A DNA stretch of 64,000 nucleotides from Stappia stellulata (GTDB lineage Bacteria > Pseudomonadota > Alphaproteobacteria > Rhizobiales > Stappiaceae): positions 434,001 through 498,000 of the forward strand of contig NZ_JAIVMF010000001.1 of assembly GCF_020176715.1 (NCBI RefSeq), written 5' to 3'. This document shows, one piece after another, positions 1 through 64,000 of this stretch. A program made the translations under genes and the position numbers. The notes below the pieces were generated by a model. That model was not told the origin of the DNA, searched no databases, and saw only the letters and a list, made by a program, of their open reading frames with translations. Position 1 is the stretch's first letter; every line of letters starts with the position of its first letter.

Positions 1-127
1 GGGCGCGACGCACCCGACGGCAGACGGATTGCGGGACAGCAGCCGACGGAGAAAGCCCGTCCGGCGAAATGCAAATTCATATGGCAGGCCTCCTGCCGTC
101 CACCCGACGGCGCGCGACGTTTCTTGC

Positions 128-338
128 GTTCCGGCTCGTCTCCTGGCTTACGGGTCGTAGCCGGTCCTTTGCCCTTCCCGGACACGATGCGTGTCCAGTG
201 GTCTGCGCAAGGGGGCTCGCCGCTCACAGTTGCGGGGGCAGCTGCGGATTCGGGAGCCCGGATTGGGTCCTCCCCCACCGCATTCCGACTTTCCCCTTCC
301 CTTGAGGCTTGAGCCTGCGCGGGAAGGACCGGAAACCA
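128..338 (-). promoter_or_regulatory. Cobalamin (AdoCbl-class) riboswitch aptamer
   Basis: On the minus strand this region carries the conserved cobalamin riboswitch landmarks in order: a GGTTTCCGG start near 338, the CTGCCCCCGCAACTGTGAGCGG core near 220-243 (revcomp), a GACCACTGG element near 198-210, and the B12 box AAGCCAGGAGACGAGCCG at 132-149. The ends GGTTTCCGG and CCGGAACG can pair to close the aptamer. It reads leftward, so the controlled gene (typically cobalamin uptake or synthesis) begins beyond position 1. The 127 bases downstream contain a short GGCAGGAGGCCTGCC hairpin near 87-101 and no gene start I can defend. I see nothing else between 339 and 537. Confidence 0.9.
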
Positions 339-537
339 AGTCATACCCCGGCACGGTCCGCGCAACAAGCACGGGCGCAACCCCAGGCACGCTCCGGCAC
401 GATCAGGCCCGCCATTGTCGCCAGCCGTTGAAAACCGCGCTTGTGGAAAAGTTTTTGGGACAAAGGCCTTGGCAAGGGCGCCCCGCGTTTGCTATATGCT
501 CGCCACCGACGCGATGCAGCGCATCGCTCGAGAGTGT

Positions 538-613
538 TCCCCGGTAGCTCAGTTGGTAGAGCAAGCGGCTGTTAACCGCTGGGTCGCTGGTTCGAGTCCG
601 GCCCGGGGAGCCA
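538..613 (+). tRNA. tRNA-Asn (anticodon GTT), CCA encoded
   Basis: A 76-nt cloverleaf. The acceptor stem TCCCCGG (538-544) pairs with CCGGGGA (603-609), followed by discriminator G and encoded CCA (611-613). The D-loop AGCTCAGTTGGTAGAGC, anticodon loop CTGTTAA and T-loop GGTTCGAGTCC are canonical. Anticodon GTT reads Asn codons AAC/AAU. Confidence 0.96.
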
Positions 614-645
614 TTCTCCTTTTACTCTCTCCTTAAAACACATTG

Positions 646-671
646 AAAACCGCCGATTTGGCGTGTTTTTT
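646..671 (+). terminator. Rho-independent terminator after tRNA-Asn
   Basis: Stem AAAACCGCC / GGCG(T)GTTTT around the loop GATTT, running into six T residues at 666-671. It lies 33 nt downstream of the tRNA, so it probably ends that transcript. No integrase or att duplication is visible here. Confidence 0.6.
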
Positions 672-840
672 GCGGCGCGTGCGGCCGTCGCCACCCGTTT
701 GCATCGCGCACCGCTGCGCGGCGTTGGTACGATTGTTGGTACCGCCCCTTCTCCCCTGCCAGTGTCGACACGACTGGACTGCACCGGTCATCGCATGCCT
801 GCAAGGCAAGCGCCACGCATGCCCCTCCCCCAACGCGAAA

Positions 841-874
841 CGGCGCGGGAGGTGCCCCCCGCGCCGCTCTTTTT
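841..874. terminator. GC-rich hairpin between tRNA and ask
   Basis: CGGCGCGGG (841-849) pairs with CCCGCGCCG (858-866). A CTCTTTTT tract follows on the plus strand and TTTCGCG on the minus strand. It sits about 55 nt beyond the stop of the minus-strand aspartokinase, so it may end the ectoine transcript, although the better T-tract faces plus. The rest of 672-927 shows no gene. Confidence 0.5.
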
Positions 875-927
875 CCATGTCCGTGCCCAAGTCCGCGCCT
901 GTGGCCCGCCCGGCCTCAAACGGCCTC

Positions 928-2472
928 TCAGGCCGCCTGCGACAAGGTCGCGGGCGTCGGCGCATCGGATTCGGTGGCGCCCGGTCTCAATGCGTTGGTG
1001 TCACCTTCGCAAAAAGCCTGGTGCAGCACCTTGACCGCGTTGTCCTTGTCCTTGCCGCCGACGACGAACTGGACGTCGACCTTGCGGCCGGTGTCCTGGG
1101 CGGAGATCACCTCGATGCCGGCGGCATCAAGCGCCTTGAGACCTTCCAGCATAACGCTGAGACCGGTCAGGTCGCGTCCGATCACCGACACGATGGCCGA
1201 GCGTCGAGTGGCGATCCGCGCGGACGGATAGCGCTTCATCAGGTCCTGCTCGACCCGCTTCAAGAGCTTCAGCGGCGCCTCGACGTGGTGGACGATCGAA
1301 TTGGCGTTCGACACCTTGGAGACGATTCGCACATTGTGGCGCGTCAGCACCTCGAGGATTGCCGCGTCGTAGCCCTTCACGCCGACCATGTCCTGCTCGA
1401 ACACCTCGAAGGAGGTGACCGGAATGCCGGTGACCATTTCCACGCCCGGCGTCTCCGCCGGCTCCGCGTCGATCAGCGTGCCCGGATCTTCCGGCTCGAA
1501 GGCATTGGTAACGCGCAGCGGCACGCCGGCCTGGCGCAGCGTCTTGGCGGCGTTAGGGTGGATCGCCTCCATGCCCATGTTGGAAAGCTGGTCGGCCACG
1601 TCGTAATTGGTCCGGCCGATCTTGCGCACCGCATCCGTTCCGACCAGGCGCGGGTCGGCGCTGGAGAGATGGAACTCCTTGTGAATGATCGCCTCGCGCG
1701 CGCCGGAAAGCGCCGCGATCTGCGCGAAAGTCACCTCGGAATAGCCGCGGTCGTATTCGCGCATCAGGCCTTCGCGGCACTGCGCATAGCCGGTGACGAT
1801 GGCCAGCTCGCGCTCGACGTCGATCTTGGAAAAGGCCATCTCGATGCGCTCGTTGAGGCTCGGCTGGCTTTCGTCGCGCCAGCCCGACAGGTCGACGAAC
1901 CGCGCGTTGACATTGTGGCGGCGCAGCAGCAGCGCGAGGCTGTTTGCCGAATGCGCCTCGCCGAGGCCCGACAGCAGCTCGCGCGTCGTCATCATGTGTT
2001 CGGCCAGGTTGAAGTGGCCGTAGGAGCACAGGCGCTGCAGGTCGAGCAGGCAACCGCGCGCGCCCTCGATGCGCTCGCGCACGAACTCGTCGGCGGAATC
2101 GCGATCGGCGGATTCGTCGAAGATCTCGCCGTTGATGCGATACATCTCGCGCGCCACATCGTTCAGCGCTTCCATCCAGCCGTGGTCCTCGTCGGCATCC
2201 GCGAACAGCGCATAGACGCCCGGCTTGCCGGTCTTCTTGTCTTCCAGCAGCTTGTTGGTGATGCCGCCGAAGGCGGAGACCACGAAGACCCGATTGTACA
2301 GTTGGTCCTCGCCGCGGCTGCCGACAAGAATCGTGTCGACAAGCTCGCGGGCGCGGCTCATCGACGTGCCGCCGATCTTCTCAACGGTGTGCGCGCCGGC
2401 CGGAGTAGGCGTCGCTGCATCCACCCGGGGAAGGCTTTCGGGGGCGGTCATCTGTTCGTTCTCATTGGTCAT
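928..2472 (-). CDS. ask: Aspartate kinase, ectoine-specialised (Ask_Ect)
   Basis: Phosphorylates L-aspartate, the first step towards aspartate semialdehyde, the precursor of ectoine. The 514-residue protein has the kinase motif KIGGTSM near residue 33 and C-terminal ACT domains (motif VVGGKDKDNAVKVLH). The sequence style and position downstream of ectABC match the Ask_Ect clade, which in other bacteria supplies ectoine synthesis separately from the housekeeping, feedback-inhibited enzyme. A gap of about 185 bases separates it from ectC, so it may be co-transcribed or have its own promoter. Start taken at ATG 2472; an in-frame ATG seven codons in is an alternative. Confidence 0.92.
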   Translation of the reverse strand: MTNENEQMTAPESLPRVDAATPTPAGAHTVEKIGGTSMSRARELVDTILVGSRGEDQLYNRVFVVSAFGGITNKLLEDKKTGKPGVYALFADADEDHGWMEALNDVAREMYRINGEIFDESADRDSADEFVRERIEGARGCLLDLQRLCSYGHFNLAEHMMTTRELLSGLGEAHSANSLALLLRRHNVNARFVDLSGWRDESQPSLNERIEMAFSKIDVERELAIVTGYAQCREGLMREYDRGYSEVTFAQIAALSGAREAIIHKEFHLSSADPRLVGTDAVRKIGRTNYDVADQLSNMGMEAIHPNAAKTLRQAGVPLRVTNAFEPEDPGTLIDAEPAETPGVEMVTGIPVTSFEVFEQDMVGVKGYDAAILEVLTRHNVRIVSKVSNANSIVHHVEAPLKLLKRVEQDLMKRYPSARIATRRSAIVSVIGRDLTGLSVMLEGLKALDAAGIEVISAQDTGRKVDVQFVVGGKDKDNAVKVLHQAFCEGDTNALRPGATESDAPTPATLSQAA

Positions 2473-2657
2473 TGTCGGATCAAACCCTTTTGTTGATCAT
2501 CGTGCCGGACCGCTGGCAATCGCGACGCCCGGACAAGCGACCGGAAGCCGGCGTTCACGCCGGCCCCAAGGCATGCGGCGCGAACGCCGTCATGCAGTCT
2601 CATGGTGCACGGGCGGCGACCCTCGGCCGCACGCCCCGTCAAGTTCGGGAACAGGCC

Positions 2658-3053
2658 TCAGACGGCCTCGCTCTCCGGCGCGTAGGACCCATCCTCGCGG
2701 TGCACCTCGTTGCCGGTGACCGGCGGGTTGAACACGCAGGCGAGGATCATGTCCTCCTTGCCGCCGCGCAGGATGTGCTTGTCGTGCTTGTCGAGCGCAT
2801 ACATGACGCCGGGGCGGATCTCGTGGGTCTCGCCGGTGGCCAGATCGGTGATCGAGCCGTCGCCGGAGACGCAATAGACGCTTTCGAAGTGATGCTTGTA
2901 GTGAAACTGGCTCTCACTTCCCGCCTTGATCGTCGTGATGTGAAAGCTGAAGCCCATGTTGTCGTCCTTGAGCAACAGGCGCACGCTTTCCCAATTGCCG
3001 GCCGCGACCCTGCGGTCGGTCTTCTTGGCTTCGTGAAAATCCCTGACAATCAT
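2658..3053 (-). CDS. ectC: L-ectoine synthase
   Basis: Cupin-fold cyclase that dehydrates N-gamma-acetyl-L-2,4-diaminobutyrate to ectoine, the last step of compatible-solute synthesis. The protein has 131 residues, typical for EctC. The residues known as iron ligands in characterised EctC (Glu57, Tyr85, His93) fall at exactly those positions here ([14 protein letters not shown]), supporting an active enzyme. It follows ectB by 5 bases and is clearly in the same transcript. No ectD hydroxylase follows, so ectoine rather than 5-hydroxyectoine is the expected product of this locus. Confidence 0.97.
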
Positions 3054-3058
3054 ACTCT

Positions 3059-4348
3059 TTACTCCGCAGCAATGCTTGTGGACTGGACGCAGTTGGCAAC
3101 CGCTTCCTCGAGGATATCGAGGCCGCGCTCGAACAGCGCCTTGTCGATATTCAGCGGCGCCAGGACCTTGACCACTTCGTCATAGGCGCCCGACGTTTCG
3201 ATGATCAAACCGTTTTCGAAGCAGCGCGCGCAGATGTCGCTGGCAAGCTCCCCGGAGCCGACGTCGACGCCGCGCATCATGCCACGGCCCTTCAGCCGGG
3301 CACCCGGCAGCATGCTGCGCACCTTTTCCAGGCGCTTCTCGAGAATGTCGGCCCGTTCGTTAATGCCCTTCTGGAAGGCACCGTCCGACCAGTATTTCTC
3401 CAGCGCGACGCGCGCCGTCACGAAGGCGTGGTTGTTGCCGCGGAACGTGCCGTTGTGCTCGGCCGGACCGAAGATGTCGTACTCCGGCTTGATCAGCATC
3501 GCGGCGAACGGAAGACCGTAGCCTGACAACGACTTCGCCATGGTGACGAGGTCCGGCGACACACCCATTTCCTCGAAGCTGAAGAAGGTGCCCGTGCGGC
3601 CAACGCCGGCCTGAATGTCATCGATGATGAACAGCGCGCCGTTGTCGCGGGCGATCTGCTCGACGCGACGCACCCATTCGGCGCTCGCGGCGTTCAGGCC
3701 ACCCTCGCCCTGGACGGTTTCCAACAGGATCGCGGCCGGCGCGTCGATGCCGCCCGACGGATCGCTGAGCATGGCTTCCAGCAGGTCGGCCGCATCGCCG
3801 CCCGACTTCAGGTAGTTGTCGAAGGGCATGCGCGTCACATCCGGCAGCGACACGCCGCCACCGCCACGGTGGTAGCCGTTGCCGGTCGCAGACAAGGCGC
3901 CCAGCGTCACGCCGTGGAAGCCGTTGGTGAAGGTGATCACATTGGTACGCTTGGTCACCTTGCGGGCCAGCTTCAGCGCCGCCTCGACGGCATTGGCGCC
4001 GGTCGGGCCCATGAACATGACCTTGTGGTCCATGCCGCGCGGCTTGAGGATGATCTCCTCAAAGGCGCCCAGGAACTCGGCCTTGGCCTTGGTATGCATG
4101 TCCAGGCCATGGGTCACGCCATCGGCACTGATGTAGTCGATCAGCGCCTGCTTCATGTCCGGGTCGTTGTGCCCGTAGTTGAGCGACGAGCAGCCGGCGA
4201 GGAAGTCGATGTAGTCATTGCCGGCACCGTCGCTGAGAAGAGCGCCAGTGGCCTTGGTGAACACCGTGGGGAAGCTGCGGCAATAGCTGCGGGCTTCCGA
4301 CTCGCGGCGTGCGAAGATCGTACGGTCGTCAGTGTTGACGGTCGTCAT
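3059..4348 (-). CDS. ectB: Diaminobutyrate-2-oxoglutarate transaminase
   Basis: Class III PLP aminotransferase of 429 residues converting aspartate semialdehyde plus glutamate to L-2,4-diaminobutyrate. Visible are the cofactor-binding [16 protein letters not shown] motif near 114-129, IIDDIQAG near 241-248, and the Schiff-base lysine Lys272 in [13 protein letters not shown]. Length matches characterised EctB. It is the middle gene of ectABC: 67 bases after ectA and 5 bases before ectC. Confidence 0.97.
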
Positions 4349-4415
4349 GTTGCATCCTTTCGAGATGTCTCATGCTGAGATATGGCTTGGGAGAATGAAG
4401 TGGCGGCGGCGCGCG

Positions 4416-4961
4416 TCACGCAGCGCTGCGCGCCCTCTCCTCGAAGCGCAGTGTCACCATGTGCTCGGTGGCGTGCTCGCCATCGAAATGCGCATCGCGA
4501 CGGAAATACGGCTCACGCAGCAGCTTCGCATCACGGCGGCGCGCGAGAGACGTGAACAACGCCCAGCTGGCGTCATTGTCGGAAGTGATGGTGGTCTTCA
4601 GGTGCTGCACGTTCTCACATGCATCCCGGTTCAGCAGCTCGGCGAGCAGACGCTTGCCAAGACCCTGGCCCTGCGCCGCCTCCGCGACCGCAACCTGCCA
4701 GACGAAGACCGTATCGGGCTGATCGGGGATAATATAGGCAGACACCCAGCCGACGATCTCGCCATCGCTTTCGCGTTCGGCGACGACACAGGTGTCGGCA
4801 AAGTGGTCGCATTGCAGCAGATTGCAATACATCGAATTTTCATCAAGGGGGCCGCATTCGCCGATCAGGCGCCAGATACTGGCACCGTCTTCGGCGGTCG
4901 GCTTTCGGAAAACGATGGCATCGTTTGTCCGGCGAGCGGATTTGATCGGGGTAAGGGACAT
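4416..4961 (-). CDS. ectA: L-2,4-diaminobutyrate N-gamma-acetyltransferase
   Basis: GNAT-fold enzyme acetylating diaminobutyrate with acetyl-CoA. 181 residues from the ATG at 4961, chosen over an upstream in-frame ATG at 5021 because GAAGAGGA sits just before it and because the upstream extension would overlap the promoter. The acetyl-CoA motif reads VAVAEAAQGQGLGKRLL, the expected Q/RxxGxG/A pattern. First gene of ectABC, divergent from the MarR-type ectR. Confidence 0.95.
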   Translation of the reverse strand: MSLTPIKSARRTNDAIVFRKPTAEDGASIWRLIGECGPLDENSMYCNLLQCDHFADTCVVAERESDGEIVGWVSAYIIPDQPDTVFVWQVAVAEAAQGQGLGKRLLAELLNRDACENVQHLKTTITSDNDASWALFTSLARRRDAKLLREPYFRRDAHFDGEHATEHMVTLRFEERARSAA

Positions 4962-4987
4962 GGAATCCTCTTCTCTGTTCGTGCTGG

Positions 4988-5015
4988 ATATTACGTCTAT
5001 CGAACTAGTTTTCAA
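4988..5015 (-). promoter_or_regulatory. Candidate sigma70 promoter of ectABC
   Basis: On the minus strand TTGAAA (5010-5015), a 16-base spacer and TAATAT (4988-4993) give a near-consensus promoter about 27 bases upstream of the ectA start. The divergent region is notably AT-rich compared with its surroundings. TTCGCTTATCGAA (about 5091-5103) is a small palindrome that could be part of an EctR site. Operator assignment is speculative. Confidence 0.55.
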
Positions 5016-5150
5016 GCTCAAGCGCCAAAAAAAATGGCAAAATGGCTGAAAACCAAGCGTTTCCCATACCCTACGGCGATCAAAAAATTCGCTTATCGAA
5101 TAATATTTAGTCTGCTACCTAACCCGGAAACCGTGTCAAAGAGCCAATCC

Positions 5151-5630
5151 ATGGAAAATCGGGTCCAAACCAGCCTCATCGCCCTGCGCCGCATCCTGCG
5201 GGCCACCGAATTGAACGCGCGCACGCTCGCGCGCGCGACTGGGCTGACCACCCCGCAGTTCATCGTGCTGTCGATCGTGGCCGAATCGGACGAGATTTCA
5301 CCCAAGGGGATCGCGGCGCGTGCCGGCGTCGGACAGGCCACCGCCACGTCGCTGCTCGACAAGCTCGAGGCGCGCGGACTGGTGAAGCGCACCCGCGGCG
5401 AGATCGACCGGCGCGTGGTCTGGGTCACCGCCACCGACGCCGGGCGCGAGACGCTGAAGACCGCGCCGGACGCGTTGCAGGAGGTTTTCGCCTCCCAGTT
5501 CAACAAGCTGCAGGACTGGGAACAGGCGATGATCGTGGCGGTTCTGGAGAAGGTCGGCTCCATGTTGAACGCCGGCGCCATCGATGCCTCGCCGATGCTC
5601 GACGTCGGCGCGGTCGACCGCAAGCAGTAG
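5151..5630 (+). CDS. ectR: MarR-family regulator of ectoine genes
   Basis: 159-residue winged-helix repressor with the MarR signature: TTPQFIVLSIVAES leading into a recognition helix GVGQATATSLLDKLEARGL and the wing TRGEIDRRVVWVTAT. Divergence from ectABC is the classic position of EctR, which in other bacteria represses the ect operon and often itself. ATG 5151 is used; an in-frame GTG at 5133 preceded by CGGAAA is equally possible. The long open frame upstream of these starts runs antisense to ectA and is not real. Confidence 0.85.
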   Translation: MENRVQTSLIALRRILRATELNARTLARATGLTTPQFIVLSIVAESDEISPKGIAARAGVGQATATSLLDKLEARGLVKRTRGEIDRRVVWVTATDAGRETLKTAPDALQEVFASQFNKLQDWEQAMIVAVLEKVGSMLNAGAIDASPMLDVGAVDRKQ

Positions 5631-5638
5631 CCTCCAGC

Positions 5639-7009
5639 CTAGAAGGCGACGGCAAGCCGCTTGAGAAACGCGACGAACCGGGGATCGCCGGCGCGCGCGA
5701 TGTTGATGCGCAGGCCCGGACGATGCCGCGCGGGACCGGCCGCAAAAAATGTTCCCGGCGCCAGGAAGATGCTCTCGCGCGCCGCGCGCTGCGCGATCTC
5801 GAGGTCGCTGGCCCCCTCCGGCAGCTCCAGATAAGTGTAATAGCCGTGCCCGGGCGGGGAATGCGTCGCGAGGCCGAGCCGGGCGAACACGGCGGTGAGA
5901 TCTGCGCTGGCCGCCTCGATCCGCTGTCCCAGCCGCTTCAGATGCTTGTCGTAGCGGCGCGAGGTCATCATGTCGGCGATCATCAGCTCGGAAAACCGCG
6001 AGCTGTTCACGGCGGTGATCATCTTCAGTTCCGCCAGTTCGTCGACGATGTCGGAGGCAGCGGCGATATAGCCGCTGCGAAAGCTCGCCGAGACCGTCTT
6101 GGAGAAGGAGCCGACGAATATCACGTTGCGCAACTGGTCGAGCGCGGCAAGCGGAACGCCGCGCGCACCGGGAAGATCGACGAAGGGATCGTCGTCGACC
6201 ACGCGGAAGCCATGGGTCTCGGCGATCTGCAGGACGCCATGGGCGTGGGCGAGGTCGATCGAGCCGCCGGTCGGGTTCTGGGCATGGGACTGGGTAAAGA
6301 AAAACGCCGGGCGTTCGCGCTCGGCACAGGCCCGCAAGTCGTCCAGATCCGGCCCCTGCGGACCGCGTCGCACGCCCACCTGGCGCACCTGGGCGAATTT
6401 CAGCTTGGCGAAGAGCGGATAATAGCCGGGATCATCGACCAGCACGGTGTCTCCGGGCGAGAGATACCGACGGATGATCATATCGAGCGCATGATTGGCG
6501 CCGAAGGTGGTGACCACGCGTTCGGCGTTGAGCGCGATGTCGCGGGCGCGAAAGCGCGCGGCGATCAGCTCACGCAAGCCCCGATAGCCCTTCGGCGAGC
6601 CGTAGCCGGAGCTGTCGGCCGTCGCCTCCCCCGAGGCACCGAGCGCGCGCTTGGGCAGGATGCCGTCCATCCAGGCGGCCGGCGGGCGACCGTCGCCGAC
6701 ACGAAGCTGATAGTTCTGGTCGAGCTGCGCGCGCAGCAGCGACACGCTGTCGACAGCCTCCACCAGATGCGGCGGCGCCTCGTCGCCCCGCACCGGCCGT
6801 GCCGATGACACGACCGAAAAGCCGGCGCCCGGACGCGCGGCGATCAGACCGAGCGAGACAAGCCGGTCGTAGGCCTCCACCGCCGTGTTCTTGGAGACGC
6901 CGAATTCCTCAGCCGCCCGGCGGATCGAGGCAAGCTTCGCGCCGGGCGGAAGCAGGCCCTCCTCGACCCTGCGGCGGATCTCCGCGACGATGGATTCGGT
7001 CTTGGTCAC
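5639..7009 (-). CDS. MocR-type GntR/aminotransferase fusion regulator
   Basis: 456 residues from GTG 7009, which is preceded by GGAGG five bases away; an ATG-initiated extension to 7099 would run through the operator region. The N-terminal winged helix (about 1-75, [15 protein letters not shown]) is GntR class. The C-terminal fold-type I aminotransferase domain has [14 protein letters not shown] containing the likely PLP lysine. MocR proteins bind PLP and act as regulators rather than transaminases. It is divergent from the HMG-CoA reductase operon and is its likely regulator. The effector is unknown; control of mevalonate catabolism is inference from position. Confidence 0.85.
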
Positions 7010-7023
7010 ACGCTCGCCTCCAA

Positions 7024-7077
7024 ACTGTACCAGTTTTCGTATCGGTATGGTTTTGGCATATTTTCCCGGACTGTACC
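7024..7077. promoter_or_regulatory. Direct repeats ACTGTACC, probable MocR operator
   Basis: ACTGTACC occurs at 7024-7031 and again at 7070-7077, 46 bases apart, in the AT-rich region directly upstream of both divergent genes. The first copy continues to ACTGTACCAGT, whose ends are complementary. Paired, widely spaced direct repeats are a feature of known MocR-type operators. No other gene shares this region. Confidence 0.5.
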
Positions 7078-7255
7078 TTCTCGCAGTCGCTCCGGCCACC
7101 TAATCCGATCCCTGACAAAAAACACGATGAGCGGAGTGCATCCGCGCGCCGTCGGCTCCGTCTTTCGCGCCATACGCGTCGGACGCCGGGCGTGTCCTGC
7201 CAATCCGCTCCAACTCGGTCAGCGCCGCGAGCCCGCGGCGCACAGGGAGACAGTC

Positions 7256-8554
7256 ATGAGTGACCCCACATCGCCGCGCCGCACCTACAGCTCCCGCATC
7301 GAGGGCCTGCGCGCGCTGGAGCCGGCCGACCGTCTGGCGCGGCTTGCCGAGACCGCTGGCCTCTCCGCCGAGGACAGCGCGGCACTTGCCGGAAACGCGC
7401 TTCCGATCACCACCGCCAACGGCATGATCGAGAACGTCATCGGCACCTTCGAACTGCCGCTCGGCATCGCCTCCAACTTCACCGTGAACGGGCGCGACTA
7501 TCTGGTGCCGATGGCGGTGGAAGAGCCCTCCGTCGTCGCGGCGGCCTCCTATATGGCCCGCATCGCGCGCGGCTGCGGCGGCTTCGTCACCTCCAGCGAC
7601 GCGCCGATCATGCGTGCGCAGATCCAGGTCTTGGGCGTGGGCGACGTGCATGGCGCGCGCCAGCGCCTGCTTGGCGCGCAGGCCGAACTGATCGAGAGGG
7701 CCAACGCCCGCGACACCGTGCTGATCGGTCTCGGCGGCGGCTGCAAGGCGATCGAGGTCCAGACCTTCGAAACCTCGCCGGTCGGGGCGATGGTCGTCCT
7801 GCATCTCTTGGTCGACGTGCGCGACGCGATGGGCGCCAACACGGTCAACACCATGGCCGAGACCATCGCGCCGCGGGTCGCGGAGATCGCAGGCGGCTCC
7901 GTGCGGCTGCGCATTCTCTCCAATCTCGCCGACCGCCGCCTGGCCCGTGCCCGCGTCGAGCTGACGCCGGAGGCGCTGACGACCAAGACGCTCGATGGCG
8001 CCGATGTCGCGCGCGGCATGGTGGAGGCCTGCGCGCTGGCGCTGATCGACCCCTACCGGGCCGCCACCCACAACAAGGGCATCATGAACGGCATCGACCC
8101 GGTTGTCGTCGCCACCGGTAATGACTGGCGCGCCATCGAGGCCGGCGCCCATGCCTTTGCCGCGCGCAGCGGTAAGTACACCTCCCTCACCCATTGGGAG
8201 CTGACGCCCGAGGGCAATCTCACCGGCACCATCGAGCTGCCGCTGGCGCTCGGCCTCGTCGGCGGCGCGACCAAGACCCATCCGGCGGCGCAGGCCGCTC
8301 TCAAGGTGCTTGGCGTCACCAGCGCCCAGGAGCTGGCGGAGGTCACCGCCGCCGTCGGTCTGGCGCAGAACATGGCGGCGCTGCGCGCGCTTGCCACCGA
8401 AGGCATCCAGAAGGGCCACATGGCCCTTCATGCCCGCAACATCGCGATCGTCGCCGGCGCCAAGGGGCCGGAGGTCGACGCCATCGCCAAGGCGCTCGCC
8501 GCCTCAGGCGATGTCAGCGTCGGCAAGGCGAAGGAACTGCTGGCCGCCAGATAA
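7256..8554 (+). CDS. mvaA: Degradative hydroxymethylglutaryl-CoA reductase (class II)
   Basis: 432 residues, close to the 428 of the Pseudomonas mevalonii enzyme. It catalyses HMG-CoA/mevalonate interconversion, here expected in the oxidative direction (mevalonate to HMG-CoA). Class II motifs are present: ENVIG with the catalytic Glu, [17 protein letters not shown] with the catalytic Lys, and GHMALHARN with the catalytic His. ATG 7256 is preceded by GGGAGA. The operon partners (TRAP transporter, HMG-CoA lyase) fit catabolism; no mevalonate-pathway kinases are nearby. Alternative: a biosynthetic reductase, unlikely in this setting. Confidence 0.9.
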
Positions 8555-8631
8555 CGGCCGGCGAGACGGAGACCGCCGACCGGAAAACTTCCGAAACGGC
8601 GGTTCCACCATAAAACGGGAAGGAAACACTC

Positions 8632-9672
8632 ATGACGAATTCAAGCAGGCGTTCATTCCTGCGCGGTGCCGGCGTTGCGGCCCTCGCAGCTCCGGCCGTG
8701 GTCGCGGCCTCCTCGGTCCGGGCGCAAGGCGCGACCAAGTGGCGGATGCAGGCGCTTTGGGGCGGCGGCACCACGCCGATGCTCTATGAAGAGCGGTTCT
8801 GCGAGCGCGTCAAGCAGCTCACCGGCGGCAGCCTCGAGATCACGCCGTTTGCCGGCGGCCAGATCGTGCCGAGCGCACAGGCCTTCGACGCGGTGCGCGG
8901 CGGTGCCTTCCAGCTGATGAAGACCTTCGACGGCTACACCGCCGGCAAGATCCCGGCGCATGGCTTCACCTCCACGGTGCCCTTCGGCTTCCCCGAGGCG
9001 GACCAGTATGAGGCATGGTTCTACGAGCGCGGCGGTCTTGAGCTTGCGCGCAAGTCCTATGCGCCTGCCGGCCTGACCTACATCGCGCCGACCGTCTACG
9101 GCGAGGAGCCGATCCACTCCAAGGTCGAGATCCGCAAGATCGCCGACATGAACGGCCTGAAGGGCCGCTTCGTCGGTCTCGCCTCCGCCGTGATGGCCGA
9201 CTTCGGCGTCACCGTCTCGCCGCTGCCGACCTCGGAAGTCTATTCCGCGCTCGACAAGGGCCTGATCGACTTCGCCGACCGCGGCGACATCAAGGCGAAC
9301 TATGAGGAAGGCCTGCATGAGGTCTCCAAGTATCTGATCCTGCCGGGCGTGCACCAGCCGAGCACCGCGACCTCCTATGTCGCCAACACCGCCGCCTACG
9401 GCCAGTTGGACGACCAGCAGCGCGGCGCGCTGGAAGTGGCCGCGCGCGAGGTTTCCGGCGCCCTGCGCCAGGACATTCTTGTGGCCAACGCGGAATACAC
9501 CGCGAAGTTCGAGGAAGCCGGCGTCGAGGTCATCATGCTGGATCCCGCCGATGTGGCCGAGGCGCGCGGCAAGGCCGTCGCCGCCTGGGAAAAGGCAACC
9601 AATGGCGACGCGCTCGCCATGGAAATGATGGACACGCAGCGCGTCCTGATGAAGGATTTGCGCCTGCTCTGA
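8632..9672 (+). CDS. TRAP transporter substrate-binding protein (DctP), Tat-exported
   Basis: 346 residues with a twin-arginine leader (SRRSFLRG, then a hydrophobic stretch and AQG cleavage zone near 32). The DctP family fold is evident, including the central GLKGRFVG segment that carries the conserved carboxylate-binding Arg. It captures a carboxylate in the periplasm for the DctQM membrane subunits that follow. By operon logic the ligand should be mevalonate or a close C6 hydroxy acid. A strong hairpin follows the gene. Confidence 0.88.
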   Translation: MTNSSRRSFLRGAGVAALAAPAVVAASSVRAQGATKWRMQALWGGGTTPMLYEERFCERVKQLTGGSLEITPFAGGQIVPSAQAFDAVRGGAFQLMKTFDGYTAGKIPAHGFTSTVPFGFPEADQYEAWFYERGGLELARKSYAPAGLTYIAPTVYGEEPIHSKVEIRKIADMNGLKGRFVGLASAVMADFGVTVSPLPTSEVYSALDKGLIDFADRGDIKANYEEGLHEVSKYLILPGVHQPSTATSYVANTAAYGQLDDQQRGALEVAAREVSGALRQDILVANAEYTAKFEEAGVEVIMLDPADVAEARGKAVAAWEKATNGDALAMEMMDTQRVLMKDLRLL

Positions 9673-9700
9673 TCCCGCCACCGATCCATCCGGATCGACC

Positions 9701-9723
9701 CGCCCGGCCCCACTGGCCGGGCG
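9701..9723 (+). promoter_or_regulatory. Intra-operon hairpin after dctP
   Basis: CGCCCGGCC (9701-9709) pairs perfectly with GGCCGGGCG (9715-9723) around a 5-base loop. No strong T-run follows. Hairpins at this position commonly stabilise the binding-protein message and lower expression of the downstream membrane genes. Confidence 0.5.
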
Positions 9724-9751
9724 GTCTCCATCTTTCTGCGAGGCCATCGAC

Positions 9752-10243
9752 ATGCATGCCGCGGCACGGGCGCTCACCGCGCTCAACAAGGCGCTGTTTT
9801 CGCTCACCAAGTGGCTGGTCTATGCGATTGCCGGCCTGATGCTCTTCGAGGTGTTTTCCCGCTACAGCCTGGAAAACCCGACCTCCTGGGCGCCGGAACT
9901 CGCGACCCTGCTGTTCGGCCCGTTCTTCCTGCTCGGCGGCCCCTATCTGCTGCACAGCGGCGGACATGTCGCCGTCGATATCCTTTCGGCACGCGCCAGC
10001 GGCCGTCTGGCGGTCGTGCTGAAGATCTGCGCCGCGCTGCTGGCGCTGCTCTTCGGCGCGATCCTCTTGTGGTTCAGCGCCCCGCTCGCCCATCAGTCCT
10101 ACACCTACGCCGAGACCAGCTATTCCGCCTGGAACCCGGTGATCTGGCCGGTCAAGGCGGTGCTGCCGCTCGCCGCCCTGCTCCTCATGCTGCAGGCGCT
10201 CGCCGAGCTTGTCTTTCTGACGCCCGAGCGGGGAGCGACGTGA
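9752..10243 (+). CDS. TRAP transporter small membrane subunit (DctQ)
   Basis: 163 residues with four predicted membrane segments (about 20-40, 50-72, 88-108, 128-150), typical of DctQ. It couples the binding protein to the large permease. Its TGA overlaps the ATG of dctM (TGATG), so the two are translationally coupled. Confidence 0.88.
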   Translation: MHAAARALTALNKALFSLTKWLVYAIAGLMLFEVFSRYSLENPTSWAPELATLLFGPFFLLGGPYLLHSGGHVAVDILSARASGRLAVVLKICAALLALLFGAILLWFSAPLAHQSYTYAETSYSAWNPVIWPVKAVLPLAALLLMLQALAELVFLTPERGAT

Positions 10244-11565
10244 TGGAATCCTCGTTCATTCTCGTCGGCATGTTCGCCTCGCTCGTGCTGCTGATGCTCA
10301 CCGGCGCGGGACTGGCCTTCGTGCTGGGTGCCATCGCCTTTCTCGCCACCGTCACCATCTGGGGGCCGAGCGCGCTGATCGTCACCGTGCTCAACACCTT
10401 CGAGACGATGACGTCGGAAGCGTTGATGGCGATCCCGCTCTATGTGCTGATGGCCTCGATCCTGCAGAAATCCTCGATCATCGACGACCTCTACACGGCG
10501 ATGGAAACCTGGTTCCAGGGCCTGTCCGGCGGGCTTGCCATTGGCACCATCGTGATCTGCACGATCATGGCGGCCATGACCGGCGTCGTCGGCGCGGCGG
10601 TGGCAGCCATGGGCATTCTCGCCCTGCCCTCGATGCTGGCGCGGCGCTACCACCCGCCGCTGGCGCTCGGCGCGATCTGCGCCGGCGGCACGCTCGGCAT
10701 TCTCATTCCGCCCTCGGTCGTCACCATCGTCTATGCGATCACCGCCCAGATCTCGATCGGCAAGATGTTCATCGCCGGTGTCGTGCCGGGCATCATCCTG
10801 GCAACCGGCTATTGCCTCTATATCTACATCCGCGTGCGGCTGAACCCGTCGCTGGCGCCGGTCGCCGAACCCGTCGCCCGCGTCAGCCTTGCCGCCCGGC
10901 TTGCCACGCTGAAGACGCTGGTGCTGCCGGCCTTCGTCATCACCAGCGTGCTCGGCACGATCTACATGGGTCTTGCCACGCCGACGGAAGCCGCCGCCGT
11001 CGGCGTGCTCGGCGCGCTGGTGTCCGCGGCTATTTCCGGGCGCCTGAAGCTCTCCAGCCTGTCGTCCGCGGCAACCGACACGCTGCGCGTCACCGCCATG
11101 ATCCTGTGGATCACCATCGGCGCGCGCGCCTTCATCTCGGTCTTCGTCGCCACCGGCGGCGCGGACTCCGTGCTCGGCTTCGTGGAGACGCTCGAGGCTT
11201 CGCGCTGGGTGGTGCTGGGCGCCATGCTGCTGGTGCTGATCCTGCTCGGGCTGTTCCTGGACGAGATCGGCATCATCCTCTTGTGCGTACCGGTCTTCCT
11301 GCCCATCGTGAAGACGCTCGGCTTCGATCCGCTGTGGTTCGGCGTGCTCTTCATGATCACCGCGCAGATGGCCTATATCACCCCGCCCTTCGGCTACACG
11401 CTGTTCTACCTGAAGGGCGTGCTGCCCGAGGGGATCGGCATCGGCCAAGTCTATCGCGGCGTGCTGCCGTTCTTCGCGATCCAGCTCGTGGTTCTCGTAC
11501 TCTTCATCCTGTTCCCGGATATCGTCACCTGGCTGCCGGAAGCGGCGTCCGCGAGGCTGAAGTAA
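10243..11565 (+). CDS. TRAP transporter large permease (DctM)
   Basis: 440 residues, strongly hydrophobic throughout, with the DctM signature segments GTLGILIPPSVVTIVYAI and YITPPFGYTLFYLKG. It forms the sodium-driven translocation channel with DctQ. The start overlaps the dctQ stop and the stop lies 5 bases before mvaB. Confidence 0.93.
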   Translation: MESSFILVGMFASLVLLMLTGAGLAFVLGAIAFLATVTIWGPSALIVTVLNTFETMTSEALMAIPLYVLMASILQKSSIIDDLYTAMETWFQGLSGGLAIGTIVICTIMAAMTGVVGAAVAAMGILALPSMLARRYHPPLALGAICAGGTLGILIPPSVVTIVYAITAQISIGKMFIAGVVPGIILATGYCLYIYIRVRLNPSLAPVAEPVARVSLAARLATLKTLVLPAFVITSVLGTIYMGLATPTEAAAVGVLGALVSAAISGRLKLSSLSSAATDTLRVTAMILWITIGARAFISVFVATGGADSVLGFVETLEASRWVVLGAMLLVLILLGLFLDEIGIILLCVPVFLPIVKTLGFDPLWFGVLFMITAQMAYITPPFGYTLFYLKGVLPEGIGIGQVYRGVLPFFAIQLVVLVLFILFPDIVTWLPEAASARLK

Positions 11566-11569
11566 AGCC

Positions 11570-12433
11570 ATGACCACGGACCGCGTCACCCTCTTCGAGG
11601 TCGGCCCCCGCGACGGGCTGCAGAACATCAAGGTCTTCGTGCCGACCAAGGACAAGATCGCGCTGGTCAACGCCCTGTCACGGACGGGGCTGACCAAGAT
11701 CGAGGCGGCGAGTTTCGTCAGTCCGCGCTGGGTGCCGCAAATGGCCGATGGCGCCGAGGTGGTGGCGGGGATCGAACGCGTTCCCGGCGTTGCAATCGCC
11801 GCGCTGACGCCGAATCTCAAGGGCTATCAGGCGGCAAAAGCGGCGCGTGTCGACGAGGTCGCGGTCTTCGCCTCGGCCTCCGAAGGCTTCAGCCGGGCCA
11901 ATCTCAATTGCTCGATCGCCGAGAGCCTGGAGCGGTTCCGGCCGCTGATGGAGGAGGCGCACGCCGACGGCATGCCGGTGCGCGGCTATCTCTCCTGCGT
12001 GATCGCCTGCCCCTATGATGGCGCGACCGCACCGAAGGCGGTGGCAGGGGTGGCCGAAAAACTTCTGGAAATGGGCTGCTACGAGATTTCGCTGGGCGAC
12101 ACCATCGGCGCGGGCAATTCCGCGTCGCTGTCCGCCCTGCTCGACGCCGTGCTGGACCGGATCCCGGCCAAAAAGCTCGTCGGGCATTTCCACGACACCG
12201 GCGGCACGGCGCTTGAGATGATCGAGGTGGCTCTCGAGCGGGGCTTGCGGGTGTTCGATGCCTCCGCCGGCGGGCTTGGCGGCTGTCCCTATGCGCCGGG
12301 CGCACGCGGCAATGTCGACACGCTGGCGGCGCTGCGCCGGATCGAGGCGCTCGGCTTTTCCTGCGGCATCGACTCCGCCGCACTGGAAGAGGCCACGCGG
12401 ATCGCGGCGCGGATCGGCTCCGCAGTCGACTAA
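11570..12433 (+). CDS. mvaB: Hydroxymethylglutaryl-CoA lyase
   Basis: 287-residue TIM-barrel lyase cleaving HMG-CoA to acetyl-CoA and acetoacetate. Visible family features are VGPRDGLQN at the N-terminus, the metal ligands in GHFHDTGG, and the signature GGLGGCPYAPGARGNVDT containing the active-site Cys. It completes mevalonate to HMG-CoA to central metabolism when combined with mvaA. The same chemistry serves leucine degradation, but no leucine genes are present here. Confidence 0.9.
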   Translation: MTTDRVTLFEVGPRDGLQNIKVFVPTKDKIALVNALSRTGLTKIEAASFVSPRWVPQMADGAEVVAGIERVPGVAIAALTPNLKGYQAAKAARVDEVAVFASASEGFSRANLNCSIAESLERFRPLMEEAHADGMPVRGYLSCVIACPYDGATAPKAVAGVAEKLLEMGCYEISLGDTIGAGNSASLSALLDAVLDRIPAKKLVGHFHDTGGTALEMIEVALERGLRVFDASAGGLGGCPYAPGARGNVDTLAALRRIEALGFSCGIDSAALEEATRIAARIGSAVD

Positions 12434-12437
12434 ACTG

Positions 12438-12491
12438 AAAAAATCCGGCCGCACGGGGCAAGAGGCAAGCGATGTCGCCCCGCGCGGCCGG
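12438..12491 (-). terminator. Strong terminator between mvaB and fasciclin gene
   Basis: A 15-base stem with one mismatch (12445-12459 with 12477-12491) around a 17-base loop. Read on the minus strand it is followed by ATTTTTTC, so it terminates the fasciclin gene. On the plus strand the hairpin may also slow transcription leaving mvaB. Confidence 0.7.
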
Positions 12492-12534
12492 CCGCTCCGC
12501 CGTCATCGCTGAAGGCGGAGCGAAGCGAAACCGC

Positions 12535-13107
12535 TTACGACTTCGGCAGAAGCACGCCGTCGATCACATGGATGACGCCGTTCGACTGGTCGACATCGGC
12601 AATCGTGACGGTGGCCATGTTGCCCTGACCGTCCTCGATCACGATCTTTCCGTCCTTGGTGCGGGCGGTGAACTCGCAACCGCCCACGGTCTTGACCGGA
12701 TGCGCGCCGCCGTCGTCGGCGATCATCTTGTTGATCGCGTCCGACATCGCATCGGCGGCGACCACATGACAGGTCAGGATCTTGGTGAGCTGGTCCTTGT
12801 TCTCCGGCTTCAGCAGGCCTGCCACCGTGCCCTCGGGAAGCTTGTCGAAGGCGTCATTGGTCGGCGCGAAGACGGTGAACGGCCCCTCGCCCATCAGCGT
12901 TTCGGCCAGGCCCGCCGCCTGCACCGCGGCCACCAGCGTGGTGTGGTCCTTGGAGTTGACGGCGTTTTCGACGATCGTCTTGTCGGCATACATCGGCGCG
13001 CCGCCGACCATCGGGTTGGACGCCTTCGCCACACCGGTCGCGACCGCGGCGGTGACGACTGCGGTGACGGCGGCCGTCGCCAGAAGGGTCTTTGCTTCCT
13101 TGATCAT
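12535..13107 (-). CDS. Secreted fasciclin (FAS1) domain protein
   Basis: 190 residues: an N-terminal signal segment (about 7-30, Ala/Val-rich, ending AKAS) and one FAS1 domain (about 42-188) with the H1 motif GPFTVFAPTNDAFDKL and the terminal H2-like region GVIHVIDGVLLP. FAS1 proteins mediate adhesion or act as extracytoplasmic ligand domains. It sits 200 bases downstream of an ECF sigma/anti-sigma pair on the same strand, a recurrent association, so it is a probable regulon member. Exact role unknown. Confidence 0.9.
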   Translation of the reverse strand: MIKEAKTLLATAAVTAVVTAAVATGVAKASNPMVGGAPMYADKTIVENAVNSKDHTTLVAAVQAAGLAETLMGEGPFTVFAPTNDAFDKLPEGTVAGLLKPENKDQLTKILTCHVVAADAMSDAINKMIADDGGAHPVKTVGGCEFTARTKDGKIVIEDGQGNMATVTIADVDQSNGVIHVIDGVLLPKS

Positions 13108-13252
13108 ACGTCTCTCCTGTCAGTTCCAAATCTGGGTGACCGCGCCGGGCGAGCGGTTTCGATCGTTGCGGTCAGGGGAGTTACCGGCGGGCGGAGAGAA
13201 AAGTTTCAGGACAGGCGATCACACGCCCGTGAGCGGGTGCCGGGCAGACACG

Positions 13253-13281
13253 AAAATGGGCCGCGCCCGATGGCGCAGCCC
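13253..13281 (-). terminator. Terminator of the sigma/anti-sigma operon
   Basis: On the minus strand GGGCTGCGCC, a 3-base loop and GGGCGCGGCCC form a stem followed by ATTTTCG, about 30 bases after the anti-sigma stop. It separates that operon from the fasciclin gene, which would then need its own promoter. Confidence 0.55.
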
Positions 13282-13309
13282 CTGACGCAGGCAGGACGGG
13301 TCGGAGGAT

Positions 13310-13999
13310 CTAGTCCGGAATGAGCTGGCCGGAATAGACCACCGGGCCGGTGGGAGCGCCGGTCGGCGAGCCGCCGCGCGGTTCCACGCTGACCGCGAGC
13401 ACGCCATCGGCGGCGATGCCGTTGCGGTCCAGATCGGCCGTTATGGGAGTGGACACGTCGATGACGCCGAGCGACCGCGGTGCTAAATCCGGGCCGACGT
13501 ACCAAAGCTCAAGATCGTTGTCCTCCGGCTTTTCCGCCGAGACGGGCCGCACGCTGACCTGACGGCCGGCGAGATCCACCTTGACGATCAGGGCGGGCAG
13601 GCCCGCGTCGCGGTTGACGACGGCGATATAGGACTGCCCCTGCGGCGGCGGCAGGACGTCGCGGATATAGTAGCCTGACCCCAGGCCGATCATCAGCGCG
13701 ACAAAGCCGGCCGCATAGGCCAGCCGTGCCCGTCCGTGTCCGCGCGCCGGCGCATCCTCGATCGACACGGTCACTGCCTCGCGGTCCAGCTCGGCCTCGA
13801 TAAGCGGCAGCAGGCCGTCCGGTGCGGGCAACTCCTCAAGGGTCTGCGACAAGGGCGCCAGACGGGTCTCCCAGGCCTCTATTTCGCGGGCGAGACGGGC
13901 GTCGTCGACGCGCAACCGCTCCACCCGGCGCCGGTCCGCGGCGGAAAGCGTGCCGAGGACATATTCCCCGGCCAGTGCTGTGCATTCGTCGTCCGTCAT
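13310..13999 (-). CDS. Anti-sigma factor, RskA-like, single membrane span
   Basis: 229 residues from ATG 13999, which overlaps the sigma-factor stop as ATGA. The cytoplasmic N-terminus (TDDECTALAGEYVLGTLSAADRRR) matches anti-sigma-K type domains. One membrane helix lies near 92-112 (AYAAGFVALMIGLGSGYYI), followed by a periplasmic RskA domain with paired tryptophan/carboxylate-rich segments (DNDLELWYVGPD). No zinc-binding HxxxCxxC is present. It should sequester the co-encoded ECF sigma until a periplasmic signal triggers release. Confidence 0.88.
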   Translation of the reverse strand: MTDDECTALAGEYVLGTLSAADRRRVERLRVDDARLAREIEAWETRLAPLSQTLEELPAPDGLLPLIEAELDREAVTVSIEDAPARGHGRARLAYAAGFVALMIGLGSGYYIRDVLPPPQGQSYIAVVNRDAGLPALIVKVDLAGRQVSVRPVSAEKPEDNDLELWYVGPDLAPRSLGVIDVSTPITADLDRNGIAADGVLAVSVEPRGGSPTGAPTGPVVYSGQLIPD

Positions 14000-14586
14000 G
14001 AGGTGCCCAAACACGTCTTCAGGGCGGCAAGCCCTCGAAACAGCCACGTCTTGATCGTCCCGACCGGACGGTCGAAACGCTCGCTCAGATCCTCGCGGGA
14101 GTATCCTTCATAATAGGCAAGCAGCACGCAGCGCCTGTGATCGCTCTCCAGGCTTGCCAGACACGCCTTCAGCGCCTCCAGATCCCAGGGAGCGGGATGT
14201 TCGGTCGGATCCGCAACCCGCATCATCGGATCCTCGTCGTCCTCGCCGCGCGCGCCGTCGAACAGGGCGCTTGCCCGTCCGCGCGCGCGAACCGCATCGA
14301 TGGCGGCGTTGCGCGCGATGGTCACGAGCCATGTCACCGGCGCGGCGCGCGTCGGATCGAACCCGTCCGCGTAACGCCAGACCCGGAGATAGGCCTCCTG
14401 CATCACGTCCTCGGCGAGGGACCTGTCCTTGCAGATACCGAGCACCGCGCCGAAAAGTTTCGCGCTGGTTCGCCCGTAGAGATCGCGGAACGCCATCCGG
14501 TCGCCGACAGCGACCGCGTCAAGCAGCCCGGCCAGATCGGATGCGGAGGATGTCGCATCCGCGGATGCGCCAGAAGCAATTGTCAT
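13996..14586 (-). CDS. ECF sigma factor (RpoE/SigK-like)
   Basis: 196 residues with sigma-2 (about 45-105, DVMQEAYLRVWRYADGFDP) and sigma-4 (about 135-190, LAYYEGYSREDLSERFDRP then VGTIKTWLFRGLAAL). Translationally coupled to the RskA-like anti-sigma factor. The neighbouring exported fasciclin and DUF7282-type genes flank the pair on either side, suggesting a small cell-surface regulon. The activating stress cannot be read from the sequence. Confidence 0.92.
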   Translation of the reverse strand: MTIASGASADATSSASDLAGLLDAVAVGDRMAFRDLYGRTSAKLFGAVLGICKDRSLAEDVMQEAYLRVWRYADGFDPTRAAPVTWLVTIARNAAIDAVRARGRASALFDGARGEDDEDPMMRVADPTEHPAPWDLEALKACLASLESDHRRCVLLAYYEGYSREDLSERFDRPVGTIKTWLFRGLAALKTCLGTS

Positions 14587-14849
14587 TCAGCAGAGACTCC
14601 CGTCTGCACAACCTATGACAAGAAACACCGGACCTGTCGAATGCCTGTGATTCAAGAACGGCCCCATCGTCGCGGCGCGGCGGCACACAATCAAGCCCGC
14701 ATCGCCCGAACCCGGCCCGGCAGAAAAATTTCCGGTTTTTCCCGGGTCCCTTGAAACCTTTTGCCCGGTCGCACGGTAGCTCCTTCATGCACGGCCGGAA
14801 AGCCGACGCTTTTTTCGCAACGACGCAGCAAGAAACAGCAGGAGCCATC

Positions 14850-15254
14850 ATGAAGCGCATTCTCCTTTCCATCGCCCTGATCGCCGCCGCCGGCACCGCT
14901 TCCGCCGACGACCACGCGATGGGCGTCGAAGCCATGGACCAGTCGGTCGCAAACGGCATCGTGTCGGCCGCCAAGGTGACGGCCGAGAACAACGGCTGGC
15001 TGGTGGTGCACCGCACCGACGGCAGCAAGCCCGGCCCCGTTGTCGGCTACGCCCCGATCCGCGCCGGCGAGACCACCGACGTCGCCGCGATCCTCAGCGA
15101 GCCGGTCGCATCCGGCGACAAGCTGATGCTGATGGTCCACGGCGAGGACGGCGGCATGAAGACCGGCGGCTTCGAATATTCGCTGGGCGCCAAGGAAGAC
15201 GGGCCGGTCAAGGTCGACGGCAAGCTGGTGATGACCGTCATCACCGCGCAATAA
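14850..15254 (+). CDS. Small exported DUF7282-type protein
   Basis: 134 residues with a clear signal peptide (MKRILLSIALIAAAGTASA, cleavage near 19-20). The mature part is a compact beta-rich domain with VVHRTDGSKPGPVVGYAPI, similar to DUF7282 proteins described by others as surface-associated. ATG 14850 is chosen for the GGAG 6 bases upstream. It is divergent from the ECF sigma gene and its upstream region contains GAAACC (14753-14758), 15 bases, then CGGTA (14774-14778), a possible ECF promoter. Confidence 0.75.
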   Translation: MKRILLSIALIAAAGTASADDHAMGVEAMDQSVANGIVSAAKVTAENNGWLVVHRTDGSKPGPVVGYAPIRAGETTDVAAILSEPVASGDKLMLMVHGEDGGMKTGGFEYSLGAKEDGPVKVDGKLVMTVITAQ

Positions 15255-15321
15255 CGCCGGCGGAAGACCGGCGACGCGGGACGAGCGGCCCCATCGGCTC
15301 CCCTCCCCGTCCCGCGCGACA

Positions 15322-15365
15322 GGACGAAAAAGGCGCCCGGACAGGCCGTCTTTTTCGTCCTTTTC
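15322..15365. terminator. Bidirectional terminator between convergent genes
   Basis: GGACGAAAAAG (15322-15332) and CTTTTTCGTCC (15350-15360) are perfect complements, giving U-rich ends in both directions. It lies between the DUF7282 gene (ending 15254) and the convergent minus-strand hydrolase gene (ending 15398). Confidence 0.75.
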
Positions 15366-15397
15366 ATTGAATCGGCTTTCGTGGCGGCCAGCGAAGG

Positions 15398-16378
15398 CTA
15401 CTCCCATTCAAGTTCGCTGAACGCCTGCTGGGCATTGCGCTTCGCCAGCGCCTCGAACTGGAGAAGGTGGGCGAAGGCCTGCTGGTCGACCTCGACCGAT
15501 CCGATCATGTCGCCGCCCGCCTCGATATGCGCGCGCATGCGATCGCGAAGGTTCACCAGATAGGCCAGTGTGTCGGCCTGCGCCCGCGCCAGATCGATGG
15601 GCTCCCCGTGGCCTGGAACGACATGCGCCGGCTTGAGCGCCGCGATTGCCTCAAAGGCCTCGATCCAGCCGCGCAGGCTGGAGACGTCGAGCAGGCCGAG
15701 CAGGCGGTCGGCGAAGACGATATCGCCCGAAAACACCACCCGTTCGTCGGCAAGCCAGACGAAGCTGTCGCCCGGCGTATGGGCCGGAGCGGGATGCACG
15801 ATCTCGATGCGCCGCCCGCCGACCTCGATTTCCATGCGATCCTCGAAGGTCTCCGGCGCATGGATCGCCTCTGTGCCGTCGAGCGCGGGGCCGAGCAACT
15901 GGCCCAGCATGGTGAACTGAAGCGAGGCCCGCGATTTCTGGTCCGCGACGGCCGCGGCGGAGGCGATCACCCGCGCGCCACGCTCCATCCAATAGGCATT
16001 GCCGAGCCATCGATGGTCCTGCCCGCCGGTATCGATGACAAGCACCACCGGCTTGTCGCTCACGGTCGCAATCGCCGCGTCGAGCGCAGCGGCGCCTTTC
16101 CGGCTGCCGCCCGGATCGACCAGCACCAGCCCGGCGTCGGTGTCGATCACCCCGAAGGTCGCGTTGTTGGCAAGATTGTCGGGCGAGCGCTGCGCAAGCT
16201 CTCCGACGATGGCAAACGTCGTGGCGGTCACGGGCAGAACGCGCAGCTCAGACGCCGCGCGCGCAAGATCGGCCCTCCCCAAGACCGCAAGGGCAACCGC
16301 GACAACCAGAACTCCTGCCACACGGCGCAAGGGTCGATGGCGCGGCTCAGGCGTCCCCGTTTGATGTTGGATCGTCAT
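15398..16378 (-). CDS. Exported metallo-beta-lactamase-fold protein with altered metal site
   Basis: 326 residues from ATG 16378 (GGGAGAGGGTGG upstream). An N-terminal hydrophobic leader (about 20-42) suggests export. The MBL fold elements are recognisable: VDPGGS, a downstream His in PAPAHTPGDS, the bridging Asp in VVFSGDIVF, and VVPGHGEP. The usual HxHxDH loop, however, reads TGGQDH near residue 119, so both leading histidines are missing while the DH pair is kept. It resembles SoxH or quinoprotein-associated metallohydrolases, but activity is uncertain. Confidence 0.75.
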   Translation of the reverse strand: MTIQHQTGTPEPRHRPLRRVAGVLVVAVALAVLGRADLARAASELRVLPVTATTFAIVGELAQRSPDNLANNATFGVIDTDAGLVLVDPGGSRKGAAALDAAIATVSDKPVVLVIDTGGQDHRWLGNAYWMERGARVIASAAAVADQKSRASLQFTMLGQLLGPALDGTEAIHAPETFEDRMEIEVGGRRIEIVHPAPAHTPGDSFVWLADERVVFSGDIVFADRLLGLLDVSSLRGWIEAFEAIAALKPAHVVPGHGEPIDLARAQADTLAYLVNLRDRMRAHIEAGGDMIGSVEVDQQAFAHLLQFEALAKRNAQQAFSELEWE

Positions 16379-16625
16379 GTCCACCCTCTCCCTTCTGCCT
16401 TTCACCGGCCCGACGAACGACAGACCCGCGCGCGGCGGGAACCGGATGTCCCTGCCATTTCGATTTTCGTCCTCTCCGATTTGTCTGAAGGGCGACAATG
16501 ACCTGCGTCAAAACATGACAATAATTTCGAATATATGATTTAATGAAATATATGGGGAGTCGACTGGTGAATGCCGTTTTCGCCAATCTGGGCACGCTAA
16601 TTATATACAAAGGATATGGGTTTTA

Positions 16626-16655
16626 TTGATTAATAACATCGTTAAATTTTACAAT
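16626..16655 (+). promoter_or_regulatory. Candidate promoter of diguanylate cyclase gene
   Basis: TTGATT (16626-16631), 18 bases, TACAAT (16650-16655) in an unusually AT-rich stretch (about 16505-16665). The surrounding 16379-16731 gap holds no gene; the first 130 bases are ordinary GC-rich leader of the minus-strand hydrolase. Confidence 0.35.
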
Positions 16656-16731
16656 TAAAGCACTTGTCGTGCGAGCCGGCAGAAAAGCCGGACCCGACAG
16701 CCCCTTCCGACCAACAGCCGAGATCACCTGC

Positions 16732-18006
16732 ATGGCATTTGTCCCCGACGACCAGAAATCCCTGACGTCCCTCGTCAACGCGATCGGGGCGAGTGCCGCG
16801 ATTTTCAGTGCCGACGCACGGGACAATTTCGACATCCTGGCCGCCAACCGCCCCTTTGCGACCATGCTCGATCGCGACACCGACACCATGGCCGGAGCGC
16901 GCCTGTCCGACATTTTTCCCCGCTATCTGACCCAGCCCCTGTCGGAACGCATTGTCGAATGCCTGTCCACGCAAAACACGACGGAAACCGAACTGGTGAT
17001 CGACCGTGGCGGACGGGTCTCCTGGTGGCGGTTCGTCTATTCCCCGATCCTGTCCGGAGAAGGCGCCACCCGTCAGGTCCTGAACACCTGCATCGACATT
17101 ACCGAAAAGAAACTGCTGGAGACCTCGTTGAGCCAGTCGCGCAGCCGGTTTGAGGCCGTTGTCGAAGCCGCCTATGACGGCATTATCTCCGTCGACCGCG
17201 AACATCGCATCGTGCTGTTCAACAGCGCCGCCTGCGAGATCTTCAAGATCGAGCGGGACGCGGCCATCGGTCGCCCACTGGAAACACTGATCCCCTCCCG
17301 GTTTCGCGACAAGCACACCGGCTATCTGGAGGGGTTCAAACGCTCGCCGATCAACTCGCGGCCGATGGAATCGCGCGTCGCGGTCATGGGGCTGCGCTCC
17401 GACGGAACGGAGTTTCCCGCGGAGGTGACAATCGCGAAGATCAAGGTGGGCGACGAGGTCGAATTCACCGCCGTCGTGCGCGACATCTCCGAACGCGCGA
17501 AACTGATCGACGAGTTGCAGCGCGCCGCGATCAAGGATCCGCTGACAGGGGTCTACAACCGCCGCCAATTGTCCAAGATCCTCGTCGACGAAGTCGAACG
17601 CTGCCGCCGCTTCGATCACCTGATGACGCTGGCGATGATCGACCTCAACGGGTTCAAGAGCATCAACGATACCCATGGACATCACATCGGCGACGAGGTT
17701 TTGACCGCCTTCACACGCTGCCTGCGCGCGAACCTGCGCGATGTCGACACCGTCGGCCGCTGGGGCGGCGACGAATTCATGATCATCTGGCCGGAAACCG
17801 GCGAACAGGACGCCGTCCAGGCGGTGAATCGCATCCGCAAGGCCCTTGCCGACGTCGCGCAGTCTCTCTCCGTGGCGGGCGTGTCCATCCACTTCAGCAT
17901 CGGCTTTCAGGAAACCGACGGATCGCTGGAGGCCGAGGAGATGATCCTTCGCGCCGACAAATTGCTCTACCGGGAAAAACGCGCAATCAGCCTGAAGCCG
18001 GCCTGA
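16732..18006 (+). CDS. PAS-PAS diguanylate cyclase
   Basis: 424 residues. Two PAS regions (about 10-125 and 130-250; the second ends in VVRDISERAKLIDELQR) precede a GGDEF domain (about 255-422). The catalytic motif is an intact GGDEF in RWGGDEFMIIW, and the inhibitory I-site RDVD lies exactly five residues before it, so feedback inhibition by c-di-GMP is expected. It makes c-di-GMP from GTP. There is no membrane segment or EAL domain. ATG 16732 is used; a GTG at 16669 is an in-frame alternative. Confidence 0.92.
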   Translation: MAFVPDDQKSLTSLVNAIGASAAIFSADARDNFDILAANRPFATMLDRDTDTMAGARLSDIFPRYLTQPLSERIVECLSTQNTTETELVIDRGGRVSWWRFVYSPILSGEGATRQVLNTCIDITEKKLLETSLSQSRSRFEAVVEAAYDGIISVDREHRIVLFNSAACEIFKIERDAAIGRPLETLIPSRFRDKHTGYLEGFKRSPINSRPMESRVAVMGLRSDGTEFPAEVTIAKIKVGDEVEFTAVVRDISERAKLIDELQRAAIKDPLTGVYNRRQLSKILVDEVERCRRFDHLMTLAMIDLNGFKSINDTHGHHIGDEVLTAFTRCLRANLRDVDTVGRWGGDEFMIIWPETGEQDAVQAVNRIRKALADVAQSLSVAGVSIHFSIGFQETDGSLEAEEMILRADKLLYREKRAISLKPA

Positions 18007-18162
18007 AGCCGGTCTGACCCGCACCCTCCGCGGATCTGAGGATCATCGACCGGGGGCGGCCGGCACGGGCTTTCCGCCCAAAGACCCGACCTGTGCAAAT
18101 CGCCCTGTAGATTATCCCGCATTTTTGTGCATTATTTCCGACAGGACGGAGAGAATGCATAG

Positions 18163-18870
18163 ATGCAAGATTTTGCGACAACGCTGTGGAATGCGGTCGG
18201 GCTGATCCTTCTGGGCGATGCCGATCTGATCGAGATCATCGCGCTGTCCCTGCGGGTGACCCTGAGCGCGGTCGTCATTGCCTGCCTGATCGGCCTGCCG
18301 CTCGGCGCGCTAGTCGGTGCGTTCCGCTTTCCCGGGCGCGGGGTCGTGACCGTATTGCTGAACGCGCTGATGGGGCTTCCGCCCGTCGTCGTCGGCCTGG
18401 TCGTCTATCTGATGTTGTCCGCCGCCGGGCCGCTCGGGCCGTTGCGGCTGCTCTACACGCCGACGGCAATGATCATCGCCCAGACGATTCTGGTCACGCC
18501 CATCGTGGCAGCACTCACGCGCCAGGTGATCGAGGATCTGCACAGCGAATATGCCGAACAGTTCGCCTCGCTCGGCGTCGGCCCGCTCGACCGGGTGGCC
18601 GCGCTCTTATGGGATGCGCGCTACAGCCTGCTGACGGTCGCGCTTGCCGGCTTCGGCCGCGCCGTAGCGGAGGTCGGCGCCGTGATCATCGTCGGCGGCA
18701 ACATCAATCACGTCACGCGGGTGATGACGACGACCATCGCGCTGGAGACCTCCAAGGGGAACCTCGAACTCGCGCTGGCGCTCGGCGTCGTGCTTCTCGC
18801 GATCGCGGTGATCGTCAACGCCGCCGTGATGGCCCTGCGCGCCTCCGCCGTGAGGTCCGCCTATGCCTGA
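18163..18870 (+). CDS. tupB: Tungstate ABC transporter permease
   Basis: 235 residues with five to six membrane helices and the permease EAA-like loop VGPLDRVAALLWDARYSLLTVALAGFGRA split by the usual Gly. The TupB-type ending GNINHVTRVMTTTIALETSKGN is characteristic. It overlaps tupC by 8 bases. Gene order here is tupB-tupC-tupA, whereas tupA commonly comes first. Confidence 0.88.
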   Translation: MQDFATTLWNAVGLILLGDADLIEIIALSLRVTLSAVVIACLIGLPLGALVGAFRFPGRGVVTVLLNALMGLPPVVVGLVVYLMLSAAGPLGPLRLLYTPTAMIIAQTILVTPIVAALTRQVIEDLHSEYAEQFASLGVGPLDRVAALLWDARYSLLTVALAGFGRAVAEVGAVIIVGGNINHVTRVMTTTIALETSKGNLELALALGVVLLAIAVIVNAAVMALRASAVRSAYA

Positions 18871-19672
18871 TGCCTGCCTGAAGACAATCGACGGCGGCTA
18901 CGTGACGCCGGCAAGCGCACCGGCACCGCTCCTGATGCAGGCGCGCGGGGTCTCCTTTCGCCCGCAGGGCAAGCCGCTGGTGGACGACATCGACCTCGAC
19001 ATCCGCGAGGGCCGGCGCCTCATCGTCATGGGCTCGAACGGGGCCGGAAAAAGCCTGCTGATGCGCCTGTTGCACGGCCTGATCGCCCCAACCTCCGGCG
19101 AGGTCGTCTGGCGCGGCAAGCCGCTCGACCGCACGGCCATGCGCGAGCAGGCCATGGTGTTCCAGCGCCCGGTGATGCTGCGCCGCTCGGTGATCGCCAA
19201 TCTGCAGTTCGCCCTCGCCGTGCGCGGCATCGGCGGGGCGGAACGACGCCGGCGCGTGGAGGAAGCGCTGGAGCAGGCGCGTCTCGGCGATCTGGCCAAA
19301 CGGCCGGCGCGGGTCCTGTCGGGCGGTGAGCAACAGCGTCTTGCCCTCGCCCGTGCGCTCGCCTGCACGCCGCGCCTGCTGTTTCTGGACGAACCCACCG
19401 CCAGCCTTGACCCCGCGTCGACGCTTGCGATCGAGAACCTGATCGCCACCGCCCATGCCCGCGGCATCACCATCGTCATGATCACCCACGACAAGGGCCA
19501 GGCCCGTCGCCTGGGCGACGACATCGCCTTCCTGCACGCCGGACGTCTGGTCGAAACCGGTCCCGCTGCCCGCGTGCTTGAAACCCCGAGTTCGGGCGCC
19601 GCGCGCGCCTGGCTGGAGGGGCGTCTTTATCTCGACGACCTCTCCTCCCCCCACACGTCCCCGACACCCTGA
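18863..19672 (+). CDS. tupC: Tungstate ABC transporter ATPase
   Basis: 269 residues with Walker A GSNGAGKS, Q-loop in VFQRPVML, signature LSGGEQQRLALARAL, Walker B LLFLDEPTASLD and the switch His in MITHDKGQ. The N-terminus has about 25 extra residues before the first strand. It energises TupB. It overlaps tupB and lies 17 bases before tupA. Confidence 0.88.
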   Translation: MPDACLKTIDGGYVTPASAPAPLLMQARGVSFRPQGKPLVDDIDLDIREGRRLIVMGSNGAGKSLLMRLLHGLIAPTSGEVVWRGKPLDRTAMREQAMVFQRPVMLRRSVIANLQFALAVRGIGGAERRRRVEEALEQARLGDLAKRPARVLSGGEQQRLALARALACTPRLLFLDEPTASLDPASTLAIENLIATAHARGITIVMITHDKGQARRLGDDIAFLHAGRLVETGPAARVLETPSSGAARAWLEGRLYLDDLSSPHTSPTP

Positions 19673-19689
19673 ACACCTGGGAGCCTTAT

Positions 19690-20538
19690 ATGTTCAGACG
19701 TCAGTTCCTCTCCCTCGCACTCGCCGGCACGCTTGCCGCGACACTGGCCGCCGGCGGATCCGCGCCGGTTTCTGCGGCCGACGAGAAGTTCATCATCGTG
19801 CAGTCGACCACCTCGACCCAGAACTCCGGCCTGTTCGACCACCTGCTGCCGATCTTCAAGGACAAGACCGGCATCGAGGTGCGCGTGGTTGCCGTCGGCA
19901 CCGGCCAGGCGATCCGCAACGCGGCCAATGGCGACGGCGACGTGCTCTTTGTGCATGCCCGCCCGGCGGAGGAAAAATTCGTCGCCGCCGGCGACGGCGT
20001 GAAGCGTCATGACGTCATGTACAACGACTTCGTGATCGTCGGCCCGCCGTCCGACCCGGCCGGTATCGCCGGCTCCTCCGATGTGGTCGACGCCCTCACC
20101 AGGATCGCCGCCGCCAAGGCGCCCTTCGCCTCGCGCGGCGACGACAGCGGCACCAACAAGGCCGAATTGCGCCTGTGGAAGGAAGCCGGCATCGACATCG
20201 GCGCGGCGTCCGGCGACTGGTACCGCGAGACCGGCTCCGGCATGGGCGCGACGCTCAACACCGGCACCGGCATGGGCGCCTACATCATGACCGACCGCGC
20301 CACCTGGATCGCCTTCGGCAACAAGGGCGACTACACAATCGCGGTCGAGGGCGACAACCGCATGTTCAACCAGTACGGCATCATCCTGGTGAACGCGGAA
20401 AAGCACTCCAACGTAAAGAGCGAGCTCGGCCAGACCTTCGTCGACTGGGTGATTTCCGAAGAGGGCCAGGCGGCCATCGCCAACTACAAGGTCGACGGCC
20501 AGCAGCTGTTCTTCCCGAACGCTCCCGCCGGAAGCTGA
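19690..20538 (+). CDS. tupA: Tungstate-binding periplasmic protein
   Basis: 282 residues with signal peptide (about 1-30, ending VSAAD). The mature N-terminus shows the TupA oxyanion motif VQSTTSTQNSGLFDHLLP, and GDDSGTNKAELRLW is the second family block. TupA binds tungstate (and molybdate less tightly in characterised members) for tungsto- or molybdoenzymes. Last gene of the tupBCA operon, followed by a hairpin and then a second binding-protein gene. Confidence 0.9.
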   Translation: MFRRQFLSLALAGTLAATLAAGGSAPVSAADEKFIIVQSTTSTQNSGLFDHLLPIFKDKTGIEVRVVAVGTGQAIRNAANGDGDVLFVHARPAEEKFVAAGDGVKRHDVMYNDFVIVGPPSDPAGIAGSSDVVDALTRIAAAKAPFASRGDDSGTNKAELRLWKEAGIDIGAASGDWYRETGSGMGATLNTGTGMGAYIMTDRATWIAFGNKGDYTIAVEGDNRMFNQYGIILVNAEKHSNVKSELGQTFVDWVISEEGQAAIANYKVDGQQLFFPNAPAGS

Positions 20539-20545
20539 TCTTTCC

Positions 20546-20573
20546 GCCTGCGCCGGCACACCCCGGCGCAGGC
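20546..20573 (+). terminator. Strong hairpin after tupA without T-tract
   Basis: GCCTGCGCCGG (20546-20556) pairs perfectly with CCGGCGCAGGC (20563-20573). No T-run follows, so it may act as a processing or attenuation element between tupA and the next binding-protein gene rather than a full terminator. Confidence 0.4.
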
Positions 20574-20688
20574 CCCTTCCCCGGCCCGACCCGGCCGGGC
20601 CCCGCGCGTCACCCCCTTGGTGCAGCGGCAGGCCGAGCCCCGGGGTTCGCCGTACCCCCTTCCTTCACGCCTTTTCCGGAGACCAGCG

Positions 20689-21489
20689 ATGCGCCTTGCG
20701 CTTGCGACCGCCGTTGTCCTGTCCCTCTTCACAAGCCCCACCATGGCCGAACCGACCGTCAAACTGCATGCTGCCGGCAGCCTCAAGGCCGCGATGAGCG
20801 ACATCGCCGACCTGTATGAAAAAACCCACGGCGTGACCGTCGCCCGCGCCTTCGGCCCGTCCGGCCTGCTGCGCGAACGCATCGAGGGCGGCGAGGCGGC
20901 CGAGGTCTATGCCTCGGCCAACATGAAGCACCCGACGACCCTTGCCACGGCCGGCAAGGCCGGTCCCGTCGCACTCTTCGCCCGCAACCGGCTTTGCGCG
21001 CTGGCGCAGGCGGATCTGGCGGTGGAGACGGAGACGCTGCTTGCCACCCTGCTCGATCCGCAAGTGCGCGTCGGAACCTCCACCCCCAAGGCGGACCCGG
21101 CCGGCGACTATGCCTTCCAGGTGTTCGACAAGGCGGAGGCCTTCTCAAGCGGTGCAACCGAGGCGCTCAAGGCCAAGGCGTTCCAACTGACCGGCGGCAA
21201 GGACAGCGCCAAGGCTCCGGAGGGGCGCAACCCCTACGGCTGGGTGATGGAGAGCGACAAGGCGGATCTCTTCCTGACCTATTGCACCAATGCGGTGCTG
21301 GCGCAGCGCGATGTGCCCGAGCTGAAGATCGTCGCCCTTCCCGAGGCGCTGAGCGTCGGCGCGAACTACGGCCTGACGGTGGTGAACGACGCGCCTCAGG
21401 CCGCCTGGCAGCTCGCGGTCTTCATCCTGTCCCCGGCCGGTCAGGAAATCCTGGCCTCCTACGGTTTCACCGCCGCCGGCGCCCTCTGA
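20689..21489 (+). CDS. ModA/WtpA-like extracellular solute-binding protein
   Basis: 266 residues from ATG 20689 (GGAG upstream), with signal peptide ending near residue 20 (TMAEP). LHAAGSLKAAMSDIADLYE and FGPSGLLRERIEGG are oxyanion-binding-family motifs, and GTSTPKADPAGDYAFQVF and WVMESDKADLFLTYC follow in the usual order. No dedicated permease or ATPase lies next to it; it may feed TupBC, act as an orphan, or bind a different ligand. Molybdate/tungstate binding is inference from family and location. Confidence 0.78.
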   Translation: MRLALATAVVLSLFTSPTMAEPTVKLHAAGSLKAAMSDIADLYEKTHGVTVARAFGPSGLLRERIEGGEAAEVYASANMKHPTTLATAGKAGPVALFARNRLCALAQADLAVETETLLATLLDPQVRVGTSTPKADPAGDYAFQVFDKAEAFSSGATEALKAKAFQLTGGKDSAKAPEGRNPYGWVMESDKADLFLTYCTNAVLAQRDVPELKIVALPEALSVGANYGLTVVNDAPQAAWQLAVFILSPAGQEILASYGFTAAGAL

Positions 21490-21895
21490 GTGGCGCAACC
21501 CCGGCCTTGCGCGCCCCAAAACCTGCGGAAACCAGGGGGTGCGCGCGGCCGAAACCGTTGAAAAAAGGCCGCAGACAATAAAAAATTCAAACGATCACGA
21601 AAACGTGACGTTTACCATGTCACGATTGCGCCTCATGTCCGTCACATTCCCGCCTTTGAAAAATATCTTTCGATATCAATTCGTTACCTGACCGCTCTCG
21701 ACACTGGTAAACAGTTCCCTAATGAAATCCGTTCGGTTTGTGATCCATATTACGGTTTCGTCAGGATGTTTGAGCGAGTGTCGCCAGTGTCGCGTCTAGA
21801 CTATCTGGACGTTGGACACCAAATCTTAACGGTATCGACATTCAGGCGCTCACCGATGCGTAAAAATCGGGTTCGCCAGGCCGTGGGAGGCGCGA
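21490..21895. other. 406-bp intergenic region with CGTGAC/GTCACG inverted repeat
   Basis: CGTGAC (21604-21609), 9 bases, GTCACG (21619-21624) form a perfect inverted repeat, a plausible operator. The remainder is AT-rich relative to its neighbours and contains no gene. A weak ribosome-binding site GGGAGG precedes the next start at 21896. Confidence 0.45.
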
Positions 21896-22537
21896 ATGTT
21901 TGGCTTGAAGCGACTTGGGCGACGAACGGCACTTGCGGCCGCACTCGCCATGACAGTTACCGGCGGCAGCGCCCTCGCGCTCGACGCCGCGGCGGACACC
22001 ACGCTCCAGAAGGAAGACAGGGAAACCTTTCTCCTTCCAAGTGACCGGCTCGCCGTCACGCTTGGAACGCCGGTGGGCGCATCCTCCGGCTCGGACGATT
22101 ATGCGATCTGGGTCGGCGAAGTCGAGCTCAACGGACGCACCGCCGTCTGGGTCGAGCTGATCGACGAGCACGGCGAGGTCATCTACGACAGTGAAGTGGC
22201 GCATAACGAGACCCACCTCCTGCCGAACGGCCGGGCGGTGGTCGTGCGCGCCCTTCTCGACGACAGCCAAGGCGCGACCCAGACGGTCGCCAAGACCGAC
22301 GAGTCGCGGGTTGCCCCCGATGCCCGGCTGGTCGTGACCCGCCGGGTGGTCGATGCTCCGTCCGTGCAGACGGCGATCGAGTTCATCGAGCAGACGCCGA
22401 CCGAGGAGCCCTCCGCCATGGAGCGGATCGCCTCCTTCGGCGAGCGGATCTGGAGCGCGATCGTGGCAAGCTTCACCGCCGCAACCGACGGCGTGCGTGT
22501 CGCGTGGACCTGGCTGACGGAACCGTTCCGCGCCTGA
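21896..22537 (+). CDS. Exported protein of unknown function
   Basis: 213 residues; a signal peptide (about 1-29, ending ALALD) is clear. The mature part is acidic with a beta-rich core (DDYAIWVGEVELNGRTAVWV) and a C-terminal amphipathic region (MERIASFGERIWSAIVASF) ending in Trp/Phe. I do not recognise the family. Neighbours (binding protein upstream, photolyase operon downstream) give no functional clue. Confidence 0.6.
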   Translation: MFGLKRLGRRTALAAALAMTVTGGSALALDAAADTTLQKEDRETFLLPSDRLAVTLGTPVGASSGSDDYAIWVGEVELNGRTAVWVELIDEHGEVIYDSEVAHNETHLLPNGRAVVVRALLDDSQGATQTVAKTDESRVAPDARLVVTRRVVDAPSVQTAIEFIEQTPTEEPSAMERIASFGERIWSAIVASFTAATDGVRVAWTWLTEPFRA

Positions 22538-22731
22538 CCCGTTCTTGCTGTATCAGACGCTGCGACAAACCGTCCGCGACCCTCGCGGACGCATGAGACA
22601 TACAGGTTCCGGCGCGGGCAAGCTTCCCCGCATTCCGACGCCGGCCTCCCGTATCGGGCCACCCGTTTCCGCAGCACCGCGCGCGGCGACGGTTGGCCCG
22701 AAACTTTTCCGCCTCCCGCGCGAAAAAACGC

Positions 22732-22761
22732 TAATCCATCAAGGACACACGGGCGTAAGAA
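22732..22761 (+). promoter_or_regulatory. RpoE-ChrR (ECF11) type promoter of the photolyase operon
   Basis: TAATCC (22732-22737), exactly 18 bases, TAAGAA (22756-22761). The Rhodobacter sphaeroides sigma-E promoter, activated by singlet oxygen, is TGATC-N18-TAAGA-like, so this differs at one position only and keeps the spacing. It lies 40 bases before the photolyase start, and photolyase and CFA-like methyltransferases are known sigma-E targets. No rpoE gene is in the window. Confidence 0.7.
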
Positions 22762-22800
22762 GAAATTGCAAGCGCCCCTGGATCCGGACTTTCATGGATA

Positions 22801-24279
22801 ATGATTGAAAAAGAAATTTCCGCCGCAACCCTCGTCTGGTTCCGTAACGATCTGCGCATAGATGACAATCCTGCCCTGACGGACGCCCTGAATGGCGAGG
22901 GTCCCGTCCTCGCGCTTTATGTCCTCGACGACGAGACCGAAAACCTCCGGCCGCTCGGTTCCGCAAGTCGCTGGTGGCTGCATCACTCGCTGACCGCCCT
23001 TCGCGACGATCTCGAAAAGCTCGGCGTTGCGCTCATCCTGCGCCAGGGCCCTGCGGCATCGGCAATCGACGATGTCCTGCGCGAGACCGGGATCACCCGC
23101 GTGGTCTGGAACCGACGATACGATCCGGGCGGCGTGGCGGCCGACACCTCGATCAAGGCGGAGCTGAAACGCCGGGGCGTGGAGACGGCGAGCTTCAACG
23201 CCGCCCTTCTCATCGAGCCGTGGGAGGTGAAGACCGGCAGCGGCGATCCCTACAAGGTGTTCACCCCGTTCTGGCGCGCCGCGCGCGCCCTCGGCGCGAT
23301 GCAGGCCCCGACCGGCAAGCCCGAGGCCGCGCCGTGTACCACCACCGGCCATGACGATCTCCCCCGTAGCGACCGTCTCGAGGACTGGGCGCTCCTGCCG
23401 ACCCGGCCCGACTGGGCCGGCGGCCTGCGCGAGACCTGGACGCCGGGCGAGGCTGGCGCCTTCGAGCGGCTGGACGCGTTCCTGTCGGACCGGCTCGCAG
23501 ATTATGCCGGCCACCGCGACGAGCCGGGTGCCGCCGTCACCTCGATGCTGTCGCCCCATCTCCGGTTCGGCGAGATTTCGCCGCGACGGATCTGGCAGGC
23601 GGCGGAGCATCGCGCCGACGACGGTCGCACCGCGGTCGGCGACCAGACGCTGGCGAAATTCCAGGCCGAGCTTGGCTGGCGCGAGTTTTCCCACCACCTG
23701 CTCTTCCACTTCCCCGCCCTGCCGCACGACAATTTCCAGCCAAAGTTCGACACCTTCCCCTGGCGCGAGGATGAGGCGGAGTTTCGCGCCTGGACCAGGG
23801 GCCAGACCGGCTATCCGCTGGTCGATGCCGGCATGCGCGAGCTCTGGCACACGGGCTACATCCACAACCGGGTGCGCATGGTGGTCGGCTCCTTCCTCGT
23901 CAAGCACCTGCTGATGGACTGGCGCAAGGGCGAGGCCTGGTTCTGGGACACGCTCGTCGATGCCGACGACGCCAACAACACGGCCAGTTGGCAGTGGGTC
24001 GCCGGGTCCGGCGCGGATGCGGCCCCCTTTTTCCGCATCTTCAACCCGACCACGCAGGGCGAGAAATTCGACGGCGCCGGCGCCTATACCCGTCGCTGGG
24101 TGCCGGAGCTGGCGAAGATGCCCGACAAATATCTCTACAAGCCGCAGGACGCGCCCTCTTCCGTGCTGGAGGCGGCCGGCGTGCGACTGGACACGACCTA
24201 CCCGCGCCCGATCGTCGATCACGGCAAGGCGCGCCAGCGTGCCCTTGACGCATTCCAATCCATAAAAAACTCCGCATAA
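22801..24279 (+). CDS. phrB: Deoxyribodipyrimidine photolyase (class I)
   Basis: 492 residues. The N-terminal antenna alpha/beta domain begins LVWFRNDLRIDDNPAL; the C-terminal FAD domain contains the LGWREFSHHLLFH block, the TGYPLVDAGMRELWHTGYIHNRVRM signature (GYPLVDAGMREL and HNRVRM seen) and DADDANNTASWQWVAGSGAD. These are the CPD-photolyase FAD and substrate elements. It splits UV-induced pyrimidine dimers with light. First gene of a tightly spaced operon (15 bases to the next gene) behind an ECF11-type promoter. Confidence 0.95.
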   Translation: MIEKEISAATLVWFRNDLRIDDNPALTDALNGEGPVLALYVLDDETENLRPLGSASRWWLHHSLTALRDDLEKLGVALILRQGPAASAIDDVLRETGITRVVWNRRYDPGGVAADTSIKAELKRRGVETASFNAALLIEPWEVKTGSGDPYKVFTPFWRAARALGAMQAPTGKPEAAPCTTTGHDDLPRSDRLEDWALLPTRPDWAGGLRETWTPGEAGAFERLDAFLSDRLADYAGHRDEPGAAVTSMLSPHLRFGEISPRRIWQAAEHRADDGRTAVGDQTLAKFQAELGWREFSHHLLFHFPALPHDNFQPKFDTFPWREDEAEFRAWTRGQTGYPLVDAGMRELWHTGYIHNRVRMVVGSFLVKHLLMDWRKGEAWFWDTLVDADDANNTASWQWVAGSGADAAPFFRIFNPTTQGEKFDGAGAYTRRWVPELAKMPDKYLYKPQDAPSSVLEAAGVRLDTTYPRPIVDHGKARQRALDAFQSIKNSA

Positions 24280-24293
24280 GAAAAGGACACGCC

Positions 24294-25598
24294 ATGCGCA
24301 TTGCCGTCATCGGATCGGGCATCGCCGGAAACAGTGCCGCCTGGGCCTTGAGCGAGAGCCACGACGTGACGCTCTACGAGAAGCGCGACCGCCCTGGCGG
24401 CCACAGCGCGACCGTGGACATCGACCATGGCGGCACGCCCCTGTCCGTCGACACCGGCTTCATCGTCTACAACGAGTTGAACTATCCGAACTTCACGGCG
24501 CTGCTCGATCACCTCGGCGTGGGCACCGAAGCAAGCGACATGAGCTTCGCCTTCTCGCTGGATCGCGGCGTGCGCGAATGGTCTGGCATCAATTTGAACA
24601 CCGTCTTCGGACAGCGCCGCAATGCCGCCTCGCCACGCTTCCTGTGGATGCTGCGCGAGATCCTGCGCTTCAACAAGCTGGCGGTGCTCGACCGCGCCTC
24701 CGGCATGCTGGCCGGGCTGTCGCTGGAGGCCTATCTCGCCAAGCGCCGTTTTTCCAAGAGCTTCACCGGCGACTACCTGCTGCCGATGGGGGCCGCGATC
24801 TGGTCGACGCCGCCGGCCGACATGCTGGCCTTTCCGGCGGAGAACTTCATCGCCTTCTTCGAGAACCACCGGCTGGTCAACCAGGACCGGCCGATCTGGC
24901 GCACCGTGTCCGGCGGCAGCCGCAGCTATGTGGAGCGGCTGGTCTCGCCGTTTCGCGACCGGATCCGGCTCGCAACCCCGGTCGCCGAGGTCACCCGCCG
25001 CGCCGGCAAGGTGCATGTGCGTGATGTCCACGGTCACGAGGATGTCTTCGACCGCGTCGTCATGGCCGCCCACACCGACCAGACGCTGGCGATGCTGGGC
25101 GATGCCACGCCGGAGGAGCGCAATATCCTGGGGGCGATCCGCTACCGGCCGAACGCGGTCTATCTGCATCGCGACCGCGCGCTGATGCCGCGCCGGCGGC
25201 GGGTATGGGCGTCGTGGAACTATCTCGCCTCCAGCGATTCCGATGCGCCGTTCCGCGATGCCTCGGTCACCTACTGGATGAACCGGCTGCAGAACCTGCC
25301 CGAGGACAAGCCGGTGTTCGTCAGCCTCAACCCGGTCGAGCCGCCGCACCCCGACCTCACCTTCGCCACCTTCGAATACGATCATCCGCAGTTCGACGGT
25401 GCCGCGATTTCCGCGCAAAACGCGCTCGGCCAGATCCAGGGCAGCGGCAACACCTGGTATTGCGGCGCCTGGTGCGGCTACGGGTTTCACGAGGACGGTC
25501 TCAAGGCCGGACTGGCCGCGGCGCAGGCGATCGGTGCGGAAATCCCGTGGCGCATCGACGCCGAAGGCACCGCTCGGGCGGCAGAGGCAGCGGAGTGA
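24294..25598 (+). CDS. FAD-dependent oxidoreductase of the amine oxidase/desaturase fold
   Basis: 434 residues with an N-terminal dinucleotide fold MRIAVIGSGIAGNSAAWAL and the C-terminal FAD motif WYCGAWCGYGFHEDGLKAG. The family is often annotated NAD(P)-binding or amine oxidase, but its constant neighbours are DUF1365 and a CFA-synthase-like methyltransferase, so a role in fatty-acyl chain oxidation or desaturation is more likely. In R. sphaeroides, related sigma-E-linked genes take part in furan fatty acid synthesis; which of those enzymes this equals is not settled here. Confidence 0.8.
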   Translation: MRIAVIGSGIAGNSAAWALSESHDVTLYEKRDRPGGHSATVDIDHGGTPLSVDTGFIVYNELNYPNFTALLDHLGVGTEASDMSFAFSLDRGVREWSGINLNTVFGQRRNAASPRFLWMLREILRFNKLAVLDRASGMLAGLSLEAYLAKRRFSKSFTGDYLLPMGAAIWSTPPADMLAFPAENFIAFFENHRLVNQDRPIWRTVSGGSRSYVERLVSPFRDRIRLATPVAEVTRRAGKVHVRDVHGHEDVFDRVVMAAHTDQTLAMLGDATPEERNILGAIRYRPNAVYLHRDRALMPRRRRVWASWNYLASSDSDAPFRDASVTYWMNRLQNLPEDKPVFVSLNPVEPPHPDLTFATFEYDHPQFDGAAISAQNALGQIQGSGNTWYCGAWCGYGFHEDGLKAGLAAAQAIGAEIPWRIDAEGTARAAEAAE

Positions 25599-25600
25599 CC

Positions 25601-26431
25601 ATGCGTCATGTGGCAACGACCTGGCCGGCGAACGGCCCCCCGCCACCGGAAGCGGCAGCGCTTTATCCCGGCAAGGTCATGCATGCGCGGCTGAAGCCCT
25701 TCGGCCACCGGTTCAGCTACACCGTCTTCACCCTGCTGATCGATCTCGACCGCTTGCCGGAGGCGGCTGCAAGATCCTGGGCGTTTTCCATCGGGCGCTT
25801 CAATCTGCTGAGCTTTCGCGAGGCCGATCACGGCCCGCGCGACGGAACGCCCTTGCGCGCCCATGTCGATGCGCAACTGGCCGCGCACGGTCTGACGATG
25901 CCCGCCGCGCGGGTGCTCCTGCTGTGCTATCCGCGCGTTTTCGGCTTCGTCTTCAATCCGCTGTCGGTCTATTTCGCCTATGACGCGACCGACCGGCTGA
26001 TCGCGCTGGTCTATGAGGTGCGCAACACGTTTGGCGACATCCACACCTATGTGGAGCCGGTGACGGCGGGCCAGAGCGGACCGGAAGGCATCCGCCAGAC
26101 CCGGGACAAGGCGTTTTACGTCTCGCCCTTTCTCGACATGCAGCAGACCTATCGCTTCCGCATTCTCCCCCCTGGCGAAGCCGTGCGCGTGCGCATCCTT
26201 GAAAACGACGCGGAGGGGCCCATTCTCTCTGCAAGTTTCGCCGGCAGATATCGGCCCCTGACGTCGCGGAACGTGGTCGCGGTCTGCTTGAAAATTCCCT
26301 TCATGACACTCAAAGTGGTGGCAGGCATCCACTGGGAGGCCCTGAAACTTTGGTGGAAAGGGGCACCATTTCACTCGCCGTCAAAACGCCCAAGCGCCGT
26401 TTCGCGCACCACCGCTTCCCCCAGGGCCTGA
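25601..26431 (+). CDS. DUF1365 protein
   Basis: 276 residues starting 3 bases after the previous stop. Family landmarks are YPGKVMHARLKPFGHRFSY, VFGFVFNPLSVYFAYD, EVRNTFGDIHTY and KAFYVSPFLDM. DUF1365 genes almost always sit between an FAD oxidoreductase and a CFA-like methyltransferase, as here. Biochemical function unknown; a lipid-modification role is inferred from context only. Confidence 0.88.
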   Translation: MRHVATTWPANGPPPPEAAALYPGKVMHARLKPFGHRFSYTVFTLLIDLDRLPEAAARSWAFSIGRFNLLSFREADHGPRDGTPLRAHVDAQLAAHGLTMPAARVLLLCYPRVFGFVFNPLSVYFAYDATDRLIALVYEVRNTFGDIHTYVEPVTAGQSGPEGIRQTRDKAFYVSPFLDMQQTYRFRILPPGEAVRVRILENDAEGPILSASFAGRYRPLTSRNVVAVCLKIPFMTLKVVAGIHWEALKLWWKGAPFHSPSKRPSAVSRTTASPRA

Positions 26432-26460
26432 CCGCCCCGGCCGTTTGACGAGGTTTGACC

Positions 26461-27690
26461 ATGTCGACTTCAATTCATCTCACCCCCGACAACGCGCGCA
26501 ATGCGCTCGCAGGCCTTCCGCGGCTGGCGCGCCTCGGCATGCGCGTCGCGCTCAACCTGAGGGTCGGATCGCTGACCATCGAAACGCCGGAGGGCCACCG
26601 CTATCTGGTGCGTGGCGAAGAGGCGGGTCCGGATGCGGACGTCAAGATCCATTCCTGGCGCTTCATCCGCCGCCTGCTGAGCGGCGCGGATGTGGGCGTC
26701 GGCGAGGCCTATATGGCCGGGGAATGGACCAGCTCCGACGTCACCACGTTTCTGGAGTTGTTTTGCCGCAACCGCGACGCCACCGCCGACATGCTGCGCG
26801 GCACCCGGGTCTACCGCATGCTGATCCGCCTGCGGCACTGGCTGAACCGCAACACCAAGTCCGGGTCGCGGCGCAACATCTCCTCCCACTACGATCTGGG
26901 CAACGCCTTCTATCGCGAGTGGCTGGACCCGACGATGACCTATTCCTCGGGGCTGTTCGACGGCGGCGTCAACGACCTGGAGCAGGCCCAGCGGCTCAAG
27001 TACCAGGCACTTGCCCGCGAGACCGACATTCGCGCCGACCACCATGTTCTGGAGATCGGCTGCGGCTGGGGCGGTTTCGCCGAATATGTCGCGCGCGAGA
27101 TCGGCGCGAAGGTCACCGGCCTGACCATCTCGCAGGAGCAATACGACTTCGCCTGCCGGCGCATGCAGGAAGGCGGCCTCAACGACAAGGTCACCATCAA
27201 GCTGCAGGACTACCGCGACGAGACCAACCAATACGACCGGATCGCCTCCATCGAGATGTTCGAGGCGGTCGGCGAGCAGTACTGGCAGACCTATTTCCAC
27301 AAGGTCGCGGGCTGCCTGAAGGACGGCGGGCGCGCCGGCCTGCAGATCATCACGATCCAGGACAATCTGTTCGACGATTATCGCAAGACGCCGGACTTCA
27401 TCCAGAGACATGTGTTCCCGGGCGGCATGCTGCCGCCGCCGTCCACGCTCGACGAGCTCGGCTCGCGCAGCGGCATGACGCTGGCCGCACAGCGGATCTT
27501 CGGCCATGACTATGCCCGCACGCTGGAAGAATGGCGGCATCGTTTCTGGGCCGCCTGGCCGCGCATCCGCCCGCTCGGCTTCGACGAGCGCTTCAAGCGG
27601 CTTTGGGAGTTCTACTTCCACTATTGCGAGGCGGGGTTTCGCTCCGGCAACATCGACGTGCGGCAGATGATCTACGTGAAGGCGCCCTGA
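26461..27690 (+). CDS. CFA-synthase-like SAM methyltransferase (UfaM-type candidate)
   Basis: 409 residues from ATG 26461 (GAGG upstream). The SAM site VLEIGCGWGG is at about 196-205, and HYDLGNAFY and the FAAWP-like RFWAAWPRI blocks are shared with cyclopropane synthases. Two residues that bind bicarbonate in E. coli Cfa are replaced: Cys139 by Ser163 (YSSGLF) and His266 by Ile in LQIITIQ; the catalytic Glu in MFEAVG is kept. That favours an acyl-chain methylation other than cyclopropanation. It acts on membrane phospholipid acyl chains. Confidence 0.82.
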   Translation: MSTSIHLTPDNARNALAGLPRLARLGMRVALNLRVGSLTIETPEGHRYLVRGEEAGPDADVKIHSWRFIRRLLSGADVGVGEAYMAGEWTSSDVTTFLELFCRNRDATADMLRGTRVYRMLIRLRHWLNRNTKSGSRRNISSHYDLGNAFYREWLDPTMTYSSGLFDGGVNDLEQAQRLKYQALARETDIRADHHVLEIGCGWGGFAEYVAREIGAKVTGLTISQEQYDFACRRMQEGGLNDKVTIKLQDYRDETNQYDRIASIEMFEAVGEQYWQTYFHKVAGCLKDGGRAGLQIITIQDNLFDDYRKTPDFIQRHVFPGGMLPPPSTLDELGSRSGMTLAAQRIFGHDYARTLEEWRHRFWAAWPRIRPLGFDERFKRLWEFYFHYCEAGFRSGNIDVRQMIYVKAP

Positions 27691-27693
27691 TCC

Positions 27694-29040
27694 GTGGCAG
27701 GACGCCCCGCGGATCGCGGCCTCACCCTCGCGCAGCTTGCGGCCTACGCCGGACCGGCGTTGCCGCTGGCCGCGCTCACCCTGCCGCTCTACGTGATCCT
27801 GCCGACCTTCTACGCGGAGAGCATCGGCCTGCCGCTGGCGCAGGTCGGGCTGATCCTGCTGGCCGTCCGGCTGATCGACGCGCTGTCCGACCCGGTCGTC
27901 GGCGTTTTGTCCGACCGCTTCCACCCGCCGCTCGGACGCCGCAGGGGCTGGTTTCTCGCAGCCTCCCTGCCAGCGGCCGTTGCCGCCTATATGATCCTCA
28001 CCCCGCCGGAGGGGGCGAGCGGGCTCTATCTGCTGGGTTGGGGCATCGCGCTGTCGCTCGGCTACACTGCCTGCGTCATTCCCTACACGGCCTGGGGCGC
28101 CGATCTCGTCTCCGACTATCACGGGCGCAGCCGGATCGCCGGCGCGCGCGAGGGCATGGTGCTGGTCGGGACCGTGCTTGCGGTCTCGGTTCCGGGGATC
28201 GCCGAGGCGCTCGGCGCGAAAGGCCAGGCGCTGTCGCTTCATATTCTCGCGCTGTTCGTTGCCGTGGCGCTGCCGGTGCTGACGCTTGCCGCCGTCTGGC
28301 GACTGCCGGAACCGGCCGACACCGGCCGGCCGCCGCCCGCCTTGCGCGCCGGTCTTGCCCATGTGCGCGCCAACCGGCCGTTCCTGCGCCTGCTCGCCGC
28401 TTTCGTGCTCAACGGTTTTGCCAACGGCCTTCCGGCAACGCTCTTCCTGTTCTTCGTTGCGCGCGTGCTCGAAGCCCCGCAGATGCAGGGGCCGTTCCTG
28501 TTTCTCTATTTCCTGTGCGGGGTGGCGGGCGTTCCGCTGTGGCTGGCGGTCAGCCGGCGTTTCGGCAAGCACCGCACCTGGTCGGTCGCGATGCTCGGGG
28601 CTTGCGCGATCTTCATCACCGTGCCGCTGCTCGGCCCCGGAGACCTCTGGGGCTTTGCCGCGATCTGCGTGCTCACCGGTCTGGCGCTCGGCGCCGATCT
28701 TGCCCTGCCCTCGTCGATCCAGGCCGACGTCATCGACGTTGACACAGTCTCCTCGGGCGCGCGGCGCTCGGGGCTTTATTTCGCGCTGTGGGGACTGGCG
28801 ACGAAACTGTCGCTGGCGCTCGCCGTCGGCCTGGCGTTTCCCGTGCTGGAGCTGGCCGGCTTCAGAACCGATGCCACCGGCGGCGGCGCGGCGGGCCTTG
28901 GCATGCTCGTCGCGCTTTACGCCATTGTTCCGGTGGGGCTGAAGCTTGCGGCGATCGCCCTGATGTGGCGGTTTCCGCTCGACGCGGGCGAACATGCCCG
29001 CCTGTCGGAGAAGATCGCCGCCGCTCAGGCGCGCGTCTGA
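27694..29040 (+). CDS. GPH-family MFS symporter
   Basis: 448 residues from GTG 27694, 3 bases after the methyltransferase stop. About twelve membrane helices, with the MFS loop DPVVGVLSDRFHPPLGRRRGW typical of the glycoside-pentoside-hexuronide:cation family (DPVVGVLSD and GRRR segments seen). A GPH transporter also accompanies the sigma-E lipid cluster of R. sphaeroides. The substrate is unlikely to be a sugar in this setting but is unknown. Confidence 0.85.
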   Translation: MAGRPADRGLTLAQLAAYAGPALPLAALTLPLYVILPTFYAESIGLPLAQVGLILLAVRLIDALSDPVVGVLSDRFHPPLGRRRGWFLAASLPAAVAAYMILTPPEGASGLYLLGWGIALSLGYTACVIPYTAWGADLVSDYHGRSRIAGAREGMVLVGTVLAVSVPGIAEALGAKGQALSLHILALFVAVALPVLTLAAVWRLPEPADTGRPPPALRAGLAHVRANRPFLRLLAAFVLNGFANGLPATLFLFFVARVLEAPQMQGPFLFLYFLCGVAGVPLWLAVSRRFGKHRTWSVAMLGACAIFITVPLLGPGDLWGFAAICVLTGLALGADLALPSSIQADVIDVDTVSSGARRSGLYFALWGLATKLSLALAVGLAFPVLELAGFRTDATGGGAAGLGMLVALYAIVPVGLKLAAIALMWRFPLDAGEHARLSEKIAAAQARV

Positions 29041-29052
29041 GACAAACGCCGC

Positions 29053-29901
29053 CTATTGGGCCGCTTCAGCCACAGTGTCGCGCGGCCTGGCCTCCGGCGG
29101 CCCCTTCTTCGACCAGCCGGTCGAGCGCCCAAGAAGCGCGAAATACCAGCGGTAGGGCAAAAGCTGCAGCGCCTTGAGCTGCCAGGTGAAGCGGCGCGGG
29201 AAGGTGATTTCGAAATTTCCCCGCCGCTTCAGCCCGTCATGCAACCGGCTGGCCGCGTCCTCGACCTGCATCAGATGGGGCATCGGGAAGGGATTGTCCT
29301 TCGTCGCGGGCGTGTCGACGAAGCCCGGCGAGACGATCTGGATGCGCACGCCAATGCGGTCGAGATCGAACTTCAGCGCCTCGGCCAGATTGATCAGTCC
29401 GGCCTTCGTCGCGCCATAGGCGGCCGACGTCGGCAGCCCGCCATATCCGGCAACGGAGGCGACAAGGGCAACCTGCCCGCGGCCATGACCGCGCATCGCC
29501 TCGAGCAGCGGCACCAGGCAATTGACCGTGCCGCCCAGATTGACGTCGAAGGATTTTTGAAACGCCCTGAGGTCGGGCGCCGTGCCATCGACCGGCAGAT
29601 AGACGCCGGCATTCAGCACCGCCAGGGCAATCGCGCCGGCATCGGCCTCGATGTCGGCGACGATCTGCGCCATGCGCGCTTCGTCGGTCGTGTCGCCCGG
29701 ATGAACCAGGATCTTGCCCGGCAGGCCGGCGCACTCCTCGGCAAGCGCGCGCAGGTCGTCGGCCGAGCGGGCCGTCACCGCGACGCGCCAGCCCTTTCCG
29801 GCAAGCTTGCTCGCAAGGGCGGCGCCTATGCCGGAACTCGCACCGGTGATCCAGGCCACGCCGTCATCGGGCGTTGCGACGAAGTCGGATGGATTGGGCA
29901 T
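29053..29901 (-). CDS. Short-chain dehydrogenase/reductase
   Basis: 282 residues from ATG 29901 (GCGAGGAAA upstream). NAD(P) motif TGASSGIG near residue 19 and active-site YGATK with Ser upstream. A C-terminal extension (about 225-282, RRFTWQLKALQLLPYRWYF) is hydrophobic and basic, suggesting membrane association. Convergent with the GPH symporter gene and in an operon after the ChrR-like gene (108 bases). Likely part of the same stress/lipid functional group; substrate unknown. Confidence 0.87.
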   Translation of the reverse strand: MPNPSDFVATPDDGVAWITGASSGIGAALASKLAGKGWRVAVTARSADDLRALAEECAGLPGKILVHPGDTTDEARMAQIVADIEADAGAIALAVLNAGVYLPVDGTAPDLRAFQKSFDVNLGGTVNCLVPLLEAMRGHGRGQVALVASVAGYGGLPTSAAYGATKAGLINLAEALKFDLDRIGVRIQIVSPGFVDTPATKDNPFPMPHLMQVEDAASRLHDGLKRRGNFEITFPRRFTWQLKALQLLPYRWYFALLGRSTGWSKKGPPEARPRDTVAEAAQ

Positions 29902-30009
29902 TGTTCGGTTTCCTCGCTTCATACTCTTTGTACGAATACGCGCGAGTGCGGATCGTTTCCGATCAGGTGCGAGGTGCGAAAATCGGGCTGAAATCCGGGC
30001 TGCCTCGCG

Positions 30010-30657
30010 TCAACCGCGCAGGAAAGGGGCGAAGAACCGCCCGACCGGACCGGTAAGACGGAGGCTTCCCTCGGTCACCGCGAAACACAGACAGTCCTCG
30101 CCCTCGTCGGCGATGGGGCGATGGTCGACGTCGTCGTCGGCATAGGCGACATCGCCGCGGACGAAATGGCCGGAAGAATCGCTGAAGCCGCCCTCGAGAA
30201 CCAGCGTCAGCTCGGTTCCATGGTGGGTGTGGGTCGGCATCGCCTGCCCGGCGCGAATCCAAAGCAGGCTGGCGTTGCAGCCGTCGATCTCGCCGATACG
30301 ATATTCGCGCAGACCCGGAAGCTTGGTCTTCCAGGGAAGCTCGTCAAAGTCCTTGCCGATGAAATCGACCAGGGTCGCCGGCAGGCGCGTCTTGGCTGCG
30401 GGCTTCGGCGTCACGGAAATGCGCTCTTCCTCGGGACTTGCGAAGATCGCCTCCAGCATTTTATCGCGGTCGGTGAGAGGCATCGGCGCCACGTCTTCGA
30501 GCATGCGGCCTCCGGTCGCCTCCAGATCGCGCACGAAGGCGCGATTGACCGGCGACAGGTCGAGATGAGACCGCACCAGGAGCCGGGCCGGCTCCGCCAG
30601 CGTTCCTGCGACATAGCCCGCAAGCAACGCATCGAAATGCTGATGTGACTGGTCCAT
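30010..30657 (-). CDS. ChrR-like cupin protein lacking the anti-sigma zinc cysteines
   Basis: 215 residues. N-terminal anti-sigma-like helices (FDALLAGYVAGTLAEPARLLV) are followed by a ChrR cupin domain (about 100-205) with PTHTHHGTELTLVLEGGF. In R. sphaeroides ChrR, His6, His31, Cys35 and Cys38 bind the zinc needed for sigma-E binding; here the corresponding segment reads SHLDLSPVNRAF, so both cysteines are absent. The cupin metal-ligand histidines remain. No sigma gene is adjacent. It may be a sensor or enzyme derived from ChrR rather than an anti-sigma factor. ATG 30657 chosen; a longer frame reaches 30750. Confidence 0.8.
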   Translation of the reverse strand: MDQSHQHFDALLAGYVAGTLAEPARLLVRSHLDLSPVNRAFVRDLEATGGRMLEDVAPMPLTDRDKMLEAIFASPEEERISVTPKPAAKTRLPATLVDFIGKDFDELPWKTKLPGLREYRIGEIDGCNASLLWIRAGQAMPTHTHHGTELTLVLEGGFSDSSGHFVRGDVAYADDDVDHRPIADEGEDCLCFAVTEGSLRLTGPVGRFFAPFLRG

Positions 30658-31055
30658 TCCCGCAAACACCCTTGTCTCAAGCGCACACGCACCCCAAAAC
30701 ACACAGTCTCGTGCGGGACCCGTCATAACGGATCGTGGGCATTGCGCCAAATTCCAATTCGCACGGCGACTGACTGGGCTTGTAGCCTGGACTTCGCGCC
30801 GTTCTCAACCCGTGCTACGCTCTTCACCTCACGCTAGATCAGCGGGACGTACCTTAATTTCGCAATTCTATGGATTGAATGATCATTGATCGACCGGATT
30901 TGAAGAATAGCCAGCCGACCATTGTCAACAAGAGACCGGCCAATCGCCACCTGGCTTGAGACGGGGCGCTCCACCCCCTATCTTCCAGGCCAAGCGCAGA
31001 CACGGATCCCGCCAGGCGGCATTCCTCCGCCGGCCAAACCGGAATGACGATACGC
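30658..31055. other. Divergent intergenic region between ChrR-like and cysK genes
   Basis: About 400 bases with no gene. On the minus strand CGATCC (30730-30735), 18 bases, CGAGAC (30706-30711) is a weak ECF11-like match upstream of the ChrR-like gene. No clear promoter for cysK could be picked out. Confidence 0.3.
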
Positions 31056-32096
31056 ATGAACATCAAGGCTTCAGTCATCGACGCCATTGGCAACACCCCG
31101 CTCATCAGGCTCAACCGCGCCTCGCAGATGACCGGGTGCGAGATCCTCGGCAAGGCGGAGTTCCTCAATCCGGGGCAGTCGGTGAAGGACCGCGCGGCGC
31201 TCTACATCATCCGCGATGCGGAAGCGCGCGGCGCGCTGAAGCCTGGCGGCGTGATCGTGGAAGGCACGGCCGGCAACACCGGCATCGGGCTGGCGCTGGT
31301 CGGCAATGCGCTCGGCTACCGCTCGGTGATCGTCATTCCCGAGACGCAGAGCGAGGAAAAAAAGGACATGTTGCGTCTTGCCGGCGCGGAACTCGTCCAG
31401 GTGCCGGCCGCGCCCTACAAGAACCCGAACAACTACGTGAAGATTTCCGGTCGCCTGGCCGAACAGATGAACCAGAGCGAGCCGAACGGCGCGATCTGGG
31501 CCAACCAGTTCGACAATGTCGCCAACCGGCAGGCCCATATCGAGACCACCGGCCCGGAAATCTGGCGCCAGACCGACGGCACGGTCGACGGCTTCATCTG
31601 CGCGGTCGGCTCCGGCGGCACGCTCGCGGGCGTCGGCATGGCGCTGAAGGAGAAAAACCGCGACATCAAGATCGGCATCGCCGACCCGATGGGCGCCGCG
31701 CTTTTCAACTACTATGCCCATGGCGAACTCAAGGCCGAGGGCTCCTCGATCACCGAGGGCATTGGCCAAGGCCGGATCACCGCCAACCTGGAGGGCGCGC
31801 CGGTGGACATGCCCTTCCAGATCCCGGATGCCGAGGCGCTTCCCGTCGTCTTCGACCTTTTGGAACACGAGGGCCTCTGCCTTGGCGCCTCCTCCGGCGT
31901 CAATGTCGCCGGCGCGATACGCATGGCGCGCGAGATGGGCCCCGGGCACACCATCGTGACCATCCTGTGCGACTACGGCACCCGCTATCAGTCCAAGCTG
32001 TTCAACCCGGAGTTCCTGCGGTCCAAGGACCTGCCGGTCCCCGCCTGGCTGGAGCGCGAGAGCAAGATTTCCGTCCCCTTCGAGCCGGCACCGTGA
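31056..32096 (+). CDS. cysK: Cysteine synthase (O-acetylserine sulfhydrylase)
   Basis: 346 residues; fold-type II PLP enzyme joining O-acetylserine and sulfide to cysteine. PLP lysine in NPGQSVKDRAAL; EGTAGNTGIGLAL binds the substrate; GSGGTLAGVG binds the cofactor phosphate. The start at 31056 gives the usual short N-terminus before DAIGNTPLIRL; ATG 31044 is also in frame. This is the long (about 345 residue) CysK form. The mercaptopyruvate sulfurtransferase gene nearby also handles cysteine sulfur, though the two are not in one operon. Confidence 0.88.
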   Translation: MNIKASVIDAIGNTPLIRLNRASQMTGCEILGKAEFLNPGQSVKDRAALYIIRDAEARGALKPGGVIVEGTAGNTGIGLALVGNALGYRSVIVIPETQSEEKKDMLRLAGAELVQVPAAPYKNPNNYVKISGRLAEQMNQSEPNGAIWANQFDNVANRQAHIETTGPEIWRQTDGTVDGFICAVGSGGTLAGVGMALKEKNRDIKIGIADPMGAALFNYYAHGELKAEGSSITEGIGQGRITANLEGAPVDMPFQIPDAEALPVVFDLLEHEGLCLGASSGVNVAGAIRMAREMGPGHTIVTILCDYGTRYQSKLFNPEFLRSKDLPVPAWLERESKISVPFEPAP

Positions 32097-32106
32097 GCCG
32101 ACCCCG

Positions 32107-33558
32107 GTGACGCGCGACTTTGACCTGATCGCTCTCTTTCTGGACAATCTGCCGATCATTGCCGCCCTTACGCTGGCGATCTATGCGCTTGCGGCCGTCT
32201 GCGCGGTGCGCGAGGTGCTGCATTCGCGTACGGCGCAAGGCTCCATCGGCTGGCTGTTGTCGCTGCTCTTCCTGCCGTTTCCCACCGCCTTCATCTATCT
32301 GGTGTTCGGCTGGAAGCACTTTGGCGACTACGAGGAGGTGCGCGCCTACGCGGGACGCGAAACCCGCGCGGAACGCGCCCGCAACATGAAGCTCGCCGAC
32401 GCCGACACCAGCACTAGTTGGCCGGTCCTGACCAAGATCGCGCAGATCCCGTTTCTGGCGGGAAACAAGGTGGAAGTGCTGATCGACGGCGTCGACACCT
32501 TCGAGTCCATCCTCGCCGGCATCGCCGCGGCCAAACGCACCGTGCTCGTGCAGTTCTTCATCGTGCGCGACGACGGCATCGGGCAGCGGCTCGCCGACTG
32601 CCTGATCGAGCGGGCCAAGGCGGGCGTGCGCATCCACCTCCTCTACGACGATGTCGGAAGCAAGGGCCTGTCGAACGGCTATATCCGGAGATTGTGCGAC
32701 GCCGGCGTCCATGTCGCCGGCTTCAACGAGCGCCACAAGCTGTTGCGCCTCAGCGGACCGATGCGCCTCAACTATCGCAACCACCGCAAGATCGTCGTCG
32801 TCGACGGCGAGACCGCCTGGGTCGGCGGGCACAATGTCGGCGACGAGTATCTCGGCCTTTCGCAGACCTTCGGCCATTGGCGCGACACCCATGTGCGGGT
32901 CGAGGGACCGGCGGCCAGCGCCTGTGCGCTGTCCTTCGGCGAGGACTGGCACTGGGCGACGGGACAACCGATCGACCCCTGCCTGCCCGATCCGATCCCG
33001 CAACCCGGCGACGAGCCGGTGCTAACCATGCCGACGGGCCCGGCGGACACCTTCGAGGATTGCGGCATCGCCTTTGCCGAGGTCATTGCCCGCGCCCGCA
33101 AGCGGCTTTGGATCGTCAGTCCCTATTTCGTGCCCGAGCAGGCGATGCAGACCGCGCTGCTTGCCGCCTCCATGCGCGGCGTCGACGTGCGCATCCTCCT
33201 GCCCGAGAAGGCCGACCACCGGCTCGTCTGGCTGGCAAGCTATGCCCATGCCGACGACATGACGGAATACGGCATCAAGGTCTATCGCTATACGGCCGGC
33301 TTCCTGCACCAGAAAGTGATCCTGGTCGACGACGCCCTGGCCGGGATCGGCACGGTCAATTTCGACGCCCGCTCCTTCCGCATCAACTTCGAGATCATGC
33401 TGTGGTTCACCCATCAGCGCACGATCAGCCGGGTGGAAGAAATGCTGGTCGAGGACTTCTCCCGCTCGCGCGAGGCGACGCAGGAGGATCTGGCGTCGCG
33501 CTCCTACGCCTTCCGCTTCGTCGCGCAGGCGGCGCGGCTGTTTTCGCCGATCCTGTGA
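32107..33558 (+). CDS. cls: Cardiolipin synthase
   Basis: 483 residues from GTG 32107. Two N-terminal membrane helices (about 13-32 and 45-67) precede a pair of phospholipase D domains, each with an HKD motif: NHRKIVVVDG near residue 235 and FLHQKVILVDD near 400. It condenses phosphatidylglycerol molecules to cardiolipin in the inner membrane. It starts 10 bases after cysK. Confidence 0.92.
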   Translation: MTRDFDLIALFLDNLPIIAALTLAIYALAAVCAVREVLHSRTAQGSIGWLLSLLFLPFPTAFIYLVFGWKHFGDYEEVRAYAGRETRAERARNMKLADADTSTSWPVLTKIAQIPFLAGNKVEVLIDGVDTFESILAGIAAAKRTVLVQFFIVRDDGIGQRLADCLIERAKAGVRIHLLYDDVGSKGLSNGYIRRLCDAGVHVAGFNERHKLLRLSGPMRLNYRNHRKIVVVDGETAWVGGHNVGDEYLGLSQTFGHWRDTHVRVEGPAASACALSFGEDWHWATGQPIDPCLPDPIPQPGDEPVLTMPTGPADTFEDCGIAFAEVIARARKRLWIVSPYFVPEQAMQTALLAASMRGVDVRILLPEKADHRLVWLASYAHADDMTEYGIKVYRYTAGFLHQKVILVDDALAGIGTVNFDARSFRINFEIMLWFTHQRTISRVEEMLVEDFSRSREATQEDLASRSYAFRFVAQAARLFSPIL

Positions 33559-33641
33559 CCGCGCTGCCCATCCACGGCATTTGATTGGCGAAAGCGATCG
33601 GCTAGTCTGACGGCTCATTCCGGAATCGACTTGGGGATTTC

Positions 33642-34358
33642 ATGACAGAGCTGCTATTCCGCGACGATGCCTATCTGCGCAGCTGCGAGGCAACCGTCAC
33701 CGCCATCAACGACCGTGGCGGCATCGTGCTCGACCGGACGGTGTTCTATGCCACCGGCGGCGGACAGCCCGGCGATAGCGGCACGCTGGAACGCGCGGAC
33801 GGTGAGGTGGTGACGCTGGCAACCGCCGTCTATGGCGAGGATCGCTCCCAGATCGTTCATGTTCCGGCGGAAGGCAGCACCCTGCCGCAGGTCGGCGAGA
33901 AAGTCGTCCTCCACCTCGATTGGGCGCGGCGCTACCGCTTGATGCGGGTGCATACCGCCTTGCACCTGCTTTCTGTCGTGCTGCCCTATCCGGTCACCGG
34001 CGGGCAGATCTCCGACGGCGACGGCCGGCTCGATTTCGACCTCCCCGAGGCCGCCCTCGACAAGGAGGAGATTGCCGCGAAAGTGAACGAGATCTCCGCC
34101 GGCGACCATGCCATCACCAGCGAATGGATCACCGACGCGGAGCTTGAGGCCAATCCCGATCTGGTGAAGACCATGAGCGTCAAGCCGCCGATGGGATCGG
34201 GCCGCGTGCGCCTCATCCGCATCGGTGCGGATGTCGATCTCCAGCCCTGCGGCGGCACCCATGTCAGCCGCACCTCCGAGATCGGCCCGATCGAGGTTCC
34301 CAAGATCGAGAAGAAGGGCCGGCAGAACCGCCGCGTCCGCATTCGCCTTCTCGACTGA
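33642..34358 (+). CDS. Alanyl-tRNA editing protein (AlaX type)
   Basis: 238 residues, free-standing homologue of the AlaRS editing domain that hydrolyses mischarged Ser-tRNA(Ala). Zinc/active-site motifs HTALH near residue 103 and CGGTH near 204 are both present, and FYATGGGQPGDSG is the N-terminal family block. Length fits type II AlaX. Standalone gene. Confidence 0.9.
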   Translation: MTELLFRDDAYLRSCEATVTAINDRGGIVLDRTVFYATGGGQPGDSGTLERADGEVVTLATAVYGEDRSQIVHVPAEGSTLPQVGEKVVLHLDWARRYRLMRVHTALHLLSVVLPYPVTGGQISDGDGRLDFDLPEAALDKEEIAAKVNEISAGDHAITSEWITDAELEANPDLVKTMSVKPPMGSGRVRLIRIGADVDLQPCGGTHVSRTSEIGPIEVPKIEKKGRQNRRVRIRLLD

Positions 34359-34400
34359 TCCGCCCTGTCTGTCCGCCGCTTTTTCCGGAGCCCGCCCTTC

Positions 34401-35243
34401 ATGACCCGTTCCCCCCTTGTCTCCCCCGCCTGGCTTGCCGGCAAGCTCGCCTCCCCGGATGTCGTCGTGGTCAACGCCTGGCTGCCGCCGGTCGGCGAAC
34501 CGGACGCACAACCGGAATACGGCTCGGGTCATATCCCCGGTGCCGTGTTCTTCGACGTGAACGCGATCAGCGATCCGGCGAGCGACCTGCCGCATATGCT
34601 GCCGCCGGCGCATATCTTTTCCTCCATGATGCGCAAGCTCGGCATCGGCGACGGCCAGACCATCGTCGTTTATGACGGCGTCGGGCTTTATTCCGCCGCC
34701 CGCGTCTGGTGGATGTTCCGCGCCATGGGCGTGGAGGATGTGTATGTGCTCGATGGCGGACTGCCCGCCTGGGTGGCCGCAGGCCATCCGGTCGAGGACA
34801 TGCCTCCCGCGCCGCGCGGCGACCGGCATTTCACCGCGCGCCTCAACCACGGGCTGGTCGCCGACCACGCCAAAGTCTCCCGCACGCTGGAGGCCGGCGG
34901 ACAGGTGCTCGACGCGCGCTCGCGCGGCCGCTTCGCCGGCACGGACCCGGAACCGCGCGCCGGCCTTCGCGGCGGCCACATGCCGGGCGCGATGAACCTC
35001 CCCTTCACCGAGCTGATGAGCGACGGACGGCTCAAGGATCGCGACCAGCTCGCCGCCGCCTTCGATGCCGCCGGCGTCGACCGGGCCAAGCCCGTCGTCA
35101 CGACCTGCGGGTCCGGCGTGACAGCGGCGATCCTGTCGCTCGCGCTCTCGGTCACCGGACAGGACAAGGCGCCGGTCTACGACGGCTCCTGGACCGAATG
35201 GGGCGGGCGCGACGACACGCCGGTCGCCACCGGCGACAGCTGA
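34401..35243 (+). CDS. sseA: 3-mercaptopyruvate sulfurtransferase
   Basis: 280 residues with two rhodanese domains (about 8-125 and 150-275). The catalytic Cys235 lies in the loop CGSGVTA, the form typical of mercaptopyruvate sulfurtransferase rather than thiosulfate sulfurtransferase. It transfers sulfur from 3-mercaptopyruvate to thiol acceptors or cyanide in the cytoplasm. Confidence 0.9.
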   Translation: MTRSPLVSPAWLAGKLASPDVVVVNAWLPPVGEPDAQPEYGSGHIPGAVFFDVNAISDPASDLPHMLPPAHIFSSMMRKLGIGDGQTIVVYDGVGLYSAARVWWMFRAMGVEDVYVLDGGLPAWVAAGHPVEDMPPAPRGDRHFTARLNHGLVADHAKVSRTLEAGGQVLDARSRGRFAGTDPEPRAGLRGGHMPGAMNLPFTELMSDGRLKDRDQLAAAFDAAGVDRAKPVVTTCGSGVTAAILSLALSVTGQDKAPVYDGSWTEWGGRDDTPVATGDS

Positions 35244-35432
35244 CCCCGCACGCCTGCCGCGCCTCTCCCGTTCGGCTTGCAAGGCACGGGCAAGCCCGCC
35301 ACGTCGATTGTGGAACAAGGGCGCGTCGCAATTTCAACACCGCCGGCGCGCCACGTCTTCTAGCCTCGCGTCGGCTCTCACAAAGAAAACCGCCGGGCCC
35401 TGTCAAAACCCGGCCGCAGGAGGATTGGGGTT

Positions 35433-37103
35433 ATGGCGAGCGATATCGAGATTGCGCGCGCGGCGACGACACGGCCGATTGCCGAAATCGGCGAAAGGCT
35501 CGGCATTCCGTCCGAGGCGCTTGAAAGTTTCGGCTCGACCAAGGCCAAGGTGCGCTCCGACTTCATCAAGGGTCTCGCCGACAAGCCCGACGGCAAGCTC
35601 GTCCTCGTCACCGCGATCAATCCGACGCCCGCCGGCGAGGGCAAGACGACCACCACGGTTGGCCTCGGCGACGGCCTCAACCGCATCGGCAAGAAGGCGG
35701 CGATCTGCCTGCGCGAGCCCTCGCTCGGTCCCTGTTTCGGCATGAAGGGCGGGGCCGCCGGCGGCGGCCATGCCCAGGTCGTGCCGATGGAGGACATCAA
35801 CCTCCATTTCACCGGCGACTTTCACGCCATCACCTCGGCGCACAATCTGCTGTCGGCGCTGATCGACAACCACATCTACTGGGGCAATGCGCTCGGCATC
35901 GACGTGCGCCGCATCACCTGGCGCCGGGTGATGGACATGAACGACCGCTCGCTGCGCCAGATCGTCTCCTCGCTCGGCGGCGTCGCCAACGGCTATCCGC
36001 GCGAGGCCGGCTTCGACATCACCGTCGCCTCGGAGATCATGGCGATCCTGTGCCTGTCCGCCGATCTCGCCGACCTGCAGGAGCGGCTTGGCAACATCAT
36101 CGTCGGCTACCGCCGCGACCGCACCGCCGTCACCGCCCGCGACCTGGAAGCCGATGGCGCCATGACGGTGCTCCTCAAGGAAGCGATGCAGCCGAACCTC
36201 GTGCAGACGCTGGAGAACAACCCCGCCTTCATCCACGGCGGGCCCTTCGCCAACATCGCCCATGGCTGCAATTCCGTCGTCGCGACCAAGACCGCGCTGA
36301 AGCTTGCCGACTATGTGGTGACGGAAGCCGGTTTCGGCGCCGACCTCGGCGCGGAGAAATTCTTCGACATCAAGTGCCGCAAGGCGGGCCTGGCCCCGTC
36401 CGCCGCCGTGATCGTCGCCACCATCCGCGCGCTCAAGATGAACGGCGGCATCGGCAAGGACGACCTCGGCAAGGAAAACGTCGAGGCCCTGAAGAAGGGC
36501 TGCGCCAACCTCGGCCGCCACATAGAGAACGTGAAGCAGTTCGGCGTTCCGGTCGTCGTGGCGATCAACCACTTCGTCACCGACACCGATGCGGAGGTCA
36601 CCGCGATCCAGGACTATGCCCGGGAACAGGGCGTGGAGGCCATCCTGTGCCAGCATTGGGCCAAGGGCTCGGAAGGAACCGAGGAGCTTGCCCGCAAGGT
36701 GGTGGAGATGGTCGACGGCGACAGCGCGCAATTCGCCCCGCTCTATGACGACGACCTGCCGCTGTTTGAAAAGATCCAGACCATCGCCCGGCGGATCTAT
36801 CGCGCCGACGAGGCGATTGCGGAAAAATCGGTGCGCGACCAGTTGCACAAGTGGGAGGCCGACGGCTTCGGCCACCTGCCGGTGTGCATGGCCAAGACCC
36901 AGTATTCCTTCACGACCGACCCGAACCTGCGCGGCGCGCCGACGGGGCATACCGTGCCCGTGCGCGAGGTGCGGCTGTCCGCCGGTGCCGGCTTCATCGT
37001 CGCGATCTGCGGGGAGATCATGACGATGCCGGGCCTGCCGAAGGTCCCTTCCGCCAACCACATCCGGCTCGACGATAGCGGGCTGATCGAGGGGCTGTTT
37101 TAA
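35433..37103 (+). CDS. fhs: Formate-tetrahydrofolate ligase
   Basis: 556 residues with the ATP-binding loop [14 protein letters not shown] and the [15 protein letters not shown] block. It interconverts formate, ATP and THF with 10-formyl-THF. A strong ribosome-binding site (AGGAGG) precedes ATG 35433. In this window it is the natural outlet for one-carbon units from the downstream demethylation genes: run in reverse it would release formate with ATP gain. A single-gene transcript ending in a clear terminator. Confidence 0.96.
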
Positions 37104-37130
37104 AAAAACGCTACGTCAGACAGGGAAAAA

Positions 37131-37153
37131 GGGTGGCCGAGGCCGCCCTTTTT
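37131..37153 (+). terminator. Rho-independent terminator of fhs
   Basis: GGGTGGC (37131-37137), loop CGAG, GCCGCCC (37142-37148), then TTTTT (37149-37153). About 28 bases beyond the fhs stop. The remaining 250 bases to the next gene are AT-rich and contain no gene. Confidence 0.85.
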
Positions 37154-37403
37154 GCGTTCGGATGCCGGAAAACCCGCGCCGTTCCTTCGGCCTATTCGCA
37201 GCGATGAATTCACCCTGACATTTTTATCAATCATACAATTGCCAATTAATCGCCGAGTCCACATTTTTATTTTTGATAAGAATTTTATTCTTATATTTTT
37301 CTTTAAAATACATTGAACCTGACAATTCTTGCGATGTTTATCGCGCATTAACCCCCTTCAATCCAAGATTTTGACGATTCGATTTCTTTCGAAAGGCTTG
37401 AAG

Positions 37404-38006
37404 ATGCGCTTCCGACTCGCTGCTGTTAGTTTTGCGGTGTTGACCCAAACCGTCCTTGCCGTCGACACGGCGCCGGACGCCTCCGCCCTGATCACGCCGA
37501 CCGTGGTCGCCGAGGTGCGCTCCTGGCTCGCCAATCCGATCGTCGCCCTTTCGGTGAATGCGCAGAACGACCTGCGCGGCCAGCTCGCCCAGAGCGAGAT
37601 CGACGCGCTCGACACCCAGTGGCGCAGCGAACGTGAGGCGGAAGACAAGCCGCTGATCGCGGCAACGCTCTCCGCGCCGCTGTCGATCTATCTGCTGCGC
37701 ATCCAGGCGAAATCGGTCGGCCTCTACCCCGAGATCTTCATCATGGACGCCAACGGGCTGAACGTCGGCCAGAGTTCCATCACCGGCGACTACTGGCAGG
37801 GCGACGAAGCCAAGTTCCAGAAGACCTTCCCGAATGGTGCCGACGCGGTGTTCATCGACGAACCCGAATGGGACGACGACAACAAGATCTGGCGCGCCCA
37901 GATGAACATGTCGATCGCCGATCCCGAGAACGGAAAGACGATCGGTGCGGCGACCATCGAATTCAACCTGACCGAACTCCAGCGGCGCACGTCCACCGGC
38001 TCATAA
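37404..38006 (+). CDS. Periplasmic Cache/PDC-like sensor protein
   Basis: 200 residues with signal peptide (about 1-19, ending VLAVD) and no later membrane helix, so the whole mature protein should be periplasmic. Residues about 105-192 match single-Cache sensor domains: LYPEIFIMDANGLNVGQS, TGDYWQGDEAKFQKTF and GAATIEFNLTEL. There is no signalling domain. It ends 15 bases before a chemoreceptor gene, suggesting it is a soluble partner that presents a ligand to it. ATG 37404 is chosen for the AAGG before it. Confidence 0.75.
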   Translation: MRFRLAAVSFAVLTQTVLAVDTAPDASALITPTVVAEVRSWLANPIVALSVNAQNDLRGQLAQSEIDALDTQWRSEREAEDKPLIAATLSAPLSIYLLRIQAKSVGLYPEIFIMDANGLNVGQSSITGDYWQGDEAKFQKTFPNGADAVFIDEPEWDDDNKIWRAQMNMSIADPENGKTIGAATIEFNLTELQRRTSTGS

Positions 38007-38020
38007 GGCGATAGCAGACC

Positions 38021-39706
38021 ATGTTTCGAAACTTATCCGTAAGCAAAAAGGGCGCGACCGCCTTTTTCGCCCTCGCTCTCATCGGCGCGGTCTCCGGGAT
38101 CGTCACCGCCGTCAACACCTCCGGCGCGCTCACGGAAGTGGGCAAGGCCAATGAACTCTCCAACCTCAGCTCCAAGGCCTATTCGCTCGACGCGCTGATC
38201 GTGGAACAGGCGCTGGCGGTCAAGACCTTCCTGCTGACCGGCAACCGCGACTGGCTCGCGGAGGCCGACAAGCACCGCTCGATGATCAAGACCGAATTCA
38301 CCAACATCGGCACGATGGTTGCCACCGACCTTCCGTCGGAACAGGCACGGCTTGCCGATGTCCAGAGCGCCTGGACGGCCTGGAACGACGGGATCGCGGC
38401 GAAGCAGATCGAGTTCATGCGCAAGCCCGAGACGGTCGATCTGGCGCGCGCCATCGAGGTCACCAGGGGCAGCACGGAGTTGCTCGAAGCTGTGCGCAAC
38501 CGCAGCGAGGCCTTTTCCAGCGCCATCGCCGGCCATCGTACGGCCTCCGTTGAATTACAGAACTCCGCGCTTTCGCTTGTGTGGATGATCGCCGTCGCCA
38601 GTGCTGCGCTGATCACCACCGTCGCCGTGCTTCTCGGCTTCCTGAACCATGCGCTCGTTTCCCGGCCGCTGACCCAGCTTTGCGACATCACGCAGAAACT
38701 GGCGCAGGGCGACACGGATCAGTCCGTCGACTTCGGCAAGCGCTCCGACGAGATCGGCTCGATGGGCCGCGCGCTCGACGTGTTCCGCGACAACCTGATC
38801 CGCACCCGCCAGCTTGAGGCCGACACCAGCCAGCAGCGTCTCGACGCCGAACGCCAGAAGCGCGAGGAGATGGAGCAGGTCGCCAGCGACTTCGAAGCCA
38901 CGGTGATGACGATCTCCGACGAGATCATCGCCATGCTCGACCAGTTGAACGGGTCCTCGACGTCGCTGTCCGACATCGCCAACCAGACCAACGAACAGGC
39001 TGTCTCCGTGTCGGCGGCCGCCGAACAGGCGACCACCAACGTCAACACGGTCGCAAGTGCCACCGAAGAGCTGTCCGCCTCGATCCGCGCCATCACCGAG
39101 CAGGTCCGCACCTCCTCTGAGATCGCGAGCAAGGCGGAGGTCGAGGTCGGTCGCTCCAGCGAGGCCGTCGGCACGGTGCAGCGGGTCGTCGCGCGCATCG
39201 GCGACGTCACCAAGCTGATCACCGACATCGCCGAGCAGACCAACCTGCTGGCGCTGAATGCCACCATCGAGGCGGCGCGCGCCGGAGAAGCCGGCAAGGG
39301 CTTCGCCGTCGTCGCCTCCGAGGTCAAGGCGCTCGCCGAGCAGACAGCAAAGGCGACCGAGGAAATCGATCGCCAGATCTCCGAGATGCGCGACGCTGCC
39401 GACGCCTCGACCTCCGCGTCGGACGTCGTCGCCGGCCTGGTGCAGGAAATCTCGGAAAACACCAACGCCATGTCGGGCGCTGCCGAAGAGCAGAATGTCG
39501 CGACCACGGAGATCGCCCGCAGCGTCGCCGAGGCCGCGCAGGGCACGGCCAGCGTGTCGGAATCGATCGCCCAGGTCAGCCATGGCGCCGGCGAGACCGG
39601 CAAGCTCAGCGATGACATGAAGCACTCGGTGGTGCAGCTCCACGAACGCTCCGACAACCTGCAGCGTGCGATGCGCGAGTTCCTGACCAAGGTCCGCGCG
39701 GCGTAA
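38021..39706 (+). CDS. Methyl-accepting chemotaxis protein
   Basis: 561 residues: TM1 about 11-31, a four-helix-bundle-type periplasmic domain about 32-186, TM2 about 187-207, HAMP about 208-262, then a signalling domain with the hairpin tip [20 protein letters not shown] near 405-425. The C-terminus lacks a recognisable CheR-binding pentapeptide. It passes ligand signals to CheA/CheW. Co-transcribed with the Cache protein 15 bases upstream and followed by a terminator. Confidence 0.93.
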
Positions 39707-39739
39707 TTTCCCCGCGCCTCACCCCCGAAGACGACAAAA

Positions 39740-39770
39740 GGCGGAGCCCCCGGCTCCGCCTTTAAGTTTA
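39740..39770 (+). terminator. Rho-independent terminator of the chemoreceptor operon
   Basis: A perfect 9-base stem GGCGGAGCC (39740-39748) / GGCTCCGCC (39752-39760) followed by TTTAAGTTTA, 33 bases after the stop codon. Confidence 0.8.
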
Positions 39771-39790
39771 TGATAAGAATAAGAGAAATT

Positions 39791-39919
39791 GTCATCCCGG
39801 ACGCAGCGCAAGCTGCGATCCGGGATCGAGGAGGCACGGTTTCGCGGCGGTCAGCCGATCAACAGGCCAGGCTTCTGGCTCTCCGATACCGGGTCGCGCT
39901 TGCGCTTGCCCGGCATGAC
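39791..39919. repeat. Intergenic palindromic repeat (RIME/REP-like)
   Basis: Begins GTCATCCCGGACG and ends GCCCGGCATGAC, so the ends are inverted; inside are GATCCGGGATC and CGATACCGGG. This is the pattern of short interspersed palindromes common between genes in rhizobia and relatives. It lies between the chemoreceptor terminator and a convergent gene. A GTCATCCCGG element also occurs near 52716. Confidence 0.6.
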
Positions 39920-40021
39920 GCGGGAGAGCATCCCCCTTCGTCATCACTCTCAGGCCGAGCCCCCGCTCCGCCATTTTTGTTTGTGCCCGCGATCCGGACG
40001 GTTTCCGCGCAGATGCCCGTC

Positions 40022-41089
40022 TCACCGCCCGAGACTGGCGCTCACAACGAGATCGGCGGCCGCCGGTGAACAGGCGATCGGTGTGTCGTGCAGGATGGCA
40101 AGCCGCGTCAGCGCCATCAGGTCGACGTCGCTGGCATGATGGCCGTGCGGGTCGGCGAAGAAGATTACCGCATCGAGTTCGCCGGTCGCGATCAGCGCGC
40201 CGAGCTGCTGGTCGCCGCCGTGCGAGCCGCGTTGCAGCCGGTGGATAGCAAGATCAGGCACGGCCTCCATCAGCATCGCGCCGGTTCCTCCGGTCGATAC
40301 CAGCTTCTGGTGACGCAAGACGTCGGCATGGCGCGAGACCCAGGCGCGCAGATGCGTCTTGCGCGCGTTGTGCGCCACGAGCGCGATGCGTCGCGGCGCG
40401 GTCGAGTGCGCGCGCGCTTTCAGCGTCAGCGCCAGGATCGCGCGCACCTGGGCCGTCAGGCCCTCTTCGGGGGCTGCGAACTGGCCCTTGAGCGCCGCCG
40501 TACCGACGGTAAAGCCGGCGGCCCCTGCTTCCGCCACCGCCTCGATGCGCTCCGCCCGGTCGATGCTGCCGGCCATGATCACCGGCTTGTCGACGGCCGC
40601 GCAAACGCTGACCATCAGCTCGCGCACGTCGCCGGCAAAGCGATAGGCGAGCAGATCGAGCCCATGCACGCTTTCCAGATCCGCAAGGCGGCGCGCGCTG
40701 TCGGTGATCGTCTCCACGGTGCCGGCCAGCACGCTCGGATGGCCGACGATATCGCCGGGAAAGGGGTAGTAGCGCACCGGATGGGGCTTCAGCATCGGCG
40801 CGATCTCGGCCGCGCGCGTGCCGCCGAGCAGACAATCCACCTCCAGGTCGATGGCCGCGCGCGCCGAGCGCCGCTCGCTGTCGGCATCGAGGCTGACGAC
40901 CTCCAGATAGGCGCGCCCGCCGGCGGCGCGGATCTCGCGCGCCAGCGCCTTCAGCTCGGCAAAGGGCAGCCCCACGTCCTTGAACCCGATGTGCCGCGCG
41001 CCGCCGGCCAGCACCTCCTCCAGCCGGCTGCGCGCATCCGCAACGGTGCTGTCGTCTTCCGTCAGCATGAAAATGAAATCGAAGGCCAT
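40022..41089 (-). CDS. TIM-barrel / methylglyoxal-synthase-like fusion protein
   Basis: 355 residues from ATG 41089 (GGAGA upstream). The N-terminal half (about 1-205; FKDVGLPFAELKALA, YYPFPGDIVGHPSVL, GLDLLAYRFAGDV, IMAGSIDRAERI) is a TIM barrel sometimes mislabelled 4-hydroxythreonine-phosphate dehydrogenase. The C-terminal part (about 230-355; IALVAHNARK, GGDQQLGALI, FFADP) is a methylglyoxal-synthase domain. Compared with E. coli MgsA, the catalytic Asp71 (here Asp293) and Asp101 are kept, but Asp20 is Asn241, His98 aligns with Ser, and the C-terminal tail is short. Divergent from the corrinoid operon, 160 bases away. Function unknown. Confidence 0.72.
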   Translation of the reverse strand: MAFDFIFMLTEDDSTVADARSRLEEVLAGGARHIGFKDVGLPFAELKALAREIRAAGGRAYLEVVSLDADSERRSARAAIDLEVDCLLGGTRAAEIAPMLKPHPVRYYPFPGDIVGHPSVLAGTVETITDSARRLADLESVHGLDLLAYRFAGDVRELMVSVCAAVDKPVIMAGSIDRAERIEAVAEAGAAGFTVGTAALKGQFAAPEEGLTAQVRAILALTLKARAHSTAPRRIALVAHNARKTHLRAWVSRHADVLRHQKLVSTGGTGAMLMEAVPDLAIHRLQRGSHGGDQQLGALIATGELDAVIFFADPHGHHASDVDLMALTRLAILHDTPIACSPAAADLVVSASLGR

Positions 41090-41249
41090 CCGTTCTCCGG
41101 TTCTCTCCCCACGTTGCCGGTCGCCGGCGCCATTGGCCGCTGTCGCACCGGCGACCGCGCATGTCGGTTTGACGATATCGGCGCGGGCCGGCTGCACTCA
41201 CAGTATAGCGACCTTGAATTACATGTCCCTCCCGCATGTGGAGCGCCGA

Positions 41250-41957
41250 ATGTCGGAAGAAGAAGACCTCGATCTCGCGTCCCTGTCCGACGATGACCTC
41301 GTCGAGCAGATGCATGACGACCTCTATGACGGCCTCAAGGACGAAATCGTCGAGGGCGTCAACATCCTGCTGGAACGCGGCTGGACCCCTTACGAGGTGC
41401 TGACCAAGGCACTGGTCGAGGGCATGCGCATCGTCGGCGTCGACTTTCGCGACGGCATCCTGTTCGTGCCGGAAGTGCTGATGTCGGCCAATGCCATGAA
41501 GGCGGGCATGCACATCCTGCGCCCGCTTCTGGCGGAAACCGGCGCGCCCAAGGTCGGCAAGATGGTGATCGGCACCGTCAAGGGCGACATCCACGACATC
41601 GGCAAGAACCTCGTTTCCATGATGATGGAGGGCGCGGGCTTCGAGGTGATCGACATCGGCATCAACAACCCGGTCGAGAACTATCTCGCCGCGCTGGAAG
41701 AGCACAAGCCGGACATCCTCGGCATGTCGGCGCTTCTGACCACCACCATGCCCTACATGAAGGTGGTGATCGACGCGATGGTCGAGAAGGGCATTCGCGA
41801 CGACTATATCGTCATGGTCGGCGGCGCACCGCTGAACGAGGAGTTCGGCCAGGCCGTCGGCGCGGACGCCTACGGGCGCGATGCCGCCGTCACCGTCGAA
41901 CTCGCCAAGGACCTGATCGCACGGCGGCACAACCAGCTGGCGGCGCGGGCCGGATAG
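41250..41957 (+). CDS. mtgC-like: Corrinoid protein of a methyltransferase system
   Basis: 235 residues: a helical cap (about 15-105, LLERGWTPYEVLTKALVEGM) and a Rossmann B12 domain with the lower-axial His in DIHDIGKN (the DxHxxG motif), then LGMSALLTTTMPYM and VMVGGAPLN. It shuttles a methyl group from a substrate methyltransferase to a methyl-THF transferase. The first 32 residues are very acidic (14 Asp/Glu). ATG 41250 is chosen because GGAG lies 6 bases upstream; ATG 41223 is in frame. First gene of the corrinoid operon. Closest described role is MttC/MtgC; the substrate partner is not in this operon. Confidence 0.9.
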   Translation: MSEEEDLDLASLSDDDLVEQMHDDLYDGLKDEIVEGVNILLERGWTPYEVLTKALVEGMRIVGVDFRDGILFVPEVLMSANAMKAGMHILRPLLAETGAPKVGKMVIGTVKGDIHDIGKNLVSMMMEGAGFEVIDIGINNPVENYLAALEEHKPDILGMSALLTTTMPYMKVVIDAMVEKGIRDDYIVMVGGAPLNEEFGQAVGADAYGRDAAVTVELAKDLIARRHNQLAARAG

Positions 41958-41969
41958 GACGCAAGGCTC

Positions 41970-42602
41970 ATGGGCGCGCCCGCACCCGAGATGGTTCCGC
42001 CCGGCCCCGTGCCGGGCGATCGCGTTCTGGTCATCGCCTGCGGCGCACTCGCAAACGAGGTGCTGGCGATCACGCGCCAGCACGGGTTGACCCACATCGA
42101 CCTTCAGTGCCTGCCCGCCCAGCTTCACAACCGGCCGGAAAAGATCCCGGACGCCGTGCGCCGGGCCATCCACGTCGCCCGTCACGACTATGAGCGCATC
42201 CTGATCGGCTACGGCGATTGCGGCACGGGCGGGCTGCTCGACAAGGTGCTCGCGGACGAAGGCGTGGAGCGGCTTCCCGGCGCGCATTGCTACGCGTTCT
42301 TCGCCGGTCTTGAGGTCTTCGATGCGGAGGCCGAGGCGGAACCCGGCACCTTCTATCTCACCGATTTCCTGGCCCGCCACTTCGAGACACTGGTGATCCG
42401 GCCGCTCGGTCTCGACAGCCACCCGGAGCTGCGCGACGCCTATTTCGGCAATTACACGCGATTGCTCTATCTGGCCCAGACCGACGATCCCGACCTCGAC
42501 GACCGGGCACGGCGGGCCGCCGACCGCCTCGGCCTTGCCTATGCCCGGCGCCGGACCGGCTACGGGCTGCTGGAAACGCGGCTCGGCGCGCTTTCCGCCT
42601 GA
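41970..42602 (+). CDS. DUF1638 protein
   Basis: 210 residues. Family blocks CGALANEVLAITRQHG, LIGYGDCGTGGLLDKVL, YFGNYTRLLYLAQTDD and the C-terminal RRTGYGLLETRL are visible. DUF1638 genes recur beside corrinoid methyltransferase genes but have no established reaction; cysteines in CGAL and GDCGTGG could bind a metal or cobamide. 12 bases after the corrinoid protein gene, so in the same operon. Confidence 0.88.
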   Translation: MGAPAPEMVPPGPVPGDRVLVIACGALANEVLAITRQHGLTHIDLQCLPAQLHNRPEKIPDAVRRAIHVARHDYERILIGYGDCGTGGLLDKVLADEGVERLPGAHCYAFFAGLEVFDAEAEAEPGTFYLTDFLARHFETLVIRPLGLDSHPELRDAYFGNYTRLLYLAQTDDPDLDDRARRAADRLGLAYARRRTGYGLLETRLGALSA

Positions 42603-42867
42603 ACGCCTCCGCCATTGCGTCGCGCCCGCGATGGGCGTTTCCGCCCGAGCGACACACCGAAGGGTGCCGGCCGGACCTATTTCCCAAGTGTTCCCACCCC
42701 GGTTTTACGGCGGTTTACGGACCACGCGCCTCCCAATACATGGCACCCAAGAAAAACGGCGACGTCATCCTGTCGCATTCAGGATTACGCGTGTCGTCTG
42801 TGCGCCGATGAACCGTCGCGCCGAAGGCATCATGACGGGAACGCAATGAGGCGCATGGAGCGGCCCG

Positions 42868-43163
42868 GTGGCGCAGAAGACAATCGTCTATTGGCGGGAT
42901 ATTCCCGCCCAGGTGCTGGTCAAGGCGGGGCGCAAGACCGCGCGGCGCGAGCTGCCCGCGCGCTTCATCCAGGCCATCGACCGCTGTGCCATGTCCATCG
43001 GGGCGAAGGACAGCGACGCCTATCTGGCCGAGTGGCGGCGCGGCGACCCCGAAAGCGTCGGCGACGATCTGGAACACGAGGCCGATGCCGCGGCTGCGAA
43101 ACTGGAAGCGGACTACACCCCGGAGCGTTTGAAGGCGCTCGTTACCGCCGGAGGGCATGCGAC
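42868..43163 (+). CDS. Small PF13769-type (virulence factor domain) protein
   Basis: 99 residues from GTG 42868 (GGAG 8 bases upstream); the stop at 43165-43167 overlaps the next ATG as ATGA. The motif IVYWRDIPAQVLVKAGR and following RELPARFIQAIDRCAM match small proteins given the uninformative name virulence factor. It is soluble, with no signal peptide. A 265-base gap before it holds tandem CGGTTTTACGG/CGGTTTACGG near 42700-42722 but no gene. Its position between the corrinoid protein and the MTHFR-like gene suggests a part in methyl transfer. Confidence 0.8.
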
Positions 43164-44060
43164 ATGACCGACCCCCGTCTGAATGCCCAGGGGCGCTTCA
43201 CCGCCTCCACCGAAGTCTCGCCGCGCCAGGTGCTGGAAAAGCCGGAGATCCTGGCGCTGGTGCCGCGGCTGACACGGGTCTATCTCACCGATCTCGGCAA
43301 TGCGAGCGAGGACGACATCGTGCGGGCCGCCCTTGGCATACACGATCAGGGGCTGGTGCCGGTGCCGCATATGGCCGCGCGCCGCTACCAAAGCCTTGCG
43401 GCCTTCGACCGGCGGCTGCGCCGGCTGGTGACGGAGGCCGGCGTGCGCGAGGTGCTGGCCATCGCCGGCGAGGCGGAAACGCCGGGTCCCCTCACCTCCT
43501 CCGTCGCCATGCTGGAGACCGGCCTTTTCGACGAGCTCGGCATCGAGCGCATCGCCGTTGCCGGGCACCCGGAGGGCGCGCCGGACATTCCCTCCGACAC
43601 GATCCGCGCCTTCCTGATGCGCAAGCACGAGCTTGCGGCGCAAAGCGACGCGCATTTCCATATCGTCACCCAGTTCGGCTTCGATCCGCAGCGGGTGAAC
43701 ATCTGGCTCGACGAGATCGCCGCCTGGGGCAACCGCTTTCCGGTGCATATCGGCGTCGCCGGTCCGGCGAAGATGACGACGCTTCTGAAATACGCGGCCT
43801 TCGCCGGCGTCGAGAACTCGCTCGCCTTCCTGAAGAAGCGCGGCGGCGCGGTGGTCTCGCTTCTGTCGGGCTACGATCCCGAAAGCATGATCGGCCCGCT
43901 GGAAACGCGCATCGAGACGCGCCCGCACACGCAGCTCGAGCAGATCCACGTCTTTCCCTTCGGCGGCCTGACCAAGACGTCCGAATGGCTCCTTCAGCGC
44001 GGGAGCTGGTCCTATCAGCCCATCCCGCTGCGTCCCTTCCCCGCGGAGATAGCGCAATGA
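43164..44060 (+). CDS. Methylenetetrahydrofolate reductase-like protein
   Basis: 298 residues, TIM-barrel flavoprotein family. VLAIAGEAETPGPLTSS, GIERIAVAGHPEGAPDIP and THFHIVTQFGFDP-like (AHFHIVTQFGFDPQRV) are recognisable MetF-family segments. In this pathway it would oxidise methyl-THF made by the corrinoid system to methylene-THF, opposite to the biosynthetic direction. It overlaps the gene before it and ends with ATGA overlapping the next, so translation is coupled. Confidence 0.85.
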   Translation: MTDPRLNAQGRFTASTEVSPRQVLEKPEILALVPRLTRVYLTDLGNASEDDIVRAALGIHDQGLVPVPHMAARRYQSLAAFDRRLRRLVTEAGVREVLAIAGEAETPGPLTSSVAMLETGLFDELGIERIAVAGHPEGAPDIPSDTIRAFLMRKHELAAQSDAHFHIVTQFGFDPQRVNIWLDEIAAWGNRFPVHIGVAGPAKMTTLLKYAAFAGVENSLAFLKKRGGAVVSLLSGYDPESMIGPLETRIETRPHTQLEQIHVFPFGGLTKTSEWLLQRGSWSYQPIPLRPFPAEIAQ

Positions 44061-45007
44061 CACGCACCATCGTGGCCTCGGCCACAAAAGAGATCATCAT
44101 CGGCTTCGACCAGCCCTTCTGCGTCATCGGCGAGCGCATCAACCCGACGGGGCGCAAGAAGCTCGCCGCCGAGATGATCGCCGGCGATTTCTCCACCGTC
44201 GAAAAGGACGCGCTGGCGCAGGTCGCAGCGGGTGCAACCATGCTCGACGTCAACGCCGGCGTGACCGCCGTCAATCCGAACGAGACCGAGCCGCCGCTTC
44301 TGGTCAAGACGCTGGAGATCGTCCAGGCGCTCACCGACGTGCCGCTGTCGATCGACAGTTCCGTAACGGCGGCGATCGAGGCGGGCCTGCGCGTCGCCAA
44401 GGGGCGTCCGCTGGTCAATTCCGTCACCGGCGAGGAGGAGAAGCTGGAAGCGATCCTGCCGCTCATCAAGAAATACAATGTGCCGGTGGTCGCCATCTCC
44501 AACGACGAGACGGGCATTTCCGAAGACCCGGACGTGCGTTTCGCGGTGGCGAAGAAGATCGTCGAGCGCGCCGCCGACTACGGCATTCCCGCTCATGACA
44601 TCGTCGTCGATCCGCTGGTCATGCCCATCGGCGCCATGGGCACCGCCGGCAAGCAGGTGTTCCAGCTGCTGCGCCGGCTGCGCGAGGAGCTGAAGGTCAA
44701 CACCACCTGCGGGTTGTCGAACATCTCCTTCGGCCTGCCACATCGCCACGGCATCAACGCCGCCTTCATCCCGATGGTGATCACAGCCGGCATGACCAGC
44801 GCGATCATGAACCCCTGCCGCCCGCAGGAAATGGAAGCGGTGCGCGGCGCCAACGTGCTGACCGGCGCCGATCCCAATTGCCACGACTGGATCATGGCCT
44901 ACCGCGATCACACCCCGGGCGCGGTGACGGCCGCAGCCCCTTCGGGCGACGCCGGCGGCGGACGCCGCCGCGGCGGGCGCGAGGGGCGCCGGCGCGCAAG
45001 CGCGTGA
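44057..45007 (+). CDS. Methyltetrahydrofolate:corrinoid methyltransferase
   Basis: 316 residues. Pterin-binding TIM barrel of the MetH-domain/AcsE/MtgA family: FCVIGERINPTGRKKL, MLDVNAGVTAVNPNETE, DVPLSIDSS, RPLVNSVTGE, NTTCGLSNISFGLPHR. It moves methyl groups between the corrinoid protein and THF. The last 17 residues are Gly/Arg-rich (GGGRRRGGREGRRRASA), beyond the conserved barrel; RACo and the BHMT-like protein in this window have similar tails. Overlaps the MTHFR-like gene by 4 bases. Confidence 0.92.
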   Translation: MTRTIVASATKEIIIGFDQPFCVIGERINPTGRKKLAAEMIAGDFSTVEKDALAQVAAGATMLDVNAGVTAVNPNETEPPLLVKTLEIVQALTDVPLSIDSSVTAAIEAGLRVAKGRPLVNSVTGEEEKLEAILPLIKKYNVPVVAISNDETGISEDPDVRFAVAKKIVERAADYGIPAHDIVVDPLVMPIGAMGTAGKQVFQLLRRLREELKVNTTCGLSNISFGLPHRHGINAAFIPMVITAGMTSAIMNPCRPQEMEAVRGANVLTGADPNCHDWIMAYRDHTPGAVTAAAPSGDAGGGRRRGGREGRRRASA

Positions 45008-45042
45008 CCCCCTTGGCCGGGACAGGAACAGCGACGACAGAC

Positions 45043-47103
45043 ATGGCGAAACAGGAGCCGGCCGGCCCGGCCGCGACACAGGATGCCCGCATCGTCTTCC
45101 AGCCGAGCGGCCGGCGGGGCACCTTCCCGCTCGGCACGCCGCTGCTCGATGCGGCGCGCGCGCTCGGCGTCTATGTGGAATCCGTGTGCGGCGGGCGCGG
45201 CATCTGCGGCCGCTGCCAGGTCTCCGTGTCCGAGGGCGCCTTCGCCAAGGAGAAGCTGACAAGTTCCGCCGATCATCTCGGCCCGGTGACCGAGGCGGAA
45301 ACCCGCTACGCCCGCTTGCGCGAGCTCAAGTCGGACCGGCGTCTGTCCTGCCAGGCGACGATCCAGGGCGACATGGTGGTCGACGTTCCGACCGATGCCC
45401 AGACCAACCGCCAGGTGGTGCGCAAGCGCGCGGAAGCGGTGAAGCTCGACGCCGACAGCGCCATCCGCCTCGTCACCGTCTCGATTGCCGAGCCGGACAT
45501 GGACATGCCGCTTGGCGATGCCGACCGGCTGCTTGCAGCACTTGCAGCCGAAACCGGCCTTGCCGGACTGACCCTCGACACGCCGCTTCTGTCGCGCGTG
45601 CAGTCCGTTTTGCACGTCGGCAACTGGCGGGTGACGGCCGCCATCTGGCAGGACGATGCGGCCCCGCCCTGCGTCATCGCTTTGTGGCCGGGCGAAAAGC
45701 GCACCGCCTACGGGCTGGCGGTCGACATCGGCTCCACCACCATCGCCGCGCATCTCTGCGATCTGTCGACAGGCCGCACGGTGACGTCGGCCGGCACCTC
45801 CAACCCGCAGATCCGCTTCGGCGAGGATCTGATGTCGCGCGTCTCCTATGTGCAGATGAACCCGGCGCGTCTGCCGGACCTGATCTCCACCGTGCGCGCC
45901 GCCGTCGACGCGCTGGTCGCCAAGCTCGTCGCCGATGTCGGCGCGACCCGCGACGATGTGCTCGACGCCGTCTTCGTCGGCAATCCGATCATGCATCACC
46001 TGTTTCTCGGCATCGACCCGACGGAGCTTGGCGGCGCGCCCTTCGCGCTGGCCGTCTCCGGCGCGGTGCACACCACGGCGCGCGCGCTCGATCTGGAACT
46101 GAACCCGGGCGCACGCGCCTACATCCTTCCCTGCATTGCCGGTCACGTCGGGGCGGATGCGGCGGCCGCCACGCTCTCCACCCGTCCGTTCGAGGCCGAG
46201 GCGCTGACGCTTGTCGTCGACATCGGCACCAACGCGGAAATCGTGCTCGGCACCCGCGAGCGGCTGCTTGCAGCCAGTTCGCCGACCGGCCCCGCCTTCG
46301 AGGGCGCGGAGATTTCCTGCGGCCAGCGCGCCGCCCCCGGCGCCATCGAGCGCATCCGCATCGACAAGGACACGCTGGAGCCGCGCTACAAGGTGATCGG
46401 CCTCGACGAATGGTCGGACGATCCGGCTTTCGCGGAGAAGAAGGATCAGGTCGGCGTCACCGGCATCTGCGGCTCCGGCATCATCGAGGCGGTGGCCGAG
46501 CTTTATCTCGCCGGCGTGGTCACGCAGGACGGGCGCATCGACGGGCGGCTTGCCGCCAAAAGCCCGCGCATCGTCCAGAAGGGCCGCACCCACGCCTATG
46601 TGGTGGCGAGCGAGGGCATCGAGCTCGTCATCACCCAGACCGACATTCGCGCGATCCAGCTCGCCAAGGCGGCGCTCTATGCCGGCGTGAAGCTCCTGCT
46701 CGACAAGCTCGGCAATCCGGAGATCGCGCGCATTCGGCTCGCCGGTGCCTTCGGCAGCTACATCGATACCAAATACGCCATGATCCTCGGGCTGATCCCC
46801 GATTGCGAGCTTTCCGAGGTCTCCGGCGTCGGCAATGCGGCGGGCACCGGCGCGCGCATGGCGCTGATCAACCGCGGCGAGCGGCGCACGGTCGAGCGGG
46901 TCGTGCGCGAGATCGAGAAGATCGAGACCGCACTGGAGCCGAAATTCCAGGAGCATTTCGTCAACGCCATGGCCTTCCCCAACAAGGTCGACCCCTTCCC
47001 GCGGCTGCGCAGCGTCGTCACCCTGCCCGAGCCGGCCGGGGAGGACGACCCTCCCCAGGACGAAGCCGACACGGGCCGCCGGCGTCGTCGACGCCGGGCC
47101 TGA
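45043..47103 (+). CDS. Corrinoid reductive-activation ferredoxin (RACo/RamA-type ASKHA ATPase)
   Basis: 686 residues: a plant-type 2Fe-2S domain (about 15-105; CGGRGICGRC plus LSCQA), a linker, and two ASKHA ATPase lobes (LAVDIGSTTIAAHL near 225, LVVDIGTNAEIVLG near 390). It uses ATP to return inactive Co(II) corrinoid to Co(I), necessary whenever the cofactor oxidises, which should be frequent in an aerobe. It ends in seven consecutive Arg codons (GRRRRRRRA) using four different Arg codons. ATG 45043 is used; GTG 45004 overlapping the previous stop is possible. Confidence 0.9.
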   Translation: MAKQEPAGPAATQDARIVFQPSGRRGTFPLGTPLLDAARALGVYVESVCGGRGICGRCQVSVSEGAFAKEKLTSSADHLGPVTEAETRYARLRELKSDRRLSCQATIQGDMVVDVPTDAQTNRQVVRKRAEAVKLDADSAIRLVTVSIAEPDMDMPLGDADRLLAALAAETGLAGLTLDTPLLSRVQSVLHVGNWRVTAAIWQDDAAPPCVIALWPGEKRTAYGLAVDIGSTTIAAHLCDLSTGRTVTSAGTSNPQIRFGEDLMSRVSYVQMNPARLPDLISTVRAAVDALVAKLVADVGATRDDVLDAVFVGNPIMHHLFLGIDPTELGGAPFALAVSGAVHTTARALDLELNPGARAYILPCIAGHVGADAAAATLSTRPFEAEALTLVVDIGTNAEIVLGTRERLLAASSPTGPAFEGAEISCGQRAAPGAIERIRIDKDTLEPRYKVIGLDEWSDDPAFAEKKDQVGVTGICGSGIIEAVAELYLAGVVTQDGRIDGRLAAKSPRIVQKGRTHAYVVASEGIELVITQTDIRAIQLAKAALYAGVKLLLDKLGNPEIARIRLAGAFGSYIDTKYAMILGLIPDCELSEVSGVGNAAGTGARMALINRGERRTVERVVREIEKIETALEPKFQEHFVNAMAFPNKVDPFPRLRSVVTLPEPAGEDDPPQDEADTGRRRRRRRA

Positions 47104-47110
47104 GCGGCGT

Positions 47111-47944
47111 CTACCAGCCGCGCCGGATCCAGATCTTTTCGCCGATGAGGCAGTCGTAGGGCGGCTGGAAATTGAACTGCGCCGGCATCACGCGGGCGTT
47201 GCCATCCGGCACGCCCGGCGGCATCAGCCCGCCGATCTCGAGCACCAGCTTGCGACGCACTGCCTCGGCGAACTGGTCCCAGTCGTTGACCGGGATCATG
47301 AAGGCGCCCGGCCCGCCGATCACGCAGCGGCGGTAATATTCGTCGAGATCCGGGATATTGAACTGCGAACCGTAACCGCCCTCGGTCATCAGCGGCAGGC
47401 CGTTGATGGTGATGCCCTTGGCGACCGCCGCGTCGCGCGCCATCGTCACCGGCAGGCCCTGATTGTTCGGCCCGTCGCCGGAGACGTCGATCACCCGCCG
47501 GTCGGGCAGGAACGGAACGGCCTCCAGCAGCTTTACCGCATGCGCGATCCCGCCGGAGATCGATGTCCTCCGTTCGCTCTGGCTGTATTCGCTCAGCAAT
47601 GTCGCCGCGACGGCTTGCGCGTCCTGCGGACCGCCGATCACCGTCCAGCCGACGATCTCGCGCGCATGATGATCGCCCGCCCATTCAAACAGCGTCACCG
47701 CGATGCGCCCGTGCGGTCCTTGCGCAATCGCGCGCAAGACCTGCGAACTGGCAATCGCATCCGCATAGCCACGCCGCTGGATGCGCATTTCCTCATGCGA
47801 CATCGACCGCGACACGTCGACGGCGAGCACCAGCGCCACATCCACGGCGACCTCGGAGCGTGCGGCAGGGACAATCGCCGCAGACACGATTGCGGTAAGG
47901 AAGAAGGCCCGCAGCACCGGGCCGAACTGGCCGAGCATTCGCAT
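47111..47944 (-). CDS. DUF1194 protein with von Willebrand A-like fold
   Basis: 277 residues with signal peptide (about 1-30). The metal-ion-dependent adhesion motif DVSRSMS near 43 and DVSGDG near 153 match the VWA-like DUF1194 family. Predicted to be periplasmic. It converges on the corrinoid operon with an 8-base gap and appears unrelated to it. Confidence 0.85.
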   Translation of the reverse strand: MRMLGQFGPVLRAFFLTAIVSAAIVPAARSEVAVDVALVLAVDVSRSMSHEEMRIQRRGYADAIASSQVLRAIAQGPHGRIAVTLFEWAGDHHAREIVGWTVIGGPQDAQAVAATLLSEYSQSERRTSISGGIAHAVKLLEAVPFLPDRRVIDVSGDGPNNQGLPVTMARDAAVAKGITINGLPLMTEGGYGSQFNIPDLDEYYRRCVIGGPGAFMIPVNDWDQFAEAVRRKLVLEIGGLMPPGVPDGNARVMPAQFNFQPPYDCLIGEKIWIRRGW

Positions 47945-48035
47945 GCCCCAAGACTACCGCAACGTCAGTCTGACGCCAGAGCCGATTGACGTTTGCGTGG
48001 AACAAGCGGCGCGCGATCCTTGACCCGTCCACCAC

Positions 48036-49286
48036 TCAATGCCCGCCCGCAAGCCCGCTTGAGAGCTGGAAGACGGCGATGCCGAGGCACAGGAGCGCGG
48101 CGAAAGCGCCCCACCAGCGAAAGCGGGCAAGGCCCGGATCGTCCAGCTTGGTGGCAAGAGAAAAGAGCGACAGGTTCACCAGCGTGAAGACGCCGAGCGT
48201 AACGAGGCTCGTCAGTTCGGCAAGCCGCACCAGCGGGAAGGCCAGCGCCAGCAGCAGGATCAGCGCCGCCACCGTCAGCGTCGCGCGCGCCGGCGTGTGC
48301 CTGCGCGCGTCGACCGCCCCGAACCAGCGCGGCGCGATGCCCTCGCGCGCCATGCCGTAGAGCACGCGGCTTGCCATGACGATCTGCACCAGAATGCCGT
48401 TGATCATGGCAATCGCGGCCCCCGCCGCGACCGGAGCACCGGGAAGACCCGTGATCTGCTCGAAGAGAACCGCGAGCGGCGCGCTCGACCCGGTAATCGC
48501 CGCCCTGTCGGGCGCAAGCACCGCGATCACGGCGAGCAGTACATAGATCCCGACGGTGATCCCGAGCGTCCAGAAGACCGCGCGCGGCGACGCGGTTTCG
48601 GGATCGATGGTCTCCTCCGCCATGTTCTCGATGTCCTCGAAGCCGATGAAGGCGAAGAAGGCGATGACGCTGCCCGAGAGGATCGCACCGATCAGCGCCG
48701 CGTCGCCCGGCGGCGTGAAGGCCGAGGCGATTTTTGGCGCATCGCTCATGAGCGGCACGCCGAAGGCGATCACCACAAGCAGGATGCCGATCTCGATGCA
48801 GGTAATCACGGCCGCGAAAGTGACGCTCTCGCGCACGCCGACCCAGGCAATCGCGGACAGAAGCGAAATCAGCCCGACAAGCAGCAGCCAGCCGGGAACG
48901 GGAAGGAGCGCCTGCACATAGCCGACGAAGGCGAGCGCGATCACCGCGCTCGAGACGATTCCGGTAGCGGCAACGCCATAGCCTGCGACCCTGCCCCAGC
49001 CGTGCCCGAGACCCCGATTGACGAAGACCGCCTCCCCGCCCGCGCGCGGAAAGCGCTTGACCAGCAGCGCATAGGACAGCCCCGTCGCGCCGGCGATGGC
49101 GCCGGCAATCAGGAAGGAGAGCGGCGCCTTGTCGCCGGCAAGCCGCAGGATTTCGCCGATCAGCGCGAAAATCCCCGCCCCGACGGTGACGCCGACACCG
49201 TAGAACACCAGCCACGGCAAGGTCAGCGTGCGCCGCAGGTGCGGCGCGCCGTCCGGCGATACATCGGGACGCCTGATGTTTTTCAT
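48036..49286 (-). CDS. APC-superfamily amino acid permease
   Basis: 416 residues with about twelve membrane helices; the first contains VGAGIFALIGEI (the GxG(I/V) substrate-site motif of APC carriers). FIGFEDIENMAEETIDPE is the family's central motif. Substrate not predictable; amino acid or amine uptake. 90 bases from the DUF1194 gene, same strand, probably separate. Confidence 0.85.
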   Translation of the reverse strand: MKNIRRPDVSPDGAPHLRRTLTLPWLVFYGVGVTVGAGIFALIGEILRLAGDKAPLSFLIAGAIAGATGLSYALLVKRFPRAGGEAVFVNRGLGHGWGRVAGYGVAATGIVSSAVIALAFVGYVQALLPVPGWLLLVGLISLLSAIAWVGVRESVTFAAVITCIEIGILLVVIAFGVPLMSDAPKIASAFTPPGDAALIGAILSGSVIAFFAFIGFEDIENMAEETIDPETASPRAVFWTLGITVGIYVLLAVIAVLAPDRAAITGSSAPLAVLFEQITGLPGAPVAAGAAIAMINGILVQIVMASRVLYGMAREGIAPRWFGAVDARRHTPARATLTVAALILLLALAFPLVRLAELTSLVTLGVFTLVNLSLFSLATKLDDPGLARFRWWGAFAALLCLGIAVFQLSSGLAGGH

Positions 49287-49342
49287 GACGCCAGACTAGC
49301 TGCCTCGACAGCCCCCGCCCATCCGTGGTGTTGCGGGGGCGG

Positions 49343-50491
49343 TTAGTCCATTTTGGACGGCGTTGCCTCTCCCCCGCCCCCATCGTCTCCGGTCGGCACA
49401 GCCGCGCTCCCGTCGCCTGCGGCTTGCCGGATGGTTTCCCTGGAACGTTGCAGATGCTCGGCGATCCTCTCCATCGCCGAATCGATGACCTGACGATAAG
49501 TGTCGTCGATGAAGCCGAAGACCTTTTCGTAATCGGCAAATCCGCGCTCGATCTGACCTTGCAGGAAGGCCATCGCGCGCGTCACGGCCTCGTCGTCGGG
49601 GTCGCCCAACCGACCGTGCGAGGCCTGAATGCAGCCGAAGGCGGTTCCAGGCGTTCGCGAAAAGCCGAAAGAGCGCGCATCTTCCACCAGGAGGATCGAC
49701 GGTTTGCGGTTGCGAAGAAAATGGATGTGGCCGTGGAGCCTGTAGCCGATGTGAAGATCGATCTCCGCATAAGCGCCGAGGTTCTCGGCCGGTCCGGCAA
49801 GCCGCAGGGAGTGGAAGCCGAGTTGCTTGGCGCGTGCCTCGAGTATCGACAGCAACGGCCCGCCAACGCTGTGGAGAGACACATAACGCGGCGAATCCGG
49901 GAACCGTTTCCTAACCGACTTGAGCAACTCGACGCTCTGCTCCAGGTAGCTGACGCCGTGCTGGAGACTGACGACAATGCTCGGCACCTCGGGAACCGGA
50001 ACCGGGTCCCTGCCAATGCGATCGGCATCGAAGAGCGCCATATCGCCGGAGTAAATGGCGGGAATCCCGTTTCGTTGAAGCCGTTGGACAATCATTTCGT
50101 CGCGACAGGGGAACGGACCATGACGTTCGGCCATCCTGCCGAGAAAATTGCGTGTTGCGGCATCCATGGCCACATCGAAAAACGCCGCCGGCGATGCGTC
50201 CACATGCTGATAGGCGCAACCGAGCGGAAAGAACCCGTCGATCCTGTCGAGGTCGTCGAACAGCGAATAAAGTCCGGGGTATGTCTTGTTCGTGACCGCA
50301 AACCCCGGCGCTATGACGTTGTGGCGGACCTTCTTGGTGAACCCGTTCAGGCTCTTTTCCCGAAAAAACAGAATCGGGTCGAAGTCCGGCCATTTGTTGC
50401 GGACGAGCGCAAGGGTTGATGCGGTGATCAGCGCGTCGCCGACGTTTTGAGACTTGTGCTCCGGATAGGTCGTCAGAAGGATGTCGGTCAT
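49343..50491 (-). CDS. Polysaccharide pyruvyl transferase family protein
   Basis: 382 residues. Features of this family are QNVGDALITASTLALV at the N-terminus and HIGYRLHGHIHFLRNRKPS with the catalytic-region His/Arg at about 245-265. It would add pyruvate to a sugar of an exopolysaccharide or surface glycan. No other glycan genes surround it. The last 30 residues are low-complexity Gly/acidic. Confidence 0.78.
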   Translation of the reverse strand: MTDILLTTYPEHKSQNVGDALITASTLALVRNKWPDFDPILFFREKSLNGFTKKVRHNVIAPGFAVTNKTYPGLYSLFDDLDRIDGFFPLGCAYQHVDASPAAFFDVAMDAATRNFLGRMAERHGPFPCRDEMIVQRLQRNGIPAIYSGDMALFDADRIGRDPVPVPEVPSIVVSLQHGVSYLEQSVELLKSVRKRFPDSPRYVSLHSVGGPLLSILEARAKQLGFHSLRLAGPAENLGAYAEIDLHIGYRLHGHIHFLRNRKPSILLVEDARSFGFSRTPGTAFGCIQASHGRLGDPDDEAVTRAMAFLQGQIERGFADYEKVFGFIDDTYRQVIDSAMERIAEHLQRSRETIRQAAGDGSAAVPTGDDGGGGEATPSKMD

Positions 50492-50745
50492 GGCGCTTTC
50501 GTGAAGTGAGGAAACGAATCCGCGCCATCATAGCGCCCAGCACGGCCCTGTCGCCGACAAGCCGCGGCAACGCGCAGTCCGGCGCTGGGAATCTCTCCCC
50601 GACGGGGGGGAGTGTAGCGTGGATGGGAGGTTGAGCACCAAAGACGGGCTCCCCCATACACACCGGCCATACAACCTATTGACGAAATGTGTGAATGGTC
50701 GACAATTTGGAATCTCAAAACATTTGAAGATTGAGGAGTTTTAAG

Positions 50746-51249
50746 GTGCGTTGGTTTTTCACAGTCATTCTCGTAACGCTGAGTGTTTCTTCATGGCCGG
50801 TCAACGCCGGATTTGATCGCTGGACCGCTGACAAAAAGTCCGACCCGTTTTCGGGAGGCCAGAAGGTTACGGTCACAAACATGTCTTCAATGCGCTCAGG
50901 AATTGTCATTTTCTGCGATAGCGCCGAAACCGGGCTGACAGTAAGAGCGATACCCGGCTACGCTTATCAAGCCGCCTTGGCCCTGATCGAGCCGGACATT
51001 CAGTTTGCCTTCGACGGCAAGAAGATGCTCAGCCAGAAGGGGGAAACAGGGACCGTCGGCGATAACCTTGCCGTATCGCAAGTCACGCTGTCTCCTGAAA
51101 ATTCAAGAATTTTTGCGAAAGCGTTCGCCGGAGCTGTCAAGCAAGTCGCTATCCAGGATGGTATCTCGGATCAGCCCCATTTGATGACGGCGCGGGGGTC
51201 AACCAAATCCGGACGTGCCCTTATCGAATGCATGCAAAGTCAAGAATAG
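50746..51249 (+). CDS. Exported protein of unknown function, lower GC
   Basis: 167 residues from GTG 50746 (GAGGAG 7 bases upstream), with a signal peptide (FFTVILVTLSVSS, cleavage near NAGF). The mature protein is small and soluble (SSMRSGIVIFCDSAETG; ISDQPHLMTARGSTKSG). I do not recognise it. Base composition is visibly lower in GC than the flanking genes, and the 254 bases before it are also AT-rich near the start, which may mark acquired DNA. Confidence 0.6.
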   Translation: MRWFFTVILVTLSVSSWPVNAGFDRWTADKKSDPFSGGQKVTVTNMSSMRSGIVIFCDSAETGLTVRAIPGYAYQAALALIEPDIQFAFDGKKMLSQKGETGTVGDNLAVSQVTLSPENSRIFAKAFAGAVKQVAIQDGISDQPHLMTARGSTKSGRALIECMQSQE

Positions 51250-51259
51250 TCGCCCCCCC

Positions 51260-52270
51260 TTACACCCGCCTGCGTCTCCCGCGCCGCCCGGCGCCGGTGT
51301 CGTCGCCGCTCTCCGCCGCCGGCGGGGAGACGAGCGGGCCGATGCGCGCGACGACCTCGTCGACGCTGGGGCGGGTGCCCGCCTCATGCGCGTCGATGGC
51401 TGCACGCATCGCGGCCAGATGGGCGTAGGAGGTGCCGCAGCAGCCGCCGATGATGCGCGCGCCGGCATCCATTGCAAGCCGCGCATAGTCGCCCATCAAC
51501 TCCGGCGTGCCGGTGTAGACCACCGCGTCGCCCTGAATGACCGGAATGCCGCAGTTCGCCTTGGCGATCACGACGGCCTCCGGATAGGTCTGCGTGATGT
51601 CCAGGATCGCGGCGAGCAGATCCGACGCGCCGACCCCGCAGTTGGAGCCGTAGGCCACCGGCGTGCAGGCGAACTCTCCGGCAAGCGCGCCGAGACCGGC
51701 CGGTTTCAGCCCCATCATCGTGCGCCCGGCGGTGTCGAAACTCGCCGTCACCACGAAGGGCATGTCGACGGCAGCCGCCGCCTCGGCCGCTGCGCGCATT
51801 TCCTCCGCAGCCGACATGGTCTCGATCCACAGCACATCCGCGCCGCCGTCCTTCAACCCTTGCGCCTGTTCGGCGAAGGCTGCGACCGCATCCTCATGGG
51901 TGAGCGCGCCGAGCGGGACGAAGAGCTCGCCCGTCGGGCCGATGGAACCGCCGACGATCACCGGACGCCCGGCACTCTCGGCCACCTCGCGCGCCAGACG
52001 CGCGGCGGCGGCGTTCAGCTCATTCACCCGCCCCTCCAGCTTGTGCAGCTTCAGCCGGTGACGGTTGGCGCCGAAGGTGTTGGTCAGGATGATATCGGCG
52101 CCGGCCTCGACGAAATTTCGATGCAGCGCGCGGATCTTGTCGGGCTCGGTGACATTCCACTCCTCCGGCGGATCGCCGGACGTCAGCCCCATGTCGAAGA
52201 GATTGGTGCCGGTCGCCCCGTCGGCGAGCAGCGTGCCCTTCTCCGCCAGAAGATCCTCAAGTCTGTTCAC
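51260..52270 (-). CDS. Betaine-homocysteine S-methyltransferase-like protein
   Basis: 336 residues from GTG 52270 (GAGGAAC upstream; the longer ATG frame enters the repeat region). A homocysteine-binding TIM barrel with LADGATGTNLFDMG, the zinc ligands GSNCGVG near 215 and GGCCGTS near 283. It methylates homocysteine to methionine; the rhizobial relatives use glycine betaine as donor. The C-terminus is Arg-rich (GRRGRRRRV), as in the corrinoid partners, so a methyl-corrinoid donor is possible too. Convergent with the unknown exported gene. Confidence 0.82.
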   Translation of the reverse strand: MNRLEDLLAEKGTLLADGATGTNLFDMGLTSGDPPEEWNVTEPDKIRALHRNFVEAGADIILTNTFGANRHRLKLHKLEGRVNELNAAAARLAREVAESAGRPVIVGGSIGPTGELFVPLGALTHEDAVAAFAEQAQGLKDGGADVLWIETMSAAEEMRAAAEAAAAVDMPFVVTASFDTAGRTMMGLKPAGLGALAGEFACTPVAYGSNCGVGASDLLAAILDITQTYPEAVVIAKANCGIPVIQGDAVVYTGTPELMGDYARLAMDAGARIIGGCCGTSYAHLAAMRAAIDAHEAGTRPSVDEVVARIGPLVSPPAAESGDDTGAGRRGRRRRV

Positions 52271-52357
52271 TGGCCTGTTCCTCACGTTTCCACGCGGCTC
52301 TGCATCCCGCCGCCGCCACACACGCCACGCAACACAAACTGCGCATGTGCCCGACCC

Positions 52358-52450
52358 CACACACCGACGTCACCCACGGCTCGACCGGGGTCCATTCCAC
52401 GGCGCCGCCCAACCCGGGGCGCGTGGAGGCGCAAACGCATTCGCCACCGC
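52358..52450. repeat. Intergenic direct repeat, copy 1
   Basis: Starts CACACACCGACGTCACCC and includes GGTCCATTCCACGGCGCC and CGCCACCGC. It aligns with copy 2 at 52705-52797 with moderate divergence. An inverted partner GGACCCCGG...GGGGTGACG follows near 52483-52521. Together these fill the 541-base gap 52271-52811, where no gene is seen. Confidence 0.55.
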
Positions 52451-52704
52451 TCCGGCCTCCACTCCTGCCGGGGTTGCCAATGGACCCCGGATCTTCGGCT
52501 GCGCCTGCGTCCGGGGTGACGTCGGGGGAGATGGCGTCCATTGCGCCCCGCCCGCCGACACCCCAACCACGCACGCACCCAAGGCGGAAGCAGATCGCAA
52601 GCCCTGCCTCCCCGCACAACCGGCCTCCCGGCGGAGGAGGCGGGCATGCCCTTCGGCCCACACAGTCCCTGTGCCGCCCCCAGAACCGGGTACGAGCTTC
52701 GCCG

Positions 52705-52797
52705 CACACACCGATGTCATCCCGGCCCCCGAGCCGGGATCCATTCCACATCGCTGCCCAACCTGGCGCGCGCGGCACCGCGACTCCACCCGCCACC
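52705..52797. repeat. Intergenic direct repeat, copy 2
   Basis: Begins CACACACCGATGTCATCCC, then GCCGGGATCCATTCCAC and CTGCCCAACC; alignable with copy 1 about 350 bases upstream. The GTCATCCCGG...CCGGGATC core resembles the repeat at 39791. It ends just short of the stop of the FAD dehydrogenase gene. Confidence 0.55.
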
Positions 52798-52811
52798 GCG
52801 CCCCGCGTCCC

Positions 52812-55373
52812 TCAGCTCCTCGGCTTCAGGTTCTGCGGATCGTAGAGCGGCGCGTAGCCGACGCCGGCGACCTCGACGGGGAAGGTTTCGGAAAAATACT
52901 CCACGGTGAGTTCGCGTCCCACTTGCGCAAAGTCCGCCGGCAGATAGGCGAGCGCGATGTTCTTCCCCACCGTCGGACCATAGGCAATCGACGTGGTGTA
53001 GGAGCGACGGCCCAGCGCATCGACCAGCGTCTCGCCGGTCGCCGGATCGATCACCGGCAGCGTGCCGACCGGATAGCGAGCCGTGCCGCCTGCATCGGTG
53101 TTGTCGGTCATCACCAGCGTGCAGAGCATGGCCGGCTGGCGGTCGCGGGCGCGGTATTCCAGGTGCTTTTGCTTGCCGCGGAAGTCGGCCTCCTTGACCT
53201 TGGGCCGGGCGAGATCGGCCTCATAGAGATTGTATTGGGTGAGAAGATCGGCGTTTTGCAAACGCAGCGACTTTTCCAGCCGCCGGGAATTGGCATAGGT
53301 CTCCACCCCGACCGCCGTAATGCCGAGGCCACGCAGCGCGTCCCAGACCGCGAGACCGTCCTCATAGGCCATATGCAGTTCCCAGCCCTGCTCGCCGACA
53401 TAGGAGAGGCGAAGCGCGGTCACGGATTTGCCGGCGATCTCGATCTGGCGGATCGCTGCAAAGGGGAAGTTTTCAGGATCGAGGCCGGCCGGATCGGCCA
53501 CCACCTTCTTCAGGTTTTCCCGCGCATTCGGCCCCCAGATGCCGATGGTGGTGAATTGCTCGCTGACGTCGGTGACCGTGACGTCGAAGCCCCTGTCCTC
53601 GGCCACACGCTTCACATAATGGAAGTCGCGCGGGCCGGCATCGGCGCCATCGACGATGCGGCAGCGGTCGGCCATGCGAAACACCGTGAGGTCGGCGCGC
53701 ACCATGCCCTCGTCATCGAGGAAATGGGTGTAGATCCCCTTGCCGATGTTGCCGTCGCCGCCGATCTTCGCGGCACACAGCCATTCCAGCAGCGCCACAT
53801 GGTCCGGCCCCGCAACATCGAACATGTAGAAATGCGAGAGGTTGATCACCCCGCAATCCTCGCTCATCGCCAGGTGCTCGGCATTGGAGACGCGCCAGAA
53901 ATGGCGGGCGTCCCATTCGTTCTCGCGGACCGGGATGCGGTCGGCGTATTTTTCCAGCAGATGCGCGTTGGCGGCATAGCCATGGGCGCGCTCCCAGCCG
54001 CCAAGCTCCATGAAGTGGCCGCCTAGCTCCACCTCGCGTTCGTAGAAGGGCGAGCGCTTGACGCCGCGCCCGCTGGCATAGGGCTCGCGCGGGTGGATCG
54101 CGGGAAAGTAAATCTTCTGCGCCGCCTCGTAGCAGCGCCCCTCGATGAAGGCTTCCTCCATCTGATGCGCATAGAAACGGGAATAGTCGATGGCCGCGTG
54201 GTCGATCTCCGTGCGCCCGTCGGTGATCCAGTCGGCGAGAAGCTTGCCGTAGGCCGGCGCGTCCTTCACCCAGATGGCGACGCAATACCACAGCCCGCGC
54301 ACCTTCTGGCTTTCGCCGCAGGACGGCCCGCCGGCGGCGGAGACCTGCAGGAGGCCGTTGAACGACCAGGTCTCGTTATAGCCGAGTTCGCCGAGGATCG
54401 GCGTCAGCTCCATGGCGCGCTCGAGCGGTTCCATCACCTGCTCCAGCTCCAGATCGCGTTGGGAGGGCGACAGCCGCGCCTCCTCCTTTTCCAGCAGGTC
54501 GCGCGGATGGCACAGGCGCGGATTGTCGGTCTCGTAATAGCCCCACTCGATCTGACCGCCCTCGGTGGTCTTCGGGTCGCCGGTGTCGCGCATATAGGCG
54601 GAGTTGCCCTGGTCGCGCATCAGCGGATAGCCGATGTCCTTGCCGGTGCCGGCGAACTCGGTGAAGGGACCGAAGAAGGTCAGCGGATGGTCGACCGGCA
54701 TCACCGGAAGGTCCTCGCCGACCAAATTGGCGATCAGCCGGCCCCAGAGGCCGGCGCAAACGATGACGTGATCGGCCCGGATCGTGCCGCGATGGGTGAC
54801 GACGCCCGTGATGCGTCCGCCGTCCACGATCAGCGATTTCGCAGGCGTATTGGCGAAGGCCTTGAGCGCGCCCGTCTTTTCCCCCTCGTCGACGAGTTTG
54901 CCGGCGACGGCCTGCGAGCGCGGCACGACAAGGCCGGCATCGGGGTCGTACAACCCGCCCTGGACCTGATCCTCCTCGATCAGCGGGAACTTTTCCTTGA
55001 TCTCGGAGGGTGTGACGAGGTGCGCGCGTGTCCCGAAGGCCTTGCCCGAGGAGACCTTGCGCCTGATCTCCTCCATCCAGGTGTCGTCGCCGGTGCGCGC
55101 CACCTCGAAGCCGCCGCAGCGCTCGTAGTTTCCCATTATGTCGAAGAAATCGATGGAATAGAGCGACGTCCAGGTGGAGAGGAAGTCGTGGCTCGTCGAA
55201 TAGCAGAAGTCGGAGGCATGCGCCGTCGAGCCGATGTCGGTCGGAATGCCGGACTTGTCGATACCGACGATATCGGTCCAGCCGCGCTCGATCAGGTGAT
55301 GCGCGACCGACGCGCCCACGATCCCGCCCAGTCCGACGATGACGATCTGTGCCTTGTCAGGAAAAGCCGACAT
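52812..55373 (-). CDS. Dimethylglycine/sarcosine dehydrogenase (FAD-GcvT fusion)
   Basis: 853 residues: FAD oxidase domain (about 8-370; VIVGLGGIVGASVAHHL) and a folate-binding GcvT domain (about 430-845). STAHAS near residue 50 contains the His that carries covalent FAD in related enzymes. It demethylates dimethylglycine or sarcosine and loads the one-carbon unit onto THF as methylene-THF. Divergent from the MttB-family gene, which would make dimethylglycine if glycine betaine is its substrate. Which of the two amines it prefers cannot be read from the sequence. Confidence 0.88.
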   Translation of the reverse strand: MSAFPDKAQIVIVGLGGIVGASVAHHLIERGWTDIVGIDKSGIPTDIGSTAHASDFCYSTSHDFLSTWTSLYSIDFFDIMGNYERCGGFEVARTGDDTWMEEIRRKVSSGKAFGTRAHLVTPSEIKEKFPLIEEDQVQGGLYDPDAGLVVPRSQAVAGKLVDEGEKTGALKAFANTPAKSLIVDGGRITGVVTHRGTIRADHVIVCAGLWGRLIANLVGEDLPVMPVDHPLTFFGPFTEFAGTGKDIGYPLMRDQGNSAYMRDTGDPKTTEGGQIEWGYYETDNPRLCHPRDLLEKEEARLSPSQRDLELEQVMEPLERAMELTPILGELGYNETWSFNGLLQVSAAGGPSCGESQKVRGLWYCVAIWVKDAPAYGKLLADWITDGRTEIDHAAIDYSRFYAHQMEEAFIEGRCYEAAQKIYFPAIHPREPYASGRGVKRSPFYEREVELGGHFMELGGWERAHGYAANAHLLEKYADRIPVRENEWDARHFWRVSNAEHLAMSEDCGVINLSHFYMFDVAGPDHVALLEWLCAAKIGGDGNIGKGIYTHFLDDEGMVRADLTVFRMADRCRIVDGADAGPRDFHYVKRVAEDRGFDVTVTDVSEQFTTIGIWGPNARENLKKVVADPAGLDPENFPFAAIRQIEIAGKSVTALRLSYVGEQGWELHMAYEDGLAVWDALRGLGITAVGVETYANSRRLEKSLRLQNADLLTQYNLYEADLARPKVKEADFRGKQKHLEYRARDRQPAMLCTLVMTDNTDAGGTARYPVGTLPVIDPATGETLVDALGRRSYTTSIAYGPTVGKNIALAYLPADFAQVGRELTVEYFSETFPVEVAGVGYAPLYDPQNLKPRS

Positions 55374-55638
55374 GCTTCAACCCCTTCACTCCCCGCCGGC
55401 GCGCGGCGGATCCTGCGTTTCGTGCCGGCAGTATCGCGGGAATTTTCCGGGCCAAGTTGTCCAATTGCGTCATCCTTGTATCGCCGCGCCGACAAGGCGG
55501 CGCAAAAGCGGGTCGCCGGATCCATGACGCTTTTAGAGAAGCCGACGACGCTTTCGGGCATCAGCCTCTCGCCCATTGCGCGCACAGTACGCTGGGCGTT
55601 CGCAGGAAGACGCGACGAAATCCGGGTGGAGTGCAGGA

Positions 55639-57180
55639 ATGAGCGAACAGGCAGAGCGCGCGGGACGACGCGGACGGGCGGCCCGAACGGAAAAACGACG
55701 CGGCGCGGAAGCAGGCGCCAGCATTCCCTATATCTCGCGCAACCTCCCGCTTCTCAACATCCTGAGCGACGAGGGTGCGGAGGTCATCGAGGCCAACGCC
55801 GACCGGCTGCTCGCCGAGATCGGCCTGGAGTTTCGCGACGATCCGGAAACGCTGAAGATCTGGAAGGACGCCGGCGCGGATGTCGACGGCGAGCGGGTGC
55901 GCTTTCCCAAGGGGATGCTGCAGGAGCTGGTGAAGACCGCGCCGGCGCAGTTCACCCAGCATGCCCGCAATCCGGCCCGCAACGTGGAGATCGGCGGCAA
56001 CAACACGGTGTTTGCGCCCGTCTACGGCCCGCCCTTCGTCACCGATCTCGACCGCGGCCGGCGCTATGGCACCATCGAGGATTTCCGCAATTTCGTGAAG
56101 CTCGCCTATGCCTCGCCCTGGCTGCATCATTCCGGCGGCACCGTGTGCGAGCCGGTCGACCTGCCGGTCAACAAGCGCCATTTCGACATGGTGTATTCCC
56201 ACCTGAAATATTCCGACAAGCCGTTCATGGGCTCGGTAACCGCACCGGAACGGGCGGAGGATTCCGTCGCCATGGCGCGGCTCGTCTTCGGCGATCAGTT
56301 CGTCGACGAGAACTGCGTGATGATCCAGCTGATCAACGCCAACTCGCCGCTGGTGTTCGATGCGACGATGCTCGGCGCGCTGAAGGTCTATGCGGCGGCG
56401 AACCAGGCCTGCATCGTGTCGCCCTTCATTCTCGCCGGCGCGATGAGCCCGGTCACGGTCGCCGGCACGCTGGCGCAGGTGCTCGCCGAGGCGCTGGCCG
56501 GTTGCGCGCTGACCCAGCTGGTGCGCCCCGGCGCGCCGGTGGTCTTCGGCGCCTTCGTTTCCTCCATCTCCATGCAGTCGGGCGCGCCGACCTTCGGCTC
56601 GCCGGAAGGCACGCTGCTGCTCAACGGCGCGGCGAAGCTTGCCCGGCGCGCGGGCCTGCCGTTCCGCTCGGGCGGATCCTTCACCGCCTCCAAGACGCCG
56701 GACGCGCAATCGGCGCAGGAATCCACCCAGACCATCATGGCGACCCTGCTGTCGGGCGTGAATTTCGCGCTGCACGCCGCAGGCTGGCTGGAGGGCGGGC
56801 TGTGCTCGTCTTATGAGAAATTCGTGATGGACGCCGACCAGCTCGGCATGATGCATGTGCTGGCGAAAGGCATCGACCTGTCGCAGGAGGCGCAGGCCAT
56901 GGATGCGCTGGCGGAGGTCGGGCCCGGCGGGCATTTCCTCGGCGCCGCCCACACCCAGCGAAATTTCGAGACCGCCTTCTATCGCTCCGCGATCGCCGAC
57001 AACAACTCCTACGAACAATGGAGTTCGGACGGCGGGCTGGATGCCGGCATGCGGGCGAATCAAAGGTGGAAACAGATGCTTGCTTCCTATGAAGCTCCTC
57101 CGCTCGACCCGGCGGTCGACGAGGCGCTGATCGCGTTCATGGCACGGCGAAAGGCGGAATTCCCGGACAGCAACATTTAG
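55639..57180 (+). CDS. mtgB-like: MttB-superfamily (non-pyrrolysine) methyltransferase
   Basis: 513 residues; trimethylamine-methyltransferase fold (VFAPVYGPPFVTDLDRGRRYG, SGGTVCEPVDLPVNKRHFD, MLGALKVYAAANQACIVSPF, FGAFVSSISMQSGAPTFGSPEG). The frame is uninterrupted, so there is no UAG pyrrolysine as in true MttB; such members include glycine betaine, proline betaine and carnitine methyltransferases. It should methylate the corrinoid protein encoded at 41.2 kb. The N-terminus is Arg-rich (GRRGRAARTEKRRG). ATG 55639; GGAG lies upstream. Expected substrate: glycine betaine, given the dehydrogenase next door. Confidence 0.87.
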   Translation: MSEQAERAGRRGRAARTEKRRGAEAGASIPYISRNLPLLNILSDEGAEVIEANADRLLAEIGLEFRDDPETLKIWKDAGADVDGERVRFPKGMLQELVKTAPAQFTQHARNPARNVEIGGNNTVFAPVYGPPFVTDLDRGRRYGTIEDFRNFVKLAYASPWLHHSGGTVCEPVDLPVNKRHFDMVYSHLKYSDKPFMGSVTAPERAEDSVAMARLVFGDQFVDENCVMIQLINANSPLVFDATMLGALKVYAAANQACIVSPFILAGAMSPVTVAGTLAQVLAEALAGCALTQLVRPGAPVVFGAFVSSISMQSGAPTFGSPEGTLLLNGAAKLARRAGLPFRSGGSFTASKTPDAQSAQESTQTIMATLLSGVNFALHAAGWLEGGLCSSYEKFVMDADQLGMMHVLAKGIDLSQEAQAMDALAEVGPGGHFLGAAHTQRNFETAFYRSAIADNNSYEQWSSDGGLDAGMRANQRWKQMLASYEAPPLDPAVDEALIAFMARRKAEFPDSNI

Positions 57181-57237
57181 CCGAAGGCGCGTCGCAGATC
57201 GGGCGGAATACCCGTTCCACCCGCCTTGCGAAAAGCA

Positions 57238-57260
57238 CACTGCATCTGAATGCTGCAGTG
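57238..57260. promoter_or_regulatory. Inverted repeat in front of the ABC transporter operon
   Basis: CACTGCA (57238-57244), 9 bases, TGCAGTG (57254-57260): a perfect 7-base inverted repeat in the 324-base gap 57181-57504, which has no gene. The gap also has an AT-rich part (about 57310-57380) suited to a promoter. Candidate operator; no regulator gene lies close by. Confidence 0.45.
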
Positions 57261-57504
57261 CTGAAGTATTGGGCAAACCGTGCAGGCACCCGCCTCACGC
57301 AACAGCATGGCTTTGTTTTTCTTTGCAATTTTAATAATTTTTCCGCTCACCCCCTTTCATTGTGAGTCAAATTTTGCTTAGCTGACGCGACTTTCAGGGT
57401 CTTGAAACGAACCATAAAGAGTTCGTGGCAGGGGAACAGCGCGTTACGCTCCGTCTTTCAGCCGGAAGAGCGTGCCCCTTGCTATGCATTGCTTAGGGGC
57501 ACAG

Positions 57505-58599
57505 ATGACAGAGACCAAGGGCGCTGCAGTCCGCTACGAAAACGTACAGAAGAGCTACGATGGCGAGACACTCGTCGTAAAAAACCTGAACCTCGACATT
57601 CCGCCCGGCGAGTTCCTCACCATGCTCGGGCCGTCAGGATCGGGAAAGACCACCTGCCTGATGATGCTGGCGGGGTTCGAGCCGGCCACGCACGGCGAAA
57701 TCTTCCTCAACGATCGTCCGATCAACAACGTGCAGCCGCACAAGCGCGGTATCGGCATGGTGTTTCAGAACTACGCCCTGTTCCCGCACATGAGCGTTGC
57801 GGAAAACCTTGCGTTTCCGCTGCAGGTGCGCGGCATGGGCAAGGCGGAACAGGAAGAGAAGGTCAAGCGGGCGCTGGAAATGGTCGAACTCGGCCACTTC
57901 GGCTCGCGCCGCCCGGCGCAGCTTTCCGGCGGCCAGCAGCAGCGTGTCGCCGTGGCCCGCGCCCTGGTGTTCGAGCCGGAGTTGGTGCTGATGGATGAGC
58001 CGCTGGGCGCGCTCGACAAGCAGCTGCGCGAGCAGATGCAGTATGAGATCAAGCACATCCACGACAACATCGGCGTGACCATCGTCTATGTGACGCACGA
58101 CCAGACCGAGGCGCTGACGATGTCGGACCGGGTCGCGGTGTTCAACGACGGCGTGATCCAGCAGTTGTCACGCCCGGATGTGCTTTACGAGGACCCGCAG
58201 AACTCCTTCGTCGCCCAGTTCATCGGCGAGAACAACAAGTTGAGCGGAACGGTGGAATCCATCGACGGCGAGACCTGCGCGGTGCGCCTGGACGACGGAA
58301 CAATGCTCAAGGCGGATGCCGTCAATATTGACGGTGTGGGGTCTCGCACCACGATTTCCTTGCGTCCGGAGCGCGTCGAATTCGACACGCATGACGCGAT
58401 GGACAACCTGGTTTCTGGTCAGATCGAGGAAATGATCTATCTTGGAGACCATATCCGCGTGCGGATGACTGTTGCCGGCAACAACGAATTTGTCGTCAAG
58501 GTCCGCAACCGCGGCGAGAAGCGCGATCTGAAGACCGGACAAACGGTCGAGATCGGCTGGGCCGCCGGCGACTGCAAGGCGCTCGACGCCGTCGCATAA
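57505..58599 (+). CDS. ABC transporter ATPase, spermidine/putrescine class (PotA-like)
   Basis: 364 residues from ATG 57505 (AGGGG upstream). Walker A GPSGSGKTT, Q-loop VFQNYALFPHM, signature LSGGQQQRVAVARAL, Walker B LVLMDEPLGALDKQLRE, then a TOBE domain (about 280-360). This is the polyamine/opine/betaine-uptake class, often next to methylated-amine catabolism genes. First gene of a four-gene importer, ahead of the binding protein. Confidence 0.9.
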   Translation: MTETKGAAVRYENVQKSYDGETLVVKNLNLDIPPGEFLTMLGPSGSGKTTCLMMLAGFEPATHGEIFLNDRPINNVQPHKRGIGMVFQNYALFPHMSVAENLAFPLQVRGMGKAEQEEKVKRALEMVELGHFGSRRPAQLSGGQQQRVAVARALVFEPELVLMDEPLGALDKQLREQMQYEIKHIHDNIGVTIVYVTHDQTEALTMSDRVAVFNDGVIQQLSRPDVLYEDPQNSFVAQFIGENNKLSGTVESIDGETCAVRLDDGTMLKADAVNIDGVGSRTTISLRPERVEFDTHDAMDNLVSGQIEEMIYLGDHIRVRMTVAGNNEFVVKVRNRGEKRDLKTGQTVEIGWAAGDCKALDAVA

Positions 58600-58701
58600 G
58601 CCGACACGGGCCCGAACGAAGATTGCGGCGCGCGGCACCGCGCCCGCAGCCCTTCCCGGGGCATCGCCTCGGGCGAACACCAAAACGAGGGGACTTACTC
58701 C

Positions 58702-59802
58702 ATGAAGTTCAAGACACTCCTGCTTGCAGGCGCGGCCTCCGCGATGATGACGTCGGGGGCCATGGCCATCGATCTCACCATCGTGTCGTGGGGCGGAGCG
58801 TACTCCAACTCGCAGAACGAGGCCTATCACAAGCCGTATATGGCCGCGAACCCGGGCGTGAACATCATCAACGATGAATCCTCCGCCGAGGCCGTCGCCA
58901 AGCTGCGCGCGATGAACGAGGCCGGCAACGTGACCTGGGATCTCGTCGATGTGGTGGCGTCCGACGCCATCCGCCTGTGCGACGAAGGCCTGGCCGAAGA
59001 GATCAACTTCGACGAAGCCCTGGCCCCGGCGCCCGACGGCACCCCGGCCTCCGAGGACTTCGGCGACCTGATCGTCTCGGATTGCTTCATCCCGCAGATC
59101 GTTTATTCGACGACCTTCGGCTATCGCAGCGACGTCGAGGCCTGGAACGGCCGCGAGCCGGACGACATCTGCGACGTCTTCGACCTGGAAAACTTCCCGG
59201 GCAAGCGTTCGCTCGAGAAGCGCCCGATCAACAACATGGAATGGGCCCTGCTTTGCGACGGTGTCGCGAAGGACGACGTCTATGACGTGCTGGAGACCGA
59301 GGAAGGCGTGAGCCGCGCCCTCGCCAAGCTCGAGACGATCAAGGACCAGACGATCTGGTGGACGGCCGGCGCCGAAACGCCGCAGCTTCTCGCCGACGGC
59401 GAAGTCGTGATCGGCTCGACCTACAATGGCCGCCTGTTCTCGCTCATCGAGGAGCAGGACCAGCCGGTGAAGATGCTGTGGGACGCCCAGGTGTTCGACC
59501 TTGACGGCTGGATCGTTCCCGCCGGTCTTTCGGACGAGCGCAAGGCGGCCGTGATGGACTACCTGAAGTTCGCCACCGACACGCAGCGTCTGGCGGACCA
59601 GGCCAAGTACATCTCCTACGGTCCGGCCCGCAAGTCGTCCGCGCCGCTCGTCGGCAAGCATGCGGAGCTCGGCATCGACATGGCACCGCACATGCCGACC
59701 GACCCGAAGAACGCCACGAACACCTTCCTCTACAATTACGAGTGGTGGGCTGACTATCGTGACGATCTGGACGCCAAGTTCCAGGCATGGCTTGCGGGTT
59801 AA
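58702..59802 (+). CDS. ABC transporter periplasmic binding protein (PotD-like)
   Basis: 366 residues with signal peptide (about 1-22, ending AMAID). LTIVSWGGAYSNSQNEAYHKPY and WDLVDVVASDAIRLCDEGL are PotD-like motifs; several Trp residues (WWTAG, GWIVP, WWADY) are suited to a quaternary-ammonium cage. Captures an amine ligand; creatine, glycine betaine or a relative is inferred from the adjacent creatinase and MttB genes. Followed by a strong terminator-like hairpin. Confidence 0.9.
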   Translation: MKFKTLLLAGAASAMMTSGAMAIDLTIVSWGGAYSNSQNEAYHKPYMAANPGVNIINDESSAEAVAKLRAMNEAGNVTWDLVDVVASDAIRLCDEGLAEEINFDEALAPAPDGTPASEDFGDLIVSDCFIPQIVYSTTFGYRSDVEAWNGREPDDICDVFDLENFPGKRSLEKRPINNMEWALLCDGVAKDDVYDVLETEEGVSRALAKLETIKDQTIWWTAGAETPQLLADGEVVIGSTYNGRLFSLIEEQDQPVKMLWDAQVFDLDGWIVPAGLSDERKAAVMDYLKFATDTQRLADQAKYISYGPARKSSAPLVGKHAELGIDMAPHMPTDPKNATNTFLYNYEWWADYRDDLDAKFQAWLAG

Positions 59803-59811
59803 CACCCGTCC

Positions 59812-59842
59812 GGCGGCGGAGCACGCGCTCCGCCGCCTTTTT
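59812..59842 (+). terminator. Terminator/attenuator inside the transporter operon
   Basis: GGCGGCGGAGC (59812-59822), loop ACGC, GCTCCGCCGCC (59827-59837), TTTTT. A perfect 11-base stem 10 bases after the binding-protein stop and 206 bases before the first permease. It should lower permease expression relative to the binding protein. Confidence 0.85.
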
Positions 59843-60047
59843 CACGCTGACGACTTCCGGGCCCTGTGCGCCCGTCAAGACACTCCGAATTCGAGGTGCC
59901 CGCACGACAGGGCACCCTGCCAGGCCGGCCGGGGCCGGTTGGCGCGGACAACACACGGCGGTTTCGCGCCGGAGACGCCGGGGGTCCGGTACGGCTTCGA
60001 CGCCAAGACGCTGATAACAGAAAACTTCCTTCCGACGGGGCGTCCCG

Positions 60048-61343
60048 ATGAACACCCAGAACCCTGCAAGCACTGACACCGGTCCGGATGAGAATCCGCA
60101 GGTGCTCACCACCCGCGACGGCATACCGCTCAAGGTCAGCCTGGCGAGGGCGCTTCGACGCGAGAAACTGCGGGCGCTCGTACTGATCGCGCCGCTGCTT
60201 CTGTTCGTTCTCATCACCTTCGCCGCACCGATCGCGGACATGCTGTTCCGGTCCGTGGAAAACGGCATCGTCTCCGAAACGCTGCCGAAGACCGTCGAGG
60301 TTCTGGCGACGTGGGATCCGGAGTCGGGAGAGATTCCCGACCAGGCGGCCTTTACCGCGCTCTACGAGGACCTCAAGGTCGCGGTGGAGGAGAAGACGCA
60401 CACCCGCCTCGGCTCGCGGCTGAACTACGAGGCGTCGGGCATGTCGAGCCTGTTCCGCAAGACCGGGCGACGCATCGGCCGGATGGAACCGGCAGACGCG
60501 ACGGTCGAACGCTTCATCGACATCGACAAGGACTGGGGCACCGTCGAAACCTGGGCTGTGCTCAAGCGCTATTCACCCACGATCACGCCCGGCTACTTCC
60601 TGAACGCGGCCGACATGCAGCTCACCGCCGAAGGCGTCGAGATGAAGCCGGAGAACGAGCGGATCTACCTCTATCTGTTCTGGCGCACGCTGTTCCTGTC
60701 GCTGACCATCACGTCCACCTGCCTGTTGCTCGGCTATCCGGTGGCCTTCCTTCTGGCCGCCCTGCCCGCACGCTCGGCGAACCTTCTGATGATCCTGGTG
60801 CTCCTGCCGTTCTGGACGTCGCTGCTGGTGCGCACCTCGGCCTGGAAGGTGCTGCTGCAGCAGCAGGGCGTGATCAACGACTTCCTCGTGTGGACCGGAC
60901 TGGTCAGCGACGCGGGCCGACTGGTAATGATCAACAACCAGACCGGCACGATCATCGCGATGACGCACATCCTGCTGCCCTTCATGATCCTGCCGCTCTA
61001 TTCGGTGATGAAGACCATCTCCCCGTCCTACGTGCGGGCGGCGAAGAGCCTTGGCGCGACCGACTGGACGGCCTTCTGGCGGGTGTATTTCCCGCAGACG
61101 GTGCCGGGCATCGGCGCGGGCGCGATCCTCGTCTTCATCCTGGCCATCGGCTACTACATCACGCCGGAACTGGTCGGCGGCACCGACGGCATCTTCATCT
61201 CGAACCGCATCGCCTATCACATCTCGACCTCGCTCAACTGGGGTCTGGCGGCGGCGCTCGGCGTGATCCTGCTGCTCGCGGTGATGCTGCTCTTCTATGT
61301 CTACGACAAGATCGTCGGCATCGATAACGTCAAGCTGGGCTAA
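60048..61343 (+). CDS. ABC transporter permease 1 (PotB-like)
   Basis: 431 residues; an extended N-terminal periplasmic segment (about 70-195) follows the first helix, then the MetI-type permease core (about 205-420) with the EAA loop VRAAKSLGATDWTAFWRVYFP. Pairs with the next permease. The larger N-terminal loop is usual in the opine/polyamine subclass. Confidence 0.88.
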   Translation: MNTQNPASTDTGPDENPQVLTTRDGIPLKVSLARALRREKLRALVLIAPLLLFVLITFAAPIADMLFRSVENGIVSETLPKTVEVLATWDPESGEIPDQAAFTALYEDLKVAVEEKTHTRLGSRLNYEASGMSSLFRKTGRRIGRMEPADATVERFIDIDKDWGTVETWAVLKRYSPTITPGYFLNAADMQLTAEGVEMKPENERIYLYLFWRTLFLSLTITSTCLLLGYPVAFLLAALPARSANLLMILVLLPFWTSLLVRTSAWKVLLQQQGVINDFLVWTGLVSDAGRLVMINNQTGTIIAMTHILLPFMILPLYSVMKTISPSYVRAAKSLGATDWTAFWRVYFPQTVPGIGAGAILVFILAIGYYITPELVGGTDGIFISNRIAYHISTSLNWGLAAALGVILLLAVMLLFYVYDKIVGIDNVKLG

Positions 61344-61357
61344 GGAGAACACAGACC

Positions 61358-62212
61358 ATGTCAGCCCTTCCCGCCTATGCATCCACCGGCCAGCGCGTCT
61401 GGCACTACAGCTTCCGCACGATCTGCGGCCTGATCTTCTTCTTCCTGATCTTTCCGATCCTGGTGATCCTGCCGCTGTCGTTCAACGCCGAGAACTTCTT
61501 CACCTTCACCAAGGAAATGCTGGCCTTCGATCCGGCCGGCTATTCCTTCAAGCACTATGAGGACTTCTTCACCAACCCCGACTGGCAGCAGGCGATGCGC
61601 AATTCCTTTGCCATCGCGCCGGTCGCGACGCTGCTGGCGACCTCCTTCGGAACGCTGGCGGCCATCGGGTTGTCGCAGCAGCATGTGCCCTATCGCTCCG
61701 CGATCATGGCCATCCTGATCTCGCCGATGATCGTGCCGCTGATCATCTCGGCCGCCGGCATGTATTTCTTCTACTCGCGCATCGGCCTGCAGGGGACCTA
61801 TATCGGCGTGGTCCTGGCGCATGCAGCCCTTGGCACGCCCTTCGTGATCATCACCGTCACGGCAACGCTGGTCGGCTTCGACCGGAGCCTGGTGCGGGCG
61901 GCGGCAAGCCTTGGCGCCAACCCGGTCACCACCTTCTTCAAGGTGCAGATGCCGCTGATCATTCCCGGCGTCGTCTCCGGTGCGCTGTTTGCCTTCATCA
62001 CTTCCTTCGACGAGGTCGTGGTGGTGCTGTTCCTGGGCTCGGCGGGTCAGAAGACGCTGCCCTGGCAGATGTTCACCGGCTTGCGCGAACAGATTTCTCC
62101 GACCATCCTGGCGGTTGCCTCGTTGATGGTGGCGATCTCGGTCGTGCTGCTGACGGTGCTTGAGCTCCTGCGCCGCCGCTCCGAGCGGTTGCGCGGCCTG
62201 ACGCCGTCCTGA
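61358..62212 (+). CDS. ABC transporter permease 2 (PotC-like)
   Basis: 284 residues, six membrane helices, with the EAA loop VRAAASLGANPVTTFFKVQMP. It forms the transport channel with the preceding permease, 15 bases upstream. A hairpin CCGGTGAC/GTCACCGG (62290-62320 region) and a terminator follow before the creatinase gene. Confidence 0.9.
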   Translation: MSALPAYASTGQRVWHYSFRTICGLIFFFLIFPILVILPLSFNAENFFTFTKEMLAFDPAGYSFKHYEDFFTNPDWQQAMRNSFAIAPVATLLATSFGTLAAIGLSQQHVPYRSAIMAILISPMIVPLIISAAGMYFFYSRIGLQGTYIGVVLAHAALGTPFVIITVTATLVGFDRSLVRAAASLGANPVTTFFKVQMPLIIPGVVSGALFAFITSFDEVVVVLFLGSAGQKTLPWQMFTGLREQISPTILAVASLMVAISVVLLTVLELLRRRSERLRGLTPS

Positions 62213-62378
62213 CGGCACGGCCCGGCTGTCCGCCCCGGCGGCGGATGGCCTCACATACAGCGGAGCGCTCCGCTTTCCCGAACGGGAACCGGTGACGGAA
62301 CGCCAGTCACCGGACGGTCAGGACAGGGCCCTCGCCCCTCCCGACCCGGCGAAGCGCAACGCACCGAGTTTGGCCTGG

Positions 62379-62409
62379 CGGGCCGGTTCCGATGGAGCCG
62401 GCCCGTTTT
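62379..62409 (+). terminator. Terminator-like hairpin in front of the creatinase gene
   Basis: CGGGCCGG (62379-62386) pairs with CCGGCCCG (62398-62405) and is followed by TTTT GCGTTT. It lies about 44 bases before the creatinase start, so creatinase transcription either begins inside the short leader or passes this attenuator. Confidence 0.65.
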
Positions 62410-62452
62410 GCGTTTCAACCGCCGTTTCCGGCAAGCCCGAGAGGAACCCGAC

Positions 62453-63664
62453 GTGTCCGACGATCTCATCCGCACCACCCGCTGGCACAATGGCGAGAAA
62501 GCCTGGTCGCCCTTTTCGGATGCCGAAATGACCCGCCGCAAGACCGCGCTGCGGGCAACGCTCGCGAAGCGCGCCATCGATGCCGCGCTTTTCACCTCCT
62601 ATCACAACATCTGCTACTACTCCGGCTTCCTCTACTGCCAGTTCGGCCGCCGCTATGGCCTCGTCATTGACCAGGAGCAGGCGACGACGATCTCCGCCGG
62701 CATCGACGGCGGGCAGCCCTGGCGCCGCTCCCATGGCGATGCAGTGACCTACACCGATTGGCGCCGCGACAATTATTTCTTCGCCCTGCAAGGGCTGACG
62801 AAGGGGGTCCGCCGGCTCGGGATCGAGTTCGATCATGTCTCGCTGGAGCTGCGCGCCCTGCTCGCCGACGCCCTGCCCGGCGTGGAGTTCGTCGACATCG
62901 CCGCCGACGCAATGAGCCAGCGCACGATCAAGTCAGCCGAGGAACACGCGCTCATCCGCGAAGGCGCGCGGATCTGCGACATCGGCGGTGCGGCGGTGGC
63001 CGATGCGGTCGCGCCTGGAGTCGCCGAGCACGAGGTCGCCATCGCCTCGACCAATGCGATGATCCGCGAGATCGCCAGAAGCTTTCGCCAAGTCGAGCTG
63101 ATGGACACCTGGACCTGGTTCCAGTCGGGCATCAACACCGACGGCGCGCATAACCCGGTCACCAACCGGATCGTCGAAGCCGGGGATATCCTGTCGCTCA
63201 ACTGCTTTCCGATGATCTTCGGCTATTACACCGCCCTGGAGCGGACGCTGTTCTGCGATCACGCGCCGGACGCGCATCTGAAGCTCTGGGAGATCAACTG
63301 CGAGGTGCACCGGCGCGGGCTGGAGCTGATCCGTCCGGGCGCGCGCTGCTGCGACATCGCGGCCGAACTCAACGCGATCTACCGGTCGCACGGGCTGCTG
63401 CGCTACCGCTCCTTCGGCTACGGCCATTCCTTCGGCGTGCTTTGCCACTATTACGGGCGCGAGGCATCGGTGGAGCTGCGCGAAGACGTCGAGACGGTGC
63501 TTGAACCGGGCATGGTCGTCTCGATGGAACCGATGATCATGATCCCGGAGGGGGAGCCGGGGGCGGGCGGCTACCGCGAGCACGATATCCTCATCGTGAC
63601 AGACGACGGCGCGGAAAATATCACCGGTTTTCCCTATGGCCCGGCGCACAATGTGATCGGCTGA
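62453..63664 (+). CDS. Creatinase (creatine amidinohydrolase)
   Basis: 403 residues from GTG 62453 (GAGG upstream), the length of Pseudomonas creatinase. Close similarity is recognisable throughout: AALFTSYHNICYYSGFLYC, SANIDGG-like ISAGIDGGQPWRR, LMDTWTWFQSGINTDGAHNP, SLNCFPMI and YGHSFGVLCHYYGREA with the catalytic His. It hydrolyses creatine to sarcosine and urea (EC 3.5.3.3); it is a metal-free relative of M24 peptidases. Located after the amine importer and before a probable sarcosine oxidase operon that reads towards it. Confidence 0.93.
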   Translation: MSDDLIRTTRWHNGEKAWSPFSDAEMTRRKTALRATLAKRAIDAALFTSYHNICYYSGFLYCQFGRRYGLVIDQEQATTISAGIDGGQPWRRSHGDAVTYTDWRRDNYFFALQGLTKGVRRLGIEFDHVSLELRALLADALPGVEFVDIAADAMSQRTIKSAEEHALIREGARICDIGGAAVADAVAPGVAEHEVAIASTNAMIREIARSFRQVELMDTWTWFQSGINTDGAHNPVTNRIVEAGDILSLNCFPMIFGYYTALERTLFCDHAPDAHLKLWEINCEVHRRGLELIRPGARCCDIAAELNAIYRSHGLLRYRSFGYGHSFGVLCHYYGREASVELREDVETVLEPGMVVSMEPMIMIPEGEPGAGGYREHDILIVTDDGAENITGFPYGPAHNVIG

Positions 63665-63693
63665 TTTTGCGTGCAAGCCGATCAATATTGCCA

Positions 63694-63741
63694 AGTTCGA
63701 GATCAATATCGCTTAAATTTTCGCGATATTGCCTCCGAACT
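63694..63741. repeat. Imperfect inverted repeat between creatinase and sarcosine oxidase genes
   Basis: AGTTCG (63694-63699) and CAATATCGC (63704-63712) pair with GCGATATTG (63723-63731) and CGAACT (63736-63741), with a small internal loop. GATCAATAT is also directly repeated at about 63680 and 63701. Could end the creatinase transcript or be a regulatory palindrome; no T-tract decides it. Confidence 0.4.
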
Positions 63742-63755
63742 CGGACAAAATCGGC

Positions 63756-63784
63756 AAAATCGCAGGCGGCGTCTCACCGCCTGC
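63756..63784 (-). terminator. Terminator of the minus-strand sox operon
   Basis: Read on the minus strand, GCAGGCGG (63784-63777), a 7-base loop and CCGCCTGC (63769-63762) form a perfect stem followed by GATTTTGCCGATTTT. It follows the stop at 63794. Confidence 0.75.
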
Positions 63785-63793
63785 GGGCGCCGG

Positions 63794-64000
63794 TCAGGAT
63801 GCGGGACGCGGAACCGCATGGTCGATCGGGTCGCCGACACGGTAGCCGAATTCGGCCGCCGCATCGCGCAGCCAGCACAGGAAGGCATCGGCGAGGCTGG
63901 AGGAGACCAGCAGGTCGAAACTGTCTTCGCTGCGGCGCAGGATGACGACCGGAACCTGATCGATCACGGCCTGCGCCAGCGACCCCGGCGGAAACGCCTT
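63794..64000 (-). CDS. soxG: Probable sarcosine oxidase gamma subunit, C-terminal fragment
   Basis: Partial: the last 68 residues and stop are in the window, the frame continuing past the right edge. KAFPPGSLAQAVIDQVPVV, LRRSEDSFDLLVSSSLA and FLCWLRDAAAEFG fit the C-terminus of SoxG from heterotetrameric sarcosine oxidase (FAD/FMN, THF-dependent). SoxG is usually the last gene of soxBDAG, matching a terminator just after it. It would take the sarcosine released by creatinase to glycine and methylene-THF. Confidence 0.6.
   Translation of the reverse strand, partial: KAFPPGSLAQAVIDQVPVVILRRSEDSFDLLVSSSLADAFLCWLRDAAAEFGYRVGDPIDHAVPRPAS

What the first reader, a model, noticed from the sequence alone, without database searches (positions are those of the whole stretch)
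41250..57180. Aerobic corrinoid- and THF-dependent methylamine demethylation system, probably for glycine betaine
Seen: a corrinoid protein with DIHDIGKN, a methyl-THF:corrinoid transferase, an MTHFR-like protein, a corrinoid-reactivating ferredoxin (2Fe-2S CGGRGICGRC plus ASKHA lobes), an MttB-family enzyme with an uninterrupted frame, and a dimethylglycine/sarcosine dehydrogenase. Known: such sets demethylate glycine betaine, proline betaine or carnitine in anaerobes. Inference: here the same chemistry runs in a bacterium whose photolyase, ECF11 promoter and FAD oxidases suggest an aerobic life, with the methyl group leaving via MTHFR and formate-THF ligase (35.4 kb) as formate plus ATP.
Basis: partly seen in the sequence, partly recalled or inferred. 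Interest (0 to 1): 0.78.

Follow-up and report, generated by a model that had tools for sequence, protein, structure and literature searches.

The report
Aerobic vitamin-B12 glycine-betaine demethylation gene cluster
A marine-type bacterium carries the gene set for stripping methyl groups from (probably) glycine betaine with vitamin B12 and folate in air, a pathway described in print in 2025, plus a small companion gene mislabelled 'virulence factor' that looks like an overlooked part of it.

Summary
51260-52360(-) encodes MtgE/Bmt (also missed), 52812-55373(-) a dimethylglycine-oxidase relative, 55639-57180 a non-pyrrolysine MttB.

The reading is supported by homology and context but is not new. 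Mausz et al. 2025 (PMC12478193) showed genetically in Ruegeria pomeroyi that MtgC and MtgD serve both glycine betaine demethylation and methionine synthesis, and describe the co-located set in Sinorhizobium meliloti. This genome (near Stappia) also keeps a full MetH. MetF2's nearest solved relative is the SYK-6 MTHFR, reported to oxidise methyl-THF.

My addition: PF13769 ('Virulence_fact', 99 aa) tracks the system. In the family (87 genomes) it occurs in 60 of the 61 genomes with DUF1638 and in none without. In 153 genomes of the class it shares 31 with MtgD; 2 have only PF13769, 1 only MtgD, 119 neither. Its predicted fold is confident and has no significant PDB match. The slot between it and MtgD holds MetF2, MetV+MetF or nothing. 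Substrate and PF13769 function are inferred, not shown.

The parts
41250..41957 (+). MtgC-like corrinoid-binding protein (235 aa)
   Evidence: Pfam B12-binding and B12-binding_2; NCBIfam MtgC_2 213.6 bits, below its cut-off of 370; solved relatives 1Y80 198.8 bits, 4JGI 130.9 bits
41970..42602 (+). DUF1638 protein, likely corrinoid reactivation factor (210 aa)
   Evidence: PF07796 110.7 bits; fitness link to methionine synthesis in Phaeobacter inhibens in PMC5764234 (passages)
42868..43167 (+). PF13769 'Virulence_fact' small protein (99 aa), proposed unrecognised component
   Evidence: 97.9 bits; co-occurrence; neighbourhood; fold model
43164..44060 (+). MetF2, SYK-6-type methylenetetrahydrofolate reductase, probably oxidative (298 aa)
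   Evidence: profile 260 bits to 7XG9; model matches 7XLF/7XG9 of Sphingobium SYK-6 best, E about 2e-19
44057..45007 (+). MtgD/MtgA-like methyl-THF:corrinoid methyltransferase (316 aa)
   Evidence: Pterin_bind 99 bits, PRK07535 406.6 bits
45043..47103 (+). RACo/RamA-like ATP-dependent corrinoid activase (686 aa)
   Evidence: RACo_C_ter 303, Raco_middle 156.7, RACo_linker 71.7, Fer2 29.8 bits
51260..52360 (-). MtgE / Bmt homocysteine methyltransferase module; family match begins at residue 32, so the true start is probably about 75 bases inside
   Evidence: PRK07534 511.7 bits; 160.4 bits to a MetH homocysteine domain against 54.7 to human BHMT
52812..55373 (-). dimethylglycine oxidase/dehydrogenase-like, FAD plus folate-binding domains (853 aa)
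   Evidence: 1PJ5 345.4 bits, mammalian DMGDH 4PAB 251.9 bits
55639..57180 (+). MttB-superfamily methyltransferase, MtgB candidate (513 aa); Phe348 where 7XCL has X
   Evidence: PF06253 801.7 bits; 771 bits to 4YYC, 450-451 to MtgB 9YCE/2QNE, 134.7 to 7XCL
57472..62212 (+). Pot-type ABC importer: ATPase 57472-58599, binding protein 58702-59802, permeases 60048-61343 and 61358-62212; possible substrate uptake, substrate unknown
   Evidence: Pfam and NCBIfam; all four at 79-87% identity in Stappia albiluteola locus L011
35433..37103 (+). formate-tetrahydrofolate ligase, possible C1 exit
   Evidence: FTHFS 910.9 bits, PRK13505 942.7 bits

Best explanation
An aerobic MtgBCD(E)-type system. Shown here: the genes, their families, their order and their company in relatives. 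Inferred from families and from genetics in R. pomeroyi: (1) MttB-like MtgB moves a methyl group from a quaternary amine, most likely glycine betaine, to Co(I) of MtgC; (2) RACo, with DUF1638, re-reduces cobalamin that has oxidised to Co(II); (3) MtgD passes the methyl to THF; (4) MetF2 oxidises methyl-THF to methylene-THF, which feeds C1 oxidation (FolD-type steps not checked; PurU and Fhs present); (5) the DMG oxidase-like enzyme takes the resulting dimethylglycine further, its C1 again caught on THF. MtgE can divert methyl from MtgC to homocysteine, here beside a complete MetH. PF13769 is proposed as a dedicated partner between the corrinoid and folate halves; its biochemical role is not known, and a docking or assembly role is my guess.
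For: Complete gene set. Among 54 MttB loci of at least 18 kb (of the 80 best relatives fetched), MtgC, RACo and MtgD each lie within reach in 39, PF13769 in 37, DUF1638 in 36, MtgE in 29 (identity 35% or more). Genetics and proteomics of the homologous system in R. pomeroyi, and the same co-location reported in S. meliloti (PMC12478193). S. meliloti Ak57 pSymB has bmt, MttB, corrinoid protein, DUF1638, 'virulence factor', MetV, MetF, MtgD and activase together. An Azoarcus plasmid has the C/DUF1638/PF13769/MetVF/D/activase set flanked by glycine betaine ABC transporter genes. DMG oxidase-like neighbour. SYK-6-type MetF2 with reported oxidative preference (PMC13001107 passages). Cobalamin riboswitch at 116-348 and CobN, CobQ/CbiA-type and CobW-type genes just left of the window. 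Two COX1-family oxidases.
Against: No substrate test. A DMGDH-like gene at 35% identity or more lies near MttB in only 5 of the 54 long loci. No MttB gene is listed in the Azoarcus stretch. NCBIfam's MtgC and MttB equivalog cut-offs are not reached. The neighbouring importer is polyamine-type, not a known betaine importer. The genome has a second MttB on contig 16 in a different branch, so which one takes glycine betaine is open. Purified P. inhibens Bmt took methyl groups directly from betaine and DMSP (PMC12366255, abstract and passages), an alternative entry. An AdoMet- or B12-independent oxygenase route was only tested through GbcB (138 bits against a cut-off of 500); GbcA was not tested.
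Confidence: 0.8

Rival explanations
1. Same chemistry, other substrate: MttB demethylates another quaternary amine (carnitine, proline betaine, choline or a compound imported by the Pot-type transporter).
For: MttB-superfamily members take different amines (named in PMC12478193 discussion); polyamine-type importer next to MttB; an M24 creatinase/prolidase-type gene follows; the genome has two MttB genes.
Against: Dimethylglycine-oxidase-like neighbour; closeness to solved MtgB (450-451 bits) over MttB of trimethylamine (134.7 bits); glycine betaine transporter genes flanking the same set in Azoarcus.
Confidence: 0.15
2. The 41-47 kb cluster plus MtgE is chiefly a split methionine synthase, as in P. 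inhibens, and MttB is a bystander.
For: MtgE is present and resembles a MetH homocysteine domain; in P. [quoted passage not shown]
Against: This genome has a complete MetH at 1764.9 bits, so methionine does not need it (no MetE by PF01717); MetF2 is an oxidative-type MTHFR; MttB genes and DUF1638 occur in exactly the same 61 of 87 family genomes.
Confidence: 0.07
3. Glycine betaine is demethylated mainly by the 51260-52360 protein acting as a stand-alone betaine-homocysteine methyltransferase.
For: P. inhibens Bmt made methionine from betaine and DMSP in vitro at equal enzyme and donor concentration (PMC12366255 passages); NCBIfam names the family betaine-homocysteine methyltransferase.
Against: 160.4 bits to MetH against 54.7 to human BHMT, the latter over residues 47-221 only; Mausz et al. 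state that the S. meliloti homologue lacks glycine betaine-binding residues and that the bhmt mutant grows on glycine betaine with methionine. I did not check those residues in this protein.
Confidence: 0.08

Closest known systems
MtgBCDE of Ruegeria pomeroyi DSS-3 and of Sinorhizobium meliloti (PMC12478193)
   Same: Same modules: pfam06253 MtgB, corrinoid MtgC, pterin-binding MtgD, homocysteine-binding MtgE, RamA-type activase, DUF1638, MetF2; cobalamin genes near by as in S. meliloti.
   Different: Here one near-complete cluster with MetF2 of SYK-6 type between PF13769 and MtgD, where S. meliloti has MetV+MetF; a full MetH is kept, which that paper reports as the less common case; PF13769 is not mentioned in its main text (0 occurrences of 'virulence').
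MtgABC of Desulfitobacterium hafniense (anaerobic glycine betaine demethylation; via PMC12478193 and PMC7154762 listing)
   Same: MttB-type enzyme, corrinoid protein and THF methyltransferase with the same division of labour.
   Different: Aerobic-type host; MtgC reported as a distinct lineage; MttB here scores 450-451 bits to solved MtgB against 771 to 4YYC.
Split methionine synthase of Phaeobacter inhibens (PMC5764234)
   Same: Separate corrinoid, pterin and homocysteine modules with DUF1638 and a RamA-like protein.
   Different: Here with MttB, MetF2 and a DMG oxidase-like gene, and beside a complete MetH.
LigM/MetF one-carbon route of Sphingobium SYK-6
   Same: MetF2 is closest to the SYK-6 MTHFR among solved structures.
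   Different: Methyl source is an aromatic methoxy group via LigM, without a corrinoid protein (LigM detail recalled).

Membership tests
MttB superfamily, non-pyrrolysine (MtgB-like) | PF06253 over full length, frame uninterrupted by TAG | tested here: met
   801.7 bits, profile 2-500 of 500; no internal stop; Phe348 aligned with X334 of 7XCL (that X334 is pyrrolysine is recalled)
MttB superfamily, non-pyrrolysine (MtgB-like) | methyl transfer from glycine betaine to corrinoid | not testable with these tools
   needs enzyme assay
Trimethylamine methyltransferase equivalog TIGR02369 | score over 525 bits | tested here: not met
   274.8 bits; so it is not filed as a trimethylamine methyltransferase
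Aerobic MtgBCDE system (Mausz et al. 2025) | MtgB, MtgC, MtgD and MtgE modules with activase and DUF1638 | tested here: met
   all within 41250-57180
Aerobic MtgBCDE system (Mausz et al. 2025) | mtgC and mtgD needed for growth on glycine betaine and, without MetH, for methionine | not testable with these tools
   genetics needed; here MetH is present
NCBIfam MtgC (NF047996, NF047995) | score over 370 or 310 bits | tested here: not met
   213.6 and 181.1 bits; consistent with the separate MtgC lineage reported for aerobes
Oxidative SYK-6-type MTHFR | nearest solved relative is SYK-6 MTHFR, fold agrees | tested here: met
   260.2 bits against 51.3 for the next; TM 0.79-0.80 by query length
Oxidative SYK-6-type MTHFR | preference for methyl-THF oxidation | not testable with these tools
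   enzyme assay
Betaine-homocysteine methyltransferase (BHMT) | glycine betaine-binding residues of human BHMT | not tested
   only overall scores compared
Glycine betaine monooxygenase route (GbcAB) | GbcB over 500 bits in the genome | tested here: not met
   best 138.1 bits at contig 2; GbcA not searched
PF13769 Virulence_fact | score over 25 bits | tested here: met
   97.9 bits, full profile

The most novel reading that the evidence does not exclude
The 99-residue PF13769 protein, annotated 'virulence factor', is a dedicated and so far unrecognised component of the aerobic corrinoid methyltransferase system: a small protein of a fold not yet seen in the PDB that links the corrinoid half (MtgC-DUF1638) with the folate half (MtgD-MTHFR), possibly an adaptation to running Co(I) chemistry in air; and the MTHFR slot beside it is modular (SYK-6-type MetF2, acetogen-like MetV+MetF, or empty).
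Probability: 0.55. Interest if true: 0.55.

Novelty: new member of a known kind. Interest (0 to 1): 0.4.

Why it matters
The cluster shows the 2025 aerobic glycine betaine route in a compact form in a Stappia-like genome that kept MetH, so the catabolic role can be studied apart from methionine synthesis. If PF13769 proves to be a component, a family now labelled 'virulence factor' gets a function in a pathway reported as widely expressed in the ocean, and a simple gene deletion can test it.

Tried and rejected
PF13769 against the PDB by profile gave only two antibody chains at E 0.08 and 0.14, taken as chance. Foldseek of its model gave no match at E 0.001 or better; best E 0.44 with probability 0.06. 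The second structural aligner was not available. A paper search for CvfC, YpgR and 'conserved virulence factor C' listed 10 of 62 papers, none seen to bear on this system (listing only). The promoter and terminator scan found no more than shuffles (1 against mean 0.6; 3 against mean 3.2). Rfam at E 0.1 found nothing in 39700-64000. No Rfam or promoter evidence links the cluster to the cobalamin riboswitch at 116-348. I considered reading the cluster as a pure split methionine synthase and set it low because MetH is complete. I considered a role of PF13769 in DUF1638 alone, and dropped it because PF13769 stands without DUF1638 in 3 of 33 class genomes (one of them a 34.5-bit match at a contig end in a 7%-contaminated genome) and lies by MtgD without DUF1638 near in 6 of 31.
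Full report
What is there. The finding's genes are real. Reading from 41.25 kb: an MtgC-like corrinoid protein (41250-41957+), DUF1638 (41970-42602+), a 99-residue PF13769 protein (42868-43167+), a short MTHFR (43164-44060+), a methyl-THF:corrinoid methyltransferase (44057-45007+) and a RACo-type activase (45043-47103+). Three frames of other kinds follow on the minus strand (DUF1194, amino-acid permease, PS_pyruv_trans), then a homocysteine methyltransferase (51260-52360-), a dimethylglycine-oxidase-like protein (52812-55373-), divergent from it MttB (55639-57180+), and a Pot-type ABC importer to 62212. Four frames overlap or nearly touch from PF13769 to MtgD, which suggests one transcript; no promoter or terminator evidence was found beyond chance.

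Whose genome. The genome has 4.55 Mb in 58 contigs. The closest named MttB relatives are in Stappia albiluteola (84% over 1-513) and Roseibium sediminis (86% over 28-513); Stappia is in Stappiaceae, Alphaproteobacteria. It holds a complete MetH (1764.9 bits), no MetE by PF01717, two MttB genes, two COX1-family oxidases, PurU (327.5 bits over a cut-off of 286), and GbcB only below cut-off (138 of 500). Left of the window lie CobN, a CobQ/CbiA-type and a CobW-type gene, and the window starts with a cobalamin riboswitch on the minus strand.

Is it known? Yes, in the main. Mausz et al. 2025 (PMC12478193; abstract with introduction, results and discussion read) show in R. pomeroyi that MtgC and MtgD mutants lose methionine prototrophy and growth on glycine betaine, and that methionine restores only the first. 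They find the modules together in S. meliloti with cobalamin genes. Price et al. 2018 (PMC5764234; [quoted passage not shown] inhibens with RamA-like and DUF1638 proteins. A third paper (PMC12366255; abstract and 12 of 42 passages) reports that P. inhibens Bmt can take methyl groups directly from betaine and DMSP in vitro, which conflicts in part with the module-only view of MtgE. In the window, the Bmt/MtgE protein scores 160.4 bits to a MetH homocysteine domain and 54.7 to human BHMT, which leans to the module view but does not decide it.

Substrate. MttB scores 771 bits to 4YYC, 450-451 to MtgB (9YCE, 2QNE) and 134.7 to trimethylamine methyltransferase 7XCL; that 4YYC is from S. meliloti is recalled, and 2QNE is named MtgB in PMC9842639 (passages). 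At the place of X334 in 7XCL it has Phe348. In a FastTree of 89 sequences, midpoint-rooted and printed without support values, the window MttB groups with Stappia, Roseibium, Labrenzia and Cohaesibacter sequences, and the second MttB of the genome (contig 16) falls in another branch. The neighbour at 52812-55373 is closest to dimethylglycine oxidase (345.4 bits) and dimethylglycine dehydrogenase (251.9) among solved structures. In an Azoarcus plasmid the same C-to-activase set is flanked by genes annotated as glycine betaine transporter, though no MttB is listed in that stretch. Glycine betaine is therefore the best guess; it is not shown.

C1 exit. A profile of 14 MetF2 sequences matches the SYK-6 MTHFR at 260 bits, and the next solved MTHFR at 51. 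The AlphaFold2 model (pLDDT 85.7) has SYK-6 MTHFR as its three best Foldseek matches. A review (PMC13001107, passages) says the SYK-6 enzyme prefers oxidation of methyl-THF. This supports outward flow. Formate-THF ligase at 35433-37103 and PurU are present, but formate plus ATP as product is inference.

The MTHFR slot. Of 80 MttB loci fetched (the best of 589 relatives), 39 hold PF13769 and MtgD on one strand. Between them lie MetF2 in 9 (gap 0.8-0.9 kb), MetV plus MetF in 20 (gap 1.5-1.8 kb, both found in 20 of 20), next to nothing in 9 (gap 72 bases or less, no MTHFR module elsewhere in those loci), and a 0.9 kb gap without a MetF2 match in 1 (L083). Pfam was run on three of these type-B proteins: PF12225 for one MetV, MTHFR for two MetF. 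S. meliloti Ak57 and Azoarcus carry the MetV+MetF form in their annotation. That MetV belongs with MetF in acetogens is from the review passages.

PF13769. (a) Family level, 87 genomes: PF13769 in 60, DUF1638 in 61, MttB in 61; DUF1638 and MttB are in the same 61, and PF13769 lacks only in G077, which is 85% complete. (b) Class level, 153 genomes drawn evenly over 141 genera: PF13769 33, DUF1638 31, MtgD 32. With MtgD: 31 both, 2 PF13769 only (G092, G131), 1 MtgD only (G148), 119 neither. With DUF1638: 30 both, 3 and 1 alone, 119 neither. Fisher p values (7e-29 and 3e-27) ignore relatedness and are only a guide. (c) Neighbourhood: of the 31 genomes with both PF13769 and MtgD, PF13769 is within 5 kb of both MtgD and DUF1638 in 14, of DUF1638 only in 9, of MtgD only in 6, of neither in 2 (G087, near a contig end; G186, next to MetF2). 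Of 29 class loci of about 3 kb, 28 have another component beside it; the exception is L138. (d) Conservation: 15 invariant columns in 34 sequences (34 of the 45 found), among them Trp9, Arg10, Asp11, Pro13, Gln15. (e) Fold: pLDDT 92.2, pTM 0.80, one of five models poor at 67.3; no PDB match at E 0.001. (f) Controls: of 14 named control genomes, only Bacillus subtilis has PF13769, while Methanosarcina acetivorans, an anaerobe, has MttB and DUF1638 but not PF13769. So PF13769 is neither confined to this system nor needed in every corrinoid system; one anaerobe is too few to call it aerobe-specific. (g) Print: 'virulence' does not occur in the main text of PMC12478193; a search for DUF1638, split methionine synthase and virulence factor found two papers, neither with the last term; in PMC12366255 the word occurs once in a passage not shown to me. 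Supplements were not available. P. inhibens fitness data did not list such a gene among the five for methionine (passages), so if it acts, it may be in the demethylation direction.

Verdict. Worth following: the PF13769 protein and the exchangeable MTHFR module.

Noticed in passing
window 42868-43167: PF13769 'virulence factor' protein as an apparent unrecognised component of the Mtg system; confident predicted fold without a significant PDB match.
   Followed up: yes
window 43164-44060 and loci L011-L090: The slot between PF13769 and MtgD holds a SYK-6-type MetF2 (9), MetV+MetF (20), nothing (9) or an unassigned 0.9 kb (1) in 39 loci.
   Followed up: partly
G000 contig 16:35169-36665 (L002, L008): A second MttB-family gene (765 bits) in another branch of the tree, with no corrinoid, MtgD or DUF1638 match in the 19.5 kb fetched around it.
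   Followed up: partly
window 40022-41092 (-): A protein with an N-terminal part weakly like HisA/nitronate monooxygenase and a C-terminal methylglyoxal synthase domain (PRK05234 127 bits over its cut-off of 84), just upstream and divergent from mtgC.
   Followed up: no
window 116-348 (-): Cobalamin riboswitch (111.4 bits) reading leftward towards CobW, CobN and CobQ/CbiA-type genes outside the window.
   Followed up: partly
window 62450-63664 (+): M24 creatinase/prolidase-type protein after the Pot-type importer; scores far below the cut-offs of ectoine hydrolase and DddP models.
   Followed up: no
window 49343-50491 (-): Polysaccharide pyruvyl transferase-type protein between the activase and mtgE, with no evident tie to the pathway.
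   Followed up: no
G000 contig 13:17624-21184 (L003): Complete MetH with an MTHFR-like frame (152 bits with the MetF2 profile) beside it, so the genome has a second, separate MTHFR-like gene.
   Followed up: partly
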